Shown here piece after piece: positions 1-64,000 of a stretch of DNA of 64,000 nt. The stretch spans positions 17,880,161 to 17,944,160 of the forward strand of contig OV121098.1 of assembly GCA_921293015.1 (NCBI GenBank), read 5' to 3'. The translations under genes and the position numbers were made by a program. This DNA comes from Phorcus lineatus (taxonomy: Eukaryota > Mollusca > Gastropoda > Trochida > Trochidae). The notes beneath the pieces were generated by a model. The model saw only the letters and a list, made by a program, of their open reading frames with translations. It did not search any database and was not told where the DNA came from. Numbering within the stretch: the stretch's first letter is position 1; every line of letters starts with the position of its first letter.

Positions 1-132
1 GTATACTATCATGGATTGTTTTACTTTTTAGCTAATACTACATCTTGGTCAACTAACACCCTCAGGGCAATGATGGTGGCTATTGGTGGCTTGATAATTT
101 TGTTTATTAAATCCATAATCGCCCGACAATAA
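1..132 (+). pseudogene. C-terminal remnant of Polinton coiled-coil membrane protein
   Basis: Frame 1 reads through to a TAA at 130-132. It ends in a hydrophobic helix (MMVAIGGLIILFIK) that matches the C-terminal membrane segment of the coiled-coil protein in both full elements of this window (LMVAIGGIIIVYIK, near 16880-16920 and 35320-35360). The gene runs in from outside the window. The next gene points towards it, as in the full elements. It belongs to an older, more diverged Polinton than copies 1 and 2. Confidence 0.7.
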
Positions 133-180
133 TTCAACCAGCTACTATACCCCCAATTATTAACATACCCAGTAGTAATA
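133..180 (-). pseudogene. C-terminal remnant of the Polinton ~430-aa conserved protein
   Basis: On the minus strand, 16 codons end at a TGA (133-135) and encode a hydrophobic tail (LLLGMLIIGGIVAG). The tail resembles in character and position the C-terminal helix of the ~430-residue protein (IILSGVIVGLVIIW) in copies 1 and 2. The tail-to-tail arrangement with the preceding remnant is the same as at 16952-16975 and 35395-35418. A stop lies directly upstream in the same frame, so the gene is dead. The call rests mostly on synteny. Confidence 0.5.
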
Positions 181-1669
181 CCTAATCAGACTGGTAAACC
201 TTTATGAGAAAAAGCTCTAATAAGCTTTTGAGCAAAATCGGCGGTAAAGCAATAAAGGCACAGTAGCATTTAAGTTAAATAAAACCCATTCACTTAGAGA
301 CCTAAAACTCTGTTTAAAAGATGCGCAATAACATTTCAAGGAAATAAGTAAGCCATGACGAATTCGTAGCATGCATAGTTTCGCCGCCATATTCCTTTAT
401 TTTGGTTGCCTTTTTTTAAATACTTGGACCCAAAACACCTTTCAGAAACTTTTCATCTGAAGATACTTGTGATTTTTATTGTAGCTGAAACATTGGAGAC
501 CAACGTGATATTTCGATATCTTTCGAACATTTTTGTGGCCATAATCAAGGGGCGATGACTAATAAAGATTAAGTAAAATTTGTGCATTTTCAGGGAAGTA
601 AGAACAATATTTATCTCTACTTGGACAGCAATGTCGGCTACTCATTGGCTAAAGGCGGTCACGTGCCGTAGGTATAATTTTCTGTGTTAAACTGGGTCAC
701 GCGCAACCCTAGTAACAGACGACGTACTGCCAAGAGTTATATCCCTTGTCCCACTGTTAGGTAAACGAAGGCTACGCTACAATGTTTTTTTTAAAACATA
801 CCGTTACTAGCTCAGTGTATTTCGAACTATATGAAGAGGAAGAAGTTCTTGTAAAATTTAAACATTCGTGCGAAAAAACCTTAACAAATGTACACTTGTC
901 ACGGTTCACTTGCCGTTGTCCATAAGTGAGCTGAAATTTGGTTTTCTAGTTCACAATTCCAATCTCTATACACATATTAATCGAGGTAATCGCCGACTTT
1001 TTATTCGTATCGAACTTTCAAACCAACCTGAGCATTATGTTGTGATGCTTTCATGTTCTATGCTTCCGACACGTTCAAACTCAATTGCATCTTTCACGCA
1101 GTCCGCCATGACAGTTATGAATTAACGGCGATTTTAGCGCCGCTTAAAATCGAACGTTTCCAAGGTGGAACGTACATGCATACAAGAGGTCACGTGACCA
1201 AACAATCGAAACTTATAAAGCCCCGCAATACTCGTTATATTTATTCAAGTTCGTTAGCCCGTTATTTCCGTCTAGTACCGCTGCACGGTACTAGACTATA
1301 CTTTATGTGCTCTAAACGGTGATATAAAAATCATAGTTGTAAATTCATAGATAAAAGAATAACATTGACAAGATCAATCGCCATTTTGACCCCTCCAATC
1401 TTTCAAGCCATATTTAATGGATAACATAAGGGTCCTCGTCGAGATGAATACGTTACCATGTGTCCACGCGTTTGATATGGAGATATAACATGTGTTCGAG
1501 TTAAATATCAAACGAGAACGAAGTTTGATATATCACTAACTTATAATAAACTTTACAAATCTATCAAAACTTTGATCGAAAATGTTTATGCATTCTAATT
1601 CCTTAAGTTTTATCAAACCTCTACACAAAAACTAAAAAACATGACATTTTTATCTTGGTATGCATGTAG
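181..1669. other. Intergenic, no gene recognised
   Basis: I see no convincing coding sequence. Two short overlapping frames near 868-1322 have no recognisable motif. The stretch contains a perfect 11-bp-stem hairpin (1270-1296) and a 9-bp inverted repeat (ATATCAAAC at 1505-1513 with its complement at 1523-1531). Confidence 0.5.
1270..1296. repeat. Perfect hairpin, 11-bp stem
   Basis: GTCTAGTACCG at 1270-1280 is followed by the 5-base loop CTGCA and then by its exact reverse complement CGGTACTAGAC at 1286-1296. It lies in otherwise featureless sequence. It could be the end of a foldback element or a structured RNA stem. Nothing nearby decides between these. Confidence 0.6.
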
Positions 1670-1905
1670 GTATATTTGCCAATATGGCTTGTTTTATTAG
1701 CCTAGTCTTTGCTTCAGTTTTACTTACCTTAGTAGCCTTAGCAAGTTTATCAATAGCTGCATGGCCTTTCTAATATCACCTTGGACTGTAATAAACCCTC
1801 TTGAGGGTCTTTTCTATATTGGTTATAGATGAATCAAACTTTAGATGTCCCTTCAATATCTGCTAACCCTTTGAGTAACGATATGAATAACCATATGCAT
1901 ATGTG
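1670..1905 (-). pseudogene. Degraded Polinton integrase N terminus and polymerase C terminus
   Basis: The plus strand aligns by eye with 25905-26110 of copy 2: the integrase N-terminal region (1670-1830), the short intergenic gap, and the end of the polymerase gene with its ATATGCATATG-like stretch (about 1885-1905). Many substitutions and indels destroy all frames. This is the same boundary that joins the two genes in copy 2, so it is a relic of an older element. The polymerase alignment breaks off here and resumes near 3735. Confidence 0.7.
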
Positions 1906-3734
1906 TTCAATCTAATTCAAATAAAATCTAATATTGCTGCACTAAGTTATGCAGATTATAGATCTCACAATGCTCCTTTTCTCAAACCGTCAGGTTAACC
2001 TTTACCTCCAACTTGACCTCATAATCAAATTGGCTTGACGCAGATAACTTCAAGTGATTACAATGCGCGTCTCTTGACAGCCTTCTAAGATATAAGTAAC
2101 TTCGCTATTTAAAGTTGAAATCTTATAATGTTTCCATTTTACATAGAAAGAATTGAAGTTATTAGCATACTTCCTTCCATTGAAAAACAACCCGACAGAA
2201 TTACTTACAACATCTCACTCTCAGTCAAGGGTCCATCACATTAGTATAAGTACGTCGCATAGTACTAATCTATAATTACCAAGAAGCCTCGTATTGTTAT
2301 ATGTATATGTTTTAGTAGGTTTCTTTTCTCAACACATTTGTTTTTTTCTTTTCACGAAATTAAACATTATTCAACGATTACATCTGACTAAAAACGTATC
2401 TTCAAAGTATCTGTTTCAAGAAGAGGCATTTTGGATTGGTCCCGTCCACTAAAGCATTACGTTGAGTAATGCAGAGTTTCTTTACCAAAGATATCTCCAT
2501 AGCTTTCGATTTGACTTTTTGTCCAACAAACCGAGCTAAGATTAAGATGAAAGCAACACCAAATACATTTATTTGGATATTCACGCAGTTCGACATTCGG
2601 AAAACAGTCGGAAAGTTTTGGTATCCGAGTGCTGAAAAGCAATGACGTTCTAGTAATAAATAATACTCTTTCCCAACGGAGCTCATTGCAAATAAAAACA
2701 CAACACATTCAGAACATTGGAACAGCCGCTAGGCGACACATGGCAGATTTATTTCAGTTCATAAACAAAATCATTTAAACACATTCCACGTCAAAACATA
2801 TACGCAATAAATATATCCCAATACATCAGATCACGGTGAATAGAACTAGCCCGCCACATAAACCAGAGATAACAACTCATATTTGAGAACTGTGCCCTTC
2901 AAACGATTGCTTAGTTCATACTAGAAAGTTTATAGTATACAACGTCATTCCCACATGAAAACCGCATTGCTTCACCAAAAGAGAGTAATGTCACAGCAGT
3001 ATTCTAAAGGCTCTGAAGCCTATAACAACCATTGCTGACGATTAGGTAATGACTTAATATTGTACAGCATACACAATATATTAAGGTATCATAACGACTC
3101 CACAGTCTTTGTGAAAAATGAAATCACACCAATTCGGTATTTTAAAAAGGCTATACAGCCAGACCATAAACGGTAGTATATCATCGAGCAAATCAGCTCA
3201 ACATACCAAATTTGGTAAAAATTGATTACAGAAATCACACACGGCACATTCTACTCCGGTCGGCAAACGAAGTTTACTTTCATATTAGTGTTCACTCACA
3301 CCATCGTGGTGAACACAAACAACCACCTGCAACATAAAACACATGATATATTGAAACATAGACTATAGAAATAAACATGAAGTAAAATACACTTAAAGTT
3401 AATGATGTATTCTCTGCCGTGTCACTTATATACCTTAACTTACGTCACCTACCGAGAAAGTTATCTCGCATACCACAAAAGAGAAAATACTTTCTGTCTA
3501 TTCATTACATTCAACCGAAAGAAACAATATTTAGCCTGCACCTTAGAAAACGGGGCGAACGCTCTGATTGGCTAATCTAAATTATGTCAGTGGCAACCCT
3601 GACGGTTCCCGTAACGCAGCCTGGTGAGATCTACACGCATAATGTAATGTAGCATTTTAGATTTTATTTCAATGAGATTGCACATGTGTTAACACAATCA
3701 ATTCGGCCTTTATTATCTACTGGACACATTGATG
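1906..3734. other. Sequence interrupting the old Polinton relic, no gene recognised
   Basis: The pieces on either side correspond to adjacent parts of one polymerase gene (near 26110 and 26170 in copy 2), so these roughly 1.8 kb look like an insertion into the relic. I found no transposase, long reading frame or clear terminal repeat. The minus-strand frame at 2402-2701 has no recognisable motif. Confidence 0.4.
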
Positions 3735-4020
3735 TCTTATTTTTGTCATTGCATGTATTCACTTCTCAAAGTATTCATTTCATGTTTAAAAGCCTCCTTT
3801 TAAATACTAACTCTTTAAATCAGTAACAGTTCATGTAATTTTTAACTGCCTACCGTTTAATTCCCTTAGCCTTTGATTTTCTTTGAAGCGCTTTCTGTTT
3901 TTGTACAGTACATTTTAGGTATTAACCCAAACATTCAGAAATAGGTATCCCTTTACATTCGTCTTTCATCTTAACTACAAATTTGTTTTATTTATGTTAT
4001 GTAAAGAATCTGTATCTGTG
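3735..4020 (-). pseudogene. Degraded Polinton DNA polymerase B fragment
   Basis: The plus strand matches 26165-26545 of copy 2 with many changes. Shared landmarks include CACTTCTCAAAGTATT, CATTTCATGTTTAAAAG and AGAAATAGG. This is the C-terminal part of the polymerase gene, ending near the codons of motif C. Frames are broken throughout. With 1670-1905 it represents one old element split by foreign sequence. Confidence 0.7.
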
Positions 4021-4468
4021 TATAAAATTCCACAAATATCTCCATAGTTTTTTTTCATCCTGAATAAGAATTGCACATTAATAGCTAAGATAAGCCTAGT
4101 GTACTCATACACAGTGTATACTAAACGACGTCCCGTTTTTTTAAGGCGAGTGAGTGGTTTGGTATTTAACGAAGGAAAGCGAGATAGATACCAATACTAT
4201 TTACGAATTTCATATCCAGGATTAGGTTTTGGTACCTCTGTCCATTCAGTTAAGGTCAAGCATAACAACAACCTCACACCTTGACGGATCCACCTCCGAA
4301 TGGGACTTGAGCTTGAACGATCCTCTGACCATATGCTGTGCCTCTCTGCATCAAAATACGTGCCCTTCAGTCTGTATGATGCAGTAAAAACTAGTTTTCA
4401 TCGGACCAATGGATTTTCCTCCACGGCCTAAGCACGTGCATCGCACCAGGCCAAACGAACAGGGCGGT
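4021..4468. other. Intergenic, no gene recognised
   Basis: No supported feature. The short plus-strand frame at 4099-4284 shows no domain, and its composition does not stand out. Confidence 0.4.
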
Positions 4469-4672
4469 GCTGATCTGCGAGGAGTGTACGTCGTCTTGTG
4501 CTGCTGATCTGTGAGGAGTGTACGTCGTCTGGCGGTGCTGATCGATGAAATGAGAACGTCGTCTGGTGGTGCTGACCTGTGAGGAGTGTACGTCGACTGG
4601 TGGTGCTAATCTGTGAGGAGTGTACGTCGTCAGGTGTTGCTGATCTGTGAGGAGTGTACGTCGACTGGTAAC
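4469..4672. repeat. 34-bp minisatellite, six units
   Basis: Six tandem units start at 4469, 4503, 4537, 4571, 4605 and 4639, an exact 34-bp period. The core reads GCTGATCTGTGAGGAGTGTA followed by CGTCGTCTGGTG. The third unit is the most diverged. Overlapping minus-strand frames across it are a consequence of the repeat: 34 is not a multiple of three, so each frame cycles through all three phases. Confidence 0.9.
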
Positions 4673-5715
4673 AGGTTGGTACTGAGGGACACTCTGCTGT
4701 GTAGATGTGTTTTTTTCTGGGACATCCAACCCTCGGTGCATCCTTCACTTCACAGTAGCAGCATATATCCTGCTAACAGTGTGATTATTGTTAAGTTTTG
4801 TTCGACGGCATGACAAACCAGTCTAGTTACTAGTCTGAAAGTTAGCAGACTGGACGCTTTGGCAATTTCGTTGTTCTGTAGAAATAAAGTTTACAATCAA
4901 ACTTTAGCTGTGTCTGCCAACATAACGAACACTTAAAGTCATAGAATCCATTTTGAAAGGGAACTAAACTGAACTTACTATTCTTCGCGTCTGTAAAGAT
5001 TTTCCTTTTTATGCCCGTTTTACAGTTTAGGATGACTTTGCTTATTGGCGTGTTTCGTTTCAGACCGAAGGGCAACCAATCAACTGAAGCCCGAAAATCT
5101 AGTAATTGCTGCGCCGATTCTTACGACAGACGCATTCTTCATTGAGTTTATCGCCCTTTTTATTCTTTCTGTATTTGAAAAAGGTAACATGACATATATG
5201 ATATGGTATATTCGTACATGTAATGTCAACATCTTGCAAAACTATTATTCTGGTCTCAATTTCAAATGGGTAGTGTGATATTTTTGACGATTTGTATATC
5301 TGACATTGTCTAACAACAGTGGGATTTTAATGCCTTCAGGTTTTATTTTAAGTTAAAGGTTACATGTATAATGAGCTGGACCCCTATACTTTCAGGTAAA
5401 ATGATAATGTTGAATTTGGTCGTTTGTAAATCATTGGTTCAAAAGTTAATCAACCACACGGCACGACAATAAAACCGATTATTATATGAATGGATTGTTT
5501 CCGTCTTTCTGATTGGCCTACTTGGTCACATGACAGCATTGACGTCAAGCGATGTCAACCTGTGTGAATCGCGAGAGGTTGATATAACAATCCAAACACC
5601 TCCAGTGGATAAAAATAGCTTTTTGAAATCCCGGTCTACCGGAAATACCAGAAGAATTGTAATTTAAGACCTATCTAATATAATAAAACAATTATAGACT
5701 TTAGAATCGGTTCAT
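4673..5715. other. Intergenic, no gene recognised
   Basis: No domain or repeat recognised. Short frames on both strands (4842-5278) overlap each other and carry no motif. Confidence 0.4.
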
Positions 5716-5813
5716 CCAATGATCTATCGACCTTGGACATGAGATATTCACCTCGGCTACGCCTCTGAGAATATCACACGTTCAAAGTCGATACATCATT
5801 GGATCAAACTCAC
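5716..5813. repeat. Inverted repeat, foldback-like
   Basis: TCCAATGATCTATCGACCTT near the left edge is matched in reverse complement by AAAGTCGATACATCATTGGA near the right edge. The intervening stretch also shows partial dyad symmetry around the central GCTACGCC. The whole can form an imperfect hairpin of about 100 bases, as in foldback elements and palindromic transposon ends. No second copy was found in this window. Confidence 0.6.
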
Positions 5814-6639
5814 TTGAAGGCAATAATAGTTCAATGATGCATTCTTTGTCCGAATATTATTTATTTATGTGATATTTCGTTTTATCACAAATGTTGATGT
5901 TATTATATCGGTTTTCAGAAGAGACAAAGATCATGATTATAGCACTGATAGAAAGTAACTTAAAATAAATCCTTCTGTGCTTAAAAGCTTTAATCTGTAG
6001 GTCAGCTGTCCGGAAACCTGACACATCGTGATTCCAGTTATCTCTGTATCAAGAGGACGTTTATTGGTTCTGTATTCAACAGTTTGGGAATTCTACACCT
6101 GTTACCTTACGGTTTTATTTAGGCTATCCCTTGGTTCGGTTCATTTCTGTCTATAAAATACTTTGCCTACAATCAATTTTGTGTGACTTTACTAACAGTA
6201 ATGTACCCCCATCAGAGAAATGGAATTGAATGACAAAAAACTATAATTGTTTTTAGAAAGGATACATAACTCTTGATATTAAAGGGGAGGATCATTTGAT
6301 GTCATATAGATATTTGATTGTAAACACATAACATCATGTGCAATGTAATTGTGTTACTAACAAATTTTTTCATCATGTGATTTAACTGAAAAAAATAACA
6401 TGATAAAAAAGTACAAGAATTTATGAATATGCAACTTCACTTTTAACAAAAATCGAAGGTTCTGTGTAGATACTTATACCATTTTCAAGTATATGGACCG
6501 AAGCAGTGAATAGCAGTGTATTTAGATGTCTGTAGCAACATCCTAAGAGACTAAAAATGATATAACAATATACACAGTATGAAATAATGCACATGAAAGG
6601 CAACAACAATGAAGCCTGTAGTAGAAATGATTACTATGA

Positions 6640-6890
6640 CTGATAATTTGGGATATTCTATTGATGTGATTTTCTACTTGGTCAACATCAACGCATGAGA
6701 AAAACCCACCAATGGCAATCAAGATGATCCCAAGGGTGTTCAATGGGGATCACATCTGGTGAATTGGCAAAACAGTGTCGTTGACGTTCTCGAGGTAATC
6801 TATAACAATTCAGGCAGTGTGCGTTCTAGCGTTGTCGTGTTTCAATATCAATCTTCTCGGCTGTTGTCTCTGTACCTTATCAATGTATTG
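6640..6890 (-). pseudogene. Tc1/mariner transposase remnant
   Basis: The minus strand encodes LKHDNARTHTA followed, after a stop and a frame change, by IPIEHPWDHLD. These correspond to the second catalytic aspartate region and the P-E-H-x-W-D block of Tc1-like DDE transposases. Stops and frameshifts make it inactive. It ends just before the satellite. The frames at 6421-6743 are pieces of it or noise. Confidence 0.7.
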
Positions 6891-6894
6891 CTGG

Positions 6895-9263
6895 CAAGTC
6901 AAAACCGTGAATAGCATATCAAAATTGAGATTTCGACTAAATTTGAGCTTAATAACTATCATACACTATTCACAGTTTTAACCCAATTGATTTTGCTTTT
7001 GATAATTATATAACTCAACATTTTAGAAATAAGGAGGAAACTTTAAATTCGGATTTAAACTGCGTTTGACCAGTAAAACGTCTTCATATCATTAACATTA
7101 GTGAAGAATATATTCATTTTTATCAAATTTCCTATGTTTTAAGAAATTAAAGTTATATACGTTAAAGAGAAAAGTTTTTTCCCCGATTGTTTTGAAAGGT
7201 TCATGGTTGTTATTTGGCAACCTATGATAGACATTATGACAGTTTCTAATGTAGTTTGTTTAAGATCGCAATTGGTAGTAGTAAAGCTTGAATTAATTTT
7301 GATACGCCATACATGATTATAACCCGATTGATTTTGCTTTTGATAATTATATCACACAAAATTGTAGAATTAAAAGGGAAACTTAAATTCCGATTTAAAC
7401 TGCGTTTGACCAGTTCAATGTCAGGTTAGTTACGAATATATTCACTTTTATCAAATTTCTATTTGTTAAATTAAAGTTTTATCCGCTAAAGTGAAAAAAG
7501 GTTTTATCCGCTAAAGTGAAAAAGGTTTTCTCCGATTGTTTTCAAAGGTTCAAGGTTGTTATCTGGCAACCAATGATGGACAGTATTGACCGTTTTTCAT
7601 GTAGTTTGTCCACTATCACAAATAATAGTAGTAAAGCTTGAATGTAGTCGAAATCTCAATTTTTGATACGCTATTCACGGTGTTAACCCGATTGATTTTG
7701 CTTTTGATAGTTATATCACACAAAATTGTAAAATTAAATTTATAAACTTTAAATTCCGATTTAAGCTGCGTTTAACCAGTTCAATGGCATCATATCGATA
7801 AGGTTAGTTACGAATATATTCATTTCTATCAAATTTCTAATTTTTTAGAAAATTAAAGTGATATAGGCTAAAGGTGTAAAATGGTTTACTCCGATTGTTT
7901 TGAAAGGATCAAGGTTGTTATTTGGCAACCTATGATAGACACTATGACCATTTTTTATGTAGGTTGTTTAATATCGCAATTGATAAAGTGAAGTGAAACA
8001 CTGTTTTCTGCTATTGTTTTCAAACATTCAAGGTTGTTATCTGGCAACCTATGACCGTTTTTATGTTGGTTGTTCAATTGATAGTAGTAAAGCTTGAATG
8101 TAGTCGAAATGTCAATTTTTGATACGCTATTCACGGTTTAACCCGATTGATTTTGCTTTTGATAGTTATATCGCACAAAATTGTAAAATCATATAATAAA
8201 CTTTAAATTCCGATTTAAACTGCGTTTGACCAGTTCAATGGCATTATATCGATAAGGTTAGTTACGAATATATTCATTTCTTTCAAATTTCTAATTTTTT
8301 AGAAAATTAAAGTGGTATAGGCTTAAGTGTAAAAAGGTTTTCTGCGATTGTTTTGAAAGGATCAAGGTTGTTATTTGGCAACCTATGATAGACACTATGA
8401 CCATTTTTTATGTAGGTTGTTTAATAATTCAATTGATAAAGTGAAGTAAAACACTGTTTTCTGCTATTGTTTCCAAAGATTCAAGGTTGTTATCTGGCAA
8501 CCTATGATGGACAGTATTGACCGTTTTTCATGTAGTTTGTCCACTATCACAATTAATAGTAGTAAAGCTTGAATGTAGTCGAAATCTCAATTTTTGATAC
8601 ACTATTCACGGTTTTAACCCGATTGATTTTGCTTTTGATAGTTATATCACACAAAATTGTAAAATTAAATTTATAAACTTTAAATTCCGATTTCAGCTGC
8701 GTTTAACCAGTTCAATGGCATCATATCGATAAGGTTAGTTACGAATATATTCATTTCTATCAAATTTCTAATTTTTTAGAAAATTAAAGTGGTATAGGCT
8801 AAAGTGTAAAAAGGTTTACTCCGATTGTTTTGAAAGGATCAAGGTTGTTATTTGGCAACCTATGATGGACAGTATTGACCGTTTTTCATGTAGTTTGTCC
8901 ACTATCACAATTAATAGTAGTAAAGCTTGAATGTAGTCGAAATCTCAATTTTTGATACACTATTCACGGTTTAACCCGATTGATTTTGCTTTTGATAGTT
9001 ATATCACACAAAATTGTAAAATTAAATTTATAAACTTTAAATTCCGATTTAAGCTGCGTTTAACCAGTTCAATGGCATCATATCGATAAGGTTAGTTACG
9101 AATATATTCATTTCTATCAAATTTCTAATTTTTTAGAAAATTAAAGTGGTATAGGCTAAAGTGTAAAAAGGTTTACTCCGATTGTTTTGAAAGGATCAAG
9201 GTTGTTATTAGGCAACCTATGATGGACAGTATTGACTGTTTTTCATGTAGTTTGTCCAATATC
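6895..9263 (+). repeat. Satellite array, mainly forward units, flanking Polinton copy 1
   Basis: Tandem AT-rich units of roughly 355-475 bp. Landmarks recur in order: AGTAGTAAAGCTTGAATGTA, GATACGCTATTCACGG, TTGATTTTGCTTTTGATA, AACTGCGTTTGACCAG, TTACGAATATATTCATTTCT, then one or two hairpin modules with AGGTTGTTATCTGGCAACCT. Units begin near 7628, 8083, 8558 and 8913. Length varies with the number of hairpin modules. The first piece (6895-6960) is inverted. Unit divergence rises towards 6900. The array stops mid-unit at the 5-bp target duplication of copy 1. Confidence 0.9.
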
Positions 9264-9268
9264 ACAAT
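9264..9268. other. Target-site duplication ACAAT (partner at 40170-40174)
   Basis: The five bases before the left end of copy 1 are ACAAT, part of the satellite motif TATCACAATT. The same five follow the right end of copy 2, where the satellite continues as TTGATAGTAG. The right end of copy 1 is followed by TTGTG instead. The duplication therefore pairs ends belonging to different copies. Confidence 0.75.
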
Positions 9269-9385
9269 AGTAGATATAAAAGGGGGTTTCTGGGCCACGG
9301 AATTTTTTAATATATAACTAATGTCTGAAATACATTAAAATCCTCCTTTTTAGACACACGTATTTTTTAATGTACATCTCATCTC
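9269..9385. repeat. Left terminal inverted repeat of copy 1
   Basis: Begins AGTAGATATAAAAGGGGGTT, continues CTGGGCCACGG, then carries TTTTTAATGTA-type boxes and a TTTTTAGACACACG block, and ends at CATCTCATCTCTCACTG. Its opening subtype (GGGGTTTCTGGGCC) matches the right end of copy 2, not the right end of copy 1. Confidence 0.85.
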
Positions 9386-9764
9386 TCACTGGGGATTGTG
9401 GACAGTATCTGATGGCACGATTAATAATTTTTCTTGAACAAAGCTTCTCCCTGGTCCATCTTGTAAGTAATAAAGTGTCGGTTCACCCTTTTTAGAAACA
9501 TATCGACTAATTTTATATATTTTAAGAGACCATATGGGATCCGTTGCTCTAAATCTTTGATCACCCTCGAGTTCACCCGGTTGAAATAAATATCTTACGT
9601 TAACTCTATCAGGTATTATTTTTTCATCTCTTAATAAAGGTGCAGAAGATTTAGCCACAACTGATTTTAATTTAATAGCTTTTATAGGTTTCTTATTTAT
9701 AAGTCGAGTCTCTTCATTATTTATTGCCGATATAACCTCAGGCAATCTAGTTACCCATTCGGTA
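9386..9764 (-). pseudogene. Integrase C-terminal remnant fused to polymerase (copy 1)
   Basis: Encodes the C-terminal part of the Polinton integrase, from WVTRLPEV to the end at a stop near 9386. It is nearly identical to residues 204-324 of the copy 2 integrase. The catalytic core (both aspartates and the glutamate) is gone. At TCGGTA (9759-9764) the frame passes directly into DNA polymerase sequence, giving an open 187-codon chimera that starts at the polymerase NNSVYGKT block. TCGGTA occurs at both matching sites in copy 2 (25457-25462 and 26542-26547), so the fusion looks like a 1,085-bp microhomology-mediated deletion. It should not be read as a functional gene. Confidence 0.85.
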
Positions 9765-11837
9765 TATAAAACTTCGCATTTATTTCCATATTGTTTCTTT
9801 ATCTCATTATAATAAAAGTCATACATTAAGTGTTTCGATAAGTCTAATATACTTAATGGTTCCTCTTCTTTATCATTTGTCCTAAATAATCTTACGTTTA
9901 TTCTATTCTTCACATTTTCCAAAGTTTTACCATATACAGAATTATTCATTATTTGTAAAGGTTTTTCTCAAAATCACTAGTAGCTTTCGTCCTCAAATCT
10001 GTATTCATTCTAATATACGGCTCCATCCAAGGGCTCTGATCAACTTCTGTGTATTTTAGTTAACTTCATACCCAATGAAAGATATAATTGGAGATTTCTG
10101 TAATGAATTACGTATTTACTTTTATTCATTAAGTTTGGCACTAATTTCTCTACATCGGGCATTTTTTCTCCGTTTAATAAATTATTTTGATAATCGGAGA
10201 ACCATTCTTGTTTCACCTTAAGTTTTTCAGGGGCCAATGGATACGTATTATGATTAATATGGGTCTCTTTCGAGTATTCTAAGTCTACTTCGAGAATTAA
10301 ACCCTTCTTCGAATCTTTAGGTATATTCATAATATCGAGATTCTCGTATTGTACCCACTTAAACCCACCCGTAGGTAAATATTGGCCCATTGCCCACCCG
10401 TAAAGGTTATTCGCGTCTAAGTAAAGTATGTGACTTGATGGCTTACTCGAATCATATCCCTCTACATATTTATTGTTAGCCTTGGCATGTCTCTTGGACA
10501 CCATGGATATTCCACCTCTGAGCCCTTTCTCGATAAACAAGTGCATGTCATAGTCGGTTAGTAGCTCTAGTTTTACTCCGGTTAAAGCGTCCCAGGATAG
10601 CCCTGGACCCGTGAAATAATGTGCGGGATCTAACCCATATTGTTTCGAGCAAGTCTTTCTGAAAGTTTCGAATATATCGGCCAGTAATAATACATCGGTT
10701 TTTAGATACAGATCGTGATAATCGCCTAAATTTTTACAACCGAACGAATTCCACACATTTTTAGCGTGGTTATAATCATCATCGCTTATATGACTTTCGG
10801 ATAAATTGTTATAAAATTATTCAATAGGTGGTAGTTCGGTTTCTTCAAACCTATCCCAATTATCCATATACGAGTATGAATATACTCCTTTTTTCAATAA
10901 TAAATGCCGCGTGAGTTCTCGAGTATATTGTTCAGTTATAGGGAAGTTACTATTAGCCTTTACCAAAGAATCTAAAGACATTAGAAGAAACTGACAACTA
11001 TCTATAAAACGAAGGCCACCTAAAGAAAATGATATATATCTTTCCATATTATTAGGTATACATTTTATATTGCCATCAACCTTAGAAATAGCCTGCATAA
11101 TAAGGTTCGCATCATAAAATTTCAGATTGTGAATTACTACAGGAATTACAAGCTTTTTAGGGTCTATTTTAAGTTGTAAGTTGCATTTGCTATGAGCCGC
11201 ACCACGATCGTTTCCCCTAATATGGCAGTGATCGCGTACTTTTCTCCAATCTTTATCCACAAATCCAACAATTTCTAGCTTAATTAAATTGATTCGATTC
11301 CTAATCAGTCATATCCATAGGTTTTATATCTTTTAATTGTTCAACAATATTGTCTTCAACTTCCTGAAGCCGTATTAAGAACGTCTCCGCTGCATTTGGC
11401 CCCCTATAAATGACTGGCTTCATCACTGTTCCATCACTCCTCACACCAATAAATCCAAAGCCGCACGCGTCATGTTCCTCTATTTTACGAGTAAAACTTT
11501 GATTATTATTACTGTGTTGTACATTATGAACTTTTTTATTGATACTCTCAAAACCTGCGTAAATAACCCAAGGCGCGGGCATCTGGTTTTGATAATTTTT
11601 AAAACGGAGTATTTTATCCTTCTCAGGCATATCAATTCTAACAGCAGATTTACTGACACTCCTGCAGTCGGGTTTATGTTGTTGCAGTAGGTCCTCTCTA
11701 GAATACCCATGAAGGCATCTTTCACAAAAATATTTTTTCTCCTTATGTTTAGACTGATCGAATAGAAGCCTATTTAAATTCTTTATCCACATATAATGAT
11801 ATTTAATGTCTTTCTTATCAATTTTGTATTTTTGCAA
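9765..11837 (-). pseudogene. Protein-primed DNA polymerase B, truncated and broken (copy 1)
   Basis: Visible in order on the minus strand: the zinc motif CERCLHGYSREDLLQQHKPDC, the first exonuclease block (PWVIYAGFESI, where copy 2 has ADFES, so the catalytic aspartate codon is changed), the VRDHCH...RGAAHSKCN endonuclease-like module, LKFYDANLI, YHDLYLKTDVLLLADIFE, polymerase motif A (YLDANNLYGWAMGQ) and motif B (NNSVYGKT). Motif C is deleted. Stops at about 10814 and 11280-11282, an 8-bp deletion near 10045 and several other lesions split it. The N-terminal third is missing. The family replicates linear DNA from a terminal protein. Confidence 0.9.
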
Positions 11838-11914
11838 CAATTCTCACAAAACTCTTCCCCTTTATACATTATTACTTCCTTATGGGGGCATACTTCTTGT
11901 TTCGAAGGAAGCAT
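11838..11914 (-). pseudogene. TFIIB-like gene, first 24 codons only (copy 1)
   Basis: The ATG at 11914 opens MLPSKQEVCPHKEV, which matches codons 8-21 of the TFIIB-like gene at 29968-30495. After the first zinc-ribbon cysteines (CENCC) the sequence jumps into the polymerase gene in a different frame. Relative to copy 2, about 1.6 kb is missing, between roughly 28767 and 30398. The start still has an AT-rich block in front of it. Confidence 0.8.
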
Positions 11915-11952
11915 TTTATTATACTAAATAAAAAAAATTTAAAATTTTTATA

Positions 11953-12375
11953 ATATATTATGAATGCCTTAAAGGCTTTTATAAACAAATATAATAAGTC
12001 CAGTCATACCTAAAATAATGAATGCTATTTCTCCCTCCATTTGACTACTCGAAGGAGTATAAAAATCTTCCAGAGTTGGTTGAGGTTCTAATGGTTGTAA
12101 GGGCTTACCAAATCTAATATGATATTCACGCATCGCCTCATCCACATCTTTAAAAGTTTGAATAGAATGATATTGTTTTTTTAGCTGCTCATTTAAGAAA
12201 TCGAGTCTCTCATTTCTACGTTTCTCCTATTGAAATTTAGCGGTTGATAATTTCTCTAAAGCTTTATCATGTTTTTCTCTCTCGCCCTTAGCCATTTGTG
12301 AAAATGCATGGTTACTTCCGGAGAAGGCCACAACGTTAAGTATTGCACCACCCGCCATTACTGAAAGACTTGCCA
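11953..12375 (-). pseudogene. Polinton coiled-coil/membrane small protein, nonsense mutation (copy 1)
   Basis: Counterpart of the intact 135-codon gene at 30517-30924. It begins at ATG 12375 behind TTTATAAA. A TAG replaces the tryptophan codon after AKFQ, in the middle of the charged helix, and the C-terminal hydrophobic segment is still recognisable. Otherwise it closely follows copy 2. Function unknown; the family recurs beside ATPase and capsid genes in Polintons (from memory, not checked). Confidence 0.8.
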
Positions 12376-12399
12376 TTTTATAAATAATGTATTATATCC

Positions 12400-12475
12400 T
12401 TAAGAGGTATTAACTCAGTGAGTGATTGATAGCCTCTAAAGAGGTATTAACTCAGTGAGTGAGTGATATCATTGG
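12400..12475. repeat. Short local duplication (AGAGGTATTAACTCAGTGAGTGA)n
   Basis: AGAGGTATTAACTCAGTGAG recurs twice in about 40 bp, between the small coiled-coil gene and the two-helix membrane gene. Copy 2 has a single related unit (AGAGGCATTGACTCAGGGAG near 30953). The duplication is therefore specific to copy 1. No function is evident. Confidence 0.6.
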
Positions 12476-12664
12476 GAATATATTTATTTTTAACTAGATA
12501 ATCTTTAAGCATCATTGCTCCCCCGATATAAATCATCACCATTCCAATATCTTGGGTGTACTCGTTTTTAATGCCATTTTGCTTAATTTTACCGAACCTG
12601 CAGCTAGTCCAGTCACTATTGCGGCATGGTAAAGAGTATTTATGATATCCTTTTGTTCGCTCAT
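12476..12664 (-). pseudogene. Two-helix small membrane protein, frameshifted (copy 1)
   Basis: Counterpart of the 75-codon gene at 30964-31191. ATG at 12664 follows TATATAAAT-type sequence. A 19-bp deletion near 12558 (relative to copy 2) shifts the frame after TSTPK, so the second hydrophobic segment is no longer in frame. Function unknown. Confidence 0.75.
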
Positions 12665-12736
12665 ATTTATATATTATAAATCTTTTTCTTAAAGGTGTTT
12701 TTATCAGTACTGTTATCAGTAGATGGCTTATTCAAT

Positions 12737-13042
12737 TTAGTGTAAGACAACCATTGCACCTATGCCTAGAATTCCTATTAGGATGGGAAGTGCTAGATTA
12801 CCATGATTTATAACTCGAGTCTCTTTTGCCTCGCGCTTTAATTTTCTAACCATGGCACCCTTCTTACCAGCTGCTACCTTTTTAGGATTTTTTGTGACTG
12901 TGAGTTTTTGTTCATCACTAAGTTTAACATCCCCAATAGCTTTTGTGCCACGTTTTGATTTTTTAACCACCTTCTTATCTACCTTTTTAGTGTCATCGCT
13001 AAGTTGAATATCCTCATTGGTCTTCGATATCGCTGGATTCAA
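12737..13042 (-). CDS. Basic protein with C-terminal membrane helix (copy 1, altered ends)
   Basis: 101 codons. The N-terminal two thirds is lysine-rich (KKVDKKVVKKSKRGTKAIG), followed by a hydrophobic segment (LALPILIGILGIGAMVV). Compared with copy 2, the original start appears lost (ATG to ATA near 13090), so the present ATG is internal. A 1-base insertion near 12748 replaces the charged tail after GAMVV. The frame overlaps the next gene by 29 bases. The role is unknown; a small DNA-binding or virion membrane protein is possible, but nothing proves it. Confidence 0.6.
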   Translation of the reverse strand: MNPAISKTNEDIQLSDDTKKVDKKVVKKSKRGTKAIGDVKLSDEQKLTVTKNPKKVAAGKKGAMVRKLKREAKETRVINHGNLALPILIGILGIGAMVVLH

Positions 13043-13634
13043 AGATGGTATCTACGACATCTCTGGATTCGATATTTCTGGGTTCGATATCTTTATTATT
13101 AAAACTTATATTCTTAAAGTCAACATGCTTAGCAGTTGTAATCATCATTGTAATGGGAGCCAGGTACATTCCGCACTTAGAATAAAGGTCACAACAAATT
13201 TTACTCGTAGCAATATCGATGAATGGGTCTTCATTAAGCTCTTCGAATAGCTGTGTTTTACTATCAGGAGTGATATTGAAGAAGTGACTCATAGCGTTGG
13301 AATATAAATGTAGGAAAGATTTCCCTAACGTTCTTACCATAGTCGCGCCCAGCCTACGTTCATATTTCTCATATTCTGCTATTATTTCTTCATCGGTCAT
13401 ATTGCTTATTATCTCAGTAGAAATTTTTTTATCCACAAATTTCCCACCACCCAAGACAGCATTTGTTAGTTTGTTTCTCTTATCCTCAATCATTTCTTGG
13501 AGACATATAGAGGATATCTCCCCCATGATTTCGCTTAATTCCATTCTTAATATTATGCGGCAAATTCTTAAAGCAATAATGCCCGCAAATAGTGCAAAAC
13601 CTAAACATATCAGTAATAATACAAGTGCCAACAT
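13014..13634 (-). CDS. Helical protein with N-terminal membrane segment (Polinton, unknown)
   Basis: 206 codons, open. It starts with a membrane segment (LALVLLLICLGFALFAGIIA), followed by a mostly helical soluble part with FVDKKISTEIISNM, a conserved-looking EYEKYERRLG stretch and cysteines at CCDLYSKCGMY. The counterpart in copy 2 is 229 codons because the membrane region is extended. ATG follows TTTAAATATAAATG directly. It is divergent from the ATPase gene with 36 bp between starts. I do not recognise the family. It shows no protease His/Asp/Cys pattern. Confidence 0.75.
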   Translation of the reverse strand: MLALVLLLICLGFALFAGIIALRICRIILRMELSEIMGEISSICLQEMIEDKRNKLTNAVLGGGKFVDKKISTEIISNMTDEEIIAEYEKYERRLGATMVRTLGKSFLHLYSNAMSHFFNITPDSKTQLFEELNEDPFIDIATSKICCDLYSKCGMYLAPITMMITTAKHVDFKNISFNNKDIEPRNIESRDVVDTIFESSDIEDQ

Positions 13635-13670
13635 TTATATTTAAAATTTTATGCCTTAATTATAAAAGAG
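13635..13670. promoter_or_regulatory. Divergent intergenic region with paired AT-rich start signals
   Basis: Only 36 bp separate the start codons of the 206-codon gene (minus) and the ATPase (plus). Each start is preceded within about 6 bases by a TATAAA-like block: TATAAATG towards the minus gene and TTATAAAAGAGATG towards the plus gene. Any promoters for both genes must be in or overlap this gap. Assigning promoter function is inference. Confidence 0.5.
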
Positions 13671-14276
13671 ATGCCAGAGATACTACCTAAAGATCCGCAT
13701 TGCGCTATCATTTGTGGAAAGACTGGATGCGGAAAAACTAAATTCATGTTAAACCTTATAGAAACGTATTATTACGAAAATTTTGAACACATTATTATTA
13801 TTTGTCCAACCATTAATGATAACGAAACTTATATGTCTAAATTGTGGGTAAATAATGATCCAAATGTACATAAAATTCTTCCAGGGGAACGACTTAACGA
13901 TTGTTTGAAATATTTTCACGAGAAATTCAAGAATGAACCTACCTTGTTCATAATCGATGACTGCAGTGCTGAAAGGGACTTAACTCGAAAGAAAGCCGAA
14001 TTATCTAAGCTAGCGTTCTCAGGCAGGCATACTAAACATAGCGTTTGGATTCTTTCCCAGAAATATAAATCTATACTCACAGATTTCAGAGAGCAAATTC
14101 GCTGGATTTGCTTATTTAAGTGTAAGGATAAAGATAATTTTGATGATTGTTTACGAGAGAACTATGTTATTGAAAGTAAATCCGAAATAGAAAAGGTTAG
14201 AAAACAGCTGAACAAGAAATACTCCAAACTTGTCTTATGCACCGACACACCACCATGGTATAAAGTGCTAGATTAG
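13671..14276 (+). CDS. A32-like genome packaging ATPase, intact (copy 1)
   Basis: 201 codons. Walker A is GKTGCGKTKF at about residues 16-25; Walker B is a hydrophobic strand ending in DD (TLFIIDDCS, about residues 90-98). SGRHTKHSVWILSQ follows, fitting the sensor/arginine region of FtsK-HerA type packaging ATPases of Polintons and adintoviruses. The enzyme would drive DNA into the capsid. It starts behind TTATAAAAGAG. The frame is complete, whereas copy 2 has a 2-base insertion and a nonsense codon in this gene. Its neighbours are capsid and membrane protein genes. Confidence 0.92.
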   Translation: MPEILPKDPHCAIICGKTGCGKTKFMLNLIETYYYENFEHIIIICPTINDNETYMSKLWVNNDPNVHKILPGERLNDCLKYFHEKFKNEPTLFIIDDCSAERDLTRKKAELSKLAFSGRHTKHSVWILSQKYKSILTDFREQIRWICLFKCKDKDNFDDCLRENYVIESKSEIEKVRKQLNKKYSKLVLCTDTPPWYKVLD

Positions 14277-14398
14277 CTTGATTTTGCTTGATTTTGCTAA
14301 AGTTTGCTCGGATTTTGCTAATTTTAACTTGGGTTTTTGCTAAAAAATTTCAAACACAATTGAGTTTGGAATTACTTTAACTGGCAAAATCGAGCTAA
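14277..14398. other. Convergent gap with repeated GATTTTGCT motif
   Basis: Between the tail-to-tail ATPase and capsid genes, GATTTTGCT(TGATTTTGCTAAAGTTTGCT)-type words repeat, followed by an imperfect inverted repeat around CAAACACAATTGAGTTTG. Copy 2 keeps a similar segment (32799-32902). It could serve as a bidirectional transcript end, which is an inference. Confidence 0.4.
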
Positions 14399-15634
14399 CT
14401 AATAAATAGCTGATTCAAATCTACCATTATTGATGATTAATTTAGCATCCATAATGTCATACACGTAAGCCTTAATTGGTACAGCCGTTTCTGCTTTTTT
14501 AGTTATTGCTATCGTCATTCCTTCACTAACCATTCTCAATTTGCCTACCAGAACCGTGTAATTCAGTTGTCATGCTTGTCGGTTAAGAACTTACCAATAG
14601 TCATATCCATAAGACAAAGATCTTTCATCACCATATTCGCTAATGGGTTACGTTTTATGCTGGGAAGCTTCTTAATTTCATCCCATAAGTTATATTTACG
14701 CATATCTTGACTGTACAACTGGTTTGGTACTCCTTCAATGGTCATTTGCAAGTTATTAATTTTAGGATTGTAAAATGATTCAGTTCTTCTACCAAACTCT
14801 GGGGTGGGCTCTTTAAATAACATCAAAACTCCTTTCATAGACTTGGCCGGTACATTGATGTTAATATTCCACACCGTATCACTTTTATTCAAAGGTATCA
14901 TACGATGTCGAAGTATGCGATCATAGTGTATTGGTATGGAACTATTATACATCGAATGGATTTCGCTGGCTAATTCTGACTCCTTGACTTTATCAAGTTC
15001 CAAAGCAATATTCTTGATTTCATACTTCTCCTATAATTACATTCTTATAATCATTAAATGTCAATTCATATTCTAATCTATCTCCCAATGCAGCTTGATA
15101 GAAAGGCAATGTGAGTCTCTAACAATTCAAAATCTAGAGGAATATAAAAGCGATTTCCTAGGTTATCGGCTATGGCTTTGTCTTCTACAATGGAAGCATC
15201 AACCAAGACCAGATCCCATTCTTAACCTGGTGACATTTCGATTTGCAGTTGTGTCAATACCTGTCTCTTTCTTGTGTAGTTCTCCAAAGATCTACATAAC
15301 TGTAATATATATCGCTATCATCTATAGACAATACTTCATTACTACTTATCTTAACGGTTGTTTTCTTCACAATGGAGCGACCAATATTCTGTACAATGCT
15401 ACTGTTAGCAACTTTATCACCATCCGATGTTAGGAATAAATCGAAAGCCAATCTGACCGTACCCGGGACTATGACATCGTGACTTCCAAGATTAGGAAAG
15501 CGAACTAATAGTTGTTTATTCTGATCAATAGTACTCGGATTGTTACTTACCCTAACACTGGACCTTTCTCCTTTTATACCAAAAGGCTCTCTAAAATTAC
15601 GCGATGGATTGAGTTTCAGACCGTAGTTCGACAT
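14399..15634 (-). pseudogene. Double-jelly-roll major capsid protein, broken (copy 1)
   Basis: Starts at ATG 15634 (MSNYGLKLNP) behind ATTAATAAA. The N-terminal part is intact to about 15254, where a deletion of about 17 bp shifts the frame. Further indels occur near 15110-15200, and near 15030 before the next long frame (14563-15003). Signature stretches include DLWRTTQER, IHYDRILRHRMIP and MKGVLMLFKEP. Compared with copy 2 the C-terminal part is also damaged (near 14540). The family forms the hexagonal capsomers of Polinton/adintovirus virions. This copy preserves the true N terminus, which copy 2 has lost. Confidence 0.88.
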
Positions 15635-15683
15635 TTTATTAATACATATTTTTATGTTTAAAGGAAAAACATATATTTATAAA
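15635..15683. promoter_or_regulatory. Divergent intergenic region between capsid and coiled-coil genes
   Basis: 49 bp separate the capsid start (minus) and the coiled-coil protein start (plus). AATAAAATG opens one gene and ATTTATAAAATG the other. The same region is deleted in copy 2 and replaced by a telomere-like tract (34115-34130). Promoter function is inferred from position and composition. Confidence 0.5.
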
Positions 15684-16975
15684 ATGGACGACGTCAATTA
15701 TTTTGATGACGGAGATTTCGGATATGACAGAGATGAATCTTATGAAATGGACAATCTCGATGAAAGTATTACTTCCGAAAGTTCAATCCCGAGACAGGGA
15801 TTATCGCCTAATGTGACTAGTTTACGAGATGAACTAAGAGATCCAAGAACAAGATTGCTTTAACCATCCGTGGATGATTTTTATAATAATGCCGGTGAAC
15901 CTAGTGGTGGTAGAGATTATTCTAAATTTATAGTGGATCCGGATGGAAAGCTTAAACTTAAAAGTCATCCCGAAGTGGACTTATATTACCAAAGAGGTAA
16001 GGATATAGGTGAAGTAAAGCCTCTAGAAAGTTTACGCCAAAAACTAGGGGTAAGGGGTATGCGCGAAAATTAGGGTTTTCAGATTATAAGATTAGACAAA
16101 AACTTCCCGAAAGGACTCAAATAAAACTTAATAGCCAATTGGCACAGTTGGATGAAGCAGAAACTTCCTTCAGCGAACAACCAATACAAGCCACTAATGA
16201 ATCTATTAATGCAATAGACAAAGTCCTGCAAACTATAAATGACCCACCTTTAAATACTGAGGGTTTAGAATTTAGTATTAGAGAGTTGAGGGGACTCGAT
16301 CGAGCTTTGAAAACCCAAAGAGGGGAACTAACTCATAACTTAGCTAGACTAACACACCTGGATGAAGAAATAGAACGCGAAAAAACTAAATTAACTCAAG
16401 TGGAAGGCCAAGAACAAACCGAACGCATTAAAGGAAGAATAAGAGATTTGGAACTCGAAAGGTCAGCTAGGTTAGAAGCTGCATCGACAAATGAAAGCGC
16501 CCTAAGTTCACAAATTCAACGTATAAAGCAGACTGTTAGCCAACTCTTAGACAAAGATAAATCGTTAGGCGAGCGTATTAAGATATTATTCCGAGAACAG
16601 GGCATAACAATAGCTTCTATTTTAACAGCGATAGGGTTTATGATTTCAACCATAGTTCTCTCCGTAACAGGAGGAGGAGGTGGACCAGTGCCCCCTAATA
16701 ATAATAATAAGAAATCTCCTAATAAGAGTAAAGAGTGGTTACAATATATAGGTAAAGCATTATCTAAATTAGCGGGGAAGGCTGCAGCGGCTTTACCGGT
16801 AATAATAGGAAGTATTTTATCTTGGTTTTTTACCTTCTTATCTAAAACAGCGACTTGGTTAAGTCAAAATATATGGGCATTAATGGTAGCTATAGGAGGT
16901 ATAATAATTGTGTATATAAAGCGAAGGTTATTAAATGGTGGTTATAAAAAACTAAGATCTCCAAATAATAACTAA
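15684..16975 (+). pseudogene. Coiled-coil membrane protein of Polintons, broken (copy 1)
   Basis: Starts at ATG 15684 with an acidic N terminus (MDDVNYFDDGDFGYDRDE). A TAA at 15861-15863 and a 1-base deletion near 16068 interrupt it; the last 278 codons (16139-16975) are open. They hold long heptad-like helices (ELRGLDRALKTQRGELTHNL), a conserved FREQGITIASILTAIGF segment, a glycine/proline/asparagine linker, and a C-terminal membrane helix (ALMVAIGGIIIVYIK). The FREQGITIASILTA block recurs in unnamed proteins of many invertebrate Polintons, as I recall. A minor virion or membrane-active role is plausible but unproven. Confidence 0.82.
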
Positions 16976-18266
16976 CCCTACTATTACTCCACTTAATATA
17001 ATTATACGCTTATTATAATTATGGTTTTTGAGTACCTCTGGTTTTGTTTCTTGGCCTTTCTTATATATTAATTTTGGTTCTTGGCCTTTCTTATATATTA
17101 AAGCACTCATTGGTATCCGCGGGATGTTGTGCTTTAGTTTACTCTCAGGTATTGGTTCTACATTCTTACCTAAAGTCCTATCGGTTGTCGCAATTATAAT
17201 TTTATTATTATACCCTTCCGATTTACCTACTCTTAGTTTCATATCGCTAGGAATCATGTATAAGCCATAGCCTATAACATAATCTAATCTAGAACTGGCG
17301 TATTGTAATACGTCTTCATATCTTTTTATAGAACTGGGGATATCTACTGGTCTAGCAATTGTATCTTCAACATTGGCAGTGAACGGTTTCTGGGCATCGA
17401 ATGCGGTGCCATCACCCCCGATATTAGTTCTAGTTTGCCCTTGGGCACCTAATAAAGCCCAGACATACGTTCTAATAGAATCGTTCAATCTTTGAACACC
17501 CGGTTTAGTGAACCCATTCGATTTATACAAAACAAAGGTTTGCCAATGCTCGTAAACTTGTTTTATAGCTGAAACCTGCCATTTACCATGATTTTACGAC
17601 TTGTTGTTTATCGGGATACACGTATTCATGTTTAATATGCTTACTTTATCCTCCGTACTTCATGGCATACGCATCCCTTATATTAGGTTTAGGTGTAGGT
17701 TTTGGCTGCGGTGAAAAGGACCATTTAGAAGGTGAGTAATCATCCTTTACATATGAGGTATGATTGGGATCGTTCTCAACATCCTTACCAAAACCTCTGC
17801 TGTATATAAATATGTATCCTATTCCATTATTCTTTCCACGTGAACGCCAATCACTATTCGTTGAAACATTAAATTAATTACAGATACTTTTATTTATTTT
17901 TTTTCATTTTTTTTCCCAACTGCTTTAGAAATATTATATATATTTTTTATGGGGTTTTCTTTTTTATTTTTTTTTCCACCTGCTTTAGATCTTTTCATCT
18001 GTATCACAATATTTTTTTTTTTTTTGTGGTTTTGTGTCGAATATATCGAGAAATGTTGCCTCGAAATTAGAACCCATAGCATCTACCCATATCGATTGTT
18101 CTATTACGTTTATTTCTTTTTTAGTTTTGCTACATTCGGGTTTATAATGAGGATGTTGAGAAAGAAACTTATAACTACGTTGAATTACTTCATTCCCCTC
18201 ACTATAGGCATCGTATACGCCGCCAGCATTATAACTTGCCTTATCGTTATACTTGTAGGCTGCCAT
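16952..18266 (-). pseudogene. Conserved ~430-aa Polinton protein, broken and recombined (copy 1)
   Basis: ATG at 18266 (MAAYKYNDKASYNAGG) lies behind AATAATAAAA. After an N-terminal frame to about 17985 there is a deletion of the region that encodes the FAVWCATAGCGIS block in copy 2. The central part (about 17590-17840) encodes a sequence unlike copy 2, including a PQPKPTPKP stretch. The C-terminal 192 codons (16952-17530) are open and close to copy 2: LNDSIRTYVWALLGAQGQTR, FDAQKPFTANVED, and a final membrane helix. The RTYVWA-GAQ block recurs next to penton genes in other invertebrate Polintons, as I recall. Function unknown. Confidence 0.8.
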
Positions 18267-18302
18267 TTTTATTATTTAAGGATTAAACTTTTAAATAATA
18301 AA
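18267..18302. promoter_or_regulatory. Divergent intergenic region, AT-rich near-palindrome
   Basis: 36 bp between the ~430-aa gene (minus) and the penton gene (plus). TTATTATTTAAGG on one side and CTTTTAAATAATAA on the other form an imperfect dyad, so each gene has the same AATAATAAAAATG or AATAATAAAATG lead-in. It is conserved almost base for base at 36687-36722 in copy 2. Confidence 0.55.
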
Positions 18303-18968
18303 ATGTCGAGGCCAGAAATGTATTTAACTATCTCCAACTTTGATAATGGACAAACGTTCGAACTTGCAAGAGCTCTAGACAATGCCGATGGAGAGATGCG
18401 AGTTGGATTATGCGAAATTTTATACTATCCTAATTGGTATAACATAAGTGAGGGGAATAATGAGTTTACAACGGGAGAAACAACTATAACTATTGTGGAT
18501 GGTTATTATAATGTTTGTATGCTAAATGATTACTTTAAAGAGCACGGTTGTAAAGTGTCGATTAATACGGCTAATGGAAAACTAACAATAGAAAAGATTG
18601 GAGATGGGGGAGTTACCTTATCAACTCCATTAGCTAAAACTTTGGGGTTTGATTCTCCCATAGTTATTACTGGCATTCATCGTGCAAACTCTTTACCTAA
18701 ATTGGCACCGTACAAAGAACTTTGCGTTCATTTAGACTGTATTAGCACTAGCGATAATATTTTTGGAGAAAAACCTTCGTCCATATTGAGAATTGTACCT
18801 GTGGAGAATGAAACTTTAAACAGTGGAAAGTACGTTTCATTTACTAATCTTCAGTATAAAAGACTTAAGGTCGGGCAAATACCTAACTTAACAATCTCAA
18901 TATTAGACACAAAAAACCAACTAATAAATATGGGCTACATGACTCTAACCTTGTATTTCTTGGGTTAA
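18303..18968 (+). CDS. Single-jelly-roll minor capsid (penton) protein, intact (copy 1)
   Basis: 221 codons. I chose ATG 18303 rather than an upstream in-frame start at 17949, because the copy 2 gene begins at the equivalent codon and the preceding codons belong to the opposite-strand gene. Features: N-terminal MSRPEMYLTISNF, the PNWYNISEGNNEF segment typical of Polinton minor capsid proteins, LGFDSPIVITG, and a C-terminal strand run ending LTLYFLG. It would form the pentamers at capsid vertices. Frame and length equal copy 2. It is followed 24 bp later by protein A. Confidence 0.88.
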   Translation: MSRPEMYLTISNFDNGQTFELARALDNADGEMRVGLCEILYYPNWYNISEGNNEFTTGETTITIVDGYYNVCMLNDYFKEHGCKVSINTANGKLTIEKIGDGGVTLSTPLAKTLGFDSPIVITGIHRANSLPKLAPYKELCVHLDCISTSDNIFGEKPSSILRIVPVENETLNSGKYVSFTNLQYKRLKVGQIPNLTISILDTKNQLINMGYMTLTLYFLG

Positions 18969-18992
18969 AAGAATAAATAATAAATAATAAAG

Positions 18993-19802
18993 ATGACGGA
19001 TTCTGGCGGACCTAGACACGAAAGTTGTACGAAAGTCAGCACAAATCTTTTTAATAGTACTATGAAAGAAAACATAAATACATTATTCAATATAAAGATG
19101 GAGAATATAAACTGATTGAAAATAGAGGATTAGATTATGTTGCAATTCGGGATAAACAATATAATCATAAGATTGGTGAGGGGATATATACAATTTTTAG
19201 AAATCCATACGCCCCGGTACACAGGATTAGCTACTTACCTAGGTGGATTTTAAATATTAGGGTTACTCCGAGGAATACACAACATTTTCTAAAGAGGATT
19301 ACAAATGAGGGCAAAGCGATGGTATCGTATAGGTGTTGTAGCTGATTTTGCATTGGCGGCTGAAGAATTTGGGGATTCTTTCATGTTTAGGAGATATAAG
19401 CAACTTAATGTTCATGATACAGTTTTTCTATCTATTATAGATGAATTTGGCCAATTAAAAAAACGGGATTTTGCCCTCGGTACCCATGTTTTACTAGAAT
19501 TATCATTAATAGGGGAACCTGATAATTTTGTTACAATATTACAAGGACTGAACATTAAATGGAAAAACGAAGGTTATTGTTGGATATATATGGAATGGAT
19601 TTCGACCCCCACATGGATGGTTCGCTTTGGTGGTGCCGACCCGGTACACGATCTTACCCCCCTTAACTGGGAATACGAAATCGTTGGAGATTCGATTAAG
19701 TTTGATAAAATTTACTTACATATTAATGTATCATTTATAGGATTAACGTCTGCTTTTGGTGCTTTTAATCCACATTTAGCTATCAACACCAATAGATATT
19801 AA
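18993..19802 (+). pseudogene. Protein A of the A/B paralogue pair, frameshifted (copy 1)
   Basis: Starts at ATG 18993 (MTDSGGP) behind AATAATAAAG. Small indels near 19060 and 19270-19310 break the frame; the last 165 codons are open. Recognisable blocks shared with copy 2 and with protein B include LPRWILNIRVTPRN, an FVTILQGLNIKW block (usually DDFVTILPGL), and GLTSAFGAFNPHLAIN at the end. Function unknown. Position after the penton gene is compatible with a virion surface component, which is only a guess. Confidence 0.75.
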
Positions 19803-19846
19803 TGACCGATATATCTAATTAAAGGAATAAATAATAATTAATAAAG

Positions 19847-20608
19847 ATGACAGATTCAAGTGGGCCACATCAAACAATTGACAAATGTTTGAATACGGGT
19901 ATAGCAGACCTATCGGATGTTGAAAATTTTGAAATACCAGGAGAAGTAGGTAAAATATATGCCAAACGAAAAGAAGTTGATCCGGGAGGAGGTTCTGTAG
20001 ATATTTTTAATGGTGATGGTGTCGAGGATAAAACTTATGGCTTTTTATTTAAAAATGGTAATTATAATAAGAAGGAATTAAGCGATGAACCTCAGACTTT
20101 GGGTGAATTAAACGATGTTAATATTGCAGCTCTCGAGACATTGACTGAACCGAAGAAGGTAATACAATATTACACCAATAACCCAAGAAAATTTACGTAT
20201 ATCGTAGAACCGAAATGGGAATTAGATATTTATCTAAATCTCGTGAATATAATAATTGGAAAGCGGCACTTATCTTATTCACCAAACAAAAAGAATAGCG
20301 TCAAACTTGTTAATAATAATGGGGAGTATGGTTTAGCTAAAATTGATGCATTCAAACCTAATGCCCCGGCTTTTCTATCAGGTTTTGAAGAATTTACTGA
20401 AAAGAATTATGGTGAATATATTTATATAGCTATGAATTTAGGGACTGTACCCGATGATTTTGTAACGATATTACCCGGGCTAAACATTAAATGGATTGTT
20501 CCAAATAAGTCTCTGTATATGCTTATAACACCCGATGAGAAAAATCATAATTTAGAAGGCGATATTACAATAGAACGCCCTAGTGGGAGTAGGATCAGAG
20601 TAATATAG
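19847..20608 (+). CDS. Protein B of the A/B paralogue pair, open but shortened (copy 1)
   Basis: 253 codons from MTDSSGPHQ, behind ATTAATAAAG. It shares blocks with protein A: RRH/KRH near the middle, a VSY.P-like block, and DDFVTILPGLNIKW. Relative to copy 2 it lacks several short in-frame stretches (for example after KIYA and in the HFLNKIINSG region) and ends early because of a 22-bp deletion after RIRV. Function unknown. It has no signal peptide or membrane segment. Confidence 0.7.
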   Translation: MTDSSGPHQTIDKCLNTGIADLSDVENFEIPGEVGKIYAKRKEVDPGGGSVDIFNGDGVEDKTYGFLFKNGNYNKKELSDEPQTLGELNDVNIAALETLTEPKKVIQYYTNNPRKFTYIVEPKWELDIYLNLVNIIIGKRHLSYSPNKKNSVKLVNNNGEYGLAKIDAFKPNAPAFLSGFEEFTEKNYGEYIYIAMNLGTVPDDFVTILPGLNIKWIVPNKSLYMLITPDEKNHNLEGDITIERPSGSRIRVI

Positions 20609-20691
20609 TTTTTAAAAGATTAATGTCTACTTCTCAACCAATTTCAAAAGACTATCTTCTGACTTTAAGGATTAGTTCCATATATAATAAA

Positions 20692-21186
20692 ATGCGGTCC
20701 GTATTAACAAGCCACGGCGATGAATTTCGCTTGAATAGAATAAGCGAGATAAAAGATGAGATTATTAAAGAGTACGACTTTCACATGGCTAAAAGTAAAT
20801 CCATTAGAAAAGCTTTAAATGTAACGGAAACACTGGATACAACACTAATTACTTGTAGTATTGCATTAGGAGCTAGTGGTGTAGGTGTCTTAGCAACCGT
20901 GATTATGGCCCCCGTAAGTATCGGAATCCTTGGAACATCGATGAAGGTTGCTTCCAAGAGGTGACGTTTTAAACTTAAAAAACATAAAGATATATGTATT
21001 ATCGCAAATTCTAAATTAAATACCATTTCTAGCCTTATTTCTAAAGCTGTAGATGATGACTGTATCTCTAATGAGGAATTTAATCTTATTACGGCTGAAC
21101 ATTCAAACTTTTATGAAATGATAAGCCAAATTAAATCTCAAAAGATTGACAGAGAAAATATTATAGAAATGTTTAAGAAAGACTAA
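20692..21186 (+). pseudogene. Helical membrane protein C, broken (copy 1)
   Basis: Counterpart of the intact gene at 39247-39771. ATG 20692 lies behind ATATAATAAA. The first part is open, and an in-frame reading continues upstream to MSTSQPISKDYL at 20623. A short deletion removes part of the hydrophobic region, and a TGA at 20962-20964 ends the frame. The remaining C-terminal helices (SKLNTISSLISKA, SNEEFNLI) follow in frame. The GASG-IxxPxxIG hydrophobic core plus the SKLNTI block recurs in unnamed proteins of many metazoan Polintons, from memory. Confidence 0.75.
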
Positions 21187-21202
21187 CAATTATATACAAT
21201 AA

Positions 21203-21224
21203 TCATATCCAAAGTTGGATATGA
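21203..21224. terminator. Candidate 3'-end hairpin downstream of gene C (copy 1)
   Basis: CATATCCAA-AG-TTGGATATG forms a 9-bp perfect stem with a 2-base loop, extended to 10 bp by flanking T/A. It sits 17 bases after the last gene's stop. The same sequence at the same place in copy 2 (39788-39809) has survived while neighbouring sequence differs. Action as a transcript end or RNA-stability element is inferred. Confidence 0.5.
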
Positions 21225-21840
21225 ATATGCAATAAAATATGTAATAAAATATGTAATAAAATTATAGAAAATTCTTGCAAAATCCCCTTTTCTGGCTCTA
21301 CTTGGCAGACCTCCCTGGGTTCAACTCTTTCTTTCTTTCTTCTCTTTCTCCTCTTTCTCTCCAGGGAGGTTTTCCCCGCCTCTTTTTTTTTTGTTGCGAG
21401 ACGGGTAGAGGTGTCAGGTCCCTTATAATTGCCCATCACCTCTTAAAGACCACAGAGGTTATGTGGGGTTTGAACCCACATTGCAACAACCCGCTGGCCA
21501 GACGGAATGTTTGCGTGCCATATCACATAGCTACGGGACCTGACATTTATTTAAATATACTATCGTAGAAATGAAATTTTTTGGTCTCAATTGATAATAT
21601 AATACTATACGAACTAAATACAACCCTAATTTTAATGTAATTTTGATGTAAAACTGCTTATAATGCATATTATCGGTGAACAATCATATTGATTATTCAA
21701 TTGTTGTGCAATAACACCACTGAACCGGAAACCAGTTACTTTACGACCGCTTTATTGATAAATGTTTCTGTCTCAAATGTGTAAATCAATACAGGCGGGC
21801 AACAGCTGGTTGTTGCTAAAGCTTTGTTCGAATCACTTCA
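21225..21840. other. Copy 1-specific insert near the right end
   Basis: About 600 bp between the last gene and the right terminal repeat are absent from copy 2, which has a different stretch of about 125 bp there. The insert holds a pyrimidine-rich tract (CTTTCTTTCTTCTCTTTC) near 21330 and a tRNA-like unit (21413-21544). No protein gene is supported; the frames across the CT-rich tract are low-complexity artefacts. Confidence 0.6.
21413..21544 (-). repeat. tRNA-like element with 10-bp inverted ends
   Basis: GTCAGGTCCC at 21413-21422 and GGGACCTGAC at 21535-21544 are exact reverse complements. On the minus strand the enclosed sequence has a pol III A-box-like TAGCTATGTGATATGG and a good B box (GTGGGTTCAAACCCCAC, a T arm with a 5-bp stem). 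The acceptor stem does not close as in a tRNA, so it is a tRNA-derived short element or pseudo-tRNA and not a functional gene. Confidence 0.55.
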
Positions 21841-21921
21841 GTGAGAGATGAGATGTATTTCATACATTAAAAATACATTAAAAATTTCCCGTGGGTCCAG
21901 GTACAGCCTTTTATATCTACT
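21841..21921. repeat. Right terminal inverted repeat of copy 1
   Basis: Runs from AGTGAGAGATGAGATGTATT to CCTTTTATATCTACT. In reverse complement it opens AGTAGATATAAAAGGCTGTA, then CCTGGACCCACGGG. That subtype is identical to the left end of copy 2 and differs from the left end of copy 1. It is shorter than the other repeats because an internal segment is missing. Confidence 0.85.
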
Positions 21922-24852
21922 TTGTGTCTATCATAGGTTGCCAAATAACAACCTTGAATCTTTGAAAACATTCGCAGAAAACAGTGTTTCACTTCACTTT
22001 ATCAATTGCGATATTAAACAACCTACATAAAAAACGGTCATAGATTGCCAAATAACAACCTTGAACCTTTCAAAACAATCGCAGAAAACAGTGTTTCACT
22101 TCACTTTATCAATTGCGATATTAAACAACCTACATAAAAAACGGTCATAGATTGCCAAATAACAACCTTGAACCTTTCAAAACATTCGCAGAAAACCTTT
22201 TTACACTTTAGCCTATACCACTTTAATTTTCTAAAAAATTAGAAATTTGATAAAAATGAATATATTCGTAACTAACCTTATCGATATGATGCCATTGAAA
22301 TGGTTAAACGCAGTTTAAATCGGAATTTAAAGTTTATAAATTTAATTTTACAATTTTGTGTGATATAACTATCAAAAGCAAAATCAATTGAGTTAAACCG
22401 TGAATAGCGTATCAAAAATTGAGATTTCGACTACATTCAAGCTTTACTACAATCAATTGTGATAGTGGACAAACTACATGAAAAACGGTCAATACTGTCC
22501 ATCATAGGTTGCCAGATAACAACCTTGAATCTTTGAAAACATTCGCAGAAAACAGTGTTTCACTTCACTTTATCAATTGCGATATTGAACAACCTACATA
22601 AAAAACGGTCATAGTGTCTATCATAGGTTGCCAAATAACAACCTTGAACCTTTCAAAACAATCGGAGTAAACCTTTTTACACTTTAGCCTATGCCACTTT
22701 AATTTTCTAAAAAATTAGAAATTTGATAAAAATGAATATATTCGTAACTAACCTTATCGGTATGATGCCATTGAAATGGTTTAACGCAGTTTTAATCACA
22801 ATTTAAAGTTTATTATATGATTTTACAATTTTGTGTGATATAACTATCAAAAGCAAAATCAATCGGGTTAAAACCGTGAATAGCGTATCAAAAATTGAGA
22901 TTTCGACTACATTCAAGCTTTACTACAATTAATTGTGATAGTGGACAAACTACATGAAAAACGGTCAATACTGTCCATCATTGGTTGCTAAATAACAACC
23001 TTGAACCTTTCAAAACAATCGCAGAAAACAGTGTTTCACTTCACTTTATCACTTGCGATATTAAACACCCTACATAAAAAACGGTCATAGATTGCCAAAT
23101 AACAACCTTGAACCTTTCAAAACAATCGCAGAAAACCTTTTTACACTTTAGCCTATACCACTTTAATTTTCTAAAAAATTAGAAATTTGATAAAAATGAA
23201 TATATTCGTAACTAACCTTATCGATATGATGCCATTGAAATGGTTAAACGCAGTTTAAATCGGAATTTAAAGTTTATAAATTTAATTTTACAATTTTGTG
23301 TGATATAACTATCAAAAGCAAAATCAATTGAGTTAAACCGTGAATAGCGTATCAAAAATTGAGATTTCGACTACATTCAAGCTTTACTACAATCAATTGT
23401 GATAGTGGACAAACTACATGAAAAACGGTCAATACTGTCCATCATAGGTTGCCAGATAACAACCTTGAATCTTTGAAAACATTCGCAGAAAACAGTGTTT
23501 CACTTCACTTTATCAATTGCGATATTGAACAACCTACATAAAAAACGGTCATAGTGTCTATCATAGGTTGCCAAATAACAACCTTGAACCTTTCAAAACA
23601 ATCGGAGTAAACCTTTTTACACTTTAGCCTATGCCACTTTAATTTTCTAAAAAATTAGAAATTTGATAAAAATGAATATATTCGTAACTAACCTTATCGG
23701 TATGATGCCATTGAAATGGTTTAACGCAGTTTTAATCACAATTTAAAGTTTATTATATGATTTTACAATTTTGTGTGATATAACTATCAAAAGCAAAATC
23801 AATTGAGTTAAAACCGTGAATAGCGTATCAAAATTGACATTTCGACTACATTCAAGCTTTACTACTATCAATTGTGATAGTGGACAAACTACATGAAAAA
23901 CGGTCAATACTGTCCGTCATTGGTTGCCAGATAACAACCTTGATCCTTTCAAAACAATCGGAGTAAACCTTTTTACACTTTAGCCTATACCACTTTAATT
24001 TTTTTAAAAATTAGAAATTTGATAGAAATGAATATATTCGTAACTAACCTTATCGATATGATGCCATTGAACTGGTTAAACGCAGCTTAAATCGGAATTT
24101 AAAGTTTATAAATTTAATTTTACAATTTTGTGTGATATAACTATCAAAAGCAAAATCAATCGGGTTAAAACCGTGAAAAACAGATCAAAATTGAGATTTC
24201 GACTACATTCAAGCTTTACTACTATCAATTGTGATATTGGACAAACTACATGAAAAACGGTCAATACTGTCCATCATTGGTTGCCAGATAACAACCTTGA
24301 ATCTTTGAAAACATTCGCAGAAAACAGTGTTTCACTTCACTTTATCAATTGCGATATTGAACAACCTACATAAAAAACGGTCATAGGTTGCCAAATAACA
24401 ACCTTGATCCTTTCAAAACAATCGGAGAAATACTTTTTACACATTAGCCTATACCACTTTAATTTTCTAAAAAATTAGAAATTTGATAGAAATGAATATA
24501 TTCTTAACTAACCTTATCGATATGATGCCATTGAACTGGTTAAACGCAGTTAAATCGGAATTTAAAGTTTATAAATTTAATTTTACAATTTTGTGTGATA
24601 TAACTATTAAAAGCAAAATCAATCGGGTTAAACCGTGAATAGCGTATCAAAAATTGAGATTTCGACTACATTCAAGCTTTACTACAATTAATTGTGATAG
24701 TGGACAAACTACATAAAAAACGGTCTATACTGTCCATCATAGGTTGCCAGATAACAACCTCGAATGTTTGAAAACAATAGCAGAAAACAGTGTTTCACTT
24801 CACTTTATCAATTGCGATATTAAACAACCTACATAAAAAAATGGTCATAGTG
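21922..24852 (-). repeat. Satellite array between the elements, reverse orientation
   Basis: About 2.9 kb of the same satellite, inverted relative to 6895-9263. It contains a higher-order duplication: 22060-22860 recurs at 23000-23800 with a 940-bp period and few differences. It starts with TTGTG after copy 1 and ends with TAGTG before copy 2; joined, these would restore the unit CATAGTGTCTATCATAGG. So the array begins and ends at one and the same point of its repeat unit. Confidence 0.9.
24848..24852. other. Target-site duplication TAGTG (partner TTGTG at 21922-21926)
   Basis: The five bases before the left end of copy 2 are TAGTG. The five after the right end of copy 1 are TTGTG, one mismatch apart. 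The intact satellite unit reads CATAGTGTCTATC here, which fits a 5-bp duplication. The right end of copy 2 is followed by ACAAT instead. Confidence 0.6.
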
Positions 24853-25083
24853 AGTAGATATAAAAGGCTGTACCTGGACCCACGGGAAATTTTTAATGTA
24901 TTTCTAATGTATGAAATACATTAAAAACCTCCTTTTTAGACACACGTATTTTTTAATGTACTTCATACATTAAAAAATAATGGGGTTCTGGACCACGGGG
25001 AACTTTTAATGTATTTCTAATGTATGAAATACATTAAAAAACCCTTTTTAGACACACATATTTTTTAATGTACATCTCATCTC
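24853..25083. repeat. Left terminal inverted repeat of copy 2, internally duplicated
   Basis: Two tandem modules of roughly 115 bp, each with a TGG-CCCACGGG or TGGACCACGG block, the boxes TTTTTAATGTA and TACATTAAAA in both orientations, and a TTTTTAGACACAC block. It ends at ACATCTCATCTCTCACC next to the integrase stop. The right repeat (39935-40169) has the same two-module build in reverse complement. Confidence 0.85.
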
Positions 25084-26058
25084 TCACCGGGGATTGTGGA
25101 CAGTATCCGATGGTACAATTAATAATTCTTCTTTAACAAAGCCTCGCCCTGGTCCATCTTGTAAGTAATAAAGTGTTGGTTCACCCTTTTTAGAAACATA
25201 TCGACTAATTTTATATATTTTAAGAGACCATATGGGATCCGTTGCTCTAAATCTTTGATCACCCTCGAGTTCACCCGGTTGAAATAAATATCTTACGTTA
25301 ACTCTATCGGGTATTATTTTTTCATCTCTTAATAAAGGTGCAGAAGATTCAGCCACAACTGATTTCAATTTAATAGCTTTTATAGGTTTCTTATTTATAA
25401 GTCGAGTCTCTTCATTATTTATTGCCGATACAACCTCAGGCAATCTGGTTACCCACTCGGTAGACCTTGTCTTTGGGTTCTTTAATTCCTGAGCATACTG
25501 ATATCCGAATAAGCATTCGGATAGTGTCTTATTAAATCTCTCAACAAGGGCTTGACTTCTGTGCGCTTCTTTTTCGCCTCTTCTAATTCTAACGTTATGT
25601 TTTGATAAAAGTTGTGTTACATCTCCCATAAACTCACGCCCAGGATCTACTTGAAATGTACTCGGCCAATTCAAAGGACTTCTTCTATATATTTTCTCTA
25701 AAGCTTTAGCTACTTCTGTGGAGTTCTTAGTAGTTAATGCCTCTGCTTCCTTGTATCGACTGGCAACGTCTACCACAGTTAACGCATAGTTATAAGTCTT
25801 TCTTTTTACTCGGTCGTGAGGTAGAAATAGTAGGTCTGCTTGATGAACTTCATTTGGTACGGATATATCAAATTTTTGCCTTGGTATGTATTTAGGTGGA
25901 GGTAAATATATTTGCCAAATGGCTTGTTTCATTAACCAATTCTTCGCTTCTGCCTTAGTGACCTTTGCAGCCTTGGCGAGTTTATCTACAGCTGCTAGGC
26001 CTTTCCAATATCCCTGGGGACTATAATAAATCTTTTCTATCTTCTTCGAAGAAGACAT
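25084..26058 (-). CDS. Retroviral-type (rve) Polinton integrase, intact
   Basis: 324 codons. The DDE core is visible: D75 in VHQADLLFLP, D138 in TFQVDPGREFMG and E173 in SQALVERFNKTL. D138 to E173 is the usual 35-residue spacing. An N-terminal helical part (WLMKQAIWQIYLPP) precedes it. A C-terminal small-barrel-like region (LFQPGELEGDQRF to the end) resembles the chromodomain/SH3-like tails of Polinton integrases. The enzyme would cut and join element ends to target DNA. The start lies behind TATATAAGAG. It is the innermost gene of the left end, directly beside the terminal repeat, and lies 18 bp downstream of the polymerase stop. Copy 1 retains only its C-terminal third. Confidence 0.95.
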   Translation of the reverse strand: MSSSKKIEKIYYSPQGYWKGLAAVDKLAKAAKVTKAEAKNWLMKQAIWQIYLPPPKYIPRQKFDISVPNEVHQADLLFLPHDRVKRKTYNYALTVVDVASRYKEAEALTTKNSTEVAKALEKIYRRSPLNWPSTFQVDPGREFMGDVTQLLSKHNVRIRRGEKEAHRSQALVERFNKTLSECLFGYQYAQELKNPKTRSTEWVTRLPEVVSAINNEETRLINKKPIKAIKLKSVVAESSAPLLRDEKIIPDRVNVRYLFQPGELEGDQRFRATDPIWSLKIYKISRYVSKKGEPTLYYLQDGPGRGFVKEELLIVPSDTVHNPR

Positions 26059-26075
26059 CTCTTATATAAGAAGTA

Positions 26076-29000
26076 TTATGTTTTTAAATACCCATATGCG
26101 TATGTATTTACACCATCATCGGCAATCCATCTTTTCGTATCTAATGGAGATAATGATGTCTTTTTAAGCCGCATTGCGTACATGTTATGTCCTTCACTTC
26201 TCAAAGTATTTATTTCATGTTTAAAAGTCTTCTTATCGAATAATGCCTCTTTATACTGCTCAAGGTTGGTATTATTCTTTACTACATATCTTTTAATTCC
26301 TTTAGCTTTCTTTATTTTTGTTTTAGATTTTTTAATACAATACATCTTCGGTCTTAATCCGACGTATTCAGAAATAGGAACACCCGAACATTCATCCTTA
26401 AATTTACCCAAAACCTTCTTATTTTTTATACTGTGCAATGGGTGGGCTTTATCAAAATCACTAGTATCGTACAAGTCAATTTTTTCTTTCATGTCTTCGT
26501 AAACATCATCGGTTTGTATCTCTAATAACAAAGAATCTGTATCGGTACATAAAACTTCGCATTTATTTCCATATTGTTTCTTCATCTCATTATAATAAAA
26601 GTCATACATTAAGTGTTTCGATAAGTCTAATATACTCATACCAACGTATATTGGTTTGTTCAATTTTACTTTTGTTTTATTCATATGAACAGCGGCTAAA
26701 TCGTGGTCAAAGATTTTAAATTCATTAAAAGCAGGACTAGCAATAGCCTTTCTTTATGGTTGCTCTTCCTCATTTGTCCTGAATAATCTTACGTTTATTC
26801 TATTCCTCACATTTTCCATAGTTTTACCATATACAGAATTATTCATTAATTTGTAAAGGTTTTTCTCAAAATCACTAGTAGCTTTCGTCCTCAAATCTGT
26901 ATTCATTCTAATATACGGCTCCATCCAAGGGCTCTGATCGAATTCAAGAATTCTGTGTATTTTAGTTAACTTCATACCCAATGAAAGATATAATTGGAGA
27001 TTTCTGTAATGAATTACGTATTTACTTTTATTCATTAAGTTGGGCACTAATTTCTCTACATCGGGCATTTTTTCTCCGTTTAATAAATTATTTTGATAAT
27101 TGGAGAACCATTCTTGTTTCACCTTAAGTCTTTCAGGGGCCAATGAATAGGTATTATGATTAATATGGGTCTCTTTCGAGTATTCTAAGTCTACTTCGAG
27201 AATTAAACCCTTCTTCGAATCTTTAAGTATATTCATAATATCGAGATTCTTGTATTCTACCCACTTAAACCCACCCGTAGGTAAATATTGACTCATTGCC
27301 CATCCTTAAAGGTTATTCGCGTCTAAGTAAAGTATGTGACTTGATGGCTTACTCGAATCATATCCCTCTACATATTTATTGTTAGCCTTGGCATGTCTCT
27401 TGGACACCATGGATATTCCACCTCTGAGCCCTTTCTCGATAAACAAGTGCATGTCATAGTCAGTTAGTAGCTCTAGTTTTACTCTGGTTTTAAAAAGTAA
27501 AGCGTCCCAGGATAGCCCTGGACCCGTGAAATAATGTGCGGGATCTAACCCATATTGTTTCGAGCAAGTCTTTCTGAAAGTTTCGAATATATCGGCCAGT
27601 AATAATACATCGGTTTTTAGATACAGATCGTGATAATCGCCTAAATTTTTACAACCGAACGAATTCCACACATTTTTAGCGTGGTTATAATCATCATCGC
27701 TTATATGACTTTCGGATAAATTGTTATAAAAACATTCAATAGGTGGTAGTTCGGTTTCTTCAAACCTATCCCAATTATCCATATACGAGTATGGATATAC
27801 TCCTTTTATCAATAATAAATGCCGCGTGAGTTCTCGAGTATATTGTTCAGTTATAGGGAAGTTACAATTAGCCTCTACCAAAGAATCAAACGACATTAGA
27901 AGAAATTGACAACTATCTATAAAACGAAAGCCACCTAAAGAAAATGTTATATATCTTTCCATATTATTAGGTATACATTTTATATTGCCATCAACCTTAG
28001 AAATAGCCTGCATAATAAGGTTCGCATCATAAAATTTCAGATTGTGAATTACTACAGGAATTACAAGCTTTTTATGGTCTATTTTAAGTTGTAAGTTGCA
28101 TTTGCTATGAGCCGCACCACGATACTTTCCCATAATATGACAGTGATCGCGTACTCTTCTCCAATCTTTATTCTTAGAAAAAAACCCACCACAAATCCAA
28201 CAATTTCTAGCTTAATTAAATTGACTCGATTCCTCCTCAGTCATATCCATAGGTTTTATATCTTTTAATTGTTCCCTAATATTGTCTTCAACTTCCTGAA
28301 GGCGTATTAAGAACGTCTCCGCTGCATTTGGCCCCCTATAAATGACTGGCTTCATCACTGTTCCATCACTCCTCACACCAATAAATCCAAAGCCGCACGC
28401 GTCATGTTCCTCTATTTTACGAGTAAAACTTTGATTATTATTACTGTGCTGTACATTATGAACTTTTCATTGATACTCTCAAAATCTGCGTAAATAACCC
28501 AAGGCGCGGGCATCTGGTTTTGATAATTTTTAAAACGGAGTATTTTATCCTTCTCCTCAGGCATATCAATTCTAACAGCAGTCTTACTAACCCGCTCGCA
28601 GTCGGGTTTATGTTGTTGCAGTAGGTCCTCTCTAGAATACCCATGAAGGCATCTTTCACAAAAATATTTTTTCCTCATATTTTTAGTCTGATCGAATAGA
28701 AGTTTATTTAAATTCTTTATCCACATATAATGATATTTAATGTCTTTCGGATCGATTTTGTATTTTTTCTTATCCTTATCCTCTTTTTCCTTATTAATTT
28801 TCCCCCTGTTCAGCTGTTTTCTAACCTTATCAATTGCGGCTTCTCTCTTATCAATTGCGTCTTCGTTTTCTTCTAATAGAAACAGATTAATTCTAGGAAT
28901 ATCTTTAACTAACTCTATAAGTAATAATATTATCATTTTTGTCATTATTCCCGAATATATTAATAGCCAAATTGTTCATTTTTTCTACCCTCGTAATTTG

Positions 29001-29843
29001 TGAAATTGGAGTAGGAGTGTCTATACCATCAAAATTAAGCCCATCATTAATAGGATATGATGATGCCCTATCGGAGTTCGAATCTGCTGGAAATAAGGCA
29101 GATCTCAAAACCCATCTTAAACAGTTATCATCCTTATTCTTTACATTAATGATGGCCTTCTTATTCTTATAATATTTGGGTAAATCTATATAGGACCCAC
29201 CTTTCATTGGATTATATTTCGCTACGTCTAACCACATTGTTTCGATGCGATCTACAACCCACCCAAACCCTTGATGCGTAAATTTTTCCAATCTTTCTTT
29301 TATCAGTTCTTGGCATTCGGATAAAGATATAGGAATATCACTCGAGTCGGTTAATACCATCTGTTCAGCTCTAAAATAAGCACGCATAACAGTTTTCCCA
29401 TTGCTTTTCCCATTATGCTTACTGAGCTGAACTTTAATCACTAACTGATATTTAATATTAGTCAAATTTTCTAATTCCTCGGTTAATTTTTCTACCACAA
29501 GCTTTTCCGTATTTTTGAATACTATTAATAGATCCTTGTAATCAAGATGCATTACCCAACTACGTAAATAATTCCCAAAAGTTTTTGTTAAATACAACAC
29601 TTCAGGTTTGATATTAGATTTGATATCAAGTTCAGTTTGAGGTTCAGCTATAGGTTCAGTTTGAGTTTCAGTTTGAGTTTCAGTTTTAGGTTCAGTTGTA
29701 GGTTCAGTTTTAATATAATTTTTCAATTTAGTCATAATATTTTTCATACGATCAATGGTGGAAACAGATGCTCTATTTATAAAAGACTTTGCCAACACCA
29801 AAAAACGTGACATATATCCAATAATTCTACGACTCGATGCCAT
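26076..29843 (-). pseudogene. Protein-primed DNA polymerase B, full length but broken
   Basis: About 1,255 codons. N terminus at ATG 29843, then a glutamate/threonine-rich linker and GGSYIDLPKYYKNKKAIINV. Next come zinc motif CERCLHGYS, exonuclease I (VIYADFESI), an endonuclease-like Cys/His module (NCWICGG...RDHCH...AHSKCN), exonuclease II (NLKFYDANLI) and III (YLKTDVLLLADIFE), polymerase motif A (YLDANNL, then a TAA at 27306-27308), motif B (YKLMNNSVYGKT) and motif C (CTDTDSLLLE). Lesions: the motif A stop, a frameshift at about 26754, a TAA at 28212-28214 also present in copy 1, and frameshifts near 28465 and 28930. It would replicate the element. Confidence 0.93.
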
Positions 29844-29967
29844 TTATTATAGTTCTCAATTCTTTAAGGGACTTTTAACGTGCTATATTTGACAGTAATT
29901 CTAATGAGATTTCCGATTAGATAGGTGTCAAGTGTAGTAGCAATATTGAAGCACACGTAAAATATTG

Positions 29968-30495
29968 CTATTTTCCCTCACTTTGCTCATATAACTCATA
30001 ATAGGATAAACCTTTACTGATATGGCGAATTCTTATACCCAACATTTTAGCAATTTTCTCGTAACTTTTGTCAACATTAAGTTCTTTATAAGCATGAACT
30101 AAGCAAACACCTATCAATCCTAGTCTATTCTTGCCTCTTTTAATTAAATTTAACTTCTCACATATGCTAGTATATTTTTTTGCGGTTAATAATTGTAAGC
30201 ATTCCCCCAAATTATATCGTTGCAATACCTTTTGGACACACCTTTGTTTATGATTAGGGATATTAATCCTATTATTATTAATCGAGTACGGATTGTAAAA
30301 ATTAAGTATTTTATATTCAAACCCGCAATCTACACATCTGCAGCCATCGATTATATTCCTGTGAATACAGTCTTTGGGATCAATATCAGTAAACTGGCAA
30401 CAATTCTCACAAAACTCTTTCCCTTTATACATTATTACTTCCTTATGGGGGCATACTTCTTTCGAGGGGAGCATTTCTGGGCTCCAAGAGGACAT
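29968..30495 (-). CDS. TFIIB-like transcription factor (zinc ribbons plus cyclin-like fold)
   Basis: 175 codons. Two Cys/His clusters lie in the N-terminal half: CPHKEV...FCENC (about residues 15-32) and CIHRNIIDGCRCVDCG (about 43-58), the second resembling a TFIIB zinc ribbon. The C-terminal half has the layout of one TFIIB cyclin repeat: a basic RGKNRLGLIGVCLVHAY helix, then SYEKIAKMLGIRIRHISKG. TFIIB has two such repeats, so this is a minimal form. It sits between polymerase and structural genes and starts at ATATTATAAATG. It may direct RNA polymerase II to element promoters, which is an inference. Copy 1 keeps only the first 24 codons. Confidence 0.7.
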   Translation of the reverse strand: MSSWSPEMLPSKEVCPHKEVIMYKGKEFCENCCQFTDIDPKDCIHRNIIDGCRCVDCGFEYKILNFYNPYSINNNRINIPNHKQRCVQKVLQRYNLGECLQLLTAKKYTSICEKLNLIKRGKNRLGLIGVCLVHAYKELNVDKSYEKIAKMLGIRIRHISKGLSYYELYEQSEGK

Positions 30496-30516
30496 TTATA
30501 ATATATTTCAAATTCC

Positions 30517-30924
30517 TTAAAGGCTTTTATAAACGAGTATGATAAGTCCAGTCATACTTAAAATAGTAAATGCTATTTCTCCCTCCATTTGACTACTCGA
30601 AGGAGTATAAAAATCTGTCAGAGTTGGTTGAGGTTCTAATGGTTGTAAGGGCTTCCCAAATCTAATATGATATTCACGCATCGCCTCATCCACATCTTTA
30701 AAAGTTTGAATAGAATGATATTGTTTTTTTAGCTGCTCATTTAAGAAATCGAGTCTCTCATTTCTACGTTTCTCCCATTGAAATTTAGCAGTTGATAATT
30801 TCTCTAAAGCTTTATCATGTTTTTCTCTCTCGGCCTTATCCAGTTTTGAAAATAGATAGTTACTTCCGGAGAAGGCCAAAGCGTTAACTATTGCACCACC
30901 CGCCATTACTAGAATACTTGCCAT
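30517..30924 (-). CDS. Small coiled-coil/membrane protein of Polintons
   Basis: 135 codons. N-terminal hydrophobic segment (ILVMAGGAIVNALAFSGSNYL), a highly charged helix (EREKHDKALEKLSTAKFQWEKRRNERLDFLNEQ), then FKDVDEAMREYHIRFGK, a proline-rich stretch, DFYTPSSSQ, and a final hydrophobic helix. The A-F-x-G-x-NY start and D-F-Y-x-PS block recur in unnamed small proteins of metazoan Polintons, as I recall. It starts at TTTATAAAATGG and ends 21 bp before the TFIIB-like gene. Its role is unknown. Copy 1 has a nonsense mutation. Confidence 0.78.
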   Translation of the reverse strand: MASILVMAGGAIVNALAFSGSNYLFSKLDKAEREKHDKALEKLSTAKFQWEKRRNERLDFLNEQLKKQYHSIQTFKDVDEAMREYHIRFGKPLQPLEPQPTLTDFYTPSSSQMEGEIAFTILSMTGLIILVYKSL

Positions 30925-30963
30925 TTTATAAATAATGTATTATATCCTTAAAGAGGCATTGAC

Positions 30964-31191
30964 TCAGGGAGTGATATCATTGGGAATATATTTATTTTTG
31001 ACTAGATAATCTTTAAGCATCATTGCTCCCCCGATATAAATCATCATCATTCCAATATCTTGGGGAAGGAAATCTAATTTTGGTGTACTCGTTTTAAATG
31101 CCATTTTGCTTAATTTTACCGAACCTGCAGCTAGTCCAGTTACTATTGCGGCATGGTAAAGAGTATTTACGATATCCTTTTGTTCACTCAT
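30964..31191 (-). CDS. 75-aa two-helix membrane protein (Polinton, unknown)
   Basis: 75 codons with two hydrophobic segments: HAAIVTGLAAGSVKLSKMAF (about 13-32) and IGMMMIYIGGAMMLKDYLV (about 46-64). It starts at ATATATAAATATG. It lies downstream of the basic membrane protein with only a few bases between stop and start. I do not recognise it beyond the shared position in both copies. Intact here and frameshifted in copy 1. Confidence 0.7.
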   Translation of the reverse strand: MSEQKDIVNTLYHAAIVTGLAAGSVKLSKMAFKTSTPKLDFLPQDIGMMMIYIGGAMMLKDYLVKNKYIPNDITP

Positions 31192-31193
31192 AT

Positions 31194-31565
31194 TTATATA
31201 TCGTAAACCTTTTTCTTAAAGGGTTTTTTATCAGTACTGTTATCAGTAGATGGCTTATTCAATTTAGTGTAGACAACCATTGCACCTATGCCTAGAATTC
31301 CTATCAGGATGGGAAGTGCTAGTTTACCGTGATTTATAACTCAAGTCTCACGCTTTAATTTTTTAACCATTTGTTCATCACTAAGTTTAACATCCCCAAT
31401 AGCTTTTGTGCCACGTTTTGATTTTTTAACCACCTTCTTATCTACCTTTTTAGTGTCATCGCTAAGTTGAATATCCTCATTGGTCTCTGAATTCGAAGAT
31501 GGTATCTCCAGCATCTCTGGCCTCGGAGAGGACATTTCTGGATTCGATATTTCTGGGTTCGACAT
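31194..31565 (-). pseudogene. Basic membrane-anchored protein, nonsense mutation (copy 2)
   Basis: Starts at ATG 31565 (MSNPEISNPEM) behind AATAATAAAG. The N terminus is short, acidic and repetitive, followed by the lysine-rich stretch KKVDKKVVKKSKRGTK. A TGA at 31341-31343 (CGA in copy 1) stops the frame before the membrane segment and the charged tail, which end at 31194. The start overlaps the 3' end of the 229-codon gene by 89 bases in another frame. A 45-base stretch present in copy 1 (codons after DEQ) is missing here. Function unknown. Confidence 0.7.
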
Positions 31566-32166
31566 CTTTATTATTAAAACTTATATTCTTAAAATCAACA
31601 TGCTTAGCAGTTGTAATCATCATTGTAATGGGAGCCAGGTACATTCCGCACTTAGAATAAAGGTCACAACAAATTTTACTCGTAGCAATATCGATGAATG
31701 GGTCTTCATTAAGCTCTTCGAATAACTGTGTTTTACTACCAGGAGTAATATTGAAGAAGTGACTCATAGCGTTGGAATATAAATGTAGGAAAGATTTCCC
31801 TAACGTTCTTACCATAGTCGCGCCCAGCCTACGTTCATATTTCTCATATTCTGCTATTATTTCTTCATCGGTCATATTGCTTATTATCTCAGTAGAAATT
31901 TTTTTATCCACAAATTTCCCACCACCCAAGACAGCATTTGTTAGTTTGTTTCTCTTATCCTCAATCATTTCTTGGGGATATATAGAGGATATCTCCCCCA
32001 TGATTTCGCTTAATTCCATTTTTAATATTATGAGACAAATTCTTAAAGCAATAATGCCTGCAAAACCTAAACATATTAGTACGCCTGCAAAACACATCAA
32101 CAATAACATTATGCCTGCAAATAGTGCAAAACCTAAACATATCAGTAATAATACAAGTGCCAACAT
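31477..32166 (-). CDS. Helical protein with extended N-terminal membrane region (copy 2)
   Basis: 229 codons, counterpart of 13014-13634. The N-terminal hydrophobic region is longer than in copy 1 because a segment encoding LICLGFA/AGI-like residues is repeated (CAAAACCTAAACATAT occurs twice near 32062 and 32130). The rest matches copy 1 closely up to a diverged tail (ESRNVLSEARDAGD). It starts at AAAGATAAATG and is divergent from the ATPase. Function unknown. The overlap with the next gene may mean that the tail of one of them is not constrained. Confidence 0.72.
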   Translation of the reverse strand: MLALVLLLICLGFALFAGIMLLLMCFAGVLICLGFAGIIALRICLIILKMELSEIMGEISSIYPQEMIEDKRNKLTNAVLGGGKFVDKKISTEIISNMTDEEIIAEYEKYERRLGATMVRTLGKSFLHLYSNAMSHFFNITPGSKTQLFEELNEDPFIDIATSKICCDLYSKCGMYLAPITMMITTAKHVDFKNISFNNKDVEPRNIESRNVLSEARDAGDTIFEFRDQ

Positions 32167-32202
32167 TTATCTTTAAGAATTAATGTTTTAATTATAAAAG
32201 AC

Positions 32203-32798
32203 ATGCCAGAGATACTACCTAAAGATCCACGCATTGCGCTATCATTTGTGGAAAGACTGGATGCGGAAAAACTAAATTCATGTTAGACCTTATAGAAACG
32301 TATTATGACGAAAATTTTGAACACATTATTATTATTTGTCCAACCATTAATGATAACGAAACTTATATGTCTAAATTGTGGGTAAATAATGATCCAAATG
32401 TACATAAAATTCTTCCAGGGGAACGACTTAAATATTTTCACGAGAAATTCAAGAATGAACCTACCTTGTTCATAATCGATGACTGCAGTGCTGAAAGGGA
32501 CTTAACTCGAAAGAAAGCCGAATTATCTAAGCTAGCGTTCTCAGGCAGGCATACTAAACAAAGCGTTTGGATTCTTTCCCAGAAATATAATTCTATACTC
32601 ACAGATTTCAGAGAGCAAATTCGCTAGATTTGCTTATTTAAGTGTAAGGATAAAGATAATTTTGATGATTGTTTACGAGATAACTATCTTATTGAAAGTA
32701 AATTCGAAATAGAAAAGGTTAGAAAACAGCTGAACAAGAAATACTCCAAACTTGTCTTATGCACCGACACACCACCATGGTATAAAGTGCTAGATTAG
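32203..32798 (+). pseudogene. A32-like packaging ATPase, frameshifted (copy 2)
   Basis: Same gene as 13671-14276. A 2-base insertion after the ninth codon (near 32236) moves the Walker A region out of frame with the start. A 9-base in-frame deletion occurs near 32430, and the tryptophan codon after EQIR is TAG (32625-32627). Walker B (LFIIDDCS) is still readable. Copy 1 has none of these lesions. Confidence 0.88.
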
Positions 32799-32902
32799 CT
32801 TGATTTTGCTAAAGTTTGCTCGGATTTTCCTAAAGTTTCCTTGGATTTTGCTGAAAAAATTTCAAACACAATTGCGTTTGAAATTATTTTAAATCGAGCT
32901 AA
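32799..32902. other. Convergent gap between ATPase and capsid genes
   Basis: Repeated words (GATTTTGCTAAAGTTTGCT, GATTTTCCTAAAGTTTCCT) followed by an inverted repeat around CAAACACAATTGCGTTTG. The matching gap in copy 1 has the same layout. No gene here. Confidence 0.4.
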
Positions 32903-34114
32903 CTAATAAATAGCTGATTCAAATCTACCATTATTGATAATTAATCTAGCATCCATAATGACATACACGTAAGCCTTTATTAGTCCAGCTGTTTCTGCTT
33001 TTTTAGTTATTGCTATCGTCATTCCTTCACTACCATTCTCAATTCGTCTACCAGAACCGTGTAATTCATTGTCATCAGTTGTCCTAAGATCGAGCCATAG
33101 AGCATGCTTGTCGGTTAAGAACTTACCAATAGTCATATCCGTAAGACAAAGATCTTTCATCACCATATTCGTTAATGGGTTACGTTTTATGCTGGGAAGC
33201 TTCTTAATTTCATCCCATAAGTTATATTTACGCATATCTTGACTGTACAACTGGTTTGGTACTCCTTCAATGGTCATTTGCACGTTATTGATTTTAGGAT
33301 TGTAAAATGATTCAGTTATTCTACCTAACTCTGGGGTGGGCTCTTTAAATAACATCAAAACTCCTTTCATAGACTTGGCCGGTACATTGATGTTAATATT
33401 CCATACCGTATCACTTTTATTCAAAGGTATCATACGATGTCGAAGTATGCGATCATAGTGTATTGGTATGGAACTATTATACATCGAATGGATTTCGCTG
33501 GCTAATTCTGACTCCTTGACTTTATCAAATTCCAAAGCAATATTCATAATTTCATACTTCGTGTTGTCCTCTCCTGTAATTACATTCTTATAATCATTAA
33601 ATGTCAATTCATATTCTAATCTATCTCCCAATGCAGCTTGATAGAAAGGCATGTGAGTCTCTAACAATTCAAAATCTAGAGGAATATAAAAGCGATTTCC
33701 TAGGTTATCGGCTATGGCTTTGTCTTCTACAATGGAAGCATCACCAAGACCAGATCCCAATCTTAACCTGGTGACATTCCGATTTGCAGTTGCGTCAATA
33801 CCTTGGTAATGTAAACTGCCTCTTTCTTGTGTAGTTCTCCAAAGATCTACATAAGTGTAATATATATCGCTATCATCTATAGACAATACTTCATTGTTTT
33901 CTTCACAATGGAGCAACCAATATTCTGTACAATGCTACTGTTCTCATCTTTAACACCATCCGATATTAGGACTAAATCAAAAGCCAATCTGACTGTACCT
34001 GAGACTATGACATCGTGACTTCCAAGATTAGGAAAGCGAACTAATAGTTGTTCATTCTGATCAATAGTACTCGGATTGTTACTTACCCTAATACTGGACC
34101 TTTCTCCTTTTAAA
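32903..34114 (-). pseudogene. Double-jelly-roll major capsid protein, N terminus lost (copy 2)
   Basis: The last 337 codons (32903-33916) are open and carry DLWRTTQER, GNRFYIPLDFELLETHMPF, DRLEYELTFNDYKNV, IHYDRILRHRMIP and MKGVLMLFKEP, typical of Polinton/adintovirus hexon-like capsid proteins. Upstream, a 19-bp deletion near 33895 shifts the frame, and the first 20 or so codons with the start are gone, replaced by a telomere-like tract at 34115. The TAG at 32903-32905 ends the gene. Copy 1 has the complementary situation: intact N terminus and damaged body. Confidence 0.9.
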
Positions 34115-34130
34115 GGTTAGGGTTAGGGTT
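34115..34130. repeat. Interstitial telomere-like tract at a deletion junction
   Basis: GGTTAGGGTTAGGGTT, just over two and a half TTAGGG units, sits exactly where copy 2 loses the capsid start, the divergent promoter region and the first codons of the coiled-coil gene (49 bp of intergenic plus both gene ends in copy 1). TTAGGG is the telomere repeat of most animals. It looks like filler DNA added at a repaired break. Confidence 0.7.
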
Positions 34131-34135
34131 CAGTC

Positions 34136-35418
34136 AATTTGATGACAGAGATGCCGGAAATGATAGAGATGAATCTTATGTAAAAGGACAACTTAGTCGA
34201 TCTCGATGAAATGGATGAAAGCATTTCTTCCGAAAGTTCAATCCCAAGACAGGGATTATCGCCTAATGTGACTAGTTTATGAGATGAACTAAGAGATCCA
34301 AGAACAAGATTGCTTAAATCATCCGTGGATGATTTTTATAATGAAGTTGGTGAACCTAGTGGGGGTAGAGATTATTCTAAGTTTATGGTAGATCAGAATG
34401 GAAAGCTTAAACTTAAAAGTCACTCCGAAGTGGACTTATATTACCAAAGAGGTGAGAATAAAGATAAGGTAAAGCCTCTAGAAAGTTTACGCCAAAAACT
34501 AGGGGTAAGGGGTATTTGCGAAGAATTAGGGTTTACGAATTATAAGATTAGGCAAAAACTTCCCGAAAGGATTCAAAAAGAACTTAATAACCAATTGGCA
34601 CAGTTGGATGAAGCAGAAACTTCTTATCAGCGAACACCCAATACAAGCCACTAATGAATCTATTAATGCAATAGACAATGTCCTGCAAACTATAAATGAC
34701 CCACCTTTAAATACTGAGGGATTAGAATTTAGTATTAGAGAGTTGAGGGGACTCGATCGAGCTATGAAAACCCAAAGAGGGGAATTAATTCATAACTTAG
34801 CTAGACTAACACACCTGGATGAAGAAATAGAACGCGAAAAACTAAATTAACTCAAGCGGAAGGCCAAGAACAAACCGAACGCATTAAAGGAAGAATAAGG
34901 GATTTGGAACTCGAAAGGTCAGCTAGGTTAGAAGCTGCATCAGTAAATAAAAGCTAAGTTCACAAAATCAACGTATAAAGCAGACTGTTAGCCAACTCTT
35001 AGACAAAGATAAATCGTTAGGCGAGCGTATTAAGACATTATTCCGAGAACAGGGCATAACAATAACCTCTATTATAACTGCTATAGGGTTTATAATTTCA
35101 ACCATAGTACTATCAGTAACAGGAGGAGGTGGACCAGTGCCCCCTAATAATAATAAATCCCCTAATAAGATTAAAGAGTGGTTACAATATATAGGTAAAG
35201 CATTATCTAAATTAGCGGGGAAGGCTGCAGCGGCTTTACCGGTAATAATAGGAAGTATTTTATCTTGGCTTTTAACCTTCTTGTCTAAAACAGCGACTTG
35301 GTTAAGTCAAAATATATGGGCATTAATGGTAGCTATAGGAGGTATAATAATTGTGTATATAAAGCGAAGGTTATTAAATGGTGGTTATAAAAAACTAAGA
35401 TCTCCAAATAATAACTAA
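34136..35418 (+). pseudogene. Coiled-coil membrane protein of Polintons, broken (copy 2)
   Basis: Counterpart of 15684-16975. The start is deleted. Further lesions: a stop near 34279-34281, a frameshift near 34620, another near 34846, and a small deletion near 34955. Readable parts include GGRDYSKFMVDQNGKLKLK, LESLRQKLGVRGICEELGF, the heptad region, the FREQGITI stretch (here followed by TSIITAIGF), and the intact C-terminal 93 codons (35137-35418) with linker and membrane helix. The gene overlaps the end of the opposite gene by about 24 bases, as in copy 1. Confidence 0.82.
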
Positions 35419-36686
35419 CCCTACTATTACTCCACTTAATATAATAATACGTTTTTTATAATTATGGTTTTTGAGTACCTCTGGTTTTGGTTCGTGGCTT
35501 TTCTTATATATTAATTTTGGTTCTTGGCCTTTCTTATATATTAAAGCACTCATTGGTATCCGCGGGATGTTGTGCTTTAGTTTACTCTCAGGTATTGGTT
35601 CTACATTCTTACCTAAAGTTCTATCGATTGTCGCAATTATAATTTCATCGTTATACCCTTCCGATTTACCTACCCTAAGTTTCATATCGCTAGGAATCAT
35701 GTATAAGCCATAGCCTATAACATAATCTAATTTAGAACTAGCGTATTGTAATACGTCTTCATATCTTTTTATAGAACTGGGGATATCTACTGGGCTAGCA
35801 ATGGCGTCTTCTACATTGGCAATGAACTGTTTCTGGGCATCGAATGCGGTGCCATCAACTATAATACTGGTTCTAGTTTGCCCTTGAGCACCTAATAAAG
35901 CCCAGACATACGTCCTAATAGAATCGTTCAATCTTTGGACGCCCGGTTTAGTGAACCCATTCGATGTATCCAAAACAAAGGTTTGCCAATGCTCGTAAAC
36001 TTGTTTTATAGCTGAAACCTGCCATTTACCATGATCTATATATCTTAGTTTTTTACCACGATACATTAATCCCCTAAGCACATTTTGTGATTTTAGATTA
36101 AGAAAAACCCAATCCTCGGGATTATAATTGTCTTGGATCATATCCTGTTTATTAGAACTAACTTTGGGTATAAACATGTATCCCATTTCATTATTTTTCC
36201 CTCGGGGACGCCAATTAGTAGTCTTTGATACGTTAAATTCATTACAGATTCTTTCATATTTTGCGACATTGTACTGATTATTATTGGCTTCCCATGATTC
36301 CTCATGAGGTAAGGATATATCCATAACTTCTAAAATACACCTAACTTGGTAATATACGTGAAATAAAAATATTGCCTTCGTTAACCCACTCTTCGAAGAG
36401 AGATGATCTTTGTAAGATATACCACACCCTGCTGTAGCACACCACACAGCAAAATGCAGTTGATTTTGCCAAAATTGCATGGGGTTATTATTCCATTTTT
36501 CTATTTCATCTTCATTAGAAATAATAACCTCATAATTTTCGAATATATCGGTAAATTTTGCCTCGAAATTAGAACCCTTAGCATCTACCCATATCGATTG
36601 AGTCGTAAGGTTTTTTTTTTACCACCTAAATCATATACACCACCAGCTTTATAACTTGCCTTATCGTTATACTTGTAGGCTGCCAT
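35395..36686 (-). pseudogene. Conserved ~430-aa Polinton protein, one frameshift (copy 2)
   Basis: ATG at 36686 (MAAYKYNDKASYKAGG) is followed after 22 codons by a run of ten A residues (36611-36620 as T on the plus strand), where the frame is lost. The remaining 361 or more codons are open: FAVWCATAGCGIS, an FHVYYQVRCILE helix, WRPRGKNNEMGYMF, then FVLDTSNGFTKPGVQRLNDS, IRTYVWALLGAQGQTR, DAQKQFIANVEDAIA, and a C-terminal membrane helix. It is divergent from the penton gene. The family is conserved in invertebrate Polintons as I recall; a structural role is likely but undemonstrated. Confidence 0.82.
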
Positions 36687-36722
36687 TTTTATTATTTAAG
36701 GATTAAACTTTTAAATATTAAA
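36687..36722. promoter_or_regulatory. Divergent AT-rich intergenic region (copy 2)
   Basis: Near-identical to 18267-18302. AATAATAAAAATGG faces the ~430-aa gene and AATATTAAAATG faces the penton gene, forming an imperfect dyad around AAGGATTAAACTT. Promoter activity is inferred. Confidence 0.5.
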
Positions 36723-37388
36723 ATGTCGAGGCCAGAGATGTATTTGACTATCTCCAACTTTGAGAATGGACAAACGTTCGAACTAACAAGAGCTCTAGAT
36801 AATGCCGATGGAGAGATGCGAGTTGGATTATGCGAAATTTTATACTATCCTAATTGGTATAACATAAGTGAGGGGAATAATGAGTTTACAAAGGGAGAAA
36901 CAACTATAACTATTCCGGATGGTTATTATAATGTTTGTATGCTAAATGATTATTTTAAAGAGCACGGTTGTAAAGTGTCGATTAATACGGCTAATGGAAA
37001 ACTAACAATAGAAAAGATTGGAACTGAAGAAATTACCCTATTAACTCCATTGGCTAAAACTTTGGGGTTTGATTCTTCGATAGATATTACTGGCATTCAT
37101 GCTGCAAACTCTTTACCTAAATTGGCACCGTACAAAGAACTTTGCGTTCATTTAGACTGTATTAGCACTAGCGATAATATTTTTGGAGAAAAACCTTTGT
37201 CTATATTGAGAATTGTACCTGTGGAGAATGAAACTTTAAACAGTGGAAAGTACATTTCATTTACTAATCTTCAGTATAAAAGACTTAAGCTCGGGCAAAT
37301 ACCTAACTTGACAATCTCAATATTAGACACAGAAAACCAACTAATAAATATGGGTTACACGACTCTAACATTGCATTTCTTGGGTTAA
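36723..37388 (+). CDS. Single-jelly-roll minor capsid (penton) protein, intact (copy 2)
   Basis: 221 codons, same length as copy 1 with scattered substitutions. N-terminal MSRPEMYLTISNF, PNWYNISEGNNEF, GYYNVCMLNDYFKEHG, LAPYKELCVHLDC, and a beta-rich C terminus. It would occupy capsid vertices. ATG lies behind AATATTAAA. Preservation in both copies while neighbours decay is noteworthy but could be chance. Confidence 0.88.
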   Translation: MSRPEMYLTISNFENGQTFELTRALDNADGEMRVGLCEILYYPNWYNISEGNNEFTKGETTITIPDGYYNVCMLNDYFKEHGCKVSINTANGKLTIEKIGTEEITLLTPLAKTLGFDSSIDITGIHAANSLPKLAPYKELCVHLDCISTSDNIFGEKPLSILRIVPVENETLNSGKYISFTNLQYKRLKLGQIPNLTISILDTENQLINMGYTTLTLHFLG

Positions 37389-37412
37389 AGGAATAAATAA
37401 TTAATAATAAAG

Positions 37413-38300
37413 ATGACGGACTCTGGCGGACCTAGGTACAAAAGTTGTAAGAAAGTCAGCACAAATCTTTTTGATAATGCTGGGAAAGAAAACAGTGAAT
37501 ACATTATTCAATATAAAGATAGAAAATATCAACTGATCGAAAATGAAAATAGAGGAACCAAACTTAGTGAATTAGGGGATGTTAGAATTATGGATAAAGA
37601 ATTACCGGGAATGTATGGTGAGGGGGTATATACAATTTATAGAAGCCCAGACAATCTTGTATACATGATTAGCCGCTTACCTAGGTGGATTTTAAATATT
37701 AGGATTACTCCGAGGAATACAATACTGGTTACGAGGCAACATTTTCTAAAGGAGATTACAAATGAAGGCCTGGCGATGATATCGTATAAACCCCCAAGTT
37801 TGAGAAGTGTTGTAGCTACTTTGGGAAACTTCCCAAATTTCCCCATACCAGCGTTTTAAAGATATAAAAAACCTAATTTTCGCAATGAAATTTTTCTATC
37901 TCTTGTAGATGAATTTGAAGAAATAAAACATCGGGATTTGCAACTTGATACCCATTTTTTATTAGAATTAGAATTAATGGGGCAATCTGATGATTTTGTT
38001 ACAATTTTACCCGGATTAAGAATAAAATGGGAAAAAAGAGGATATTATTGGATTTATATAGTACTGGGTGGGGAGGGTATCACGTACATACCAAAATGGC
38101 AGATTAACTTTGGTATGCGTAATGCCCCTCACTTTGAATACGAAATAGGTGGAGATTCGCTTAAGTTTGAACATGGAATAGATCGAGATTCGATTAAGTT
38201 TGATAAAATTTACTTACCTAATAATGTATCACTTATAGGGTTAACGTCTGCTCGTGGTGATTTTGATCCACATTTAGCTATTAACGCCAATAGCTTTTAA
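37413..38300 (+). pseudogene. Protein A of the A/B pair, one nonsense codon (copy 2)
   Basis: About 295 codons from MTDSGGPRYK, behind TTAATAATAAAG. One in-frame TAA (37857-37859) splits it; copy 1 has a sense codon there. Blocks shared with protein B: MTDSxGP start, RLPRWILNIRITPRN against EPKWELDIYLNPVN, RQHFLKEITNEGLAMISY against RRHFLNKIINSGSALVSY, and DDFVTILPGLRIKW against DDFVTILPGLNIKW. The similarity runs in the same order along both proteins, so they are tandem paralogues. No membrane segment or known domain was recognised. Confidence 0.78.
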
Positions 38301-38345
38301 TGTGCGGTATAATTGAATTAAAAGAATAAATAATAATTAATAAAG

Positions 38346-39230
38346 ATGACAGATTCAAGTGGGCCGCATCAAACAATTGACAGATGTTTGAATACGGGTA
38401 TAGCAAATCTAGGTGACCTCGAAAACTTTGACTTACCAGGAGAAGTAGGTAAAATATATGCCCTTCAATTAACTAATTTTGGAGTCTATAAACGAAAAGA
38501 AGTTGATCCGGGAGGAGGTTCTGTAGATATTTTTAATGGTGATGGTGTCGAGGATAAAACTTATGGCTTTTTATTTAAAAATGGTAATTATAATAAGATG
38601 GAATTAAACGATTTTGATATTACAGCTCTCGAGACTTTGACTGAACCGAAGAAGGTAATACAATATTACACCAATAACCCAAGAAAACTTACGTATATCG
38701 TAGAACCGAAATGGGAATTAGATATTTATCTAAATCCCGTGAATACAATAATTGGAAGGCGGCACTTCCTCAATAAAATCATAAACAGTGGAAGTGCATT
38801 AGTATCTTATTCACCAAAGAGAAAGAATGGCGTCAAAGTTGTTAATGATGATGGGGAGTATGGTTTAACTAGAAATGATGTTCTTAAACCTAATATTCCG
38901 GTTTCTCTATCAGGTTTTGAAGAATTTACTGAAAAGAATTACGGTGATTATATTTATATAGCTATGAATTTAGGGACTGTACCCGATGATTTTGTAACGA
39001 TATTACCCGGACTAAACATTAAATGGACTGTTCCAAATAAGTCTCTGTATATGCTTATAACACCCGATGAGATAAATCATAATTTAGAAGGCGAGATTAC
39101 ACTAGAACGCCCTAGTGGGAGTAGGATCAGAGTTACTACAATACCTATGCCTAATAATATAGTTTTTAAAAGATTAATGTCTACTTCTCAACCAATTTCA
39201 AAAGACTATCTACGGACCTTTAAGGATTAG
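38346..39230 (+). CDS. Protein B of the A/B pair (copy 2)
   Basis: 294 codons from MTDSSGPHQ, behind ATTAATAAAG. The N-terminal part is acidic with GGGSVDIFNGDGVEDK; the middle and C-terminal half share blocks with protein A (see there). After RIRVTTIPMPNNIVFKRL the frame continues into MSTSQPISKDYL, the same words that open the upstream-extended frame of protein C in copy 1. It then ends at a stop created by one extra base relative to copy 1. The end of B and the start of C may therefore once have been continuous. Function unknown. Confidence 0.75.
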   Translation: MTDSSGPHQTIDRCLNTGIANLGDLENFDLPGEVGKIYALQLTNFGVYKRKEVDPGGGSVDIFNGDGVEDKTYGFLFKNGNYNKMELNDFDITALETLTEPKKVIQYYTNNPRKLTYIVEPKWELDIYLNPVNTIIGRRHFLNKIINSGSALVSYSPKRKNGVKVVNDDGEYGLTRNDVLKPNIPVSLSGFEEFTEKNYGDYIYIAMNLGTVPDDFVTILPGLNIKWTVPNKSLYMLITPDEINHNLEGEITLERPSGSRIRVTTIPMPNNIVFKRLMSTSQPISKDYLRTFKD

Positions 39231-39246
39231 TTCCTAATATAATAAA

Positions 39247-39771
39247 ATGCGGTCCATATTAACGAGCGACGTCGATGAATTTCGCTTGAATAGAATAAGC
39301 GAGATAAAAGATGAGATTATTAAAGAGTACGACTTTCACATGGCTAAAAGTAAATCCATTAAAAAAGCTTTAAATGTAACGGAAACACTGGATACAACAT
39401 TAATTACTTATAGTAGTATCGCATTAGGAGCTAGTGGTGTATGTGTCTTAGCAACCGTGATTATGGCACCCGTAAGCATCGGAATCATGGTTTCTGCGAC
39501 TATAACCAGTCTCCTTGGAACATCGATGAAGGTTGCGTCCAAGAGGTTATGTTCTAAACTTAAAAAACATGAAGATATATGTATTATCGCAAATTCTAAA
39601 TTAAATACCATTTCTAGCCTTATTTCTAAAGCTTTAGATGATGACTGTATCTCTAATGAGGAATTTAATCTTATTACGGCTGAACATTCAAACTTTTATG
39701 AAATGATAAGCCAAATTAAATCTCAAAAGATTGACAGAGAAAATGTTATAGAAATGTTTAAGAAAGACTAA
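39247..39771 (+). CDS. Helical membrane protein C of Polintons, intact (copy 2)
   Basis: 174 codons. N-terminal charged helices (EFRLNRISEIKDEIIKEYDF), KKALNVTETLDTTLITYSS, a hydrophobic core of two segments (IALGASGVCVLATVIMAPVSIGIM and the following SATITSLLGTSM), then KLKKHEDICIIANSKLNTIS and SKALDDDCISNEEFNLI. This organisation, with a glycine/alanine-rich hairpin followed by the SKLN block, recurs in unnamed proteins of metazoan Polintons, from memory. ATG 39247 was chosen because AATATAATAAAATG precedes it. The role might be membrane remodelling; that is speculation. Confidence 0.78.
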   Translation: MRSILTSDVDEFRLNRISEIKDEIIKEYDFHMAKSKSIKKALNVTETLDTTLITYSSIALGASGVCVLATVIMAPVSIGIMVSATITSLLGTSMKVASKRLCSKLKKHEDICIIANSKLNTISSLISKALDDDCISNEEFNLITAEHSNFYEMISQIKSQKIDRENVIEMFKKD

Positions 39772-39787
39772 CCCTTATATACAATAA

Positions 39788-39809
39788 TCATATCCAAAGT
39801 TGGATATGA
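39788..39809. terminator. Candidate 3'-end hairpin downstream of gene C (copy 2)
   Basis: Same hairpin as 21203-21224 (CATATCCAA-AG-TTGGATATG), 17 bases after the stop of gene C. The sequence beyond it is unrelated between the copies. Confidence 0.5.
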
Positions 39810-39934
39810 GCCGTTGCATAAAAGACATATTGATCGGCCCAAGCTGCTACATCCCAGGCGAGGAGTAACCTATTCACTATATGCATACCTAACTAGGTCG
39901 GGTCGACCAATATCAATAAAATATTTTGGTCCCC

Positions 39935-40169
39935 GATGAGATGTATTTCATACATTAAAAAATACGTGTGTCTAAAAAGGAGGTTTTTAATGTAATTCAT
40001 ACATTAGCTATACATTAAAAATTTCCCGTGGTCCAGAACCCCATCATTTTTTAATGTACTTCGTACATTAAAAAATATGTTTGTCTAAAAGGAGGATTTT
40101 AATGTATTTCATACATTAGCTATACATTAAAAATTTCCCGTGGCCCAGAAACCCCCTTTTATATCTACT
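39935..40169. repeat. Right terminal inverted repeat of copy 2, internally duplicated
   Basis: From GATGAGATGTATTTCATACA to CCTTTTATATCTACT. Two modules of about 115 bp, each with TACATTAAAAA/TTTTTAATGTA boxes, a GTCTAAAAAGGAGG or GTCTAAAAGGAGG block, and CCCGTGG-CCAGAA. In reverse complement it opens AGTAGATATAAAAGGGGGTT, the subtype of the left end of copy 1. Confidence 0.85.
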
Positions 40170-40695
40170 ACAATTGATAGTAGTAAAGCTTGAATGTAGT
40201 CGAAATCTCAATTTTGATACGCTATTCACGGTTTTAACTCAATTGATTTTGCTTTTGATAGTTATATCACACAAAATTGTAAAATCATATAATAAACTTT
40301 AAATTCCGATTTAAACTGCGTTTGACCAGTTCAATGGCATTATATCGATAAGTTTAGTTACGAATATATTCATTTCTTTCAAATTTCTAATTTTTTAGAA
40401 AATTAAAGTGGTATAGGCTAAAGTGTAAAAAGGTTTACTCCGATTGTTTTGAAAGGATCAAGGTTGTTATTTGGCAACCTATGATAGACACTATGACCAT
40501 TTTTTATGTAGGTTGTTTAATATCGCAATTGATAAAGTGAAGTGAAACACTGTCTTCTGCTATTGTTTTCAAAGATTCAATGTTGTTATCTGGCAACCTA
40601 TGATGGACAGTATTGAACGTTTTTTATGTAGTTTGTCAACTATCACAATTAATTAAACTTTAAATTCCGATTTAACCTGCGTTTGACCAGTTCAA
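40170..40695 (+). repeat. Satellite array, forward units right of copy 2
   Basis: Begins ACAATTGATAGTAGTAAAGC, which continues the satellite unit exactly from the point where it stops left of copy 1. It runs forward for about one and a half units, then breaks near 40700, where orientation reverses (CATTGACAAACTACATAAAA). Confidence 0.88.
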
Positions 40696-42950
40696 TGGCA
40701 TCATTGACAAACTACATAAAAAAAACGTCATTTAATCTATCATATGTTTCGAATCAACAATCGTGAACCTTTCAAAAGAATCTGTAAAAACCTTTTTTCA
40801 CTGCAATTAATCAATTGTGAAATTTAATAAACTACTTAAAAAACGGTCATACTGTCTATCATACGATGTCAAATAACAATCTTAAACCTTTCAAAATAAT
40901 CGAAGAAAACCTTTTTTACTTCACTTCTTCAATTGCGATCTTGAAGAAACTACTTAAAAACGGTCATACTGACTAACAAAGGTTGCCAAACAACAACCTT
41001 GTACCTTTCAAAACAATCGGAGAAATACTTTTTTCACCTTGGCGGATAAAACTTTAATTTCCTAAAAATAGGAAATTTGTTAAAAATGAATATATTCTTA
41101 ACTAACCTTATCGATATGATGCCATTGAACTGGTTAAACGCAGCTTAAATCAGAATTTAAAGTTTATAAATTTAATTTTACAATTTTGTGTGATATAACT
41201 ATTAAAAGCAAAATCAATCGGGTTAAACCGTGAATAGCGTATCAAAAATTGAGATTTCGACTACATTCAAGCTTTACTACAATTAATTGTGATAGTGGAC
41301 AAACTACATAAAAAACGGTCTATACTGTCCATCATAGGTTGCCAGATAACAACCTTGAATGTTTGAAAACAATAGCAGAAAACAGTGTTTCACTTCACTT
41401 TATCAATTGCGATATTAAACAACCTACATAAAAAATGGTCATAGTGAGTAGATATAAAAGGCTGTACCTGGACCCACGGGAAATTTTTAATGTATTTCTA
41501 ATGTATGAAATACATTAAAAACTTTAAAAACTAACAATAACAATATGAAGACATTTTGCTGGTCAAACACAGTTTAAATCCGAATTTAAAAGTTTCTTCT
41601 ATTCTTTGCGCTATTGAAGAAAACTACATAAAAAACGGTCATAGTGTCTATCATAGGTTGCTAAAAAAAACCAACCTTGAATCTTTCAAAACAATCGGAG
41701 AAAACCTTTTTTCACTTCACATTATCAAGTGCGATATTGAACAAACTATATAAAAAACGGTCATACTATCTATCATAGGTTGCCAAATAACAACTTTGAA
41801 ACTTTTAAACAATCGGAGAAAAAATTTTTTCACTTTAGCGGATAAAACTTTAATTTTCTTAGAAATAGGAAAATTGATAAAAATAAATATATTCGTCACT
41901 AACCATAACGTTATGAAGACATTTTGCTGGTCAAACACAGTTCAAATCCGAATTAAAAGTTTTCTTTTTAATTCTACAATTATATGTGATATATTCATCA
42001 AAAGCAAAACAAACCGGTTAAAACTGTGAATAGCGTATCAAAATTGAGATTTGGAATAAATTCAAGCTTTACTTCTATAAAAAAAAAAGAGGTCATACTG
42101 TCTATCATAGGTTGCCAAATAACAATTTTGAACCTTTCAAAACAATCGGAGAAAATCTTTTTATGTTTCACTTTATCAATTGATCTATTGAACAAACTAA
42201 ATCAAATACTGCCATACTGTCTATCATAGGTTGCCAAATAACAACCTTGAACCGTTCAAAACAAAGGGAGAAAACCTTTAATCAATTTAGCGGATGAAAC
42301 TTTAATTTCCTAAAAAATAGGAAATTCGATATAAAAGAATATATTCGTCACTAACCATAATGATATGAAGACATTTAGTTGGTCGAACGCAGCCTAAATC
42401 CGAATTCAAAGTTTCGTTTTTGATTCTACAACTTTGTGTGATATATATTTTTCAAGAGCAAAATCAATCGGCTTAAAACCGTGAATAGCGTATCAAAATT
42501 GAGATTTCGACTAAATTTAAGCTTTACTACTATCAATTGCACTATTGAAGAAACTCAATCAAAAACTTTCATCTGGTCTATCATAGGTTGTAAAATAAAA
42601 ACATCGAATCTTTCAAAACAATAGGAGAAAACGTTTCTTCACCTGTGCAGATACAACTTGTTTCTCCTAAAAAATTTGAAATTTGAAAAAATTAAATATA
42701 TTTTTAACTTGCCAGTACGGTATAAAGATACTTAGTTGGTCAAACGAAGTTCAAATCCCAATTCAAAGGGTTTTTTCATTCTACAACCTTGTGTACTATA
42801 TTTTTTAAAGGTAAAATCAATCAGGTTAAAATCATGACTAGCGAATTAAAACCGAGTTTTCGAATAAAATTTAATCTTTAATACGCGATATTGAATAAAG
42901 TCAATCAAAAACTGTAATACTGTCTATCATAGGTTGTCAAATGTTACAAG
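40696..42950 (-). repeat. Satellite array, reverse units, increasingly diverged
   Basis: Reverse-oriented units with the usual landmarks (GGTTGCCAAATAACAACCTT, AATATATTCGTCACTAACCAT, GTGAATAGCGTATCAAAA). The stretch at about 41090-41522 is almost identical to 24493-24930, the junction of the inter-element array with the left end of copy 2. Beyond 41560 the units diverge progressively and fade out near 42950. Short frames in this region (41556-42229) are repeat artefacts. Confidence 0.88.
41447..41525. mobile_element. Truncated third Polinton terminus
   Basis: AGTAGATATAAAAGGCTGTA followed by CCTGGACCCACGGG and TTTTTAATGTA boxes, identical to the left end of copy 2 and preceded by the same TAGTG. 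After about 80 bp it passes directly into satellite sequence (ACTTTAAAAACTAACAATAA). It is a duplicated, truncated copy of the array/left-end junction, not an independent insertion. Confidence 0.8.
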
Positions 42951-43166
42951 TGGGTTCAGATGGTTGAATTAAACAAAGAAATTAAATTAAACCCGCTCAT
43001 TAACAAAGAAAGGACCAGCAGTAAATAATACCAGGTATAATACTAGAAAAATGGTATAACATGGCAGTTTGACTGTAACAATTACCAAGCAAGATCAGAC
43101 ATTCTACCTTATTGATGAGCGCTGAATTTTACATTTGCCATGTGTTATATTGAGAACTGTACAATG
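42951..43166. other. Spacer between satellite and SINE, nothing recognised
   Basis: AT-rich sequence without the satellite landmarks and without a supported gene. Confidence 0.4.
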
Positions 43167-43487
43167 TTATATAGGTGAGGTGAGTTGGTGTTTAACGCCG
43201 CTTTCAAGATTATTTCACTTATATCGCGGCTGCTAGTATTATTGCAGGGAGAAAGCCCGCAACACCATTGTGGCTATGCATTGCGGTGAAACCTGCGAGC
43301 ATCGGCTGGAACTAGCGAACCATGGGTGGTACTGCGCTGAATTTCAGTGTAGCATTACACCCAAACCTGACTGCGTGTAGAACAGTTCTCTACTGCAGAC
43401 AAAGTTGCCGAGCCCCTGGCGGGATTCGAACCACAGACCTCCTGATCCGAAGCCGAAGGCGCTAACCACTGCGCTATCCCGCCCCAC
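43167..43487 (-). repeat. tRNA-derived SINE
   Basis: On the minus strand it starts GCGGGATAGCGCAGTGGTTA (A box) and has the B box GGTTCGAATCCCGCC about 50 bases on, then a non-tRNA body, and ends in GCGGCGTTAAACACCAACTC and ACCTCACCT. The GTTTAAC-CCGC-type tail resembles SINEs I associate with gastropods. A related partial copy is at 54627-54757. It lies in the 3' flank of the LINE. Confidence 0.75.
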
Positions 43488-44187
43488 AATGTTATATAAC
43501 ATGAACTCCTTTGAAAAAGAAGTTACGTTTCTTTTCAGCCAGAAATACATAATTTTGTAAAATTTACACAAATATTGCGAGAAGCTAAGCAAAATCACAT
43601 GGACAATTTATGAGGGGTTGGAAAAGAGTGATACTATCTCAGGAGAAGGTTGACACGCAAATTAAGATAAAATGGGCACACTAAACAAAAGTGAAATTCA
43701 TCTTCGATATTTGGTATAATACAGAGGGGCAAGTACGTTCATGTCTTGGTATATTATAATATCTGCCTGTTTCAATTAGAAGACTATGATTGGATCCTAG
43801 AAAATTCAAGATATTTATTCGAAATAGTGTTACATCAATAAATCTCACCCAATTTCAACACACCTTTGCCGAAACTGATGCAAGAAATGATCCGCACTTC
43901 CAACACCCTATTGAATCCAAACCTCTCCAAAACCATAGGAGTACAGCATTGATTTAACTTTGAGTGCCCAGGAAGCGCTACCACTTTCCGCCCGTTTATA
44001 TTGAAAACTATAAGCCTTTCTTAAGATCACATTGCTTTCTTGTGTTAATAATCAAAGCCAACATCTTATAATTTTTCAATAATGGGACACTTTAACAGAT
44101 TGTCTAGCTGATATAGACTTCACAAAATTATTTGGAGTATTTCTATTCAATCCCATAGTAATTTACAAAATTTTGTGTTGACAGTTT

Positions 44188-45635
44188 CTACAGCAGGTGC
44201 TGTATATTAAATCCCCAAACTTCCGAACCATAGGTCAAAATGGGTAAAACTTTCACATCAAAGATTTTGAAACAGATATGGTGGGGCAGAGATGAAAATT
44301 TACCTAACTTAGATTGGAGTATTTGAATGACCTTCCACGCCTGCTGGGCTAATGTCTTCTGAGTTAAGTGCCAAGAGTCAGATGAAGGTAACTGGACACC
44401 AAGATATTTATAATTAGATACTATTGAGATTTCACTATTACCAATTCTAAACTTTTCCTGATATCTTAGCTTTCCACCATTTCTAAACACTACAACTTTA
44501 CTTTTGTCAATGTTAACAGTAAGTTTCCATTTATTACTATACAGCTAACTTATCAAGGCGTTTTTGTAGACCTACAACAGACACGTCCATTAAGATTATA
44601 TCATCGGGAAACAGCAGGATGAACAGTTCTAGAGCGAGCAATGTAACACCATGAGTTGCGCATTCCAGCTCTTCCACAATATCGTTAATAAAGAACGAGA
44701 ATAAAAACGGTGACAGCTGACAGCCTTGTCTAACACCTGAGAGACACTCGAAAAAATATGTGAAACCAAAATCTAGAGACACACAGGATTTAACTGATTT
44801 ATACATATTTTTAAGAACTAGAAATATTCTACCCTTGACACCACCTTTCCATAGTTTAAAAAATAAATGATTTCTGTACACTGAATCAAAAGCTCCTTTT
44901 AAATCAATGAAAGCACAATATAGCCTACCTTTTTTATAGGAAAGATATTTATTGATCAATGTGTCAATAACAAAGATATTATCAGTTGTTTGGAAGCCTT
45001 TCCTAAAACCAGATTGTTCATCAATTATACACCTGTCATTGGAGGCCCAGTTATTTAATCTATTACAAATAATTTTCCAAAGATCTTACCAGCTACATCC
45101 AATAGTGTTATGGGTCTATAGTTATTGGGGTCATGAGTATTACCTTTCTTAAAGATATAAGAAGAATAATGCCAAATGACCACTGATTAGGGAAGATACC
45201 GGTAGACAAGACAAGATTAAACAAATCCAAAAGCATGTTCAAACAAACAGGTGGTGCATTCTGAAAGAAATCGACTGATATCCCGGAGAGTCCGGGAGCT
45301 TTGCCTGGCTTCATGCTACCCAGTGCTGTTAATAACTCAGCTATACTAATAGGGGCACTTTCAGTGTCAACACTTCCATTAATCACATCAGCTGATATAG
45401 AATTCACAAAATCATCAACAAGTTTATAGAAATCAATGAAGTCTTTGCATTCTCGGTTTTTCTTGAACACAGATTTAAAACGACTTATCCATTCCTCAAG
45501 TTTGATACAAAATGAGATCACAAATGATTTAATATGCAATGTACTCCAGAAGCCTTTACTATTATTAATGTCTAAACATTTCATCAACTTGTCAAGAAAA
45601 CTATTTTGAGAGCAGCGGGATTTGTGTGAGCACAA
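44188..45635 (-). pseudogene. LINE reverse transcriptase domain
   Basis: Blocks in order on the minus strand: GKAPGLSGISVDFFQNAP (RT finger), YCAFIDLKGAFDSVYRNHLF (catalytic aspartate of motif A), SGVRQGCQLSPFLFSFFIND (motif B), LFPDDIILMDVS (motif C, normally FADD, here with proline), then NYKYLGVQLPSS and LTYGSEVWGF. Frameshifts separate the pieces near 45110, 44960 and 44530. Further degraded C-terminal words (YGFGEVWIQ) lie at about 43900-43960. Confidence 0.88.
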
Positions 45636-45877
45636 TTCTCTTTACTCCCTTCACGCCGATGTATATTTCAATCGGTCTAATTGGCTACCGAAATCATGGA
45701 ATGCACGAAGCCATCGACGCGCATTTCCACGTGCAGTCTCACATTCACTATCAAACCAGTTACTTCCCTTGTTTGATTGGCAGTACCTTGAAAGGAGAGG
45801 TTTGATTTTACAATGACTTGCACAGCTTAACACCATGTTTACAAACAAATCTGTCGCACTGTCAACATCTCCATTGG

Positions 45878-46821
45878 CTATTTCGTTGTCGAATGCTCTG
45901 TCGTTAAGACCTTCAAGTTGTTAACATATTCCAATTTGTATTCATACTTCGATTTGTACCTGATTCTCGGGGATAGAGTATCAAGACTTTTTACATTCAA
46001 TGAGGTTTTGATATTTAAAGAGAATGTTAGTGGCAGATGGGTAGATTCAACTTGATTGTCTATAAGGAATGATGAGATCATAGGAAATGACCTTTCGCTT
46101 GTCAGAAGGTAATCAATGACACTTTGTCCTTTATTAGCAAAGCACGTATATTTGCCTACTCCAGCATCACGACCAATGCGGGCATTGCAGATTCTGAGAC
46201 CCACAGTTTTACAAAAATCAAGTAGACATTTACCTCTGTTGTTAATATGACCTGGTCTTGTGAGTGTCGCGGAATAAAGTTATCTTCTATGTACTGTACA
46301 TCATCATCAATTGGTAAGTATGTTGTGTCATCGTTTTCAATAAAGTCATTTGCACAACGGGTACGGGCATTGTTGACATTGCCCATGATAGATATATGAG
46401 AGTTGGGAAAATCAATTTTGTAAATGCTCACATCATTTTCAAGAATAGTAAAAATATCTTCTAGAGAATATACACCGGATTTAGGCGGAGAATAATAAAT
46501 TAAAGCAAATGATAGTGTTTCACAGGGTTGTTCTAATTTAAGCCATAAGATGTTTTCGGAATCAGAATGTAGAGTTGAGCAATATTCACATATATCATCA
46601 CTCACCAGGTAAAGAAGTCCTTCTGAATTCCTTAATGCTTTATCGTGTTTGGGTCGAATTTTACAAAATTGTGAATATCTATGAAACACAAACACATCAG
46701 AATTCTGTTTCATTCGCCCAAGTTTCCACAAGGCCAATAATATTGAAGCATTGAAGCTATTGATGTATTCTCTGAATGATCTCATATTTGTTTTAGATTT
46801 TAGACCTGTATTCCAGCACAT
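45878..46821 (-). pseudogene. LINE apurinic/apyrimidinic-like endonuclease domain
   Basis: Two overlapping frames cover an APE-type fold: SEGLLYLVSDDI, ALIYYSPPKSG (usual YRPP region), SIMGNVNNARTRCANDF where active enzymes have GDFNART, GKSVIDY-like GQSVIDYLLTS, and ESTHLPLTF where SDH is usual. Loss of the GDFN aspartate and of SDH, plus the frameshift near 46180, mark it as inactive. Confidence 0.8.
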
Positions 46822-46863
46822 GAATGTGATATCCTTCGTATTTGACGGGCCTTGGCCAGCTTG

Positions 46864-47511
46864 CTATTGTCCTGTGGTGAGGGCATCATTCTCCCGTTGT
46901 CCACTGGGTAAACGGGGTTGACGTCTGAAACATTTTACGTGTTCTAGTTTAGAGGAATCATTATCATCCAATTTGAAAAGGTCATCGTCGATTTGGAGTT
47001 TTGTGTATCTCAGTACAGAGAATTTATTGTTTTTACGTGCTTCATTCATGAAGGGTTTCAGTTTGTTTCTAACACTTGGTTCTTCCTCCGTGATGTCGTG
47101 TGAAACATGAATGTTTGTACCTTTCAGGTTCTTTGAGGAAGACATCACATGAGATTTATGTTTAGGATGAGTAAATGTTACAATGACTGGTCTAGAGCCC
47201 GGCGTCTTGGATGCCAGTCTCCTTGGTGAGAGGACGTGTGCCTGTTCCTGTGGAAGTTTCATCTTGTTTCTAAGCACATCAATTATCTTTTCTTCTGTTT
47301 GATCAAATGTTTCCTTTGCTTTCTCTTGCACATTATAGAAAATAATGTTGTTTCTTTTGTTTTGGCTTTCAATGTTATTTATTTTACGTGTTAAAGATGA
47401 AATCTGTTGTTTTAAGGCACAATTTTCGTTCGATAGTTCTTGAAAGTCATGCTCAATATTAATTATCCGGTTTAATAAAGTTAGAAAATTGTCACTCATG
47501 TCTTTCCTCAT
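46864..47511 (-). CDS. LINE ORF1 coiled-coil protein
   Basis: 215 codons, open. An N-terminal heptad helix (LLNRIINIEHDFQELSNENC, then ALKQQISSLTRKINNIE) is followed by KRNNIIFYNVQEKAKET, VLSPRRLASKTPGSRPVIVTF and HDITEEEPSVRNKLKPFM. This is the layout of L1/CR1-type ORF1 proteins, which form trimers and bind element RNA. The ATG overlaps the stop of the preceding 2A frame in ATGA. Confidence 0.75.
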   Translation of the reverse strand: MRKDMSDNFLTLLNRIINIEHDFQELSNENCALKQQISSLTRKINNIESQNKRNNIIFYNVQEKAKETFDQTEEKIIDVLRNKMKLPQEQAHVLSPRRLASKTPGSRPVIVTFTHPKHKSHVMSSSKNLKGTNIHVSHDITEEEPSVRNKLKPFMNEARKNNKFSVLRYTKLQIDDDLFKLDDNDSSKLEHVKCFRRQPRLPSGQRENDALTTGQ

Positions 47512-47819
47512 GTCTCGTATTTCCTTAGAAGTTCACTATTGCTCGGCTCGTTCTGTTGGGGTTTCGGGTTTTGTCTCGTCACTCTACCTGTCTCTTCGGG
47601 ACCGGGGCCTGGGTTTAAGTTTACATCGTTGCCCAACTGAATAAGAAGTATTACACTCACGACTACGGCTGCTCTCACCAGCCGACCTGTACCTGCCGGC
47701 ACGTGCATCATGGCGACACGCATAGCTTGAGCCATCTTCGCACAGCGACCCATGAATGCAATGAACGTTGAGGCAAAACTGCCAATTTGGCTTCTATATG
47801 AAGCAACATCACACCCCAT
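47508..47819 (-). CDS. LINE leader frame with 2A-like peptide
   Basis: 103 codons. A hydrophobic stretch (VRAAVVVSVILLIQL) leads into GNDVNLNPGP at residues 63-72 (47604-47633). This matches the 2A consensus D-V/I-E-x-N-P-G-P except N for E. 2A sequences make the ribosome skip a peptide bond between G and P and are known in ORF1 of some APE-type LINEs. The frame ends in ATGA overlap with ORF1, perhaps because of a frameshift that separated one longer ORF1. Confidence 0.7.
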   Translation of the reverse strand: MGCDVASYRSQIGSFASTFIAFMGRCAKMAQAMRVAMMHVPAGTGRLVRAAVVVSVILLIQLGNDVNLNPGPGPEETGRVTRQNPKPQQNEPSNSELLRKYET

Positions 47820-48094
47820 AGTTGTTATGGGCGGACTTCAAAGACTTAAAGGGTATAATAAATGACCAAAATCGGCTTTTTCTTCAATTTGCGTCAGAGC
47901 TGCTTTCGAACGTGTTCTCACCTTGCCACCAGGTGGCGCTCTATGTATTTGATATCAAAGCCTGAGTTGATTCGACAACAAGCTGGATGTGCTAACAAAT
48001 AGGTAATAAGCATTCAGCTGATAAAACATACAAACATGTTATTTTTGGTATTTATGACATATGTATTAAATATATAAATACTAATGGTTAAAAC

Positions 48095-48395
48095 TTGTTA
48101 TCAAAACACCAAATAACAACCTTGAACATTTCAAAACAACAGGAGAAAACCTTTTGAAAAGAATCAATATATTCTTAACTTACCATAACGATATGAAGAC
48201 ATTTAGCTGGTCAAACGCAGTCCAAATCCGATTTAGAAATTTTCTTTAAATTCCAAAGGATACATTTTCTAAAGCAAAATCGGTCGAGTTGAAATCATAA
48301 AAATCGAAGCAAAATCGAGATTCCAACTAAACTTAAGCTTTTATACTCTCAGTTGTTGAATACTGTCATACTTTCCATTATAGGTTTCCAAATAA
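48095..48395 (-). repeat. Last recognisable satellite units, strongly diverged
   Basis: CCAAATAACAACCTTGAACA, AATATATTCTTAACTTACCA, GTCAAACGCAGTCCAAATCC and a TTAAGCTTTT end follow the order of reverse satellite units. It continues the array after the LINE insertion, with higher divergence than nearer the Polintons. A further fragment is at about 49245-49325 (GAATCTTTCAAAACAATAGG). Confidence 0.75.
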
Positions 48396-48400
48396 ATAGT

Positions 48401-49130
48401 AAATAATGACCGGGTGCCGAGCGATTATGGCAAAAAAACTCGCGAGAGCGTTAGCCAGAGCTGAGTTTTTTTGCCATAACGCGAGGCAATCCGGTCATTA
48501 TTTGGCTAACACTCCCGCGGAACATTTCTACAAAGTTTTCAAACCAAATAGTTTTTATAACAAAAAATTTGTAAACGTTTTACTTTGCGTGTTTATGTGT
48601 CCTGACCGAACGAGTCCAGTAGGATATTAACAATATCCGGCTGCTTGAGGTTTTATATGAAAATAATGACCAGCGGGGATTATTTTGTTTTAACCTGTGA
48701 CCTGTGGCGCGGCGTAGTGATACACGCATCCCTGCCCGTGCGACCCCCAGTCTCAGTCGATGAAGCACAAGCCGCGACCACCCTCCCACCAGCTTTTAAC
48801 TTGTGATAGTTTTGTTTATTTTAAAAACTATTTTAAATTTCATTGTACATTATAGGAGGAATTTTAAATGTGCGTAACTTTTGTCAGCAATAAACTGACC
48901 TTTCCCCCAACACTCTGTTGTCTTTTTATATGCATGGCGTACAGTTAAAAGCTAAATATTTGATTCTAAAGATTAGAAATAGACATGACCTTATACCTAT
49001 ATATTTTCATGTATATATACATATACGTATATAAATGGGGAAACCAGTACAGACATGACACAAAATGTACAGTCACAGGCAGGATCCTCGTTAGCTCAAA
49101 TGGTAACGTCTGCCCATTGAATGATATGTG
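48401..49130 (+). repeat. Repeat element with palindromic head and tRNA-like tail, copy A
   Basis: Begins AATAATGACCGGGTGCCGAG, with a large imperfect palindrome: arms at about 48401-48440 and 48463-48505 (TTATGGCAAAAAAACTC against GAGTTTTTTTGCCATAA). It ends near GATCCTCGTTAGCTCAAATG, a pol III A-box-like start of a tRNA-like module. The same head, TATATACATATA stretch, GACATGACACAA block and tRNA-like tail occur in opposite orientation at 56345-56720. Copy A contains additional inserted sequence in the middle. Confidence 0.6.
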
Positions 49131-49329
49131 ATAGTGCCCAAGGGCGATATGGAGAAATAACCGATGATGACGTCATAACAGGTTGATATGAGAATGAACC
49201 AATATTAAGAGAATGGGAACATATCACACCGAGGTGTGTAAGGACTTTGAATCTTTCAAAACAATAGGAGAAAATCTTTTTTCAGTTGAACAGATAAAAC
49301 CTTTTTTAAAATAGAGGCGAGAAAGTATT

Positions 49330-50235
49330 TTACTCCTGAAAGAAAACTCGTATGAGATATAATGAGTCCCTTGCAGCACTGTGAGCACGTAAGGAACGTG
49401 ATCACAGCACGTTTTTCATATTTGAGAAAATCCATGATTAAGGAGACTCCTTGGTCAGGGCAGCTATTACAACTAAATAACTGTGTCTAGAAATTGATTT
49501 GACACGTGTCAATATGATTTTCGTTTGTATCAATTCATAGTATAAAAGCTTGATTTTAGTTTAATTCTCGATTTGTTTGCAAATAACGATTTTGTCTTAA
49601 TTTCAATTTACAATATTTAAAAGTTGAATATTCAAGAAAGATTCTTTGAATTTGCTTTTGGATTGCATAAGACCTTTTCTGGGCAAAAAATCTAGATTTG
49701 ATAAATAAAAGTTAATGAGATATTATTGAATATATTGATCAAATATATTGGGATGATAGAAGATTATTATTCAATCACTTGTTGTTCCTTGTTAGAATGA
49801 AAACGTTAACGTAAATAAAAATACGATCGCCGTTGGCATTAACAATAACTACACATCCTATGTCCATGCTGTTGAAGAAACGTGGGATAAACCTCCCTGG
49901 GGTATTTGGTTACCTCTGCTGTTGATTGTATTAAGTTTTTTCTTCTCGACCCGTTACTTAACACTCATAGTCTCGTTTATTCCTGTTATATTTCGTTATA
50001 GTTTCCTCGGCCACTAATAAAACTATCATAGAAAACTTTCACCCATATAAGTTGGCAGCAGTTTTTACGTTGTGTTTACTTTTTTTTTTTGCATAGAACA
50101 TTTCACAAAAAAGAAATATAACCTATTTTAAATTGTAAACTTTCCATAAAACTTAATTGATTATTTAATTTCACTTTTGCTACCATTGCTTTGTGTTGAA
50201 GGGTGAGTTCAAAAGGATTCATACTGGTTTCAGTA
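49330..50235. other. AT-rich spacer, no gene recognised
   Basis: No supported gene. Possible faint satellite-like words near 49600 (AAGTTGAATATTCAAGAAAG) are too weak to call. Confidence 0.4.
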
Positions 50236-50239
50236 TAAC

Positions 50240-50620
50240 GATATGTCTTTGGGCGAATCAGTAGAGTGCGATTCTCTCATCTCGGAGATCCCAGGTTTGA
50301 GTCTTCCTGTATGTTGAGATTTTTATTTTCACCCCTGTTACTTTTAACGCCAAACCTTGATCCATGGTCCTTAATGTCACGACACCTTTAATCCTAATTA
50401 TTGATATTATGTCCTTCATAGATATATCTCCCGAATTTTTTTACTCAAGCACAAGTCACTTCAAGGAGAAGGTGAATATGGCTGGGTGAAGCCGAATTGG
50501 TAGAGTTTCTGTCTCAAAACCCGTCAAAGGTCCCGGGTTTAAACCCACCGGATGTGGAAATTAGAATTTTCACTTCTGTTACATTTGTGTTGGAGAAATT
50601 CCAAAATGTTGATAACAAAG
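50240..50620 (+). repeat. Two tRNA-like SINE copies in tandem
   Basis: Near 50250-50310 and 50485-50560, A-box-like starts (CAGTAGAGTGCGATTCTCTC; TTGGTAGAGTTTCTGTCTC) are followed by B-box-like ends (CCCAGGTTTGAGTC; CCCGGGTTTAAACCCACC). Each is followed by the same tail: TTTTCACCCCTGTTACTTTT and TTTTCACTTCTGTTACATTT. A shared non-tRNA tail marks a SINE family rather than tRNA genes. Confidence 0.55.
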
Positions 50621-50747
50621 AAATGTAATAGTTTGTTTGTCACAGTATACCCATCGGAAAGTGATGTAACTGTATACTTTTATTTATCACACATTCAGAA
50701 TCGGATTTAATTTCTAATTTTGCCTTTTTGAGAACTCAAAAAGCAGG

Positions 50748-50973
50748 TCAAGGGTTGTACTGATAGACGTATACTTTTCCTTCGTTGTAGGCTGGCACAA
50801 AGACGTCGAGCTTGTAATCGTTGTCGACGTCGTCTATAGCCATTTGCCCAACCGTACCCTGACCAACGTCCATGAAAGGGGTGAGCGAGTAAGTCCAGTC
50901 GTAAGAAGTGCACAGCAGTACATAGGCCCGGCCGTCGTCGTCCCCTGACACAAGGAAGGGTCGCTTGTACGGG
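50748..50973 (-). CDS. FG-GAP/VCBS gene, terminal exon
   Basis: CAG acceptor at 50974-50976. The first base completes a split codon, then PYKRPFLVSGDDDGRAYVLL, an aromatic strand (CTSYDWTYSLTPF), GQGTVGQMAIDDVDNDYKLD and VFVPAYNEGKVYVYQYNP to TGA. The D-D-V-D-N-D-Y-K-L-D run is a VCBS/FG-GAP acidic loop. Confidence 0.85.
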
Positions 50974-53900
50974 CTGAGTACAAGACAAATGACATGAAAA
51001 TATCAGTGGACTGAATCAAATCATGTGTTCAAATGACCATGAACTTTAACTTGAAGTTAACATTTATGTTAGTGACCGATATTATAATTCCTTTGCAAAA
51101 ATGTTGCAAAACCTTTTGGAAAGTGTCACCGCCAACTTGGTGTTATTGGTAACAATGGAAATTCTGACAATACCAACTGACAACATAAATCAAAACCTTA
51201 TTTTAGGAAAGTGTAACTGAACTTAAAATGTAGTCATTACATATAGTTTCAGCAATAATAAGTGAAGCAACTGGCAGTACTATATGTGTTCAAGTTGAAG
51301 AGACAACGTTTTTTCAAATATTGCTCTTTTAAAACAATTTGATTTTATAGTTTCTCGTTGTTTTTATATTGTGATCTACTTGCACTATGTATTCAATTTC
51401 TGTATATTAAGTTTAATGATACAAAAAATAAATAGAGAAATGAAAAGAGTACAAGTGAGCTCTCCAAACAGATGCAGTGAAAGTAGTTACCTCCCACCTA
51501 ATCTCTGTTACAATTAGGAATTAGGAATCAGCCGCCAACACACCCTAGCAGTTTATACTTACAACACTGGTACCTTCCTTATTATTTTATAATCAAAATG
51601 GTCTTTCAGCTCAACTGACAAATATGTTCTATGATATTCATCACTTGGGGGAGTTCCAAAGAAGTCAATTTGAAGGAAATGAATGGATGATACTTCATGA
51701 TTCTTTCAACCTTGACAAATGTGGAGGTGAAGGAACCTTTAGATGTTCAAGGAAATATGAAACAAAGGATTTTCGGTATTGACTCATTTATAACTTGATG
51801 AAGATATGTCTCTCGATTCCCAATGATTAAAATGTCAGGAGCCACAGAGTCACAAAATCTTCAGTTTATGATACCTATTAATACCTTACTGCGGCTTTTT
51901 ATGTATGCATATGGTTCCTGAGAAAACGAAATATATTAGAAAATCTTTCTTCTAGTCTCCGATTGTAAAGGAGTTTGATTAAAATATTTCCACTTTTACG
52001 GGCTTTTTCTTAGAAGTTTTTAAAGGAATATTGCTAAAGCAGCACTTCCTATTGGTAACAGTTTGGTACAAAAAGAAAAAACACTCACGGCACAATGTAT
52101 TTGATGGGCACGGCGGAACCCGGTGCGCCCTTGCCGGTTCCGCTCTTGCGCGGTTTAAAACCACTCGCCAATAGGTGACGCGTGAACTTGCCCGTCCTGA
52201 AATAGAAAACAGTGTATTATGTACATTATTGTACATCGTATTCTAAACCAAATTGTATTTTTTTGCATATATTTGTAATGTATATCCGCATATGCCGCTG
52301 CTTGCGGCCTGAGTGTAAATAAAGTTCAGTTCAGTTCAGACACTATAACGACTGAAAGCAGACGAAGGGCTGTAGGCCTGAAACAAGTTATTACATCAAA
52401 TCACTAATAAAACAAGGAAAACTAGGTTAAGTAAACAAAGAATAGCCAAAACTTTTGAACGCTGTAGGAAAAAATATATTTAAATATTGGAATCTTTTAA
52501 CTTGATTACGTTGGTCATGCAAATGGTTACATAGTCATTTAAGTCGGGGGCACAGAAAAATTAGATAAACAGACCTCCCCTTTAGATAAAAAAAACTTCG
52601 AAGATGATAAAAGATGTTAAATACGGCTTCAATGAACATTTCACTTTTAACTTTAGTACTAGAACTGCTGTGTTCCCGGACCTGTAAATTAGGGAAGTTC
52701 CGAGCACTCAGTGGCTAAAGGTGTCTATGAATTTACATTAAATATGATGCCATTCGCAAATTAAACGCTGCTCAAGTTGTTGGCGGTTGGTTGACTGGAG
52801 ATACGGACGTGGAGCTCATCTGTCTATCGAGGTGATTCCACAAATATTCAATTGGGTTCATGTCTTGTGAACAAACAGACCACACTTTACGTGCACAATC
52901 ATATTAATTTGTCTTCTGTCAGTCTGGCTGTATGAAGTCTTCATTTGTCTTGGCGGAAGACAATACCACGGGCTGTTGGATGATGAACGGAAGGACTAAT
53001 GGTTACAGAATCTCATCCCTGAGATTGATGTTCCCATTAATGATGACAATCCATGTTTTCATTTAACCATAGATTCCTCCCAGCACTATCACACCTTCTT
53101 TGCCATATACAGAAACAAAGTTTCTTTCTGAACAAAGTTTGGATGTTAATGTTTTCCAGCACATCTGTTTACACGTTGACGGACATCAGCTCTCAACAAA
53201 CAGTATTCACTTTCATCAGAAAAAAGCACACCTATTTCGGACATCCTTAACGTCTGCCTGTTACTTCGGTGTTGTAGCATACTCTCATACCCCAGTCGCC
53301 CGTCTGTCTACTGCTACGACGTTTGAGAGCCGTTGTTACCGTTGTTGTTACAGGGATGAAGCTGTTTCTGAGGTTGATTCCCTTGATGAGCGGTCCTCCT
53401 GGAGCATGGTCATGGGTGGACTCCCACTTCTCGGCCGGTCTGCTGTCTGATCTCTGGCCTGTCTGCCTTATACGTTGAAACATTCAAAGGTTCTTGCGAT
53501 GTTGTAATGAGAAGATTCTTGTCAAGCTCATGCATTGCATTTTTCTTGTGTACTTTTTAATGTTACAATGACTCGTGTGGCATTGTCGTGTGACTCGTGT
53601 GGCAATTATGAGTCTGATTATTGAAGGATGTTTGGTCTATCAGAAGCCCGTTACTGAATGTCAAGTCAATTATCACATTAAGAACAGGTTTGGAATATGA
53701 CTATTGTAACTGGATTAAGTAAAGTGTATCGAAACAATACATTAGAAATTTTTTATAATGTCAACGACTGAAAATGTAGACTGTTTGAACCTAACCATAA
53801 AGGACTACCATAATAAAACTATCACAAAATCGATCATGACAACACGTTATATTTTAAACCATTATCATGTTCTTAAGTTATATTAACAGCTTCAGGAAAA

Positions 53901-56900
53901 TGTTCTTAAAGGTAAGTTAGACTTTGGTAAAAATAAAAATTTAAGTTATGATTATGTTATCAAATGATCCTCAAATTTTGAACACGAAGAGACTAAATAA
54001 TAAGAACTCATCATCTGACCAACACTCTTTGAAACAATGGTAATAAAAGAAGGTAGAATGACGCTAAGCACTCTTTACGCTGTTGAAAAATGTATGCCAA
54101 CCCAAATAGGGCTCATCTCATTATTAGCCTTTATAATAATTTCATCAATCAGTGTCCCATCACATTTACGCATGTGTAAACGACACAATTATGGGCTTAA
54201 TATCATATCTAAATGTTGTGATACCAATTTCTTTATTTCATCGAACGGTTCGCACCGTTGAGTACCCGATTGTATTTGTAGTGTATAATATAAAATCGAA
54301 TTAAGACTTACATAAAATATTATGTTAGAAAGTGTAGACAGTTGTAAACCAAAAACTATAATCACAATTCACATTAATTGCTCTGCTGAGTCTACAGATA
54401 GTACTTATTAACCTGAAATCATCCGGGATCTCATAAGCCAGTACGGTTCCGTTCTTTGCGTCGTTTGTGGTGACGATAAGGCTGGGACGTCCGTTGTTAG
54501 CGATGTCGTTTACCTCGACGTCAAACACTGCGCCGATACTACTGTCAAGGACCCGTGAGTGTATCTAGCAGCAAAAGAAAATACAGTTACTAGACATGAT
54601 CTGCATGGCAACGTTTTAACAAACTTTGCACCAAAGCCGTACTGCTTGTAGAACGGTTCTCTACTGCACACGAAATTTGCCGAGCCCCTCTCGAGGGTTG
54701 AACCCAAGACCTCTTGATCCGAAGCCAAACGCGCTAACACTGTGCACACCGGCCCAAAAGATGAGAAAAATGTACCTTCGGGAAAACCCTAAAACAATTT
54801 TAATCAATCAATTGTTTTCAATATTTTCCCTAAAAGGACTCTGGGTTTCTATACTAAAACATTTACATAGAGTATCTTTTGACGCTTTTTCCTTTTTTCG
54901 AGAAAGCGAATTTGTGTCATGACAGAAGCCATTTTCTGGTACACTGGACCTCCCCTAGTAGACAGCTGATTTGATAAAAGTGAGATTATAGAATAGTCTT
55001 TGGGGTATTTGTGTTTGTGGAGTTTGCATCAAAAGATAACTCCAGAATTTCAAGGATAACGTACTTGTTTGCGTTCCGTACGTGAAATATTTGAAATGTG
55101 AATGACTGTTCTCTTCAAAAGATTTTTCTCAATCTGTGAAATTAAAACCATGTGCGAAAGAAACGTCAACAAAATATTTGCATTTGTCATTTTCTTTTTT
55201 ATGAGCGTGAACATAACTCATTCTCAGGAACAGGTTGCCTGACACTGTTAATTGACATGACAAAAAAGTACATGGGAAGCACATGTTTCTAGAGAAAAAG
55301 ACTCAAATCAGGACAAAACACCCGTATGATCGGCGGATACAAAGCAGCAACAACTTGTTCTTGGGCATCGGTTACCTCATTTTGACAAGAAGAACATGCT
55401 GAAAGTAACGTCAGAGCAAAGAGAGCGAGCAATCGAGATGCTATAACTGGGTACTGCATGTGACCATGTTGCTAGAATCATTACTAGCTCGAAGCAAACA
55501 CTGGGTAGAGTGTTGACGCGTTGCGTGTAGACGGCAGGACAGCAGACAGGTTCAGGAGCGGTAAACCGAAGGTGACCACCCCCATTGAAACAGATATTAC
55601 GGGTGTTTCACCTGAAAAATCATCCACATTGCTCACCGTGACGTCTTCTGCTGCACTCAACCTGAACCATCCAAGCAGCAGATTGACGTTGACCAGACAA
55701 CTGCGGCGGAGTGAGAGAACATCATGTTGTTGCGTCGCGGAGTTTGATCCTTATCGAGGCGTGTCTATGTGTCTCCAGGCGGCGCAGTGAGAGGGCGGAA
55801 GTGTTATGGTGTGGGAAGGAATTTATGTGGACATGAAGACGGATCTGGTAATCATTGCTGGTAAAACTAACCGCCAGAAGCAAAGAATGATGTTCTTATA
55901 GGTTAAAAACAAACGAGGACGTTTTTTTGCACGGGGTAAGCTACTGTTAGATATAAACTCGTGTATGGTCTACTCTTTGATAACTCTTACAAATTCAATT
56001 TGATGCCTTCAATTGCTCTTTGAAATAAGTACTGTTTTGATCACTTTGGTCATTTTAATCAGTTTCTGATACTTGTCAATGATATTTTCACTTACACCCC
56101 TTGGGAAGTTATTTCCTTTATTTTTATTTGAAGGTTATAGGCCATAACCACCATGTGTGCAGGTTGGTTATCTCATAACTACTATGGTCGGTTATGAGTG
56201 AGTACATGAGTTGGGGTTTAACGTGTTTTTTCTAACAACATATCAGTTATTAAACACCTGGGTCGGTTATGAGATGTTTAATGTCTACAAACAAATGGAA
56301 TTGTAAAATTTTGAAATTTCATCAAGCTAGAAATATAAGATTTATAAAGGGCGTCAGTGGGATTCGAACCCAAGGCCTCTCTGTTCGAACGCAGCACCTC
56401 TACCACTTGAGCTAACGAGAATCCTTGTCAGCTGGGGTACTCTTTGTTGTGTCATGTATACACTGATTTCCCCCTGTATATGTATATAGGTAATAGGTTT
56501 TGTATATTTCTGATGTAAAGGATCTAGTTTTTAGCTTTAAAATCTAAAGCAGGCGTGTATTGTAAATATTCTATGGGACTCGTTCTGTCAGAAAACAAAA
56601 AGGCACAAATTGTAAAAATATAACGTTAATAAATGCAATATATATGAGTCATTAAGTTTAGAATTATTTCACGAATGTTCCGCCATAACCGCTCGGCACC
56701 GGTTCATTATTTACTACATGGTCCAACTTGCATCGAGACATATGAACAGGCACGCTAGGAAATAGCTTTAGAAAGACACAAATGCCTATAGACTTATGTA
56801 TAGCCGTGTCGGATACATTTACGCTTAGGGTTAAGACTTGCACAAAACTTAACCTAGAAAATCAGGAAAGAAATTCCAAGCAAACATGTCGTCGTCGAAC

Positions 56901-59900
56901 ATTTTGCTTTCTCACACTGTAATTGTCAAGTATTGAGCCAACTATCGGTTTATCCTTATCTAAACTTAAGAAAACAGTTAAACTCTATCAAAATCATAAT
57001 AAAGGAAACGTCAGGTGCATTCAAACCTTGCCTGCGTATCTTTAGCCAACACATGCCGACCTATGGGAATAGGGGGTAGTCGTTTGATAACTTTCAGTGT
57101 CGCTGACAAAATTATTTCAACATGTATATTTCACAATAATATTAGCAATAAAGCTCTAAATATTAACAATGACGTGGTTTTTATACCATATACTGTATTT
57201 TTTCTCTCAACTCAAAACTGTTATGCTTTATGAAGTTTCCTGAGTTACCTAATAGTTGTGTTCGAGTGAGGAAAGCAAAACAGGTTGTATGGGTGTAGAG
57301 GTCGTGAAGGGTCTAAGGTGAGGTTTGGGGGTAGTGGTTTGGTACAATGTCTCGAGCTGCTATTAATGCTGTATAGAGCTTCTCTTTTGGGAAAAGTGCC
57401 AATCGCTTCCTTGAGTTAGATAAACTATTTCTTTAATAAAGGCAAAATAAGTCCAAATCTTAAATTTGACATCTGTTTGTTTATACTCTCTTAAAACAAA
57501 AAGCTTGAAATAATGAAATATAGAATAGATACACCTTTACCGATTTAGATTAGAATTTACTAAATGTTAAATTTGGGGATGTCTGAATTATGAGAGCGAC
57601 CACATTGAAAATGCTTAGTAATCAAAGAGTTAGTCTGTAACATTAGAGATAATAAATATTGCAGTACTTGAGGAGCTATAGTGGTCATGACACAATCTTC
57701 TCATGTTGAATTTGGTTCCAATATTTATATTTCACTTAAGACTCTTTATGAAGAGGCCACTCTTTAAAGCTGGAGAATAAACGTCTCTAATACATGGACA
57801 CTCTTTAAAATGATTCCGCAAATGTATCTTAAAATAATGAGACTGTCAATAGACTATCAATGAACTTTGTCGTGATGATATTTGTTTGCATACTAATGCG
57901 GCTCATATAAAAAAAATACATATAGTTTCGTGACTTGTATACAATTATTTGTCACAGTGCGTAAGTTATAGTGAGGTTATCTTCCAGGGTAGGGTAGGGT
58001 TAAAACAGCACTGCTGGAGGGAGCAACGAGGACTGGTATACATGTACGTACAAGTGTCGGATCGGTCCAGTCAGGCCCCTCAGTCCAATACACAGCGAGC
58101 TTCTTGCTGAAAAACTGCGCCGTGAAGACACACGCTCGGTATCCATCAGGCGTCTTAAGTCTGCAACAGTAGAACCACTTGCCATACAATACCAATTAAA
58201 ACATCTAGAGAAAATAACTTAAATCAAGATTTTGATTATTTCAATTTTAAGGTGATCATATTTATTTTTTTATGGAGAGGGGAAGAGGGTAAAGATTTCC
58301 AAATAATTTCGAATAAATCCCTTATTGATATTCCACGAAATCAAAGAATGTTTCTCTATTTCATCAAAATATAATACGGATCTTCCTTTTTCCTGCCAGT
58401 CTTAAGCTTTAAGCTCATCTTAAAACAACATTTCTCCTTATTCCCCATATCGGTACTAAAAATTATGAGAAATTGTGAAGAAAACTAAAGGGATTAAAAA
58501 GTTATATGCAATCATATTTGCCCGTGATCTGTATTAACGTTTTGAAGGTCATCAAACATCGAACTGGACTCTAAGAATAGCCCTAAGATTTAAGGTGCCT
58601 GCATTGATTTCGACGTTTCAACGTCTTTGAGTGAGTGAGTCATTGTTTAACTCTGCTTGGGCAATATTTCAGCCATTGGTCGTCAACGTCTTTGAGACCT
58701 TTTCGGTCTTCAATATTTCCTACACGCTCAATTAAAAAGTAACAAACAGTTTCTAGACAATTGTTTGAAAAAAGACACATTGTCTAGAATATTATTGTAT
58801 GCATTTATGCATATGAATAAGGATTTCTTCGAGTAACGAGCTATAAATATAATCTCTCCGTCAAATCTTGAAATTGTCTTAAACTGCGTATCACTGCGTT
58901 GAAGTTGTATTCCTAATTGAATCCCTAGACCAAAGAATCAGACTCTTAGTCATGATTGTTTTACCCAAAGTAATGTTCTAAGTATTGCATTTGTTTCTGC
59001 CTCAAAAAATATATATGGTCATGTAGCCTTTACTATACTTTACTTTGAAATATGTTATATTAAATGCGTACTAACATGCTCTTATAATCGTTCTTTAGAA
59101 TCATTTATGTTAATGTGACTTGATGCGGAGAAGTTTGTGTCAATGAAGTCTTCAGAAATTGACTTCATAAAAACTAAGTGCATTTGTTTGTAAACCAGTG
59201 AGGCCAAGTCTGCATTATTGATTGTTGTGATGTCACCATGGGCTAAATTTAGGTAAGAGTAACATATGCATTTAATATTGCACTGTTGTGCTAGTTGTTA
59301 AACAGCTAAACCAAAAGTTAGCTTACCTCTAACCTTACCCTAACTTCAATACTCAGCAAGACTGTCACATTTTAGTGAACATTGACTTAAGAACAGTAAT
59401 GATATCTAGAATCTATCTTGCCATAGTGATTTGTATAGTAAAACCATTTTTACCTGATGAAATACTACAATGGTATAATTCACCAAATAACATTTGTAAC
59501 GCTGTTACTGTAGGCAACATAAAAAACCTACTGCAATATACAAAGCTACAAAATGTTAATATATTTTGTATTGATGAAGGCGCACGTTTCTGCCAAATAG
59601 TTCATGCCCGACTCAGTCTTGGTGCCGTGTTCTCAATGCACGTACGATTAACGTGTCCAAACTTTTTTATTATAAGAAATGATCTGTATTTATATTCTGA
59701 AGGCTACAGTCTCAACTCTATTTTATATTGAATTCATGTCAAAACTGAATTTATTATACATTGATACTTAAATCTGTCCATTACGTTTGATTAATACACT
59801 GTCTTCGACAAGCAGGTTTCTTTTTTTTCATGGAGAGGTATGAGGGTAAATACAAAGTCCCTAGAATGACAAAGTAAACAAGATCAAATCACCATCGTTT

Positions 59901-61560
59901 TCATTATATTTTTCAAAATAGTCTCCACTGAAATCAATTCATTTGGCCAAAGCTTCATTATGCCCTTCTTGTAGAACTTGGCATCCTTGATCTAAAAAGT
60001 CTTTCAACGGCAGCTATCAGGCGATAGTGAACAGCAAAAACTCGTCCACGTAAATATTTATTTAGATTGGGGAGGAGGAACAATACATTGGTGACAAATC
60101 TGGGGAGAGGGTGGATGTGTAAGAATTTCAAAGCAACATTCGGTCGCGGCAGTGACAGCAACATGCTCTGTGTGGACGGGAGATTTGTCCTCAAGGAGCA
60201 GCACTCTTTCACTGAGCTTCCTTCGCCGATTGGTCTTGTTGGCTGCCGGTAATTGCCTCGGTTCATTGGTATGATATGTCCCGTCGATAATTTGGCCCTT
60301 CTCTAAGTAATCTATGACGATGGTACCCTGACTATTCTTAAAAAACGACGTCATCACCTTTCCAGCAGATGGAACTTGCGTGAACGCTTTTGGGGAATGG
60401 CATGTTTCCACTGTTTGCTTTGCTTTTTAGTATCAAGGCCAAAGTGGTGCACCAACGTGTCATCATGGGTCACTAATCGTTGAAGGAAATTATCCCGGTC
60501 TCCCCTAAATCGAGCCAAAAGTTTCTTTCTAAATACTAGGTAATATTGTTGGGTTTCACCTTTTACAGATCTAATACCCAGTGTCTAAGCTATGTGTCTA
60601 GTGATCACTCGTCATTCTGCAAGCACCATGTCCTGAACAGCATCAAGTTGAACATCACTCGTGGATCTTCTTCGCCGACCAGTTTAAATTCCCCTTGGCA
60701 ACTGTGAATTATGCTAGGGAGTCATAGATTTCCTAAGCAGACATTCCATTCGAGAACAAATACTTGGTGACTGCACGCTTTTTAACATGACTTATTTTCC
60801 CTCTTTCTTCACACTCAGTAGTTGACTGTTACATCATGCAACATCTATGAACGTTTTAATTTACCCTCGTATTCATATTCAATATATGTTTATATCAAAC
60901 ACCTAAAGTAGAGGAAAAGATTAGTTGAAAACACGGTGGTACCTGTAGTGGGTGAAGTAGACGTCGGGCCCCTGGGCGAGCACATGGGGGGTCCAGTGTG
61001 GAGTAGTTGGGGTGAGAGACGGGTTCTCGTACCACAACAGCTCCCCTGCCTCCGAGCCTTGCCGTGCAAATACAGATCAATAGCTGAAGGACCGACACAC
61101 GTGAAGATATATAGGCCGAAAACAAACAATATTGATCATCTTCTATGGCTAACGTCACTAGATCTTTATCGCACTCTTAAATATTAGAGTGAGCATTTTC
61201 TGTAAATCACAATATGAAGTGCATGACAAATATATATGAGAATTCTATATGAGAAATTTAAGTCATCAAGGGTCATCCTGCGTAAAAGTTTCACAAGTAT
61301 TTATATACATTTGATAGCTTTGAGAGACTTGTTACCAAATATTGGTTTCTTGGCCCTACAGGTGAGAGCGTCAAGATCGCCATCACCATCCATGTCCACC
61401 CAGCGAACCCGGTGGTAAAACCAGTGCGTGCTGGATTCCTCGCTGATGGTCAGGCTACCCCCCTCCCCGGATGTATTGACTAGCTGCAGGGACCCGCGCG
61501 TCTTGAAAGGCACCAGGAAACCGTCCGGTATAACAACCACACTTCTGTTGAACACCGAAT
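50748..61560 (-). CDS. FG-GAP/VCBS-repeat protein gene, last six exons
   Basis: Six minus-strand exons (61360-61560, 60943-61057, 58052-58160, 54413-54564, 52089-52196, 50748-50973) join with consistent phases at AG/GT sites and end at a TGA (50748-50750). The roughly 300 residues read as beta-propeller-like FG-GAP/VCBS blades: DMDGDGDLDAL, VNDIANNGRPSLIV, and DDVDNDYKLDVFVPAY carry acidic loops of the calcium-binding integrin-alpha type. Blade motifs GELLWYENP and VSGDDDGRAYVLL also appear. Upstream exons lie outside the window. The exact protein is not recognised; it is likely extracellular. Introns hold several dead transposons. Confidence 0.85.
52089..52196 (-). CDS. FG-GAP/VCBS gene, fifth recognised exon
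   Basis: Acceptor CAG at 52197-52199 and donor GTGAGT at 52083-52088. Reads TGKFTRHLLASGFKPRKSGT and GKGAPGSAVPIKYIVP. The phase fits both neighbouring exons (codon split after AG upstream and after CC downstream). Confidence 0.8.
52230..52345 (+). repeat. 3' tail of a LINE-like repeat with (AGTTC)n end
   Basis: TGCATATATTTGTAATGTAT, GCCGCTGCTTGCGGCCTGAG (a small palindrome) and AATAAAGTTCAGTTCAGTTC at the end. A short pentamer tail after an AATAAA-like word is typical of CR1/L2-type LINE 3' ends. No coding part is attached. Confidence 0.45.
52780..53560 (-). pseudogene. Tc1-like transposase remnant in an intron
   Basis: On the minus strand, FSDESEYCLLRADVRQRV (first catalytic aspartate region of Tc1-type DDE transposases) and NPIEYLWNHLDRQM (block before the final catalytic residue) are readable, with stops and frame changes between. 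An upstream part near 53247-53483 gives damaged N-terminal sequence. It lies in the intron between the fourth and fifth recognised exons. Confidence 0.7.
54413..54564 (-). CDS. FG-GAP/VCBS gene, fourth recognised exon
   Basis: Acceptor TAG at 54565-54567 and donor GT at 54411-54412. Reads IHSRVLDSSIGAVFDVEVND, then IANNGRPSLIVTTNDAKNGT and VLAYEIPDDF. The N-D-I-A-N-N-G-R-P-S-L stretch is the loop-strand unit of an FG-GAP/VCBS repeat. Confidence 0.85.
54627..54757 (-). repeat. Partial tRNA-derived SINE
   Basis: Shares with 43340-43490 the words GTAGAACGGTTCTCTACTGC, TTGCCGAGCCCCT, CCTCTTGATCCGAAGCC and GCGCTAAC, in the same minus-strand orientation. The B box is mutated (GTTGAACCC in place of ATTCGAACC). 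Confidence 0.65.
55370..55900 (+). pseudogene. Tc1-like transposase remnant in an intron
   Basis: Plus strand: LTSEQRERAIEML (helix-turn-helix start), then RSGKPKVTTPIETD, and after further damage GGSVMVWEGIYVDMKTDLVI, the block around the second half of the catalytic core. Order and spacing match Tc1-like transposases. Stops make it inactive. It lies in the intron between the third and fourth recognised exons. Confidence 0.7.
56120..56290. repeat. Short inverted-repeat cluster
   Basis: GGTTATGAG occurs near 56193 and 56268 and its complement CTCATAAC near 56173. TAGGCCATAACCACCATG and GGTCGGTTATGAG recur with GAGTGAGTACATGAGTTGGG, a SINE-tail-like stretch. It adjoins the tRNA-tailed repeat at 56345. 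Its identity is unclear. Confidence 0.4.
56345..56720 (-). repeat. Repeat element with tRNA-like tail, copy B
   Basis: In minus orientation it starts AATAATGAACCGGTGCCGAG, followed by a 300-bp AT-rich body with TATATACATATACAG and GACATGACACAA. It ends in a tRNA-like module: TTCTCGTTAGCTCAAGTGGT (A box), an anticodon-arm-like GTGCTGCGTTCGAACAGAG, and GGGTTCGAATCCCACTG (B box). It is the better preserved of two copies. Whether the module is a pseudo-tRNA or a working pol III promoter is open. Confidence 0.65.
56721..58051. other. Intronic sequence, no feature recognised
   Basis: Intron of the FG-GAP/VCBS gene. The short plus-strand frame at 57015-57233 has no motif. Confidence 0.4.
58052..58160 (-). 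CDS. FG-GAP/VCBS gene, third recognised exon
   Basis: Acceptor CAG at 58161-58163 and donor GTACGT ending at 58051. Reads LKTPDGYRACVFTAQFFSKK and LAVYWTEGPDWTDPTL. The first base completes the codon split at the previous exon. Confidence 0.8.
58620..58690 (+). repeat. SINE tail fragment (GAGTGAGTGAGT...)
   Basis: TTTGAGTGAGTGAGTCATTG, TTTAACTCTGCTTGGGCAAT and ATTTCAGCCAT resemble the 3' part of abundant gastropod SINEs with GTGAGTGAGT-TTTAACGCC-CAATATTCCAGC. That comparison is from memory. Only about 70 bp is present. Confidence 0.4.
58700..59879. other. Intronic sequence, no feature recognised
   Basis: The plus-strand frame at 59375-59731 is open for 118 codons but shows no recognisable domain and lies inside an intron of the opposite-strand gene. 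I do not call it a gene. Confidence 0.4.
59880..60850 (-). pseudogene. mariner transposase remnant in an intron
   Basis: Minus-strand words follow mariner transposases: TLVHHFGLDTKKQSKQWKHA, SKGTYHTNE-like GTYHTNEPRQ, FLLPNLNKYLRGRVF, and ALAKWIDFSGDYFEK near the C terminus. Several stops and frameshifts are present. It lies in the intron between the second and third recognised exons. Confidence 0.75.
60943..61057 (-). CDS. FG-GAP/VCBS gene, second recognised exon
   Basis: Acceptor AAG at 61058-61060 and donor GT at 60941-60942. Reads SEAGELLWYENPSLTPTTPH and WTPHVLAQGPDVYFTHY. The first two bases complete a codon begun by T at the end of the previous exon. GELLWYENP is a common FG-GAP/VCBS blade motif. 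Confidence 0.85.
61360..61560 (-). CDS. FG-GAP/VCBS gene, first recognised exon
   Basis: Acceptor CAG at 61561-61563 and donor GT at 61358-61359. Reads SVFNRSVVVIPDGFLVPFKT, then LQLVNTSGEGGSLTISEESS, and THWFYHRVRWVDMDGDGDLD followed by ALT. D-M-D-G-D-G-D-L-D is a calcium-binding loop. The exon starts inside a codon, so further exons lie upstream, beyond this window or unrecognised. Confidence 0.85.
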
Positions 61561-63569
61561 CTGCAAACGGATAGAATACTATGAGTCTAGATTGTTAACA
61601 ATAAAACAAACAATTTGTCACCATTCATTCATTCAATTTGTTAGTGTTTCATGATATGTTAAATAGGTATTCAAGAAGACAGATATACTCTACAACTAAA
61701 CAAGCAAGAACAAATATTTTGTTCTTTAGATTGAAACACTTACATTTATGTCACACAGGCCTATTAGTGACTGAGACGTCCTAAGGTTTTCCTGATAGCC
61801 GTAATAATCATGTGGAGTCAAAGAACTGTATATTCACTGTTTGAGTGAATGTTGTTAAGGAATTAAATATAAGAGAAGGGTTATTCTTAATTAAGTGGAA
61901 ACAGGTCTACGACTGTTTTCAGGTTGTTTTCATATGACAATGTACAACTGATTTACGGACTTTTTTTAAAAAGTAAAAGGTCCATTGATCAACAAACCTC
62001 CATTATTTGAAAATGTCAATGTTATTTTTGTGTGATAAATGAGATTCGAAATACACTCCGAGATAGAACATATAGTCTAAAGGCCTCCATAAAATAGAGA
62101 TGTGCCAAAAGATCACAGGAACGTGTAACACATGGAAATATTTGTATGCTTAATAGACTCTAGCAAAGTTTTTATTGATCGAGTATAAAAATAAGGCATT
62201 CATAGTAAGTTTAAGACATGATTAAAAAAGACATTGTTTTTGTTATTTGATCTCTTCGTGGTCAGTAAATGTTTCATTGCCGACAGATTGGAGAATTTAT
62301 CAAAATGGTGTGGGATGTACTGAAGACGCAACAAAAGCTAAGCTAAAACAGTCTAAAATATCTGTATATCAACTACATAAATTGTTCACCCGAACAAAAC
62401 ATTTTCATTTTTTAAAAAAAGTTTAATACCTTTGTTTTTTCCCAATTTACCTTCAGTTTCTAAGTTCTACATTAATCGTGAAATACTTCAAGCGTTGTTA
62501 ACAAATGAGAAGAGTAGTGCCATAATTGCAGATTTTCTCCATAAAACGTCCGTTTCTGCCAATCTTTAACATTTTTTATTCCTTGTTCGATCAACAGCGT
62601 AAAAAGCTTTCGTAAAATCTACGAGATACAACAGTTTTACTTTTATACTTTTATACTTTATTTTTATACTTTTATTAACGTCTAACCACTCGGCCTTCGG
62701 CCTCGTGCTTTAACTATAATAGTTCAGGGCAAAACTGTACTTTATTGCAAAACACATGATGGTTGAGGCTACTCTATTTCTTAAGTTTAGTTATCTGGTG
62801 AACACTTAACGTAAACACTGTGGCAACTTTATAGGGCGAAAAGAGTTGACATTTATTCCTTCTACAGCAAATACGAATGACCCCAATACAATCACACATT
62901 ACGATCTTATAGCCCTTACAATGAACTCGTTTGCCCAGTTCGATTCAAAGTTTTGAAAATTAATATGGGCTTATTTTTTTAAAATGCACTTAAAAATCAT
63001 TTCGTTAATTTTTATGATGCACAATAAAATCGCAAGCAAAAAACTTTATAATGGCGAAGTTGTTGGTCACGATGTTCGCGGACCTTTACATTTCTTGCAC
63101 ATTTAGAAGTGTCCCACCCATTGCATCTTTGCGGAAACGTTCACAACTGCGCTACAGAGGTCATACATGCATGGTATGTAGCTGAAGCTTTAGCCTAAAA
63201 CAGAATCTGTCTCAGAATCTCGTCAATACTTTTCACAGCAACCGTTCAACGTTACTGAATTTTAAAAAGATCGCTTTAAAGCCACAGTGTCTTCAACAGG
63301 GCTAAGAATCGTTTCCACACTTATGGTACTGCTTTGAGACGACATGCTATAACAAAACCACTAGATTACTTCAAGCTCTGCGACACAACATCAGATAACC
63401 CACCCTGAAGTTATCTCCGTAGTAGGTATGGGGTAAAGGTTTACATACAGCTGCGCAAGAACAGTTTGCATGCAAAACCATGAGTTCGAATCCACTTGAC
63501 TCCTGCTCACCGTGGTTCACGTCGAGAGTGAACTACTGAGCAGGTCGATTTGACTACATGTACTTATGA
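61561..63569. other. Intron or upstream sequence, nothing recognised
   Basis: No further exon of the FG-GAP/VCBS gene could be identified. A T-rich micro-repeat (CTTTTATACTTTTATACTTT) occurs near 62640. Confidence 0.4.
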
Positions 63570-64000
63570 CTGGAGGCCTCTGATGTTTACAGATGAGTCT
63601 TTATTCTGCCTGAACTTAAATAATAGATGGGCGAGAGTATGAGGAAGACGGTAACATTGATGAAGACGATAGCCTGGAATGGAAACACTGATTGAGAATG
63701 GCAAAATGACCGGTATCTGTTACTGGGTTGAGATATTGGATGTCTAACCTTACCCTGGAGCTATAGGGGATAATTTTTCACGTATGGACGACGATGCCCG
63801 TCCACATAGAGCATGAGTTGTGAAACGGCAGTTTAAAATTGAAACAATTGAGCGGATGGTGTGGCCTGCATGTTCGACGGATCTCGCAAGAGCACTCGTG
63901 GGGCAATGGAACCGTATCCAACAGCAGCAAATTCAGCGCCTCATTGGCAGCATGAAAAGACTACGAAATGCTCAAGTGCGCCCAAGAGGCCCACATACAC
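63570..64000 (+). pseudogene. Tc1-like transposase remnant, cut by window end
   Basis: Plus strand: MFTDESLFCLNLNNRWARV (first catalytic aspartate block), then DARPHRA (second), TIERMVWPACSTDL, and WNRIQQQQIQRLIGSMKRLR near the C terminus, in Tc1 order. In-frame stops (after RWARV) and a deletion in the block before the final catalytic glutamate make it inactive. Confidence 0.75.

What the first reader, a model, noticed from the sequence alone, without database searches (positions are those of the whole stretch)
9264..40174. Target duplications and terminal subtypes are swapped between the two Polintons
Seen directly: ACAAT flanks the left end of copy 1 and the right end of copy 2; TAGTG/TTGTG flanks the left end of copy 2 and the right end of copy 1. 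The terminal subtype agrees (GGGGTTTCTGGGCC pairs left 1 with right 2; GGCTGTACCTGGACCC pairs left 2 with right 1), and so does satellite orientation (forward outside, reverse between). The inter-element array also begins and ends at the same point of its unit. Inference: two independent insertions recombined within the element, for instance when a satellite circle carrying one element integrated into the other by homology. Both elements would then be hybrids, and the 31-kb block behaves like one composite insertion with a 5-bp duplication.
Basis: partly seen in the sequence, partly recalled or inferred. Interest (0 to 1): 0.78.

Follow-up and report, generated by a model that had tools for sequence, protein, structure and literature searches.

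The report
Two Polintons with swapped ends
Two giant virus-like transposons sitting in one small satellite array have exchanged ends by recombination, so each copy seen today is a hybrid of two separate insertions; it is an unusually clean fossil of a known kind of event.

Summary
Left 1 and right 2 share ACAAT and the G-type end word; left 2 and right 1 share TAGTG/TTGTG and the T-type word. Flanks joined in the swapped pairing restore native satellite; joined within each element they do not. Sixteen other complete copies in the same genome give the rule: the ends of a copy share the end word (0-3 mismatches in 35), and 11 of 16 have an exact 5-bp duplication, 2 an exact 6-bp one. Elements 1 and 2 break it (11 and 9 word mismatches); the swapped pairs fit. 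The exact T word was found at no Polinton end elsewhere and the satellite nowhere else, so the exchange was local. Best reading: homologous exchange between two independent insertions; a satellite circle or two inversions fit equally. The crossover could not be mapped, and TIR unit number does not follow the swap. Assembly error is unlikely but unchecked without reads.

The parts
6961..9268 (+). Left satellite array, forward units (more diverged 6961-7513, younger 7514-9268; my division), ending in ACAAT
   Evidence: self-comparison; found only at this locus
9264..9268 (+). 5-bp target word ACAAT, left copy
9269..21921 (+). Element 1 (12.65-kb Polinton; left end G word, right end T word, ends from different insertions); DNA polymerase B pieces on the minus strand, frames broken
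21922..21926 (+). TTGTG, one copy of the second target word (one mismatch to TAGTG)
21922..24852 (-). Inter-element satellite array, units reversed relative to the left array; opened at the same point of its unit at both ends
24848..24852 (+). TAGTG, other copy of the second target word
24853..40169 (+). Element 2 (15.3-kb Polinton; left end T word, right end G word); integrase (rve) in ORF 25084-26061 minus, DNA polymerase B pieces in ORFs 26754-28211 minus
40170..40174 (+). 5-bp target word ACAAT, right copy
40170..40704 (+). Right outer satellite in forward orientation, up to 95.9% like the left array, only about 0.5 kb
40705..42942 (-). More diverged satellite in reverse orientation beyond the right outer array
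41074..41522 (+). Copy of the left-2 junction (24480-24928) inside older satellite: satellite plus TAGTG plus 76 bp of T-type Polinton left end (stub 41447-41522)

Best explanation
Two Polintons of one family inserted independently into the same small satellite array: X (G-type ends, 5-bp target ACAAT, satellite forward relative to the element) and Y (T-type ends, target TAGTG/TTGTG, satellite reversed relative to the element). Later a homologous exchange between X and Y, which are about 90-95% alike in their longer aligned blocks, put Y and its satellite inside X. The order is now satellite-ACAAT-X left...Y right-TTGTG-satellite(reverse)-TAGTG-Y left...X right-ACAAT-satellite. Shown: the swapped pairing of target words, end words and satellite register. 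Inferred: that exchange by homology did it, and the route. Two conservative routes give the same product: (i) Y pops out with a satellite circle and recombines into X; (ii) X and Y, inverted to each other in one forward array, recombine and invert the spacer, then the satellite arms flanking element 2 recombine and invert it. I slightly favour (i) because it needs only a direct-repeat pop-out plus one crossover, but nothing here separates the two. The confidence given covers exchange by homology whatever the route, including the copying route listed among the rivals.
For: Swapped joins restore native satellite (93 of 94 aligned bases outer; 93 matches, 4 mismatches and one 1-base gap inner), while within-element joins match only one of their two 50-base halves. 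In 16 of 16 other complete pairs the two end words differ by 0-3 of 35; elements 1 and 2 differ by 11 and 9, swapped pairs by 2 and 0. TIR substitution is 0.6-7.2% in the 16, but 16.4% in element 1 and 9.7% in element 2; swapped pairs 5.7% and 1.4%, over 107 and 69 bases. Target words: 11 of 16 exact at 5 bp, 2 of 16 at 6 bp; swapped pairs 0 and 1 mismatch, own pairs 5 and 5 (4 and 2 if a 1-base slip is allowed). The exact T word is at no Polinton end elsewhere. The satellite was found only here. By exact search there is one left and one right T end besides the stub, as conservative routes predict. The inner TIR units of element 2 differ between its ends (TTC against AGC) although they agree in 8 of 9 comparable control copies.
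Against: No crossover point could be mapped: private substitutions of the two bodies show no step (122 against 100 over 9,065 columns, two left windows overlapping by 100 bases). Near the left end element 1 has more (6 against 2), as expected if its left part is the older X, but near the right end it has more as well (23 against 11), opposite to a younger Y right part (trees agree); that X is older rests on short TIRs only. TIR unit number follows the present elements, not the swap: one unit at left 1 and a shortened one at right 1, two at both ends of element 2. Four control copies are mosaic relative to both. The inner target words differ at one of five bases. No reads were available to confirm the assembly. 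The stub needs an extra event.
Confidence: 0.85

Rival explanations
1. Copying rather than exchange: a double-strand break in X was repaired from a Y-satellite-Y template (tandem Y, circle, or a template jump between satellite units), leaving the donor Y in place. (A sub-route of exchange by homology; its odds are inside those of the best explanation.)
For: The 41074-41522 patch looks like such a repair: it matches the left-2 junction with 4 mismatches and 2 gaps, runs into 76 bp of element end, and sits in old satellite that appears to resume in the same unit phase (the phase is my reading of the alignments).
Against: No donor Y with two T ends was found in the assembly: the exact searches give the T word only at right 1, left 2 and the stub among Polinton ends. 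A donor with mutated ends or on another haplotype would be missed.
Confidence: 0.2
2. Assembly artefact: a chimeric path between two haplotypes or two Polinton copies.
For: Repeats flank every junction; no reads could be checked.
Against: The longest exact match between the elements is 234 bp and the larger aligned blocks differ by 5-10%, so long accurate reads should not confuse them; the genome is in 74 contigs. The sequencing type is not stated; long reads are my inference.
Confidence: 0.08
3. The 31-kb block moved as one composite transposon: integrase acted on left 1 and right 2 and made the ACAAT duplication.
For: The outer ends share the 5-bp word exactly and their first 35 bases but for 2.
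Against: It does not explain why the inner ends share their own private word and target word, nor why the inner array opens and closes at one point of its unit. No other locus with this satellite was found from which the block could have come.
Confidence: 0.04
4. Chance: two independent, unrelated insertions whose flanking five-base words and end words match crosswise by accident.
For: Five-base words are short.
Against: Mis-paired control flanks match exactly in 1 of 240 and within one mismatch in 7 of 240; end words and satellite register agree as well.
Confidence: 0.01

Closest known systems
Inter-element (ectopic) recombination of LTR retrotransposons and endogenous retroviruses
   Same: Hybrid elements betrayed by high divergence between their two terminal repeats; PMC1779541 (passages seen) attributes unusually high LTR-LTR divergence of a chimpanzee element to inter-element recombination or conversion.
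   Different: Here a DNA transposon with terminal inverted repeats; both partners of the exchange survive side by side, with the satellite giving an extra register check.
Polinton/Maverick elements
   Same: rve integrase core, family B DNA polymerase, terminal inverted repeats, 12.7 and 15.3 kb.
   Different: Target duplication is mostly 5 bp here, against 6 bp reported for vertebrate Mavericks (PMC8097293, passages seen).
Satellite circles (eccDNA) excised and reintegrated
   Same: A proposed route of satellite spread; PMC13192020 (passages seen) discusses excision, reintegration and satellites that stay on one chromosome.
   Different: Here the circle would carry a transposon and use the transposon as the homology; no circle was observed.

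Membership tests
Polinton/Maverick | Retroviral-type integrase | tested here: met
   PF00665 rve, E 1.7e-9, 38.3 bits against a cut-off of 32.6, in element 2 ORF 25084-26061 minus; not found in the ten element 1 ORFs given
Polinton/Maverick | Protein-primed family B DNA polymerase | tested here: met
   PF03175 above the curated cut-off in one ORF of each element (27306-28211 and 10040-10816), below it in a second ORF of each; protein priming itself not tested
Polinton/Maverick | Terminal inverted repeats | tested here: met
   16 control copies and both elements
Polinton/Maverick | 6-bp target duplication | tested here: not met
   5 bp exact in 11 of 16 copies, 6 bp exact in 2 of 16; the 6-bp figure is for vertebrate Mavericks (PMC8097293, passages)
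Polinton/Maverick | Capsid, ATPase and protease genes | tested here: inconclusive
   No such match among the ORFs given to Pfam and PHROGs (10 ORFs); one ORF compared with PDB sequences. Frames are broken and remote matches were not sought by structure
Reciprocal inter-element recombinant | Target words mismatched within each element, matched between elements | tested here: met
Reciprocal inter-element recombinant | Terminal repeats mismatched within each element, matched between elements | tested here: met
   but TIR unit number does not follow the swap
Reciprocal inter-element recombinant | Crossover point where sequence lineage switches | tested here: inconclusive
Composite transposon | Inner target words independent of each other | tested here: not met
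   inner words match at 4 of 5 bases and in satellite register
Satellite circle integrant | Free circle carrying the element, or an allele without it | not testable with these tools
   no reads or second haplotype

The most novel reading that the evidence does not exclude
A circle made of satellite DNA and a Polinton popped out of this single-locus array and re-entered through a second Polinton by homology, so that a transposon served as the landing pad for satellite movement and inverted a stretch of array in one step. Recombination in arrays would then be a natural source of Polintons with two different ends.
Probability: 0.4. Interest if true: 0.55.

Novelty: new variant of a known kind. 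Interest (0 to 1): 0.45.

Why it matters
Both products of an exchange between two large DNA transposons are preserved side by side and can be diagnosed by three separate marks: target words, end words and satellite register. It shows that Polinton copies in a genome can be end-to-end hybrids, which matters for dating copies by their terminal repeats and for defining families by end type. It also ties the inversion of a satellite block to a transposon pair.

Tried and rejected
Simple inversion between X and Y alone: it would leave element 2 in the opposite orientation and its left word as ATTGT; rejected on orientation and on the flank joins.

Crossover inside the terminal repeat: considered because element 1 has one TIR unit (shortened on the right) and element 2 two at both ends. 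The inner units of element 2 differ between its ends in the variable triplet, which points inward; body substitution counts give no step and local trees give element 1 the longer tip at both ends. Left unresolved.

Relatives in IMG/VR: none for the end pattern; ten stretches matched integrase patterns but none encoded a relative. Ectopic partner elsewhere: set aside, since two satellite probes matched only here (the tool warns that very common words are skipped). C16:30680121 has the exact T word in what reads to me like zinc-finger coding sequence, without a Polinton tip. The 15 one-mismatch T-word sites were not looked at one by one; their number is no higher than the backward control (19 sites in all against 21).

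Literature: searches for Polinton with satellite DNA, with recombination and target site duplication, with extrachromosomal circular DNA, with hybrid and ectopic recombination, and for eccDNA reintegration and inter-element recombination listed no paper whose title or abstract start describes a Polinton end swap. I saw listings only, except passages of PMC8097293, PMC13192020, PMC10085805 and PMC1779541.

Dropped before counts: the pair C5:29706138/29706437 (300 bp apart, one end not TIR-like) and unpaired ends (such as C32:13065932) were left out of the 16 control pairs, which were formed by position and strand only. Two of the 16 TIR alignments (C9:51627485, C37:40441933) do not start at the tips.

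Full report
WHAT IS THERE. The window is G000:C41:17880161-17944160 of a 957.8-Mb assembly in 74 contigs. The few named relatives of the integrase are metagenome proteins filed under Thiodiazotropha and Sedimenticola, which I recall as bivalve symbionts; the named relatives of the polymerase are from an octocoral and a sea slug. The host is therefore a marine invertebrate, perhaps a bivalve; that is inference. Element 1 spans 9269-21921 and element 2 24853-40169, in the same orientation; aligned blocks over 390 bp are 89.5-94.8% identical, shorter ones down to 78%, with large insertions and deletions between them. Element 2 has an integrase core and both have DNA polymerase B pieces; frames are broken. 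Satellite lies left, between and right.

THE SWAP. ACAAT stands at 9264-9268 and 40170-40174; TTGTG at 21922-21926 and TAGTG at 24848-24852. Joined across the swapped pairing, 50-base flanks align to native satellite through the junction: outer 93 of 94 bases, inner 93 matches with 4 mismatches and one 1-base gap. The within-element joins align over one 50-base half only, which is the flank finding itself. So the array, not only the five-base words, says which ends belong together.

CONTROL COPIES. The exact end AGTAGATATAAAAGG occurs 47 times in the genome, the 5 window sites included (the backward control gives 7). From these and near variants in the fetched pieces I formed 16 other complete pairs by position and strand. 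End words of one copy differ by 0-3 of 35 bases in 16 of 16; different copies differ by 3.8 on average and at most 8. Elements 1 and 2 differ by 11 and 9 within themselves and by 2 and 0 when swapped. Target words: 11 of 16 exact at 5 bp, 2 of 16 exact at 6 bp, one exact only with a one-base slip, one with one mismatch, one with two. Mis-paired flanks match exactly in 1 of 240 and within one mismatch in 7 of 240. TIR substitution is 0.6-7.2% in the 16 copies, 16.4% and 9.7% in elements 1 and 2, and 5.7% and 1.4% in the swapped pairs (short alignments for the swapped pairs, 107 and 69 bases).

PRIVATE WORD, PRIVATE SATELLITE. The T word GGCTGTACCTGGACC has four exact sites in the genome: right 1, left 2, the stub, and a place on C16 that is not a Polinton end. 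Sites with up to one mismatch number 19, against 21 in the backward control, and were not looked at singly. The G word is common: 16 sites, two of them not at element tips, so the shared T word is the stronger mark. Two satellite probes, one from the left and one from the middle array, found matches only inside this window (27 and 29 matches; the tool may skip very common words). The exchange was therefore most likely local: same chromosome, sister or homologue.

On the right the forward array lasts only from 40170 to about 40704, then more diverged reverse satellite follows. Inside it, 41074-41522 copies the left-2 junction 24480-24928 with 4 mismatches and 2 gaps: satellite, TAGTG and the first 76 bases of the T-type end (76 of 76 identical). 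Satellite upstream of it is 70-87% like the corresponding middle array in 60-base steps. I read it as a repair patch: a break in old satellite copied from the Y junction and was then closed. If so, sequence of the Y junction was transferred within the locus at least once, beside the main exchange.

MECHANISM. Shown: swapped ends, restored target sites, satellite found at one locus. Inferred: an exchange by homology between X and Y. Pop-out of Y with a satellite circle followed by recombination into X, or two successive inversions in an array that first had X and Y in opposite orientation, give the identical product. A single inversion does not. Both routes conserve material, and exact searches find just one left and one right T end beside the stub; a copying model would leave a donor Y that was not found, though it could be on the other haplotype or have mutated ends.

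CROSSOVER. Not mapped. Relative similarity of four other copies to elements 1 and 2 switches many times, so copies are mosaic. Private substitutions are 122 (element 1) against 100 (element 2) over 9,065 columns without a step. Element 1 has more at the left end (6 against 2) and also at the right end (23 against 11); the second speaks mildly against a younger right part in element 1. TIR unit number pairs the ends within the present elements (one unit and a shortened one in element 1, two and two in element 2), which does not follow the swap and would fit an exchange close to an end or later unit loss. Inner TIR units agree between ends in 8 of 9 comparable control copies but not in element 2, which speaks mildly for an exchange inside the body.

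VERDICT. The kind of event is known from retroelements; the satellite register, the preserved pair and the private end word make this case clean. Interest is moderate.

Noticed in passing
41074-41522: About 450-bp copy of the left-2 junction, with a 76-bp Polinton stub, inside older satellite that seems to continue in phase on both sides.
   Followed up: yes
L069-L071 (C15:48836654-48859136): A 22.5-kb copy with an internal direct duplication and the only two-base mismatch of target words among 16 copies, though its TIRs differ by 0.6%.
   Followed up: partly
L011 and L012 (C11:22655152-22655930; C12:22278592-22280223): Very short copies, 779 and 1,632 bp, with both ends and exact 5-bp target words.
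   Followed up: no
L062-L065 (C11:22496790-22531234): A 34.4-kb copy with exact target words and about 14 kb of mostly unmatched sequence inside.
   Followed up: no
16 control copies: Target duplication of this family is mostly 5 bp, not the 6 bp reported for vertebrate Mavericks.
   Followed up: yes
21225-21850 and 39810-39950: The inner right end differs in kind between the elements; the element 1 type gives 50 listed matches in the genome.
   Followed up: partly
22038-23968: The middle array holds a 940-bp higher-order repeat, two copies 98.2% alike.
   Followed up: no
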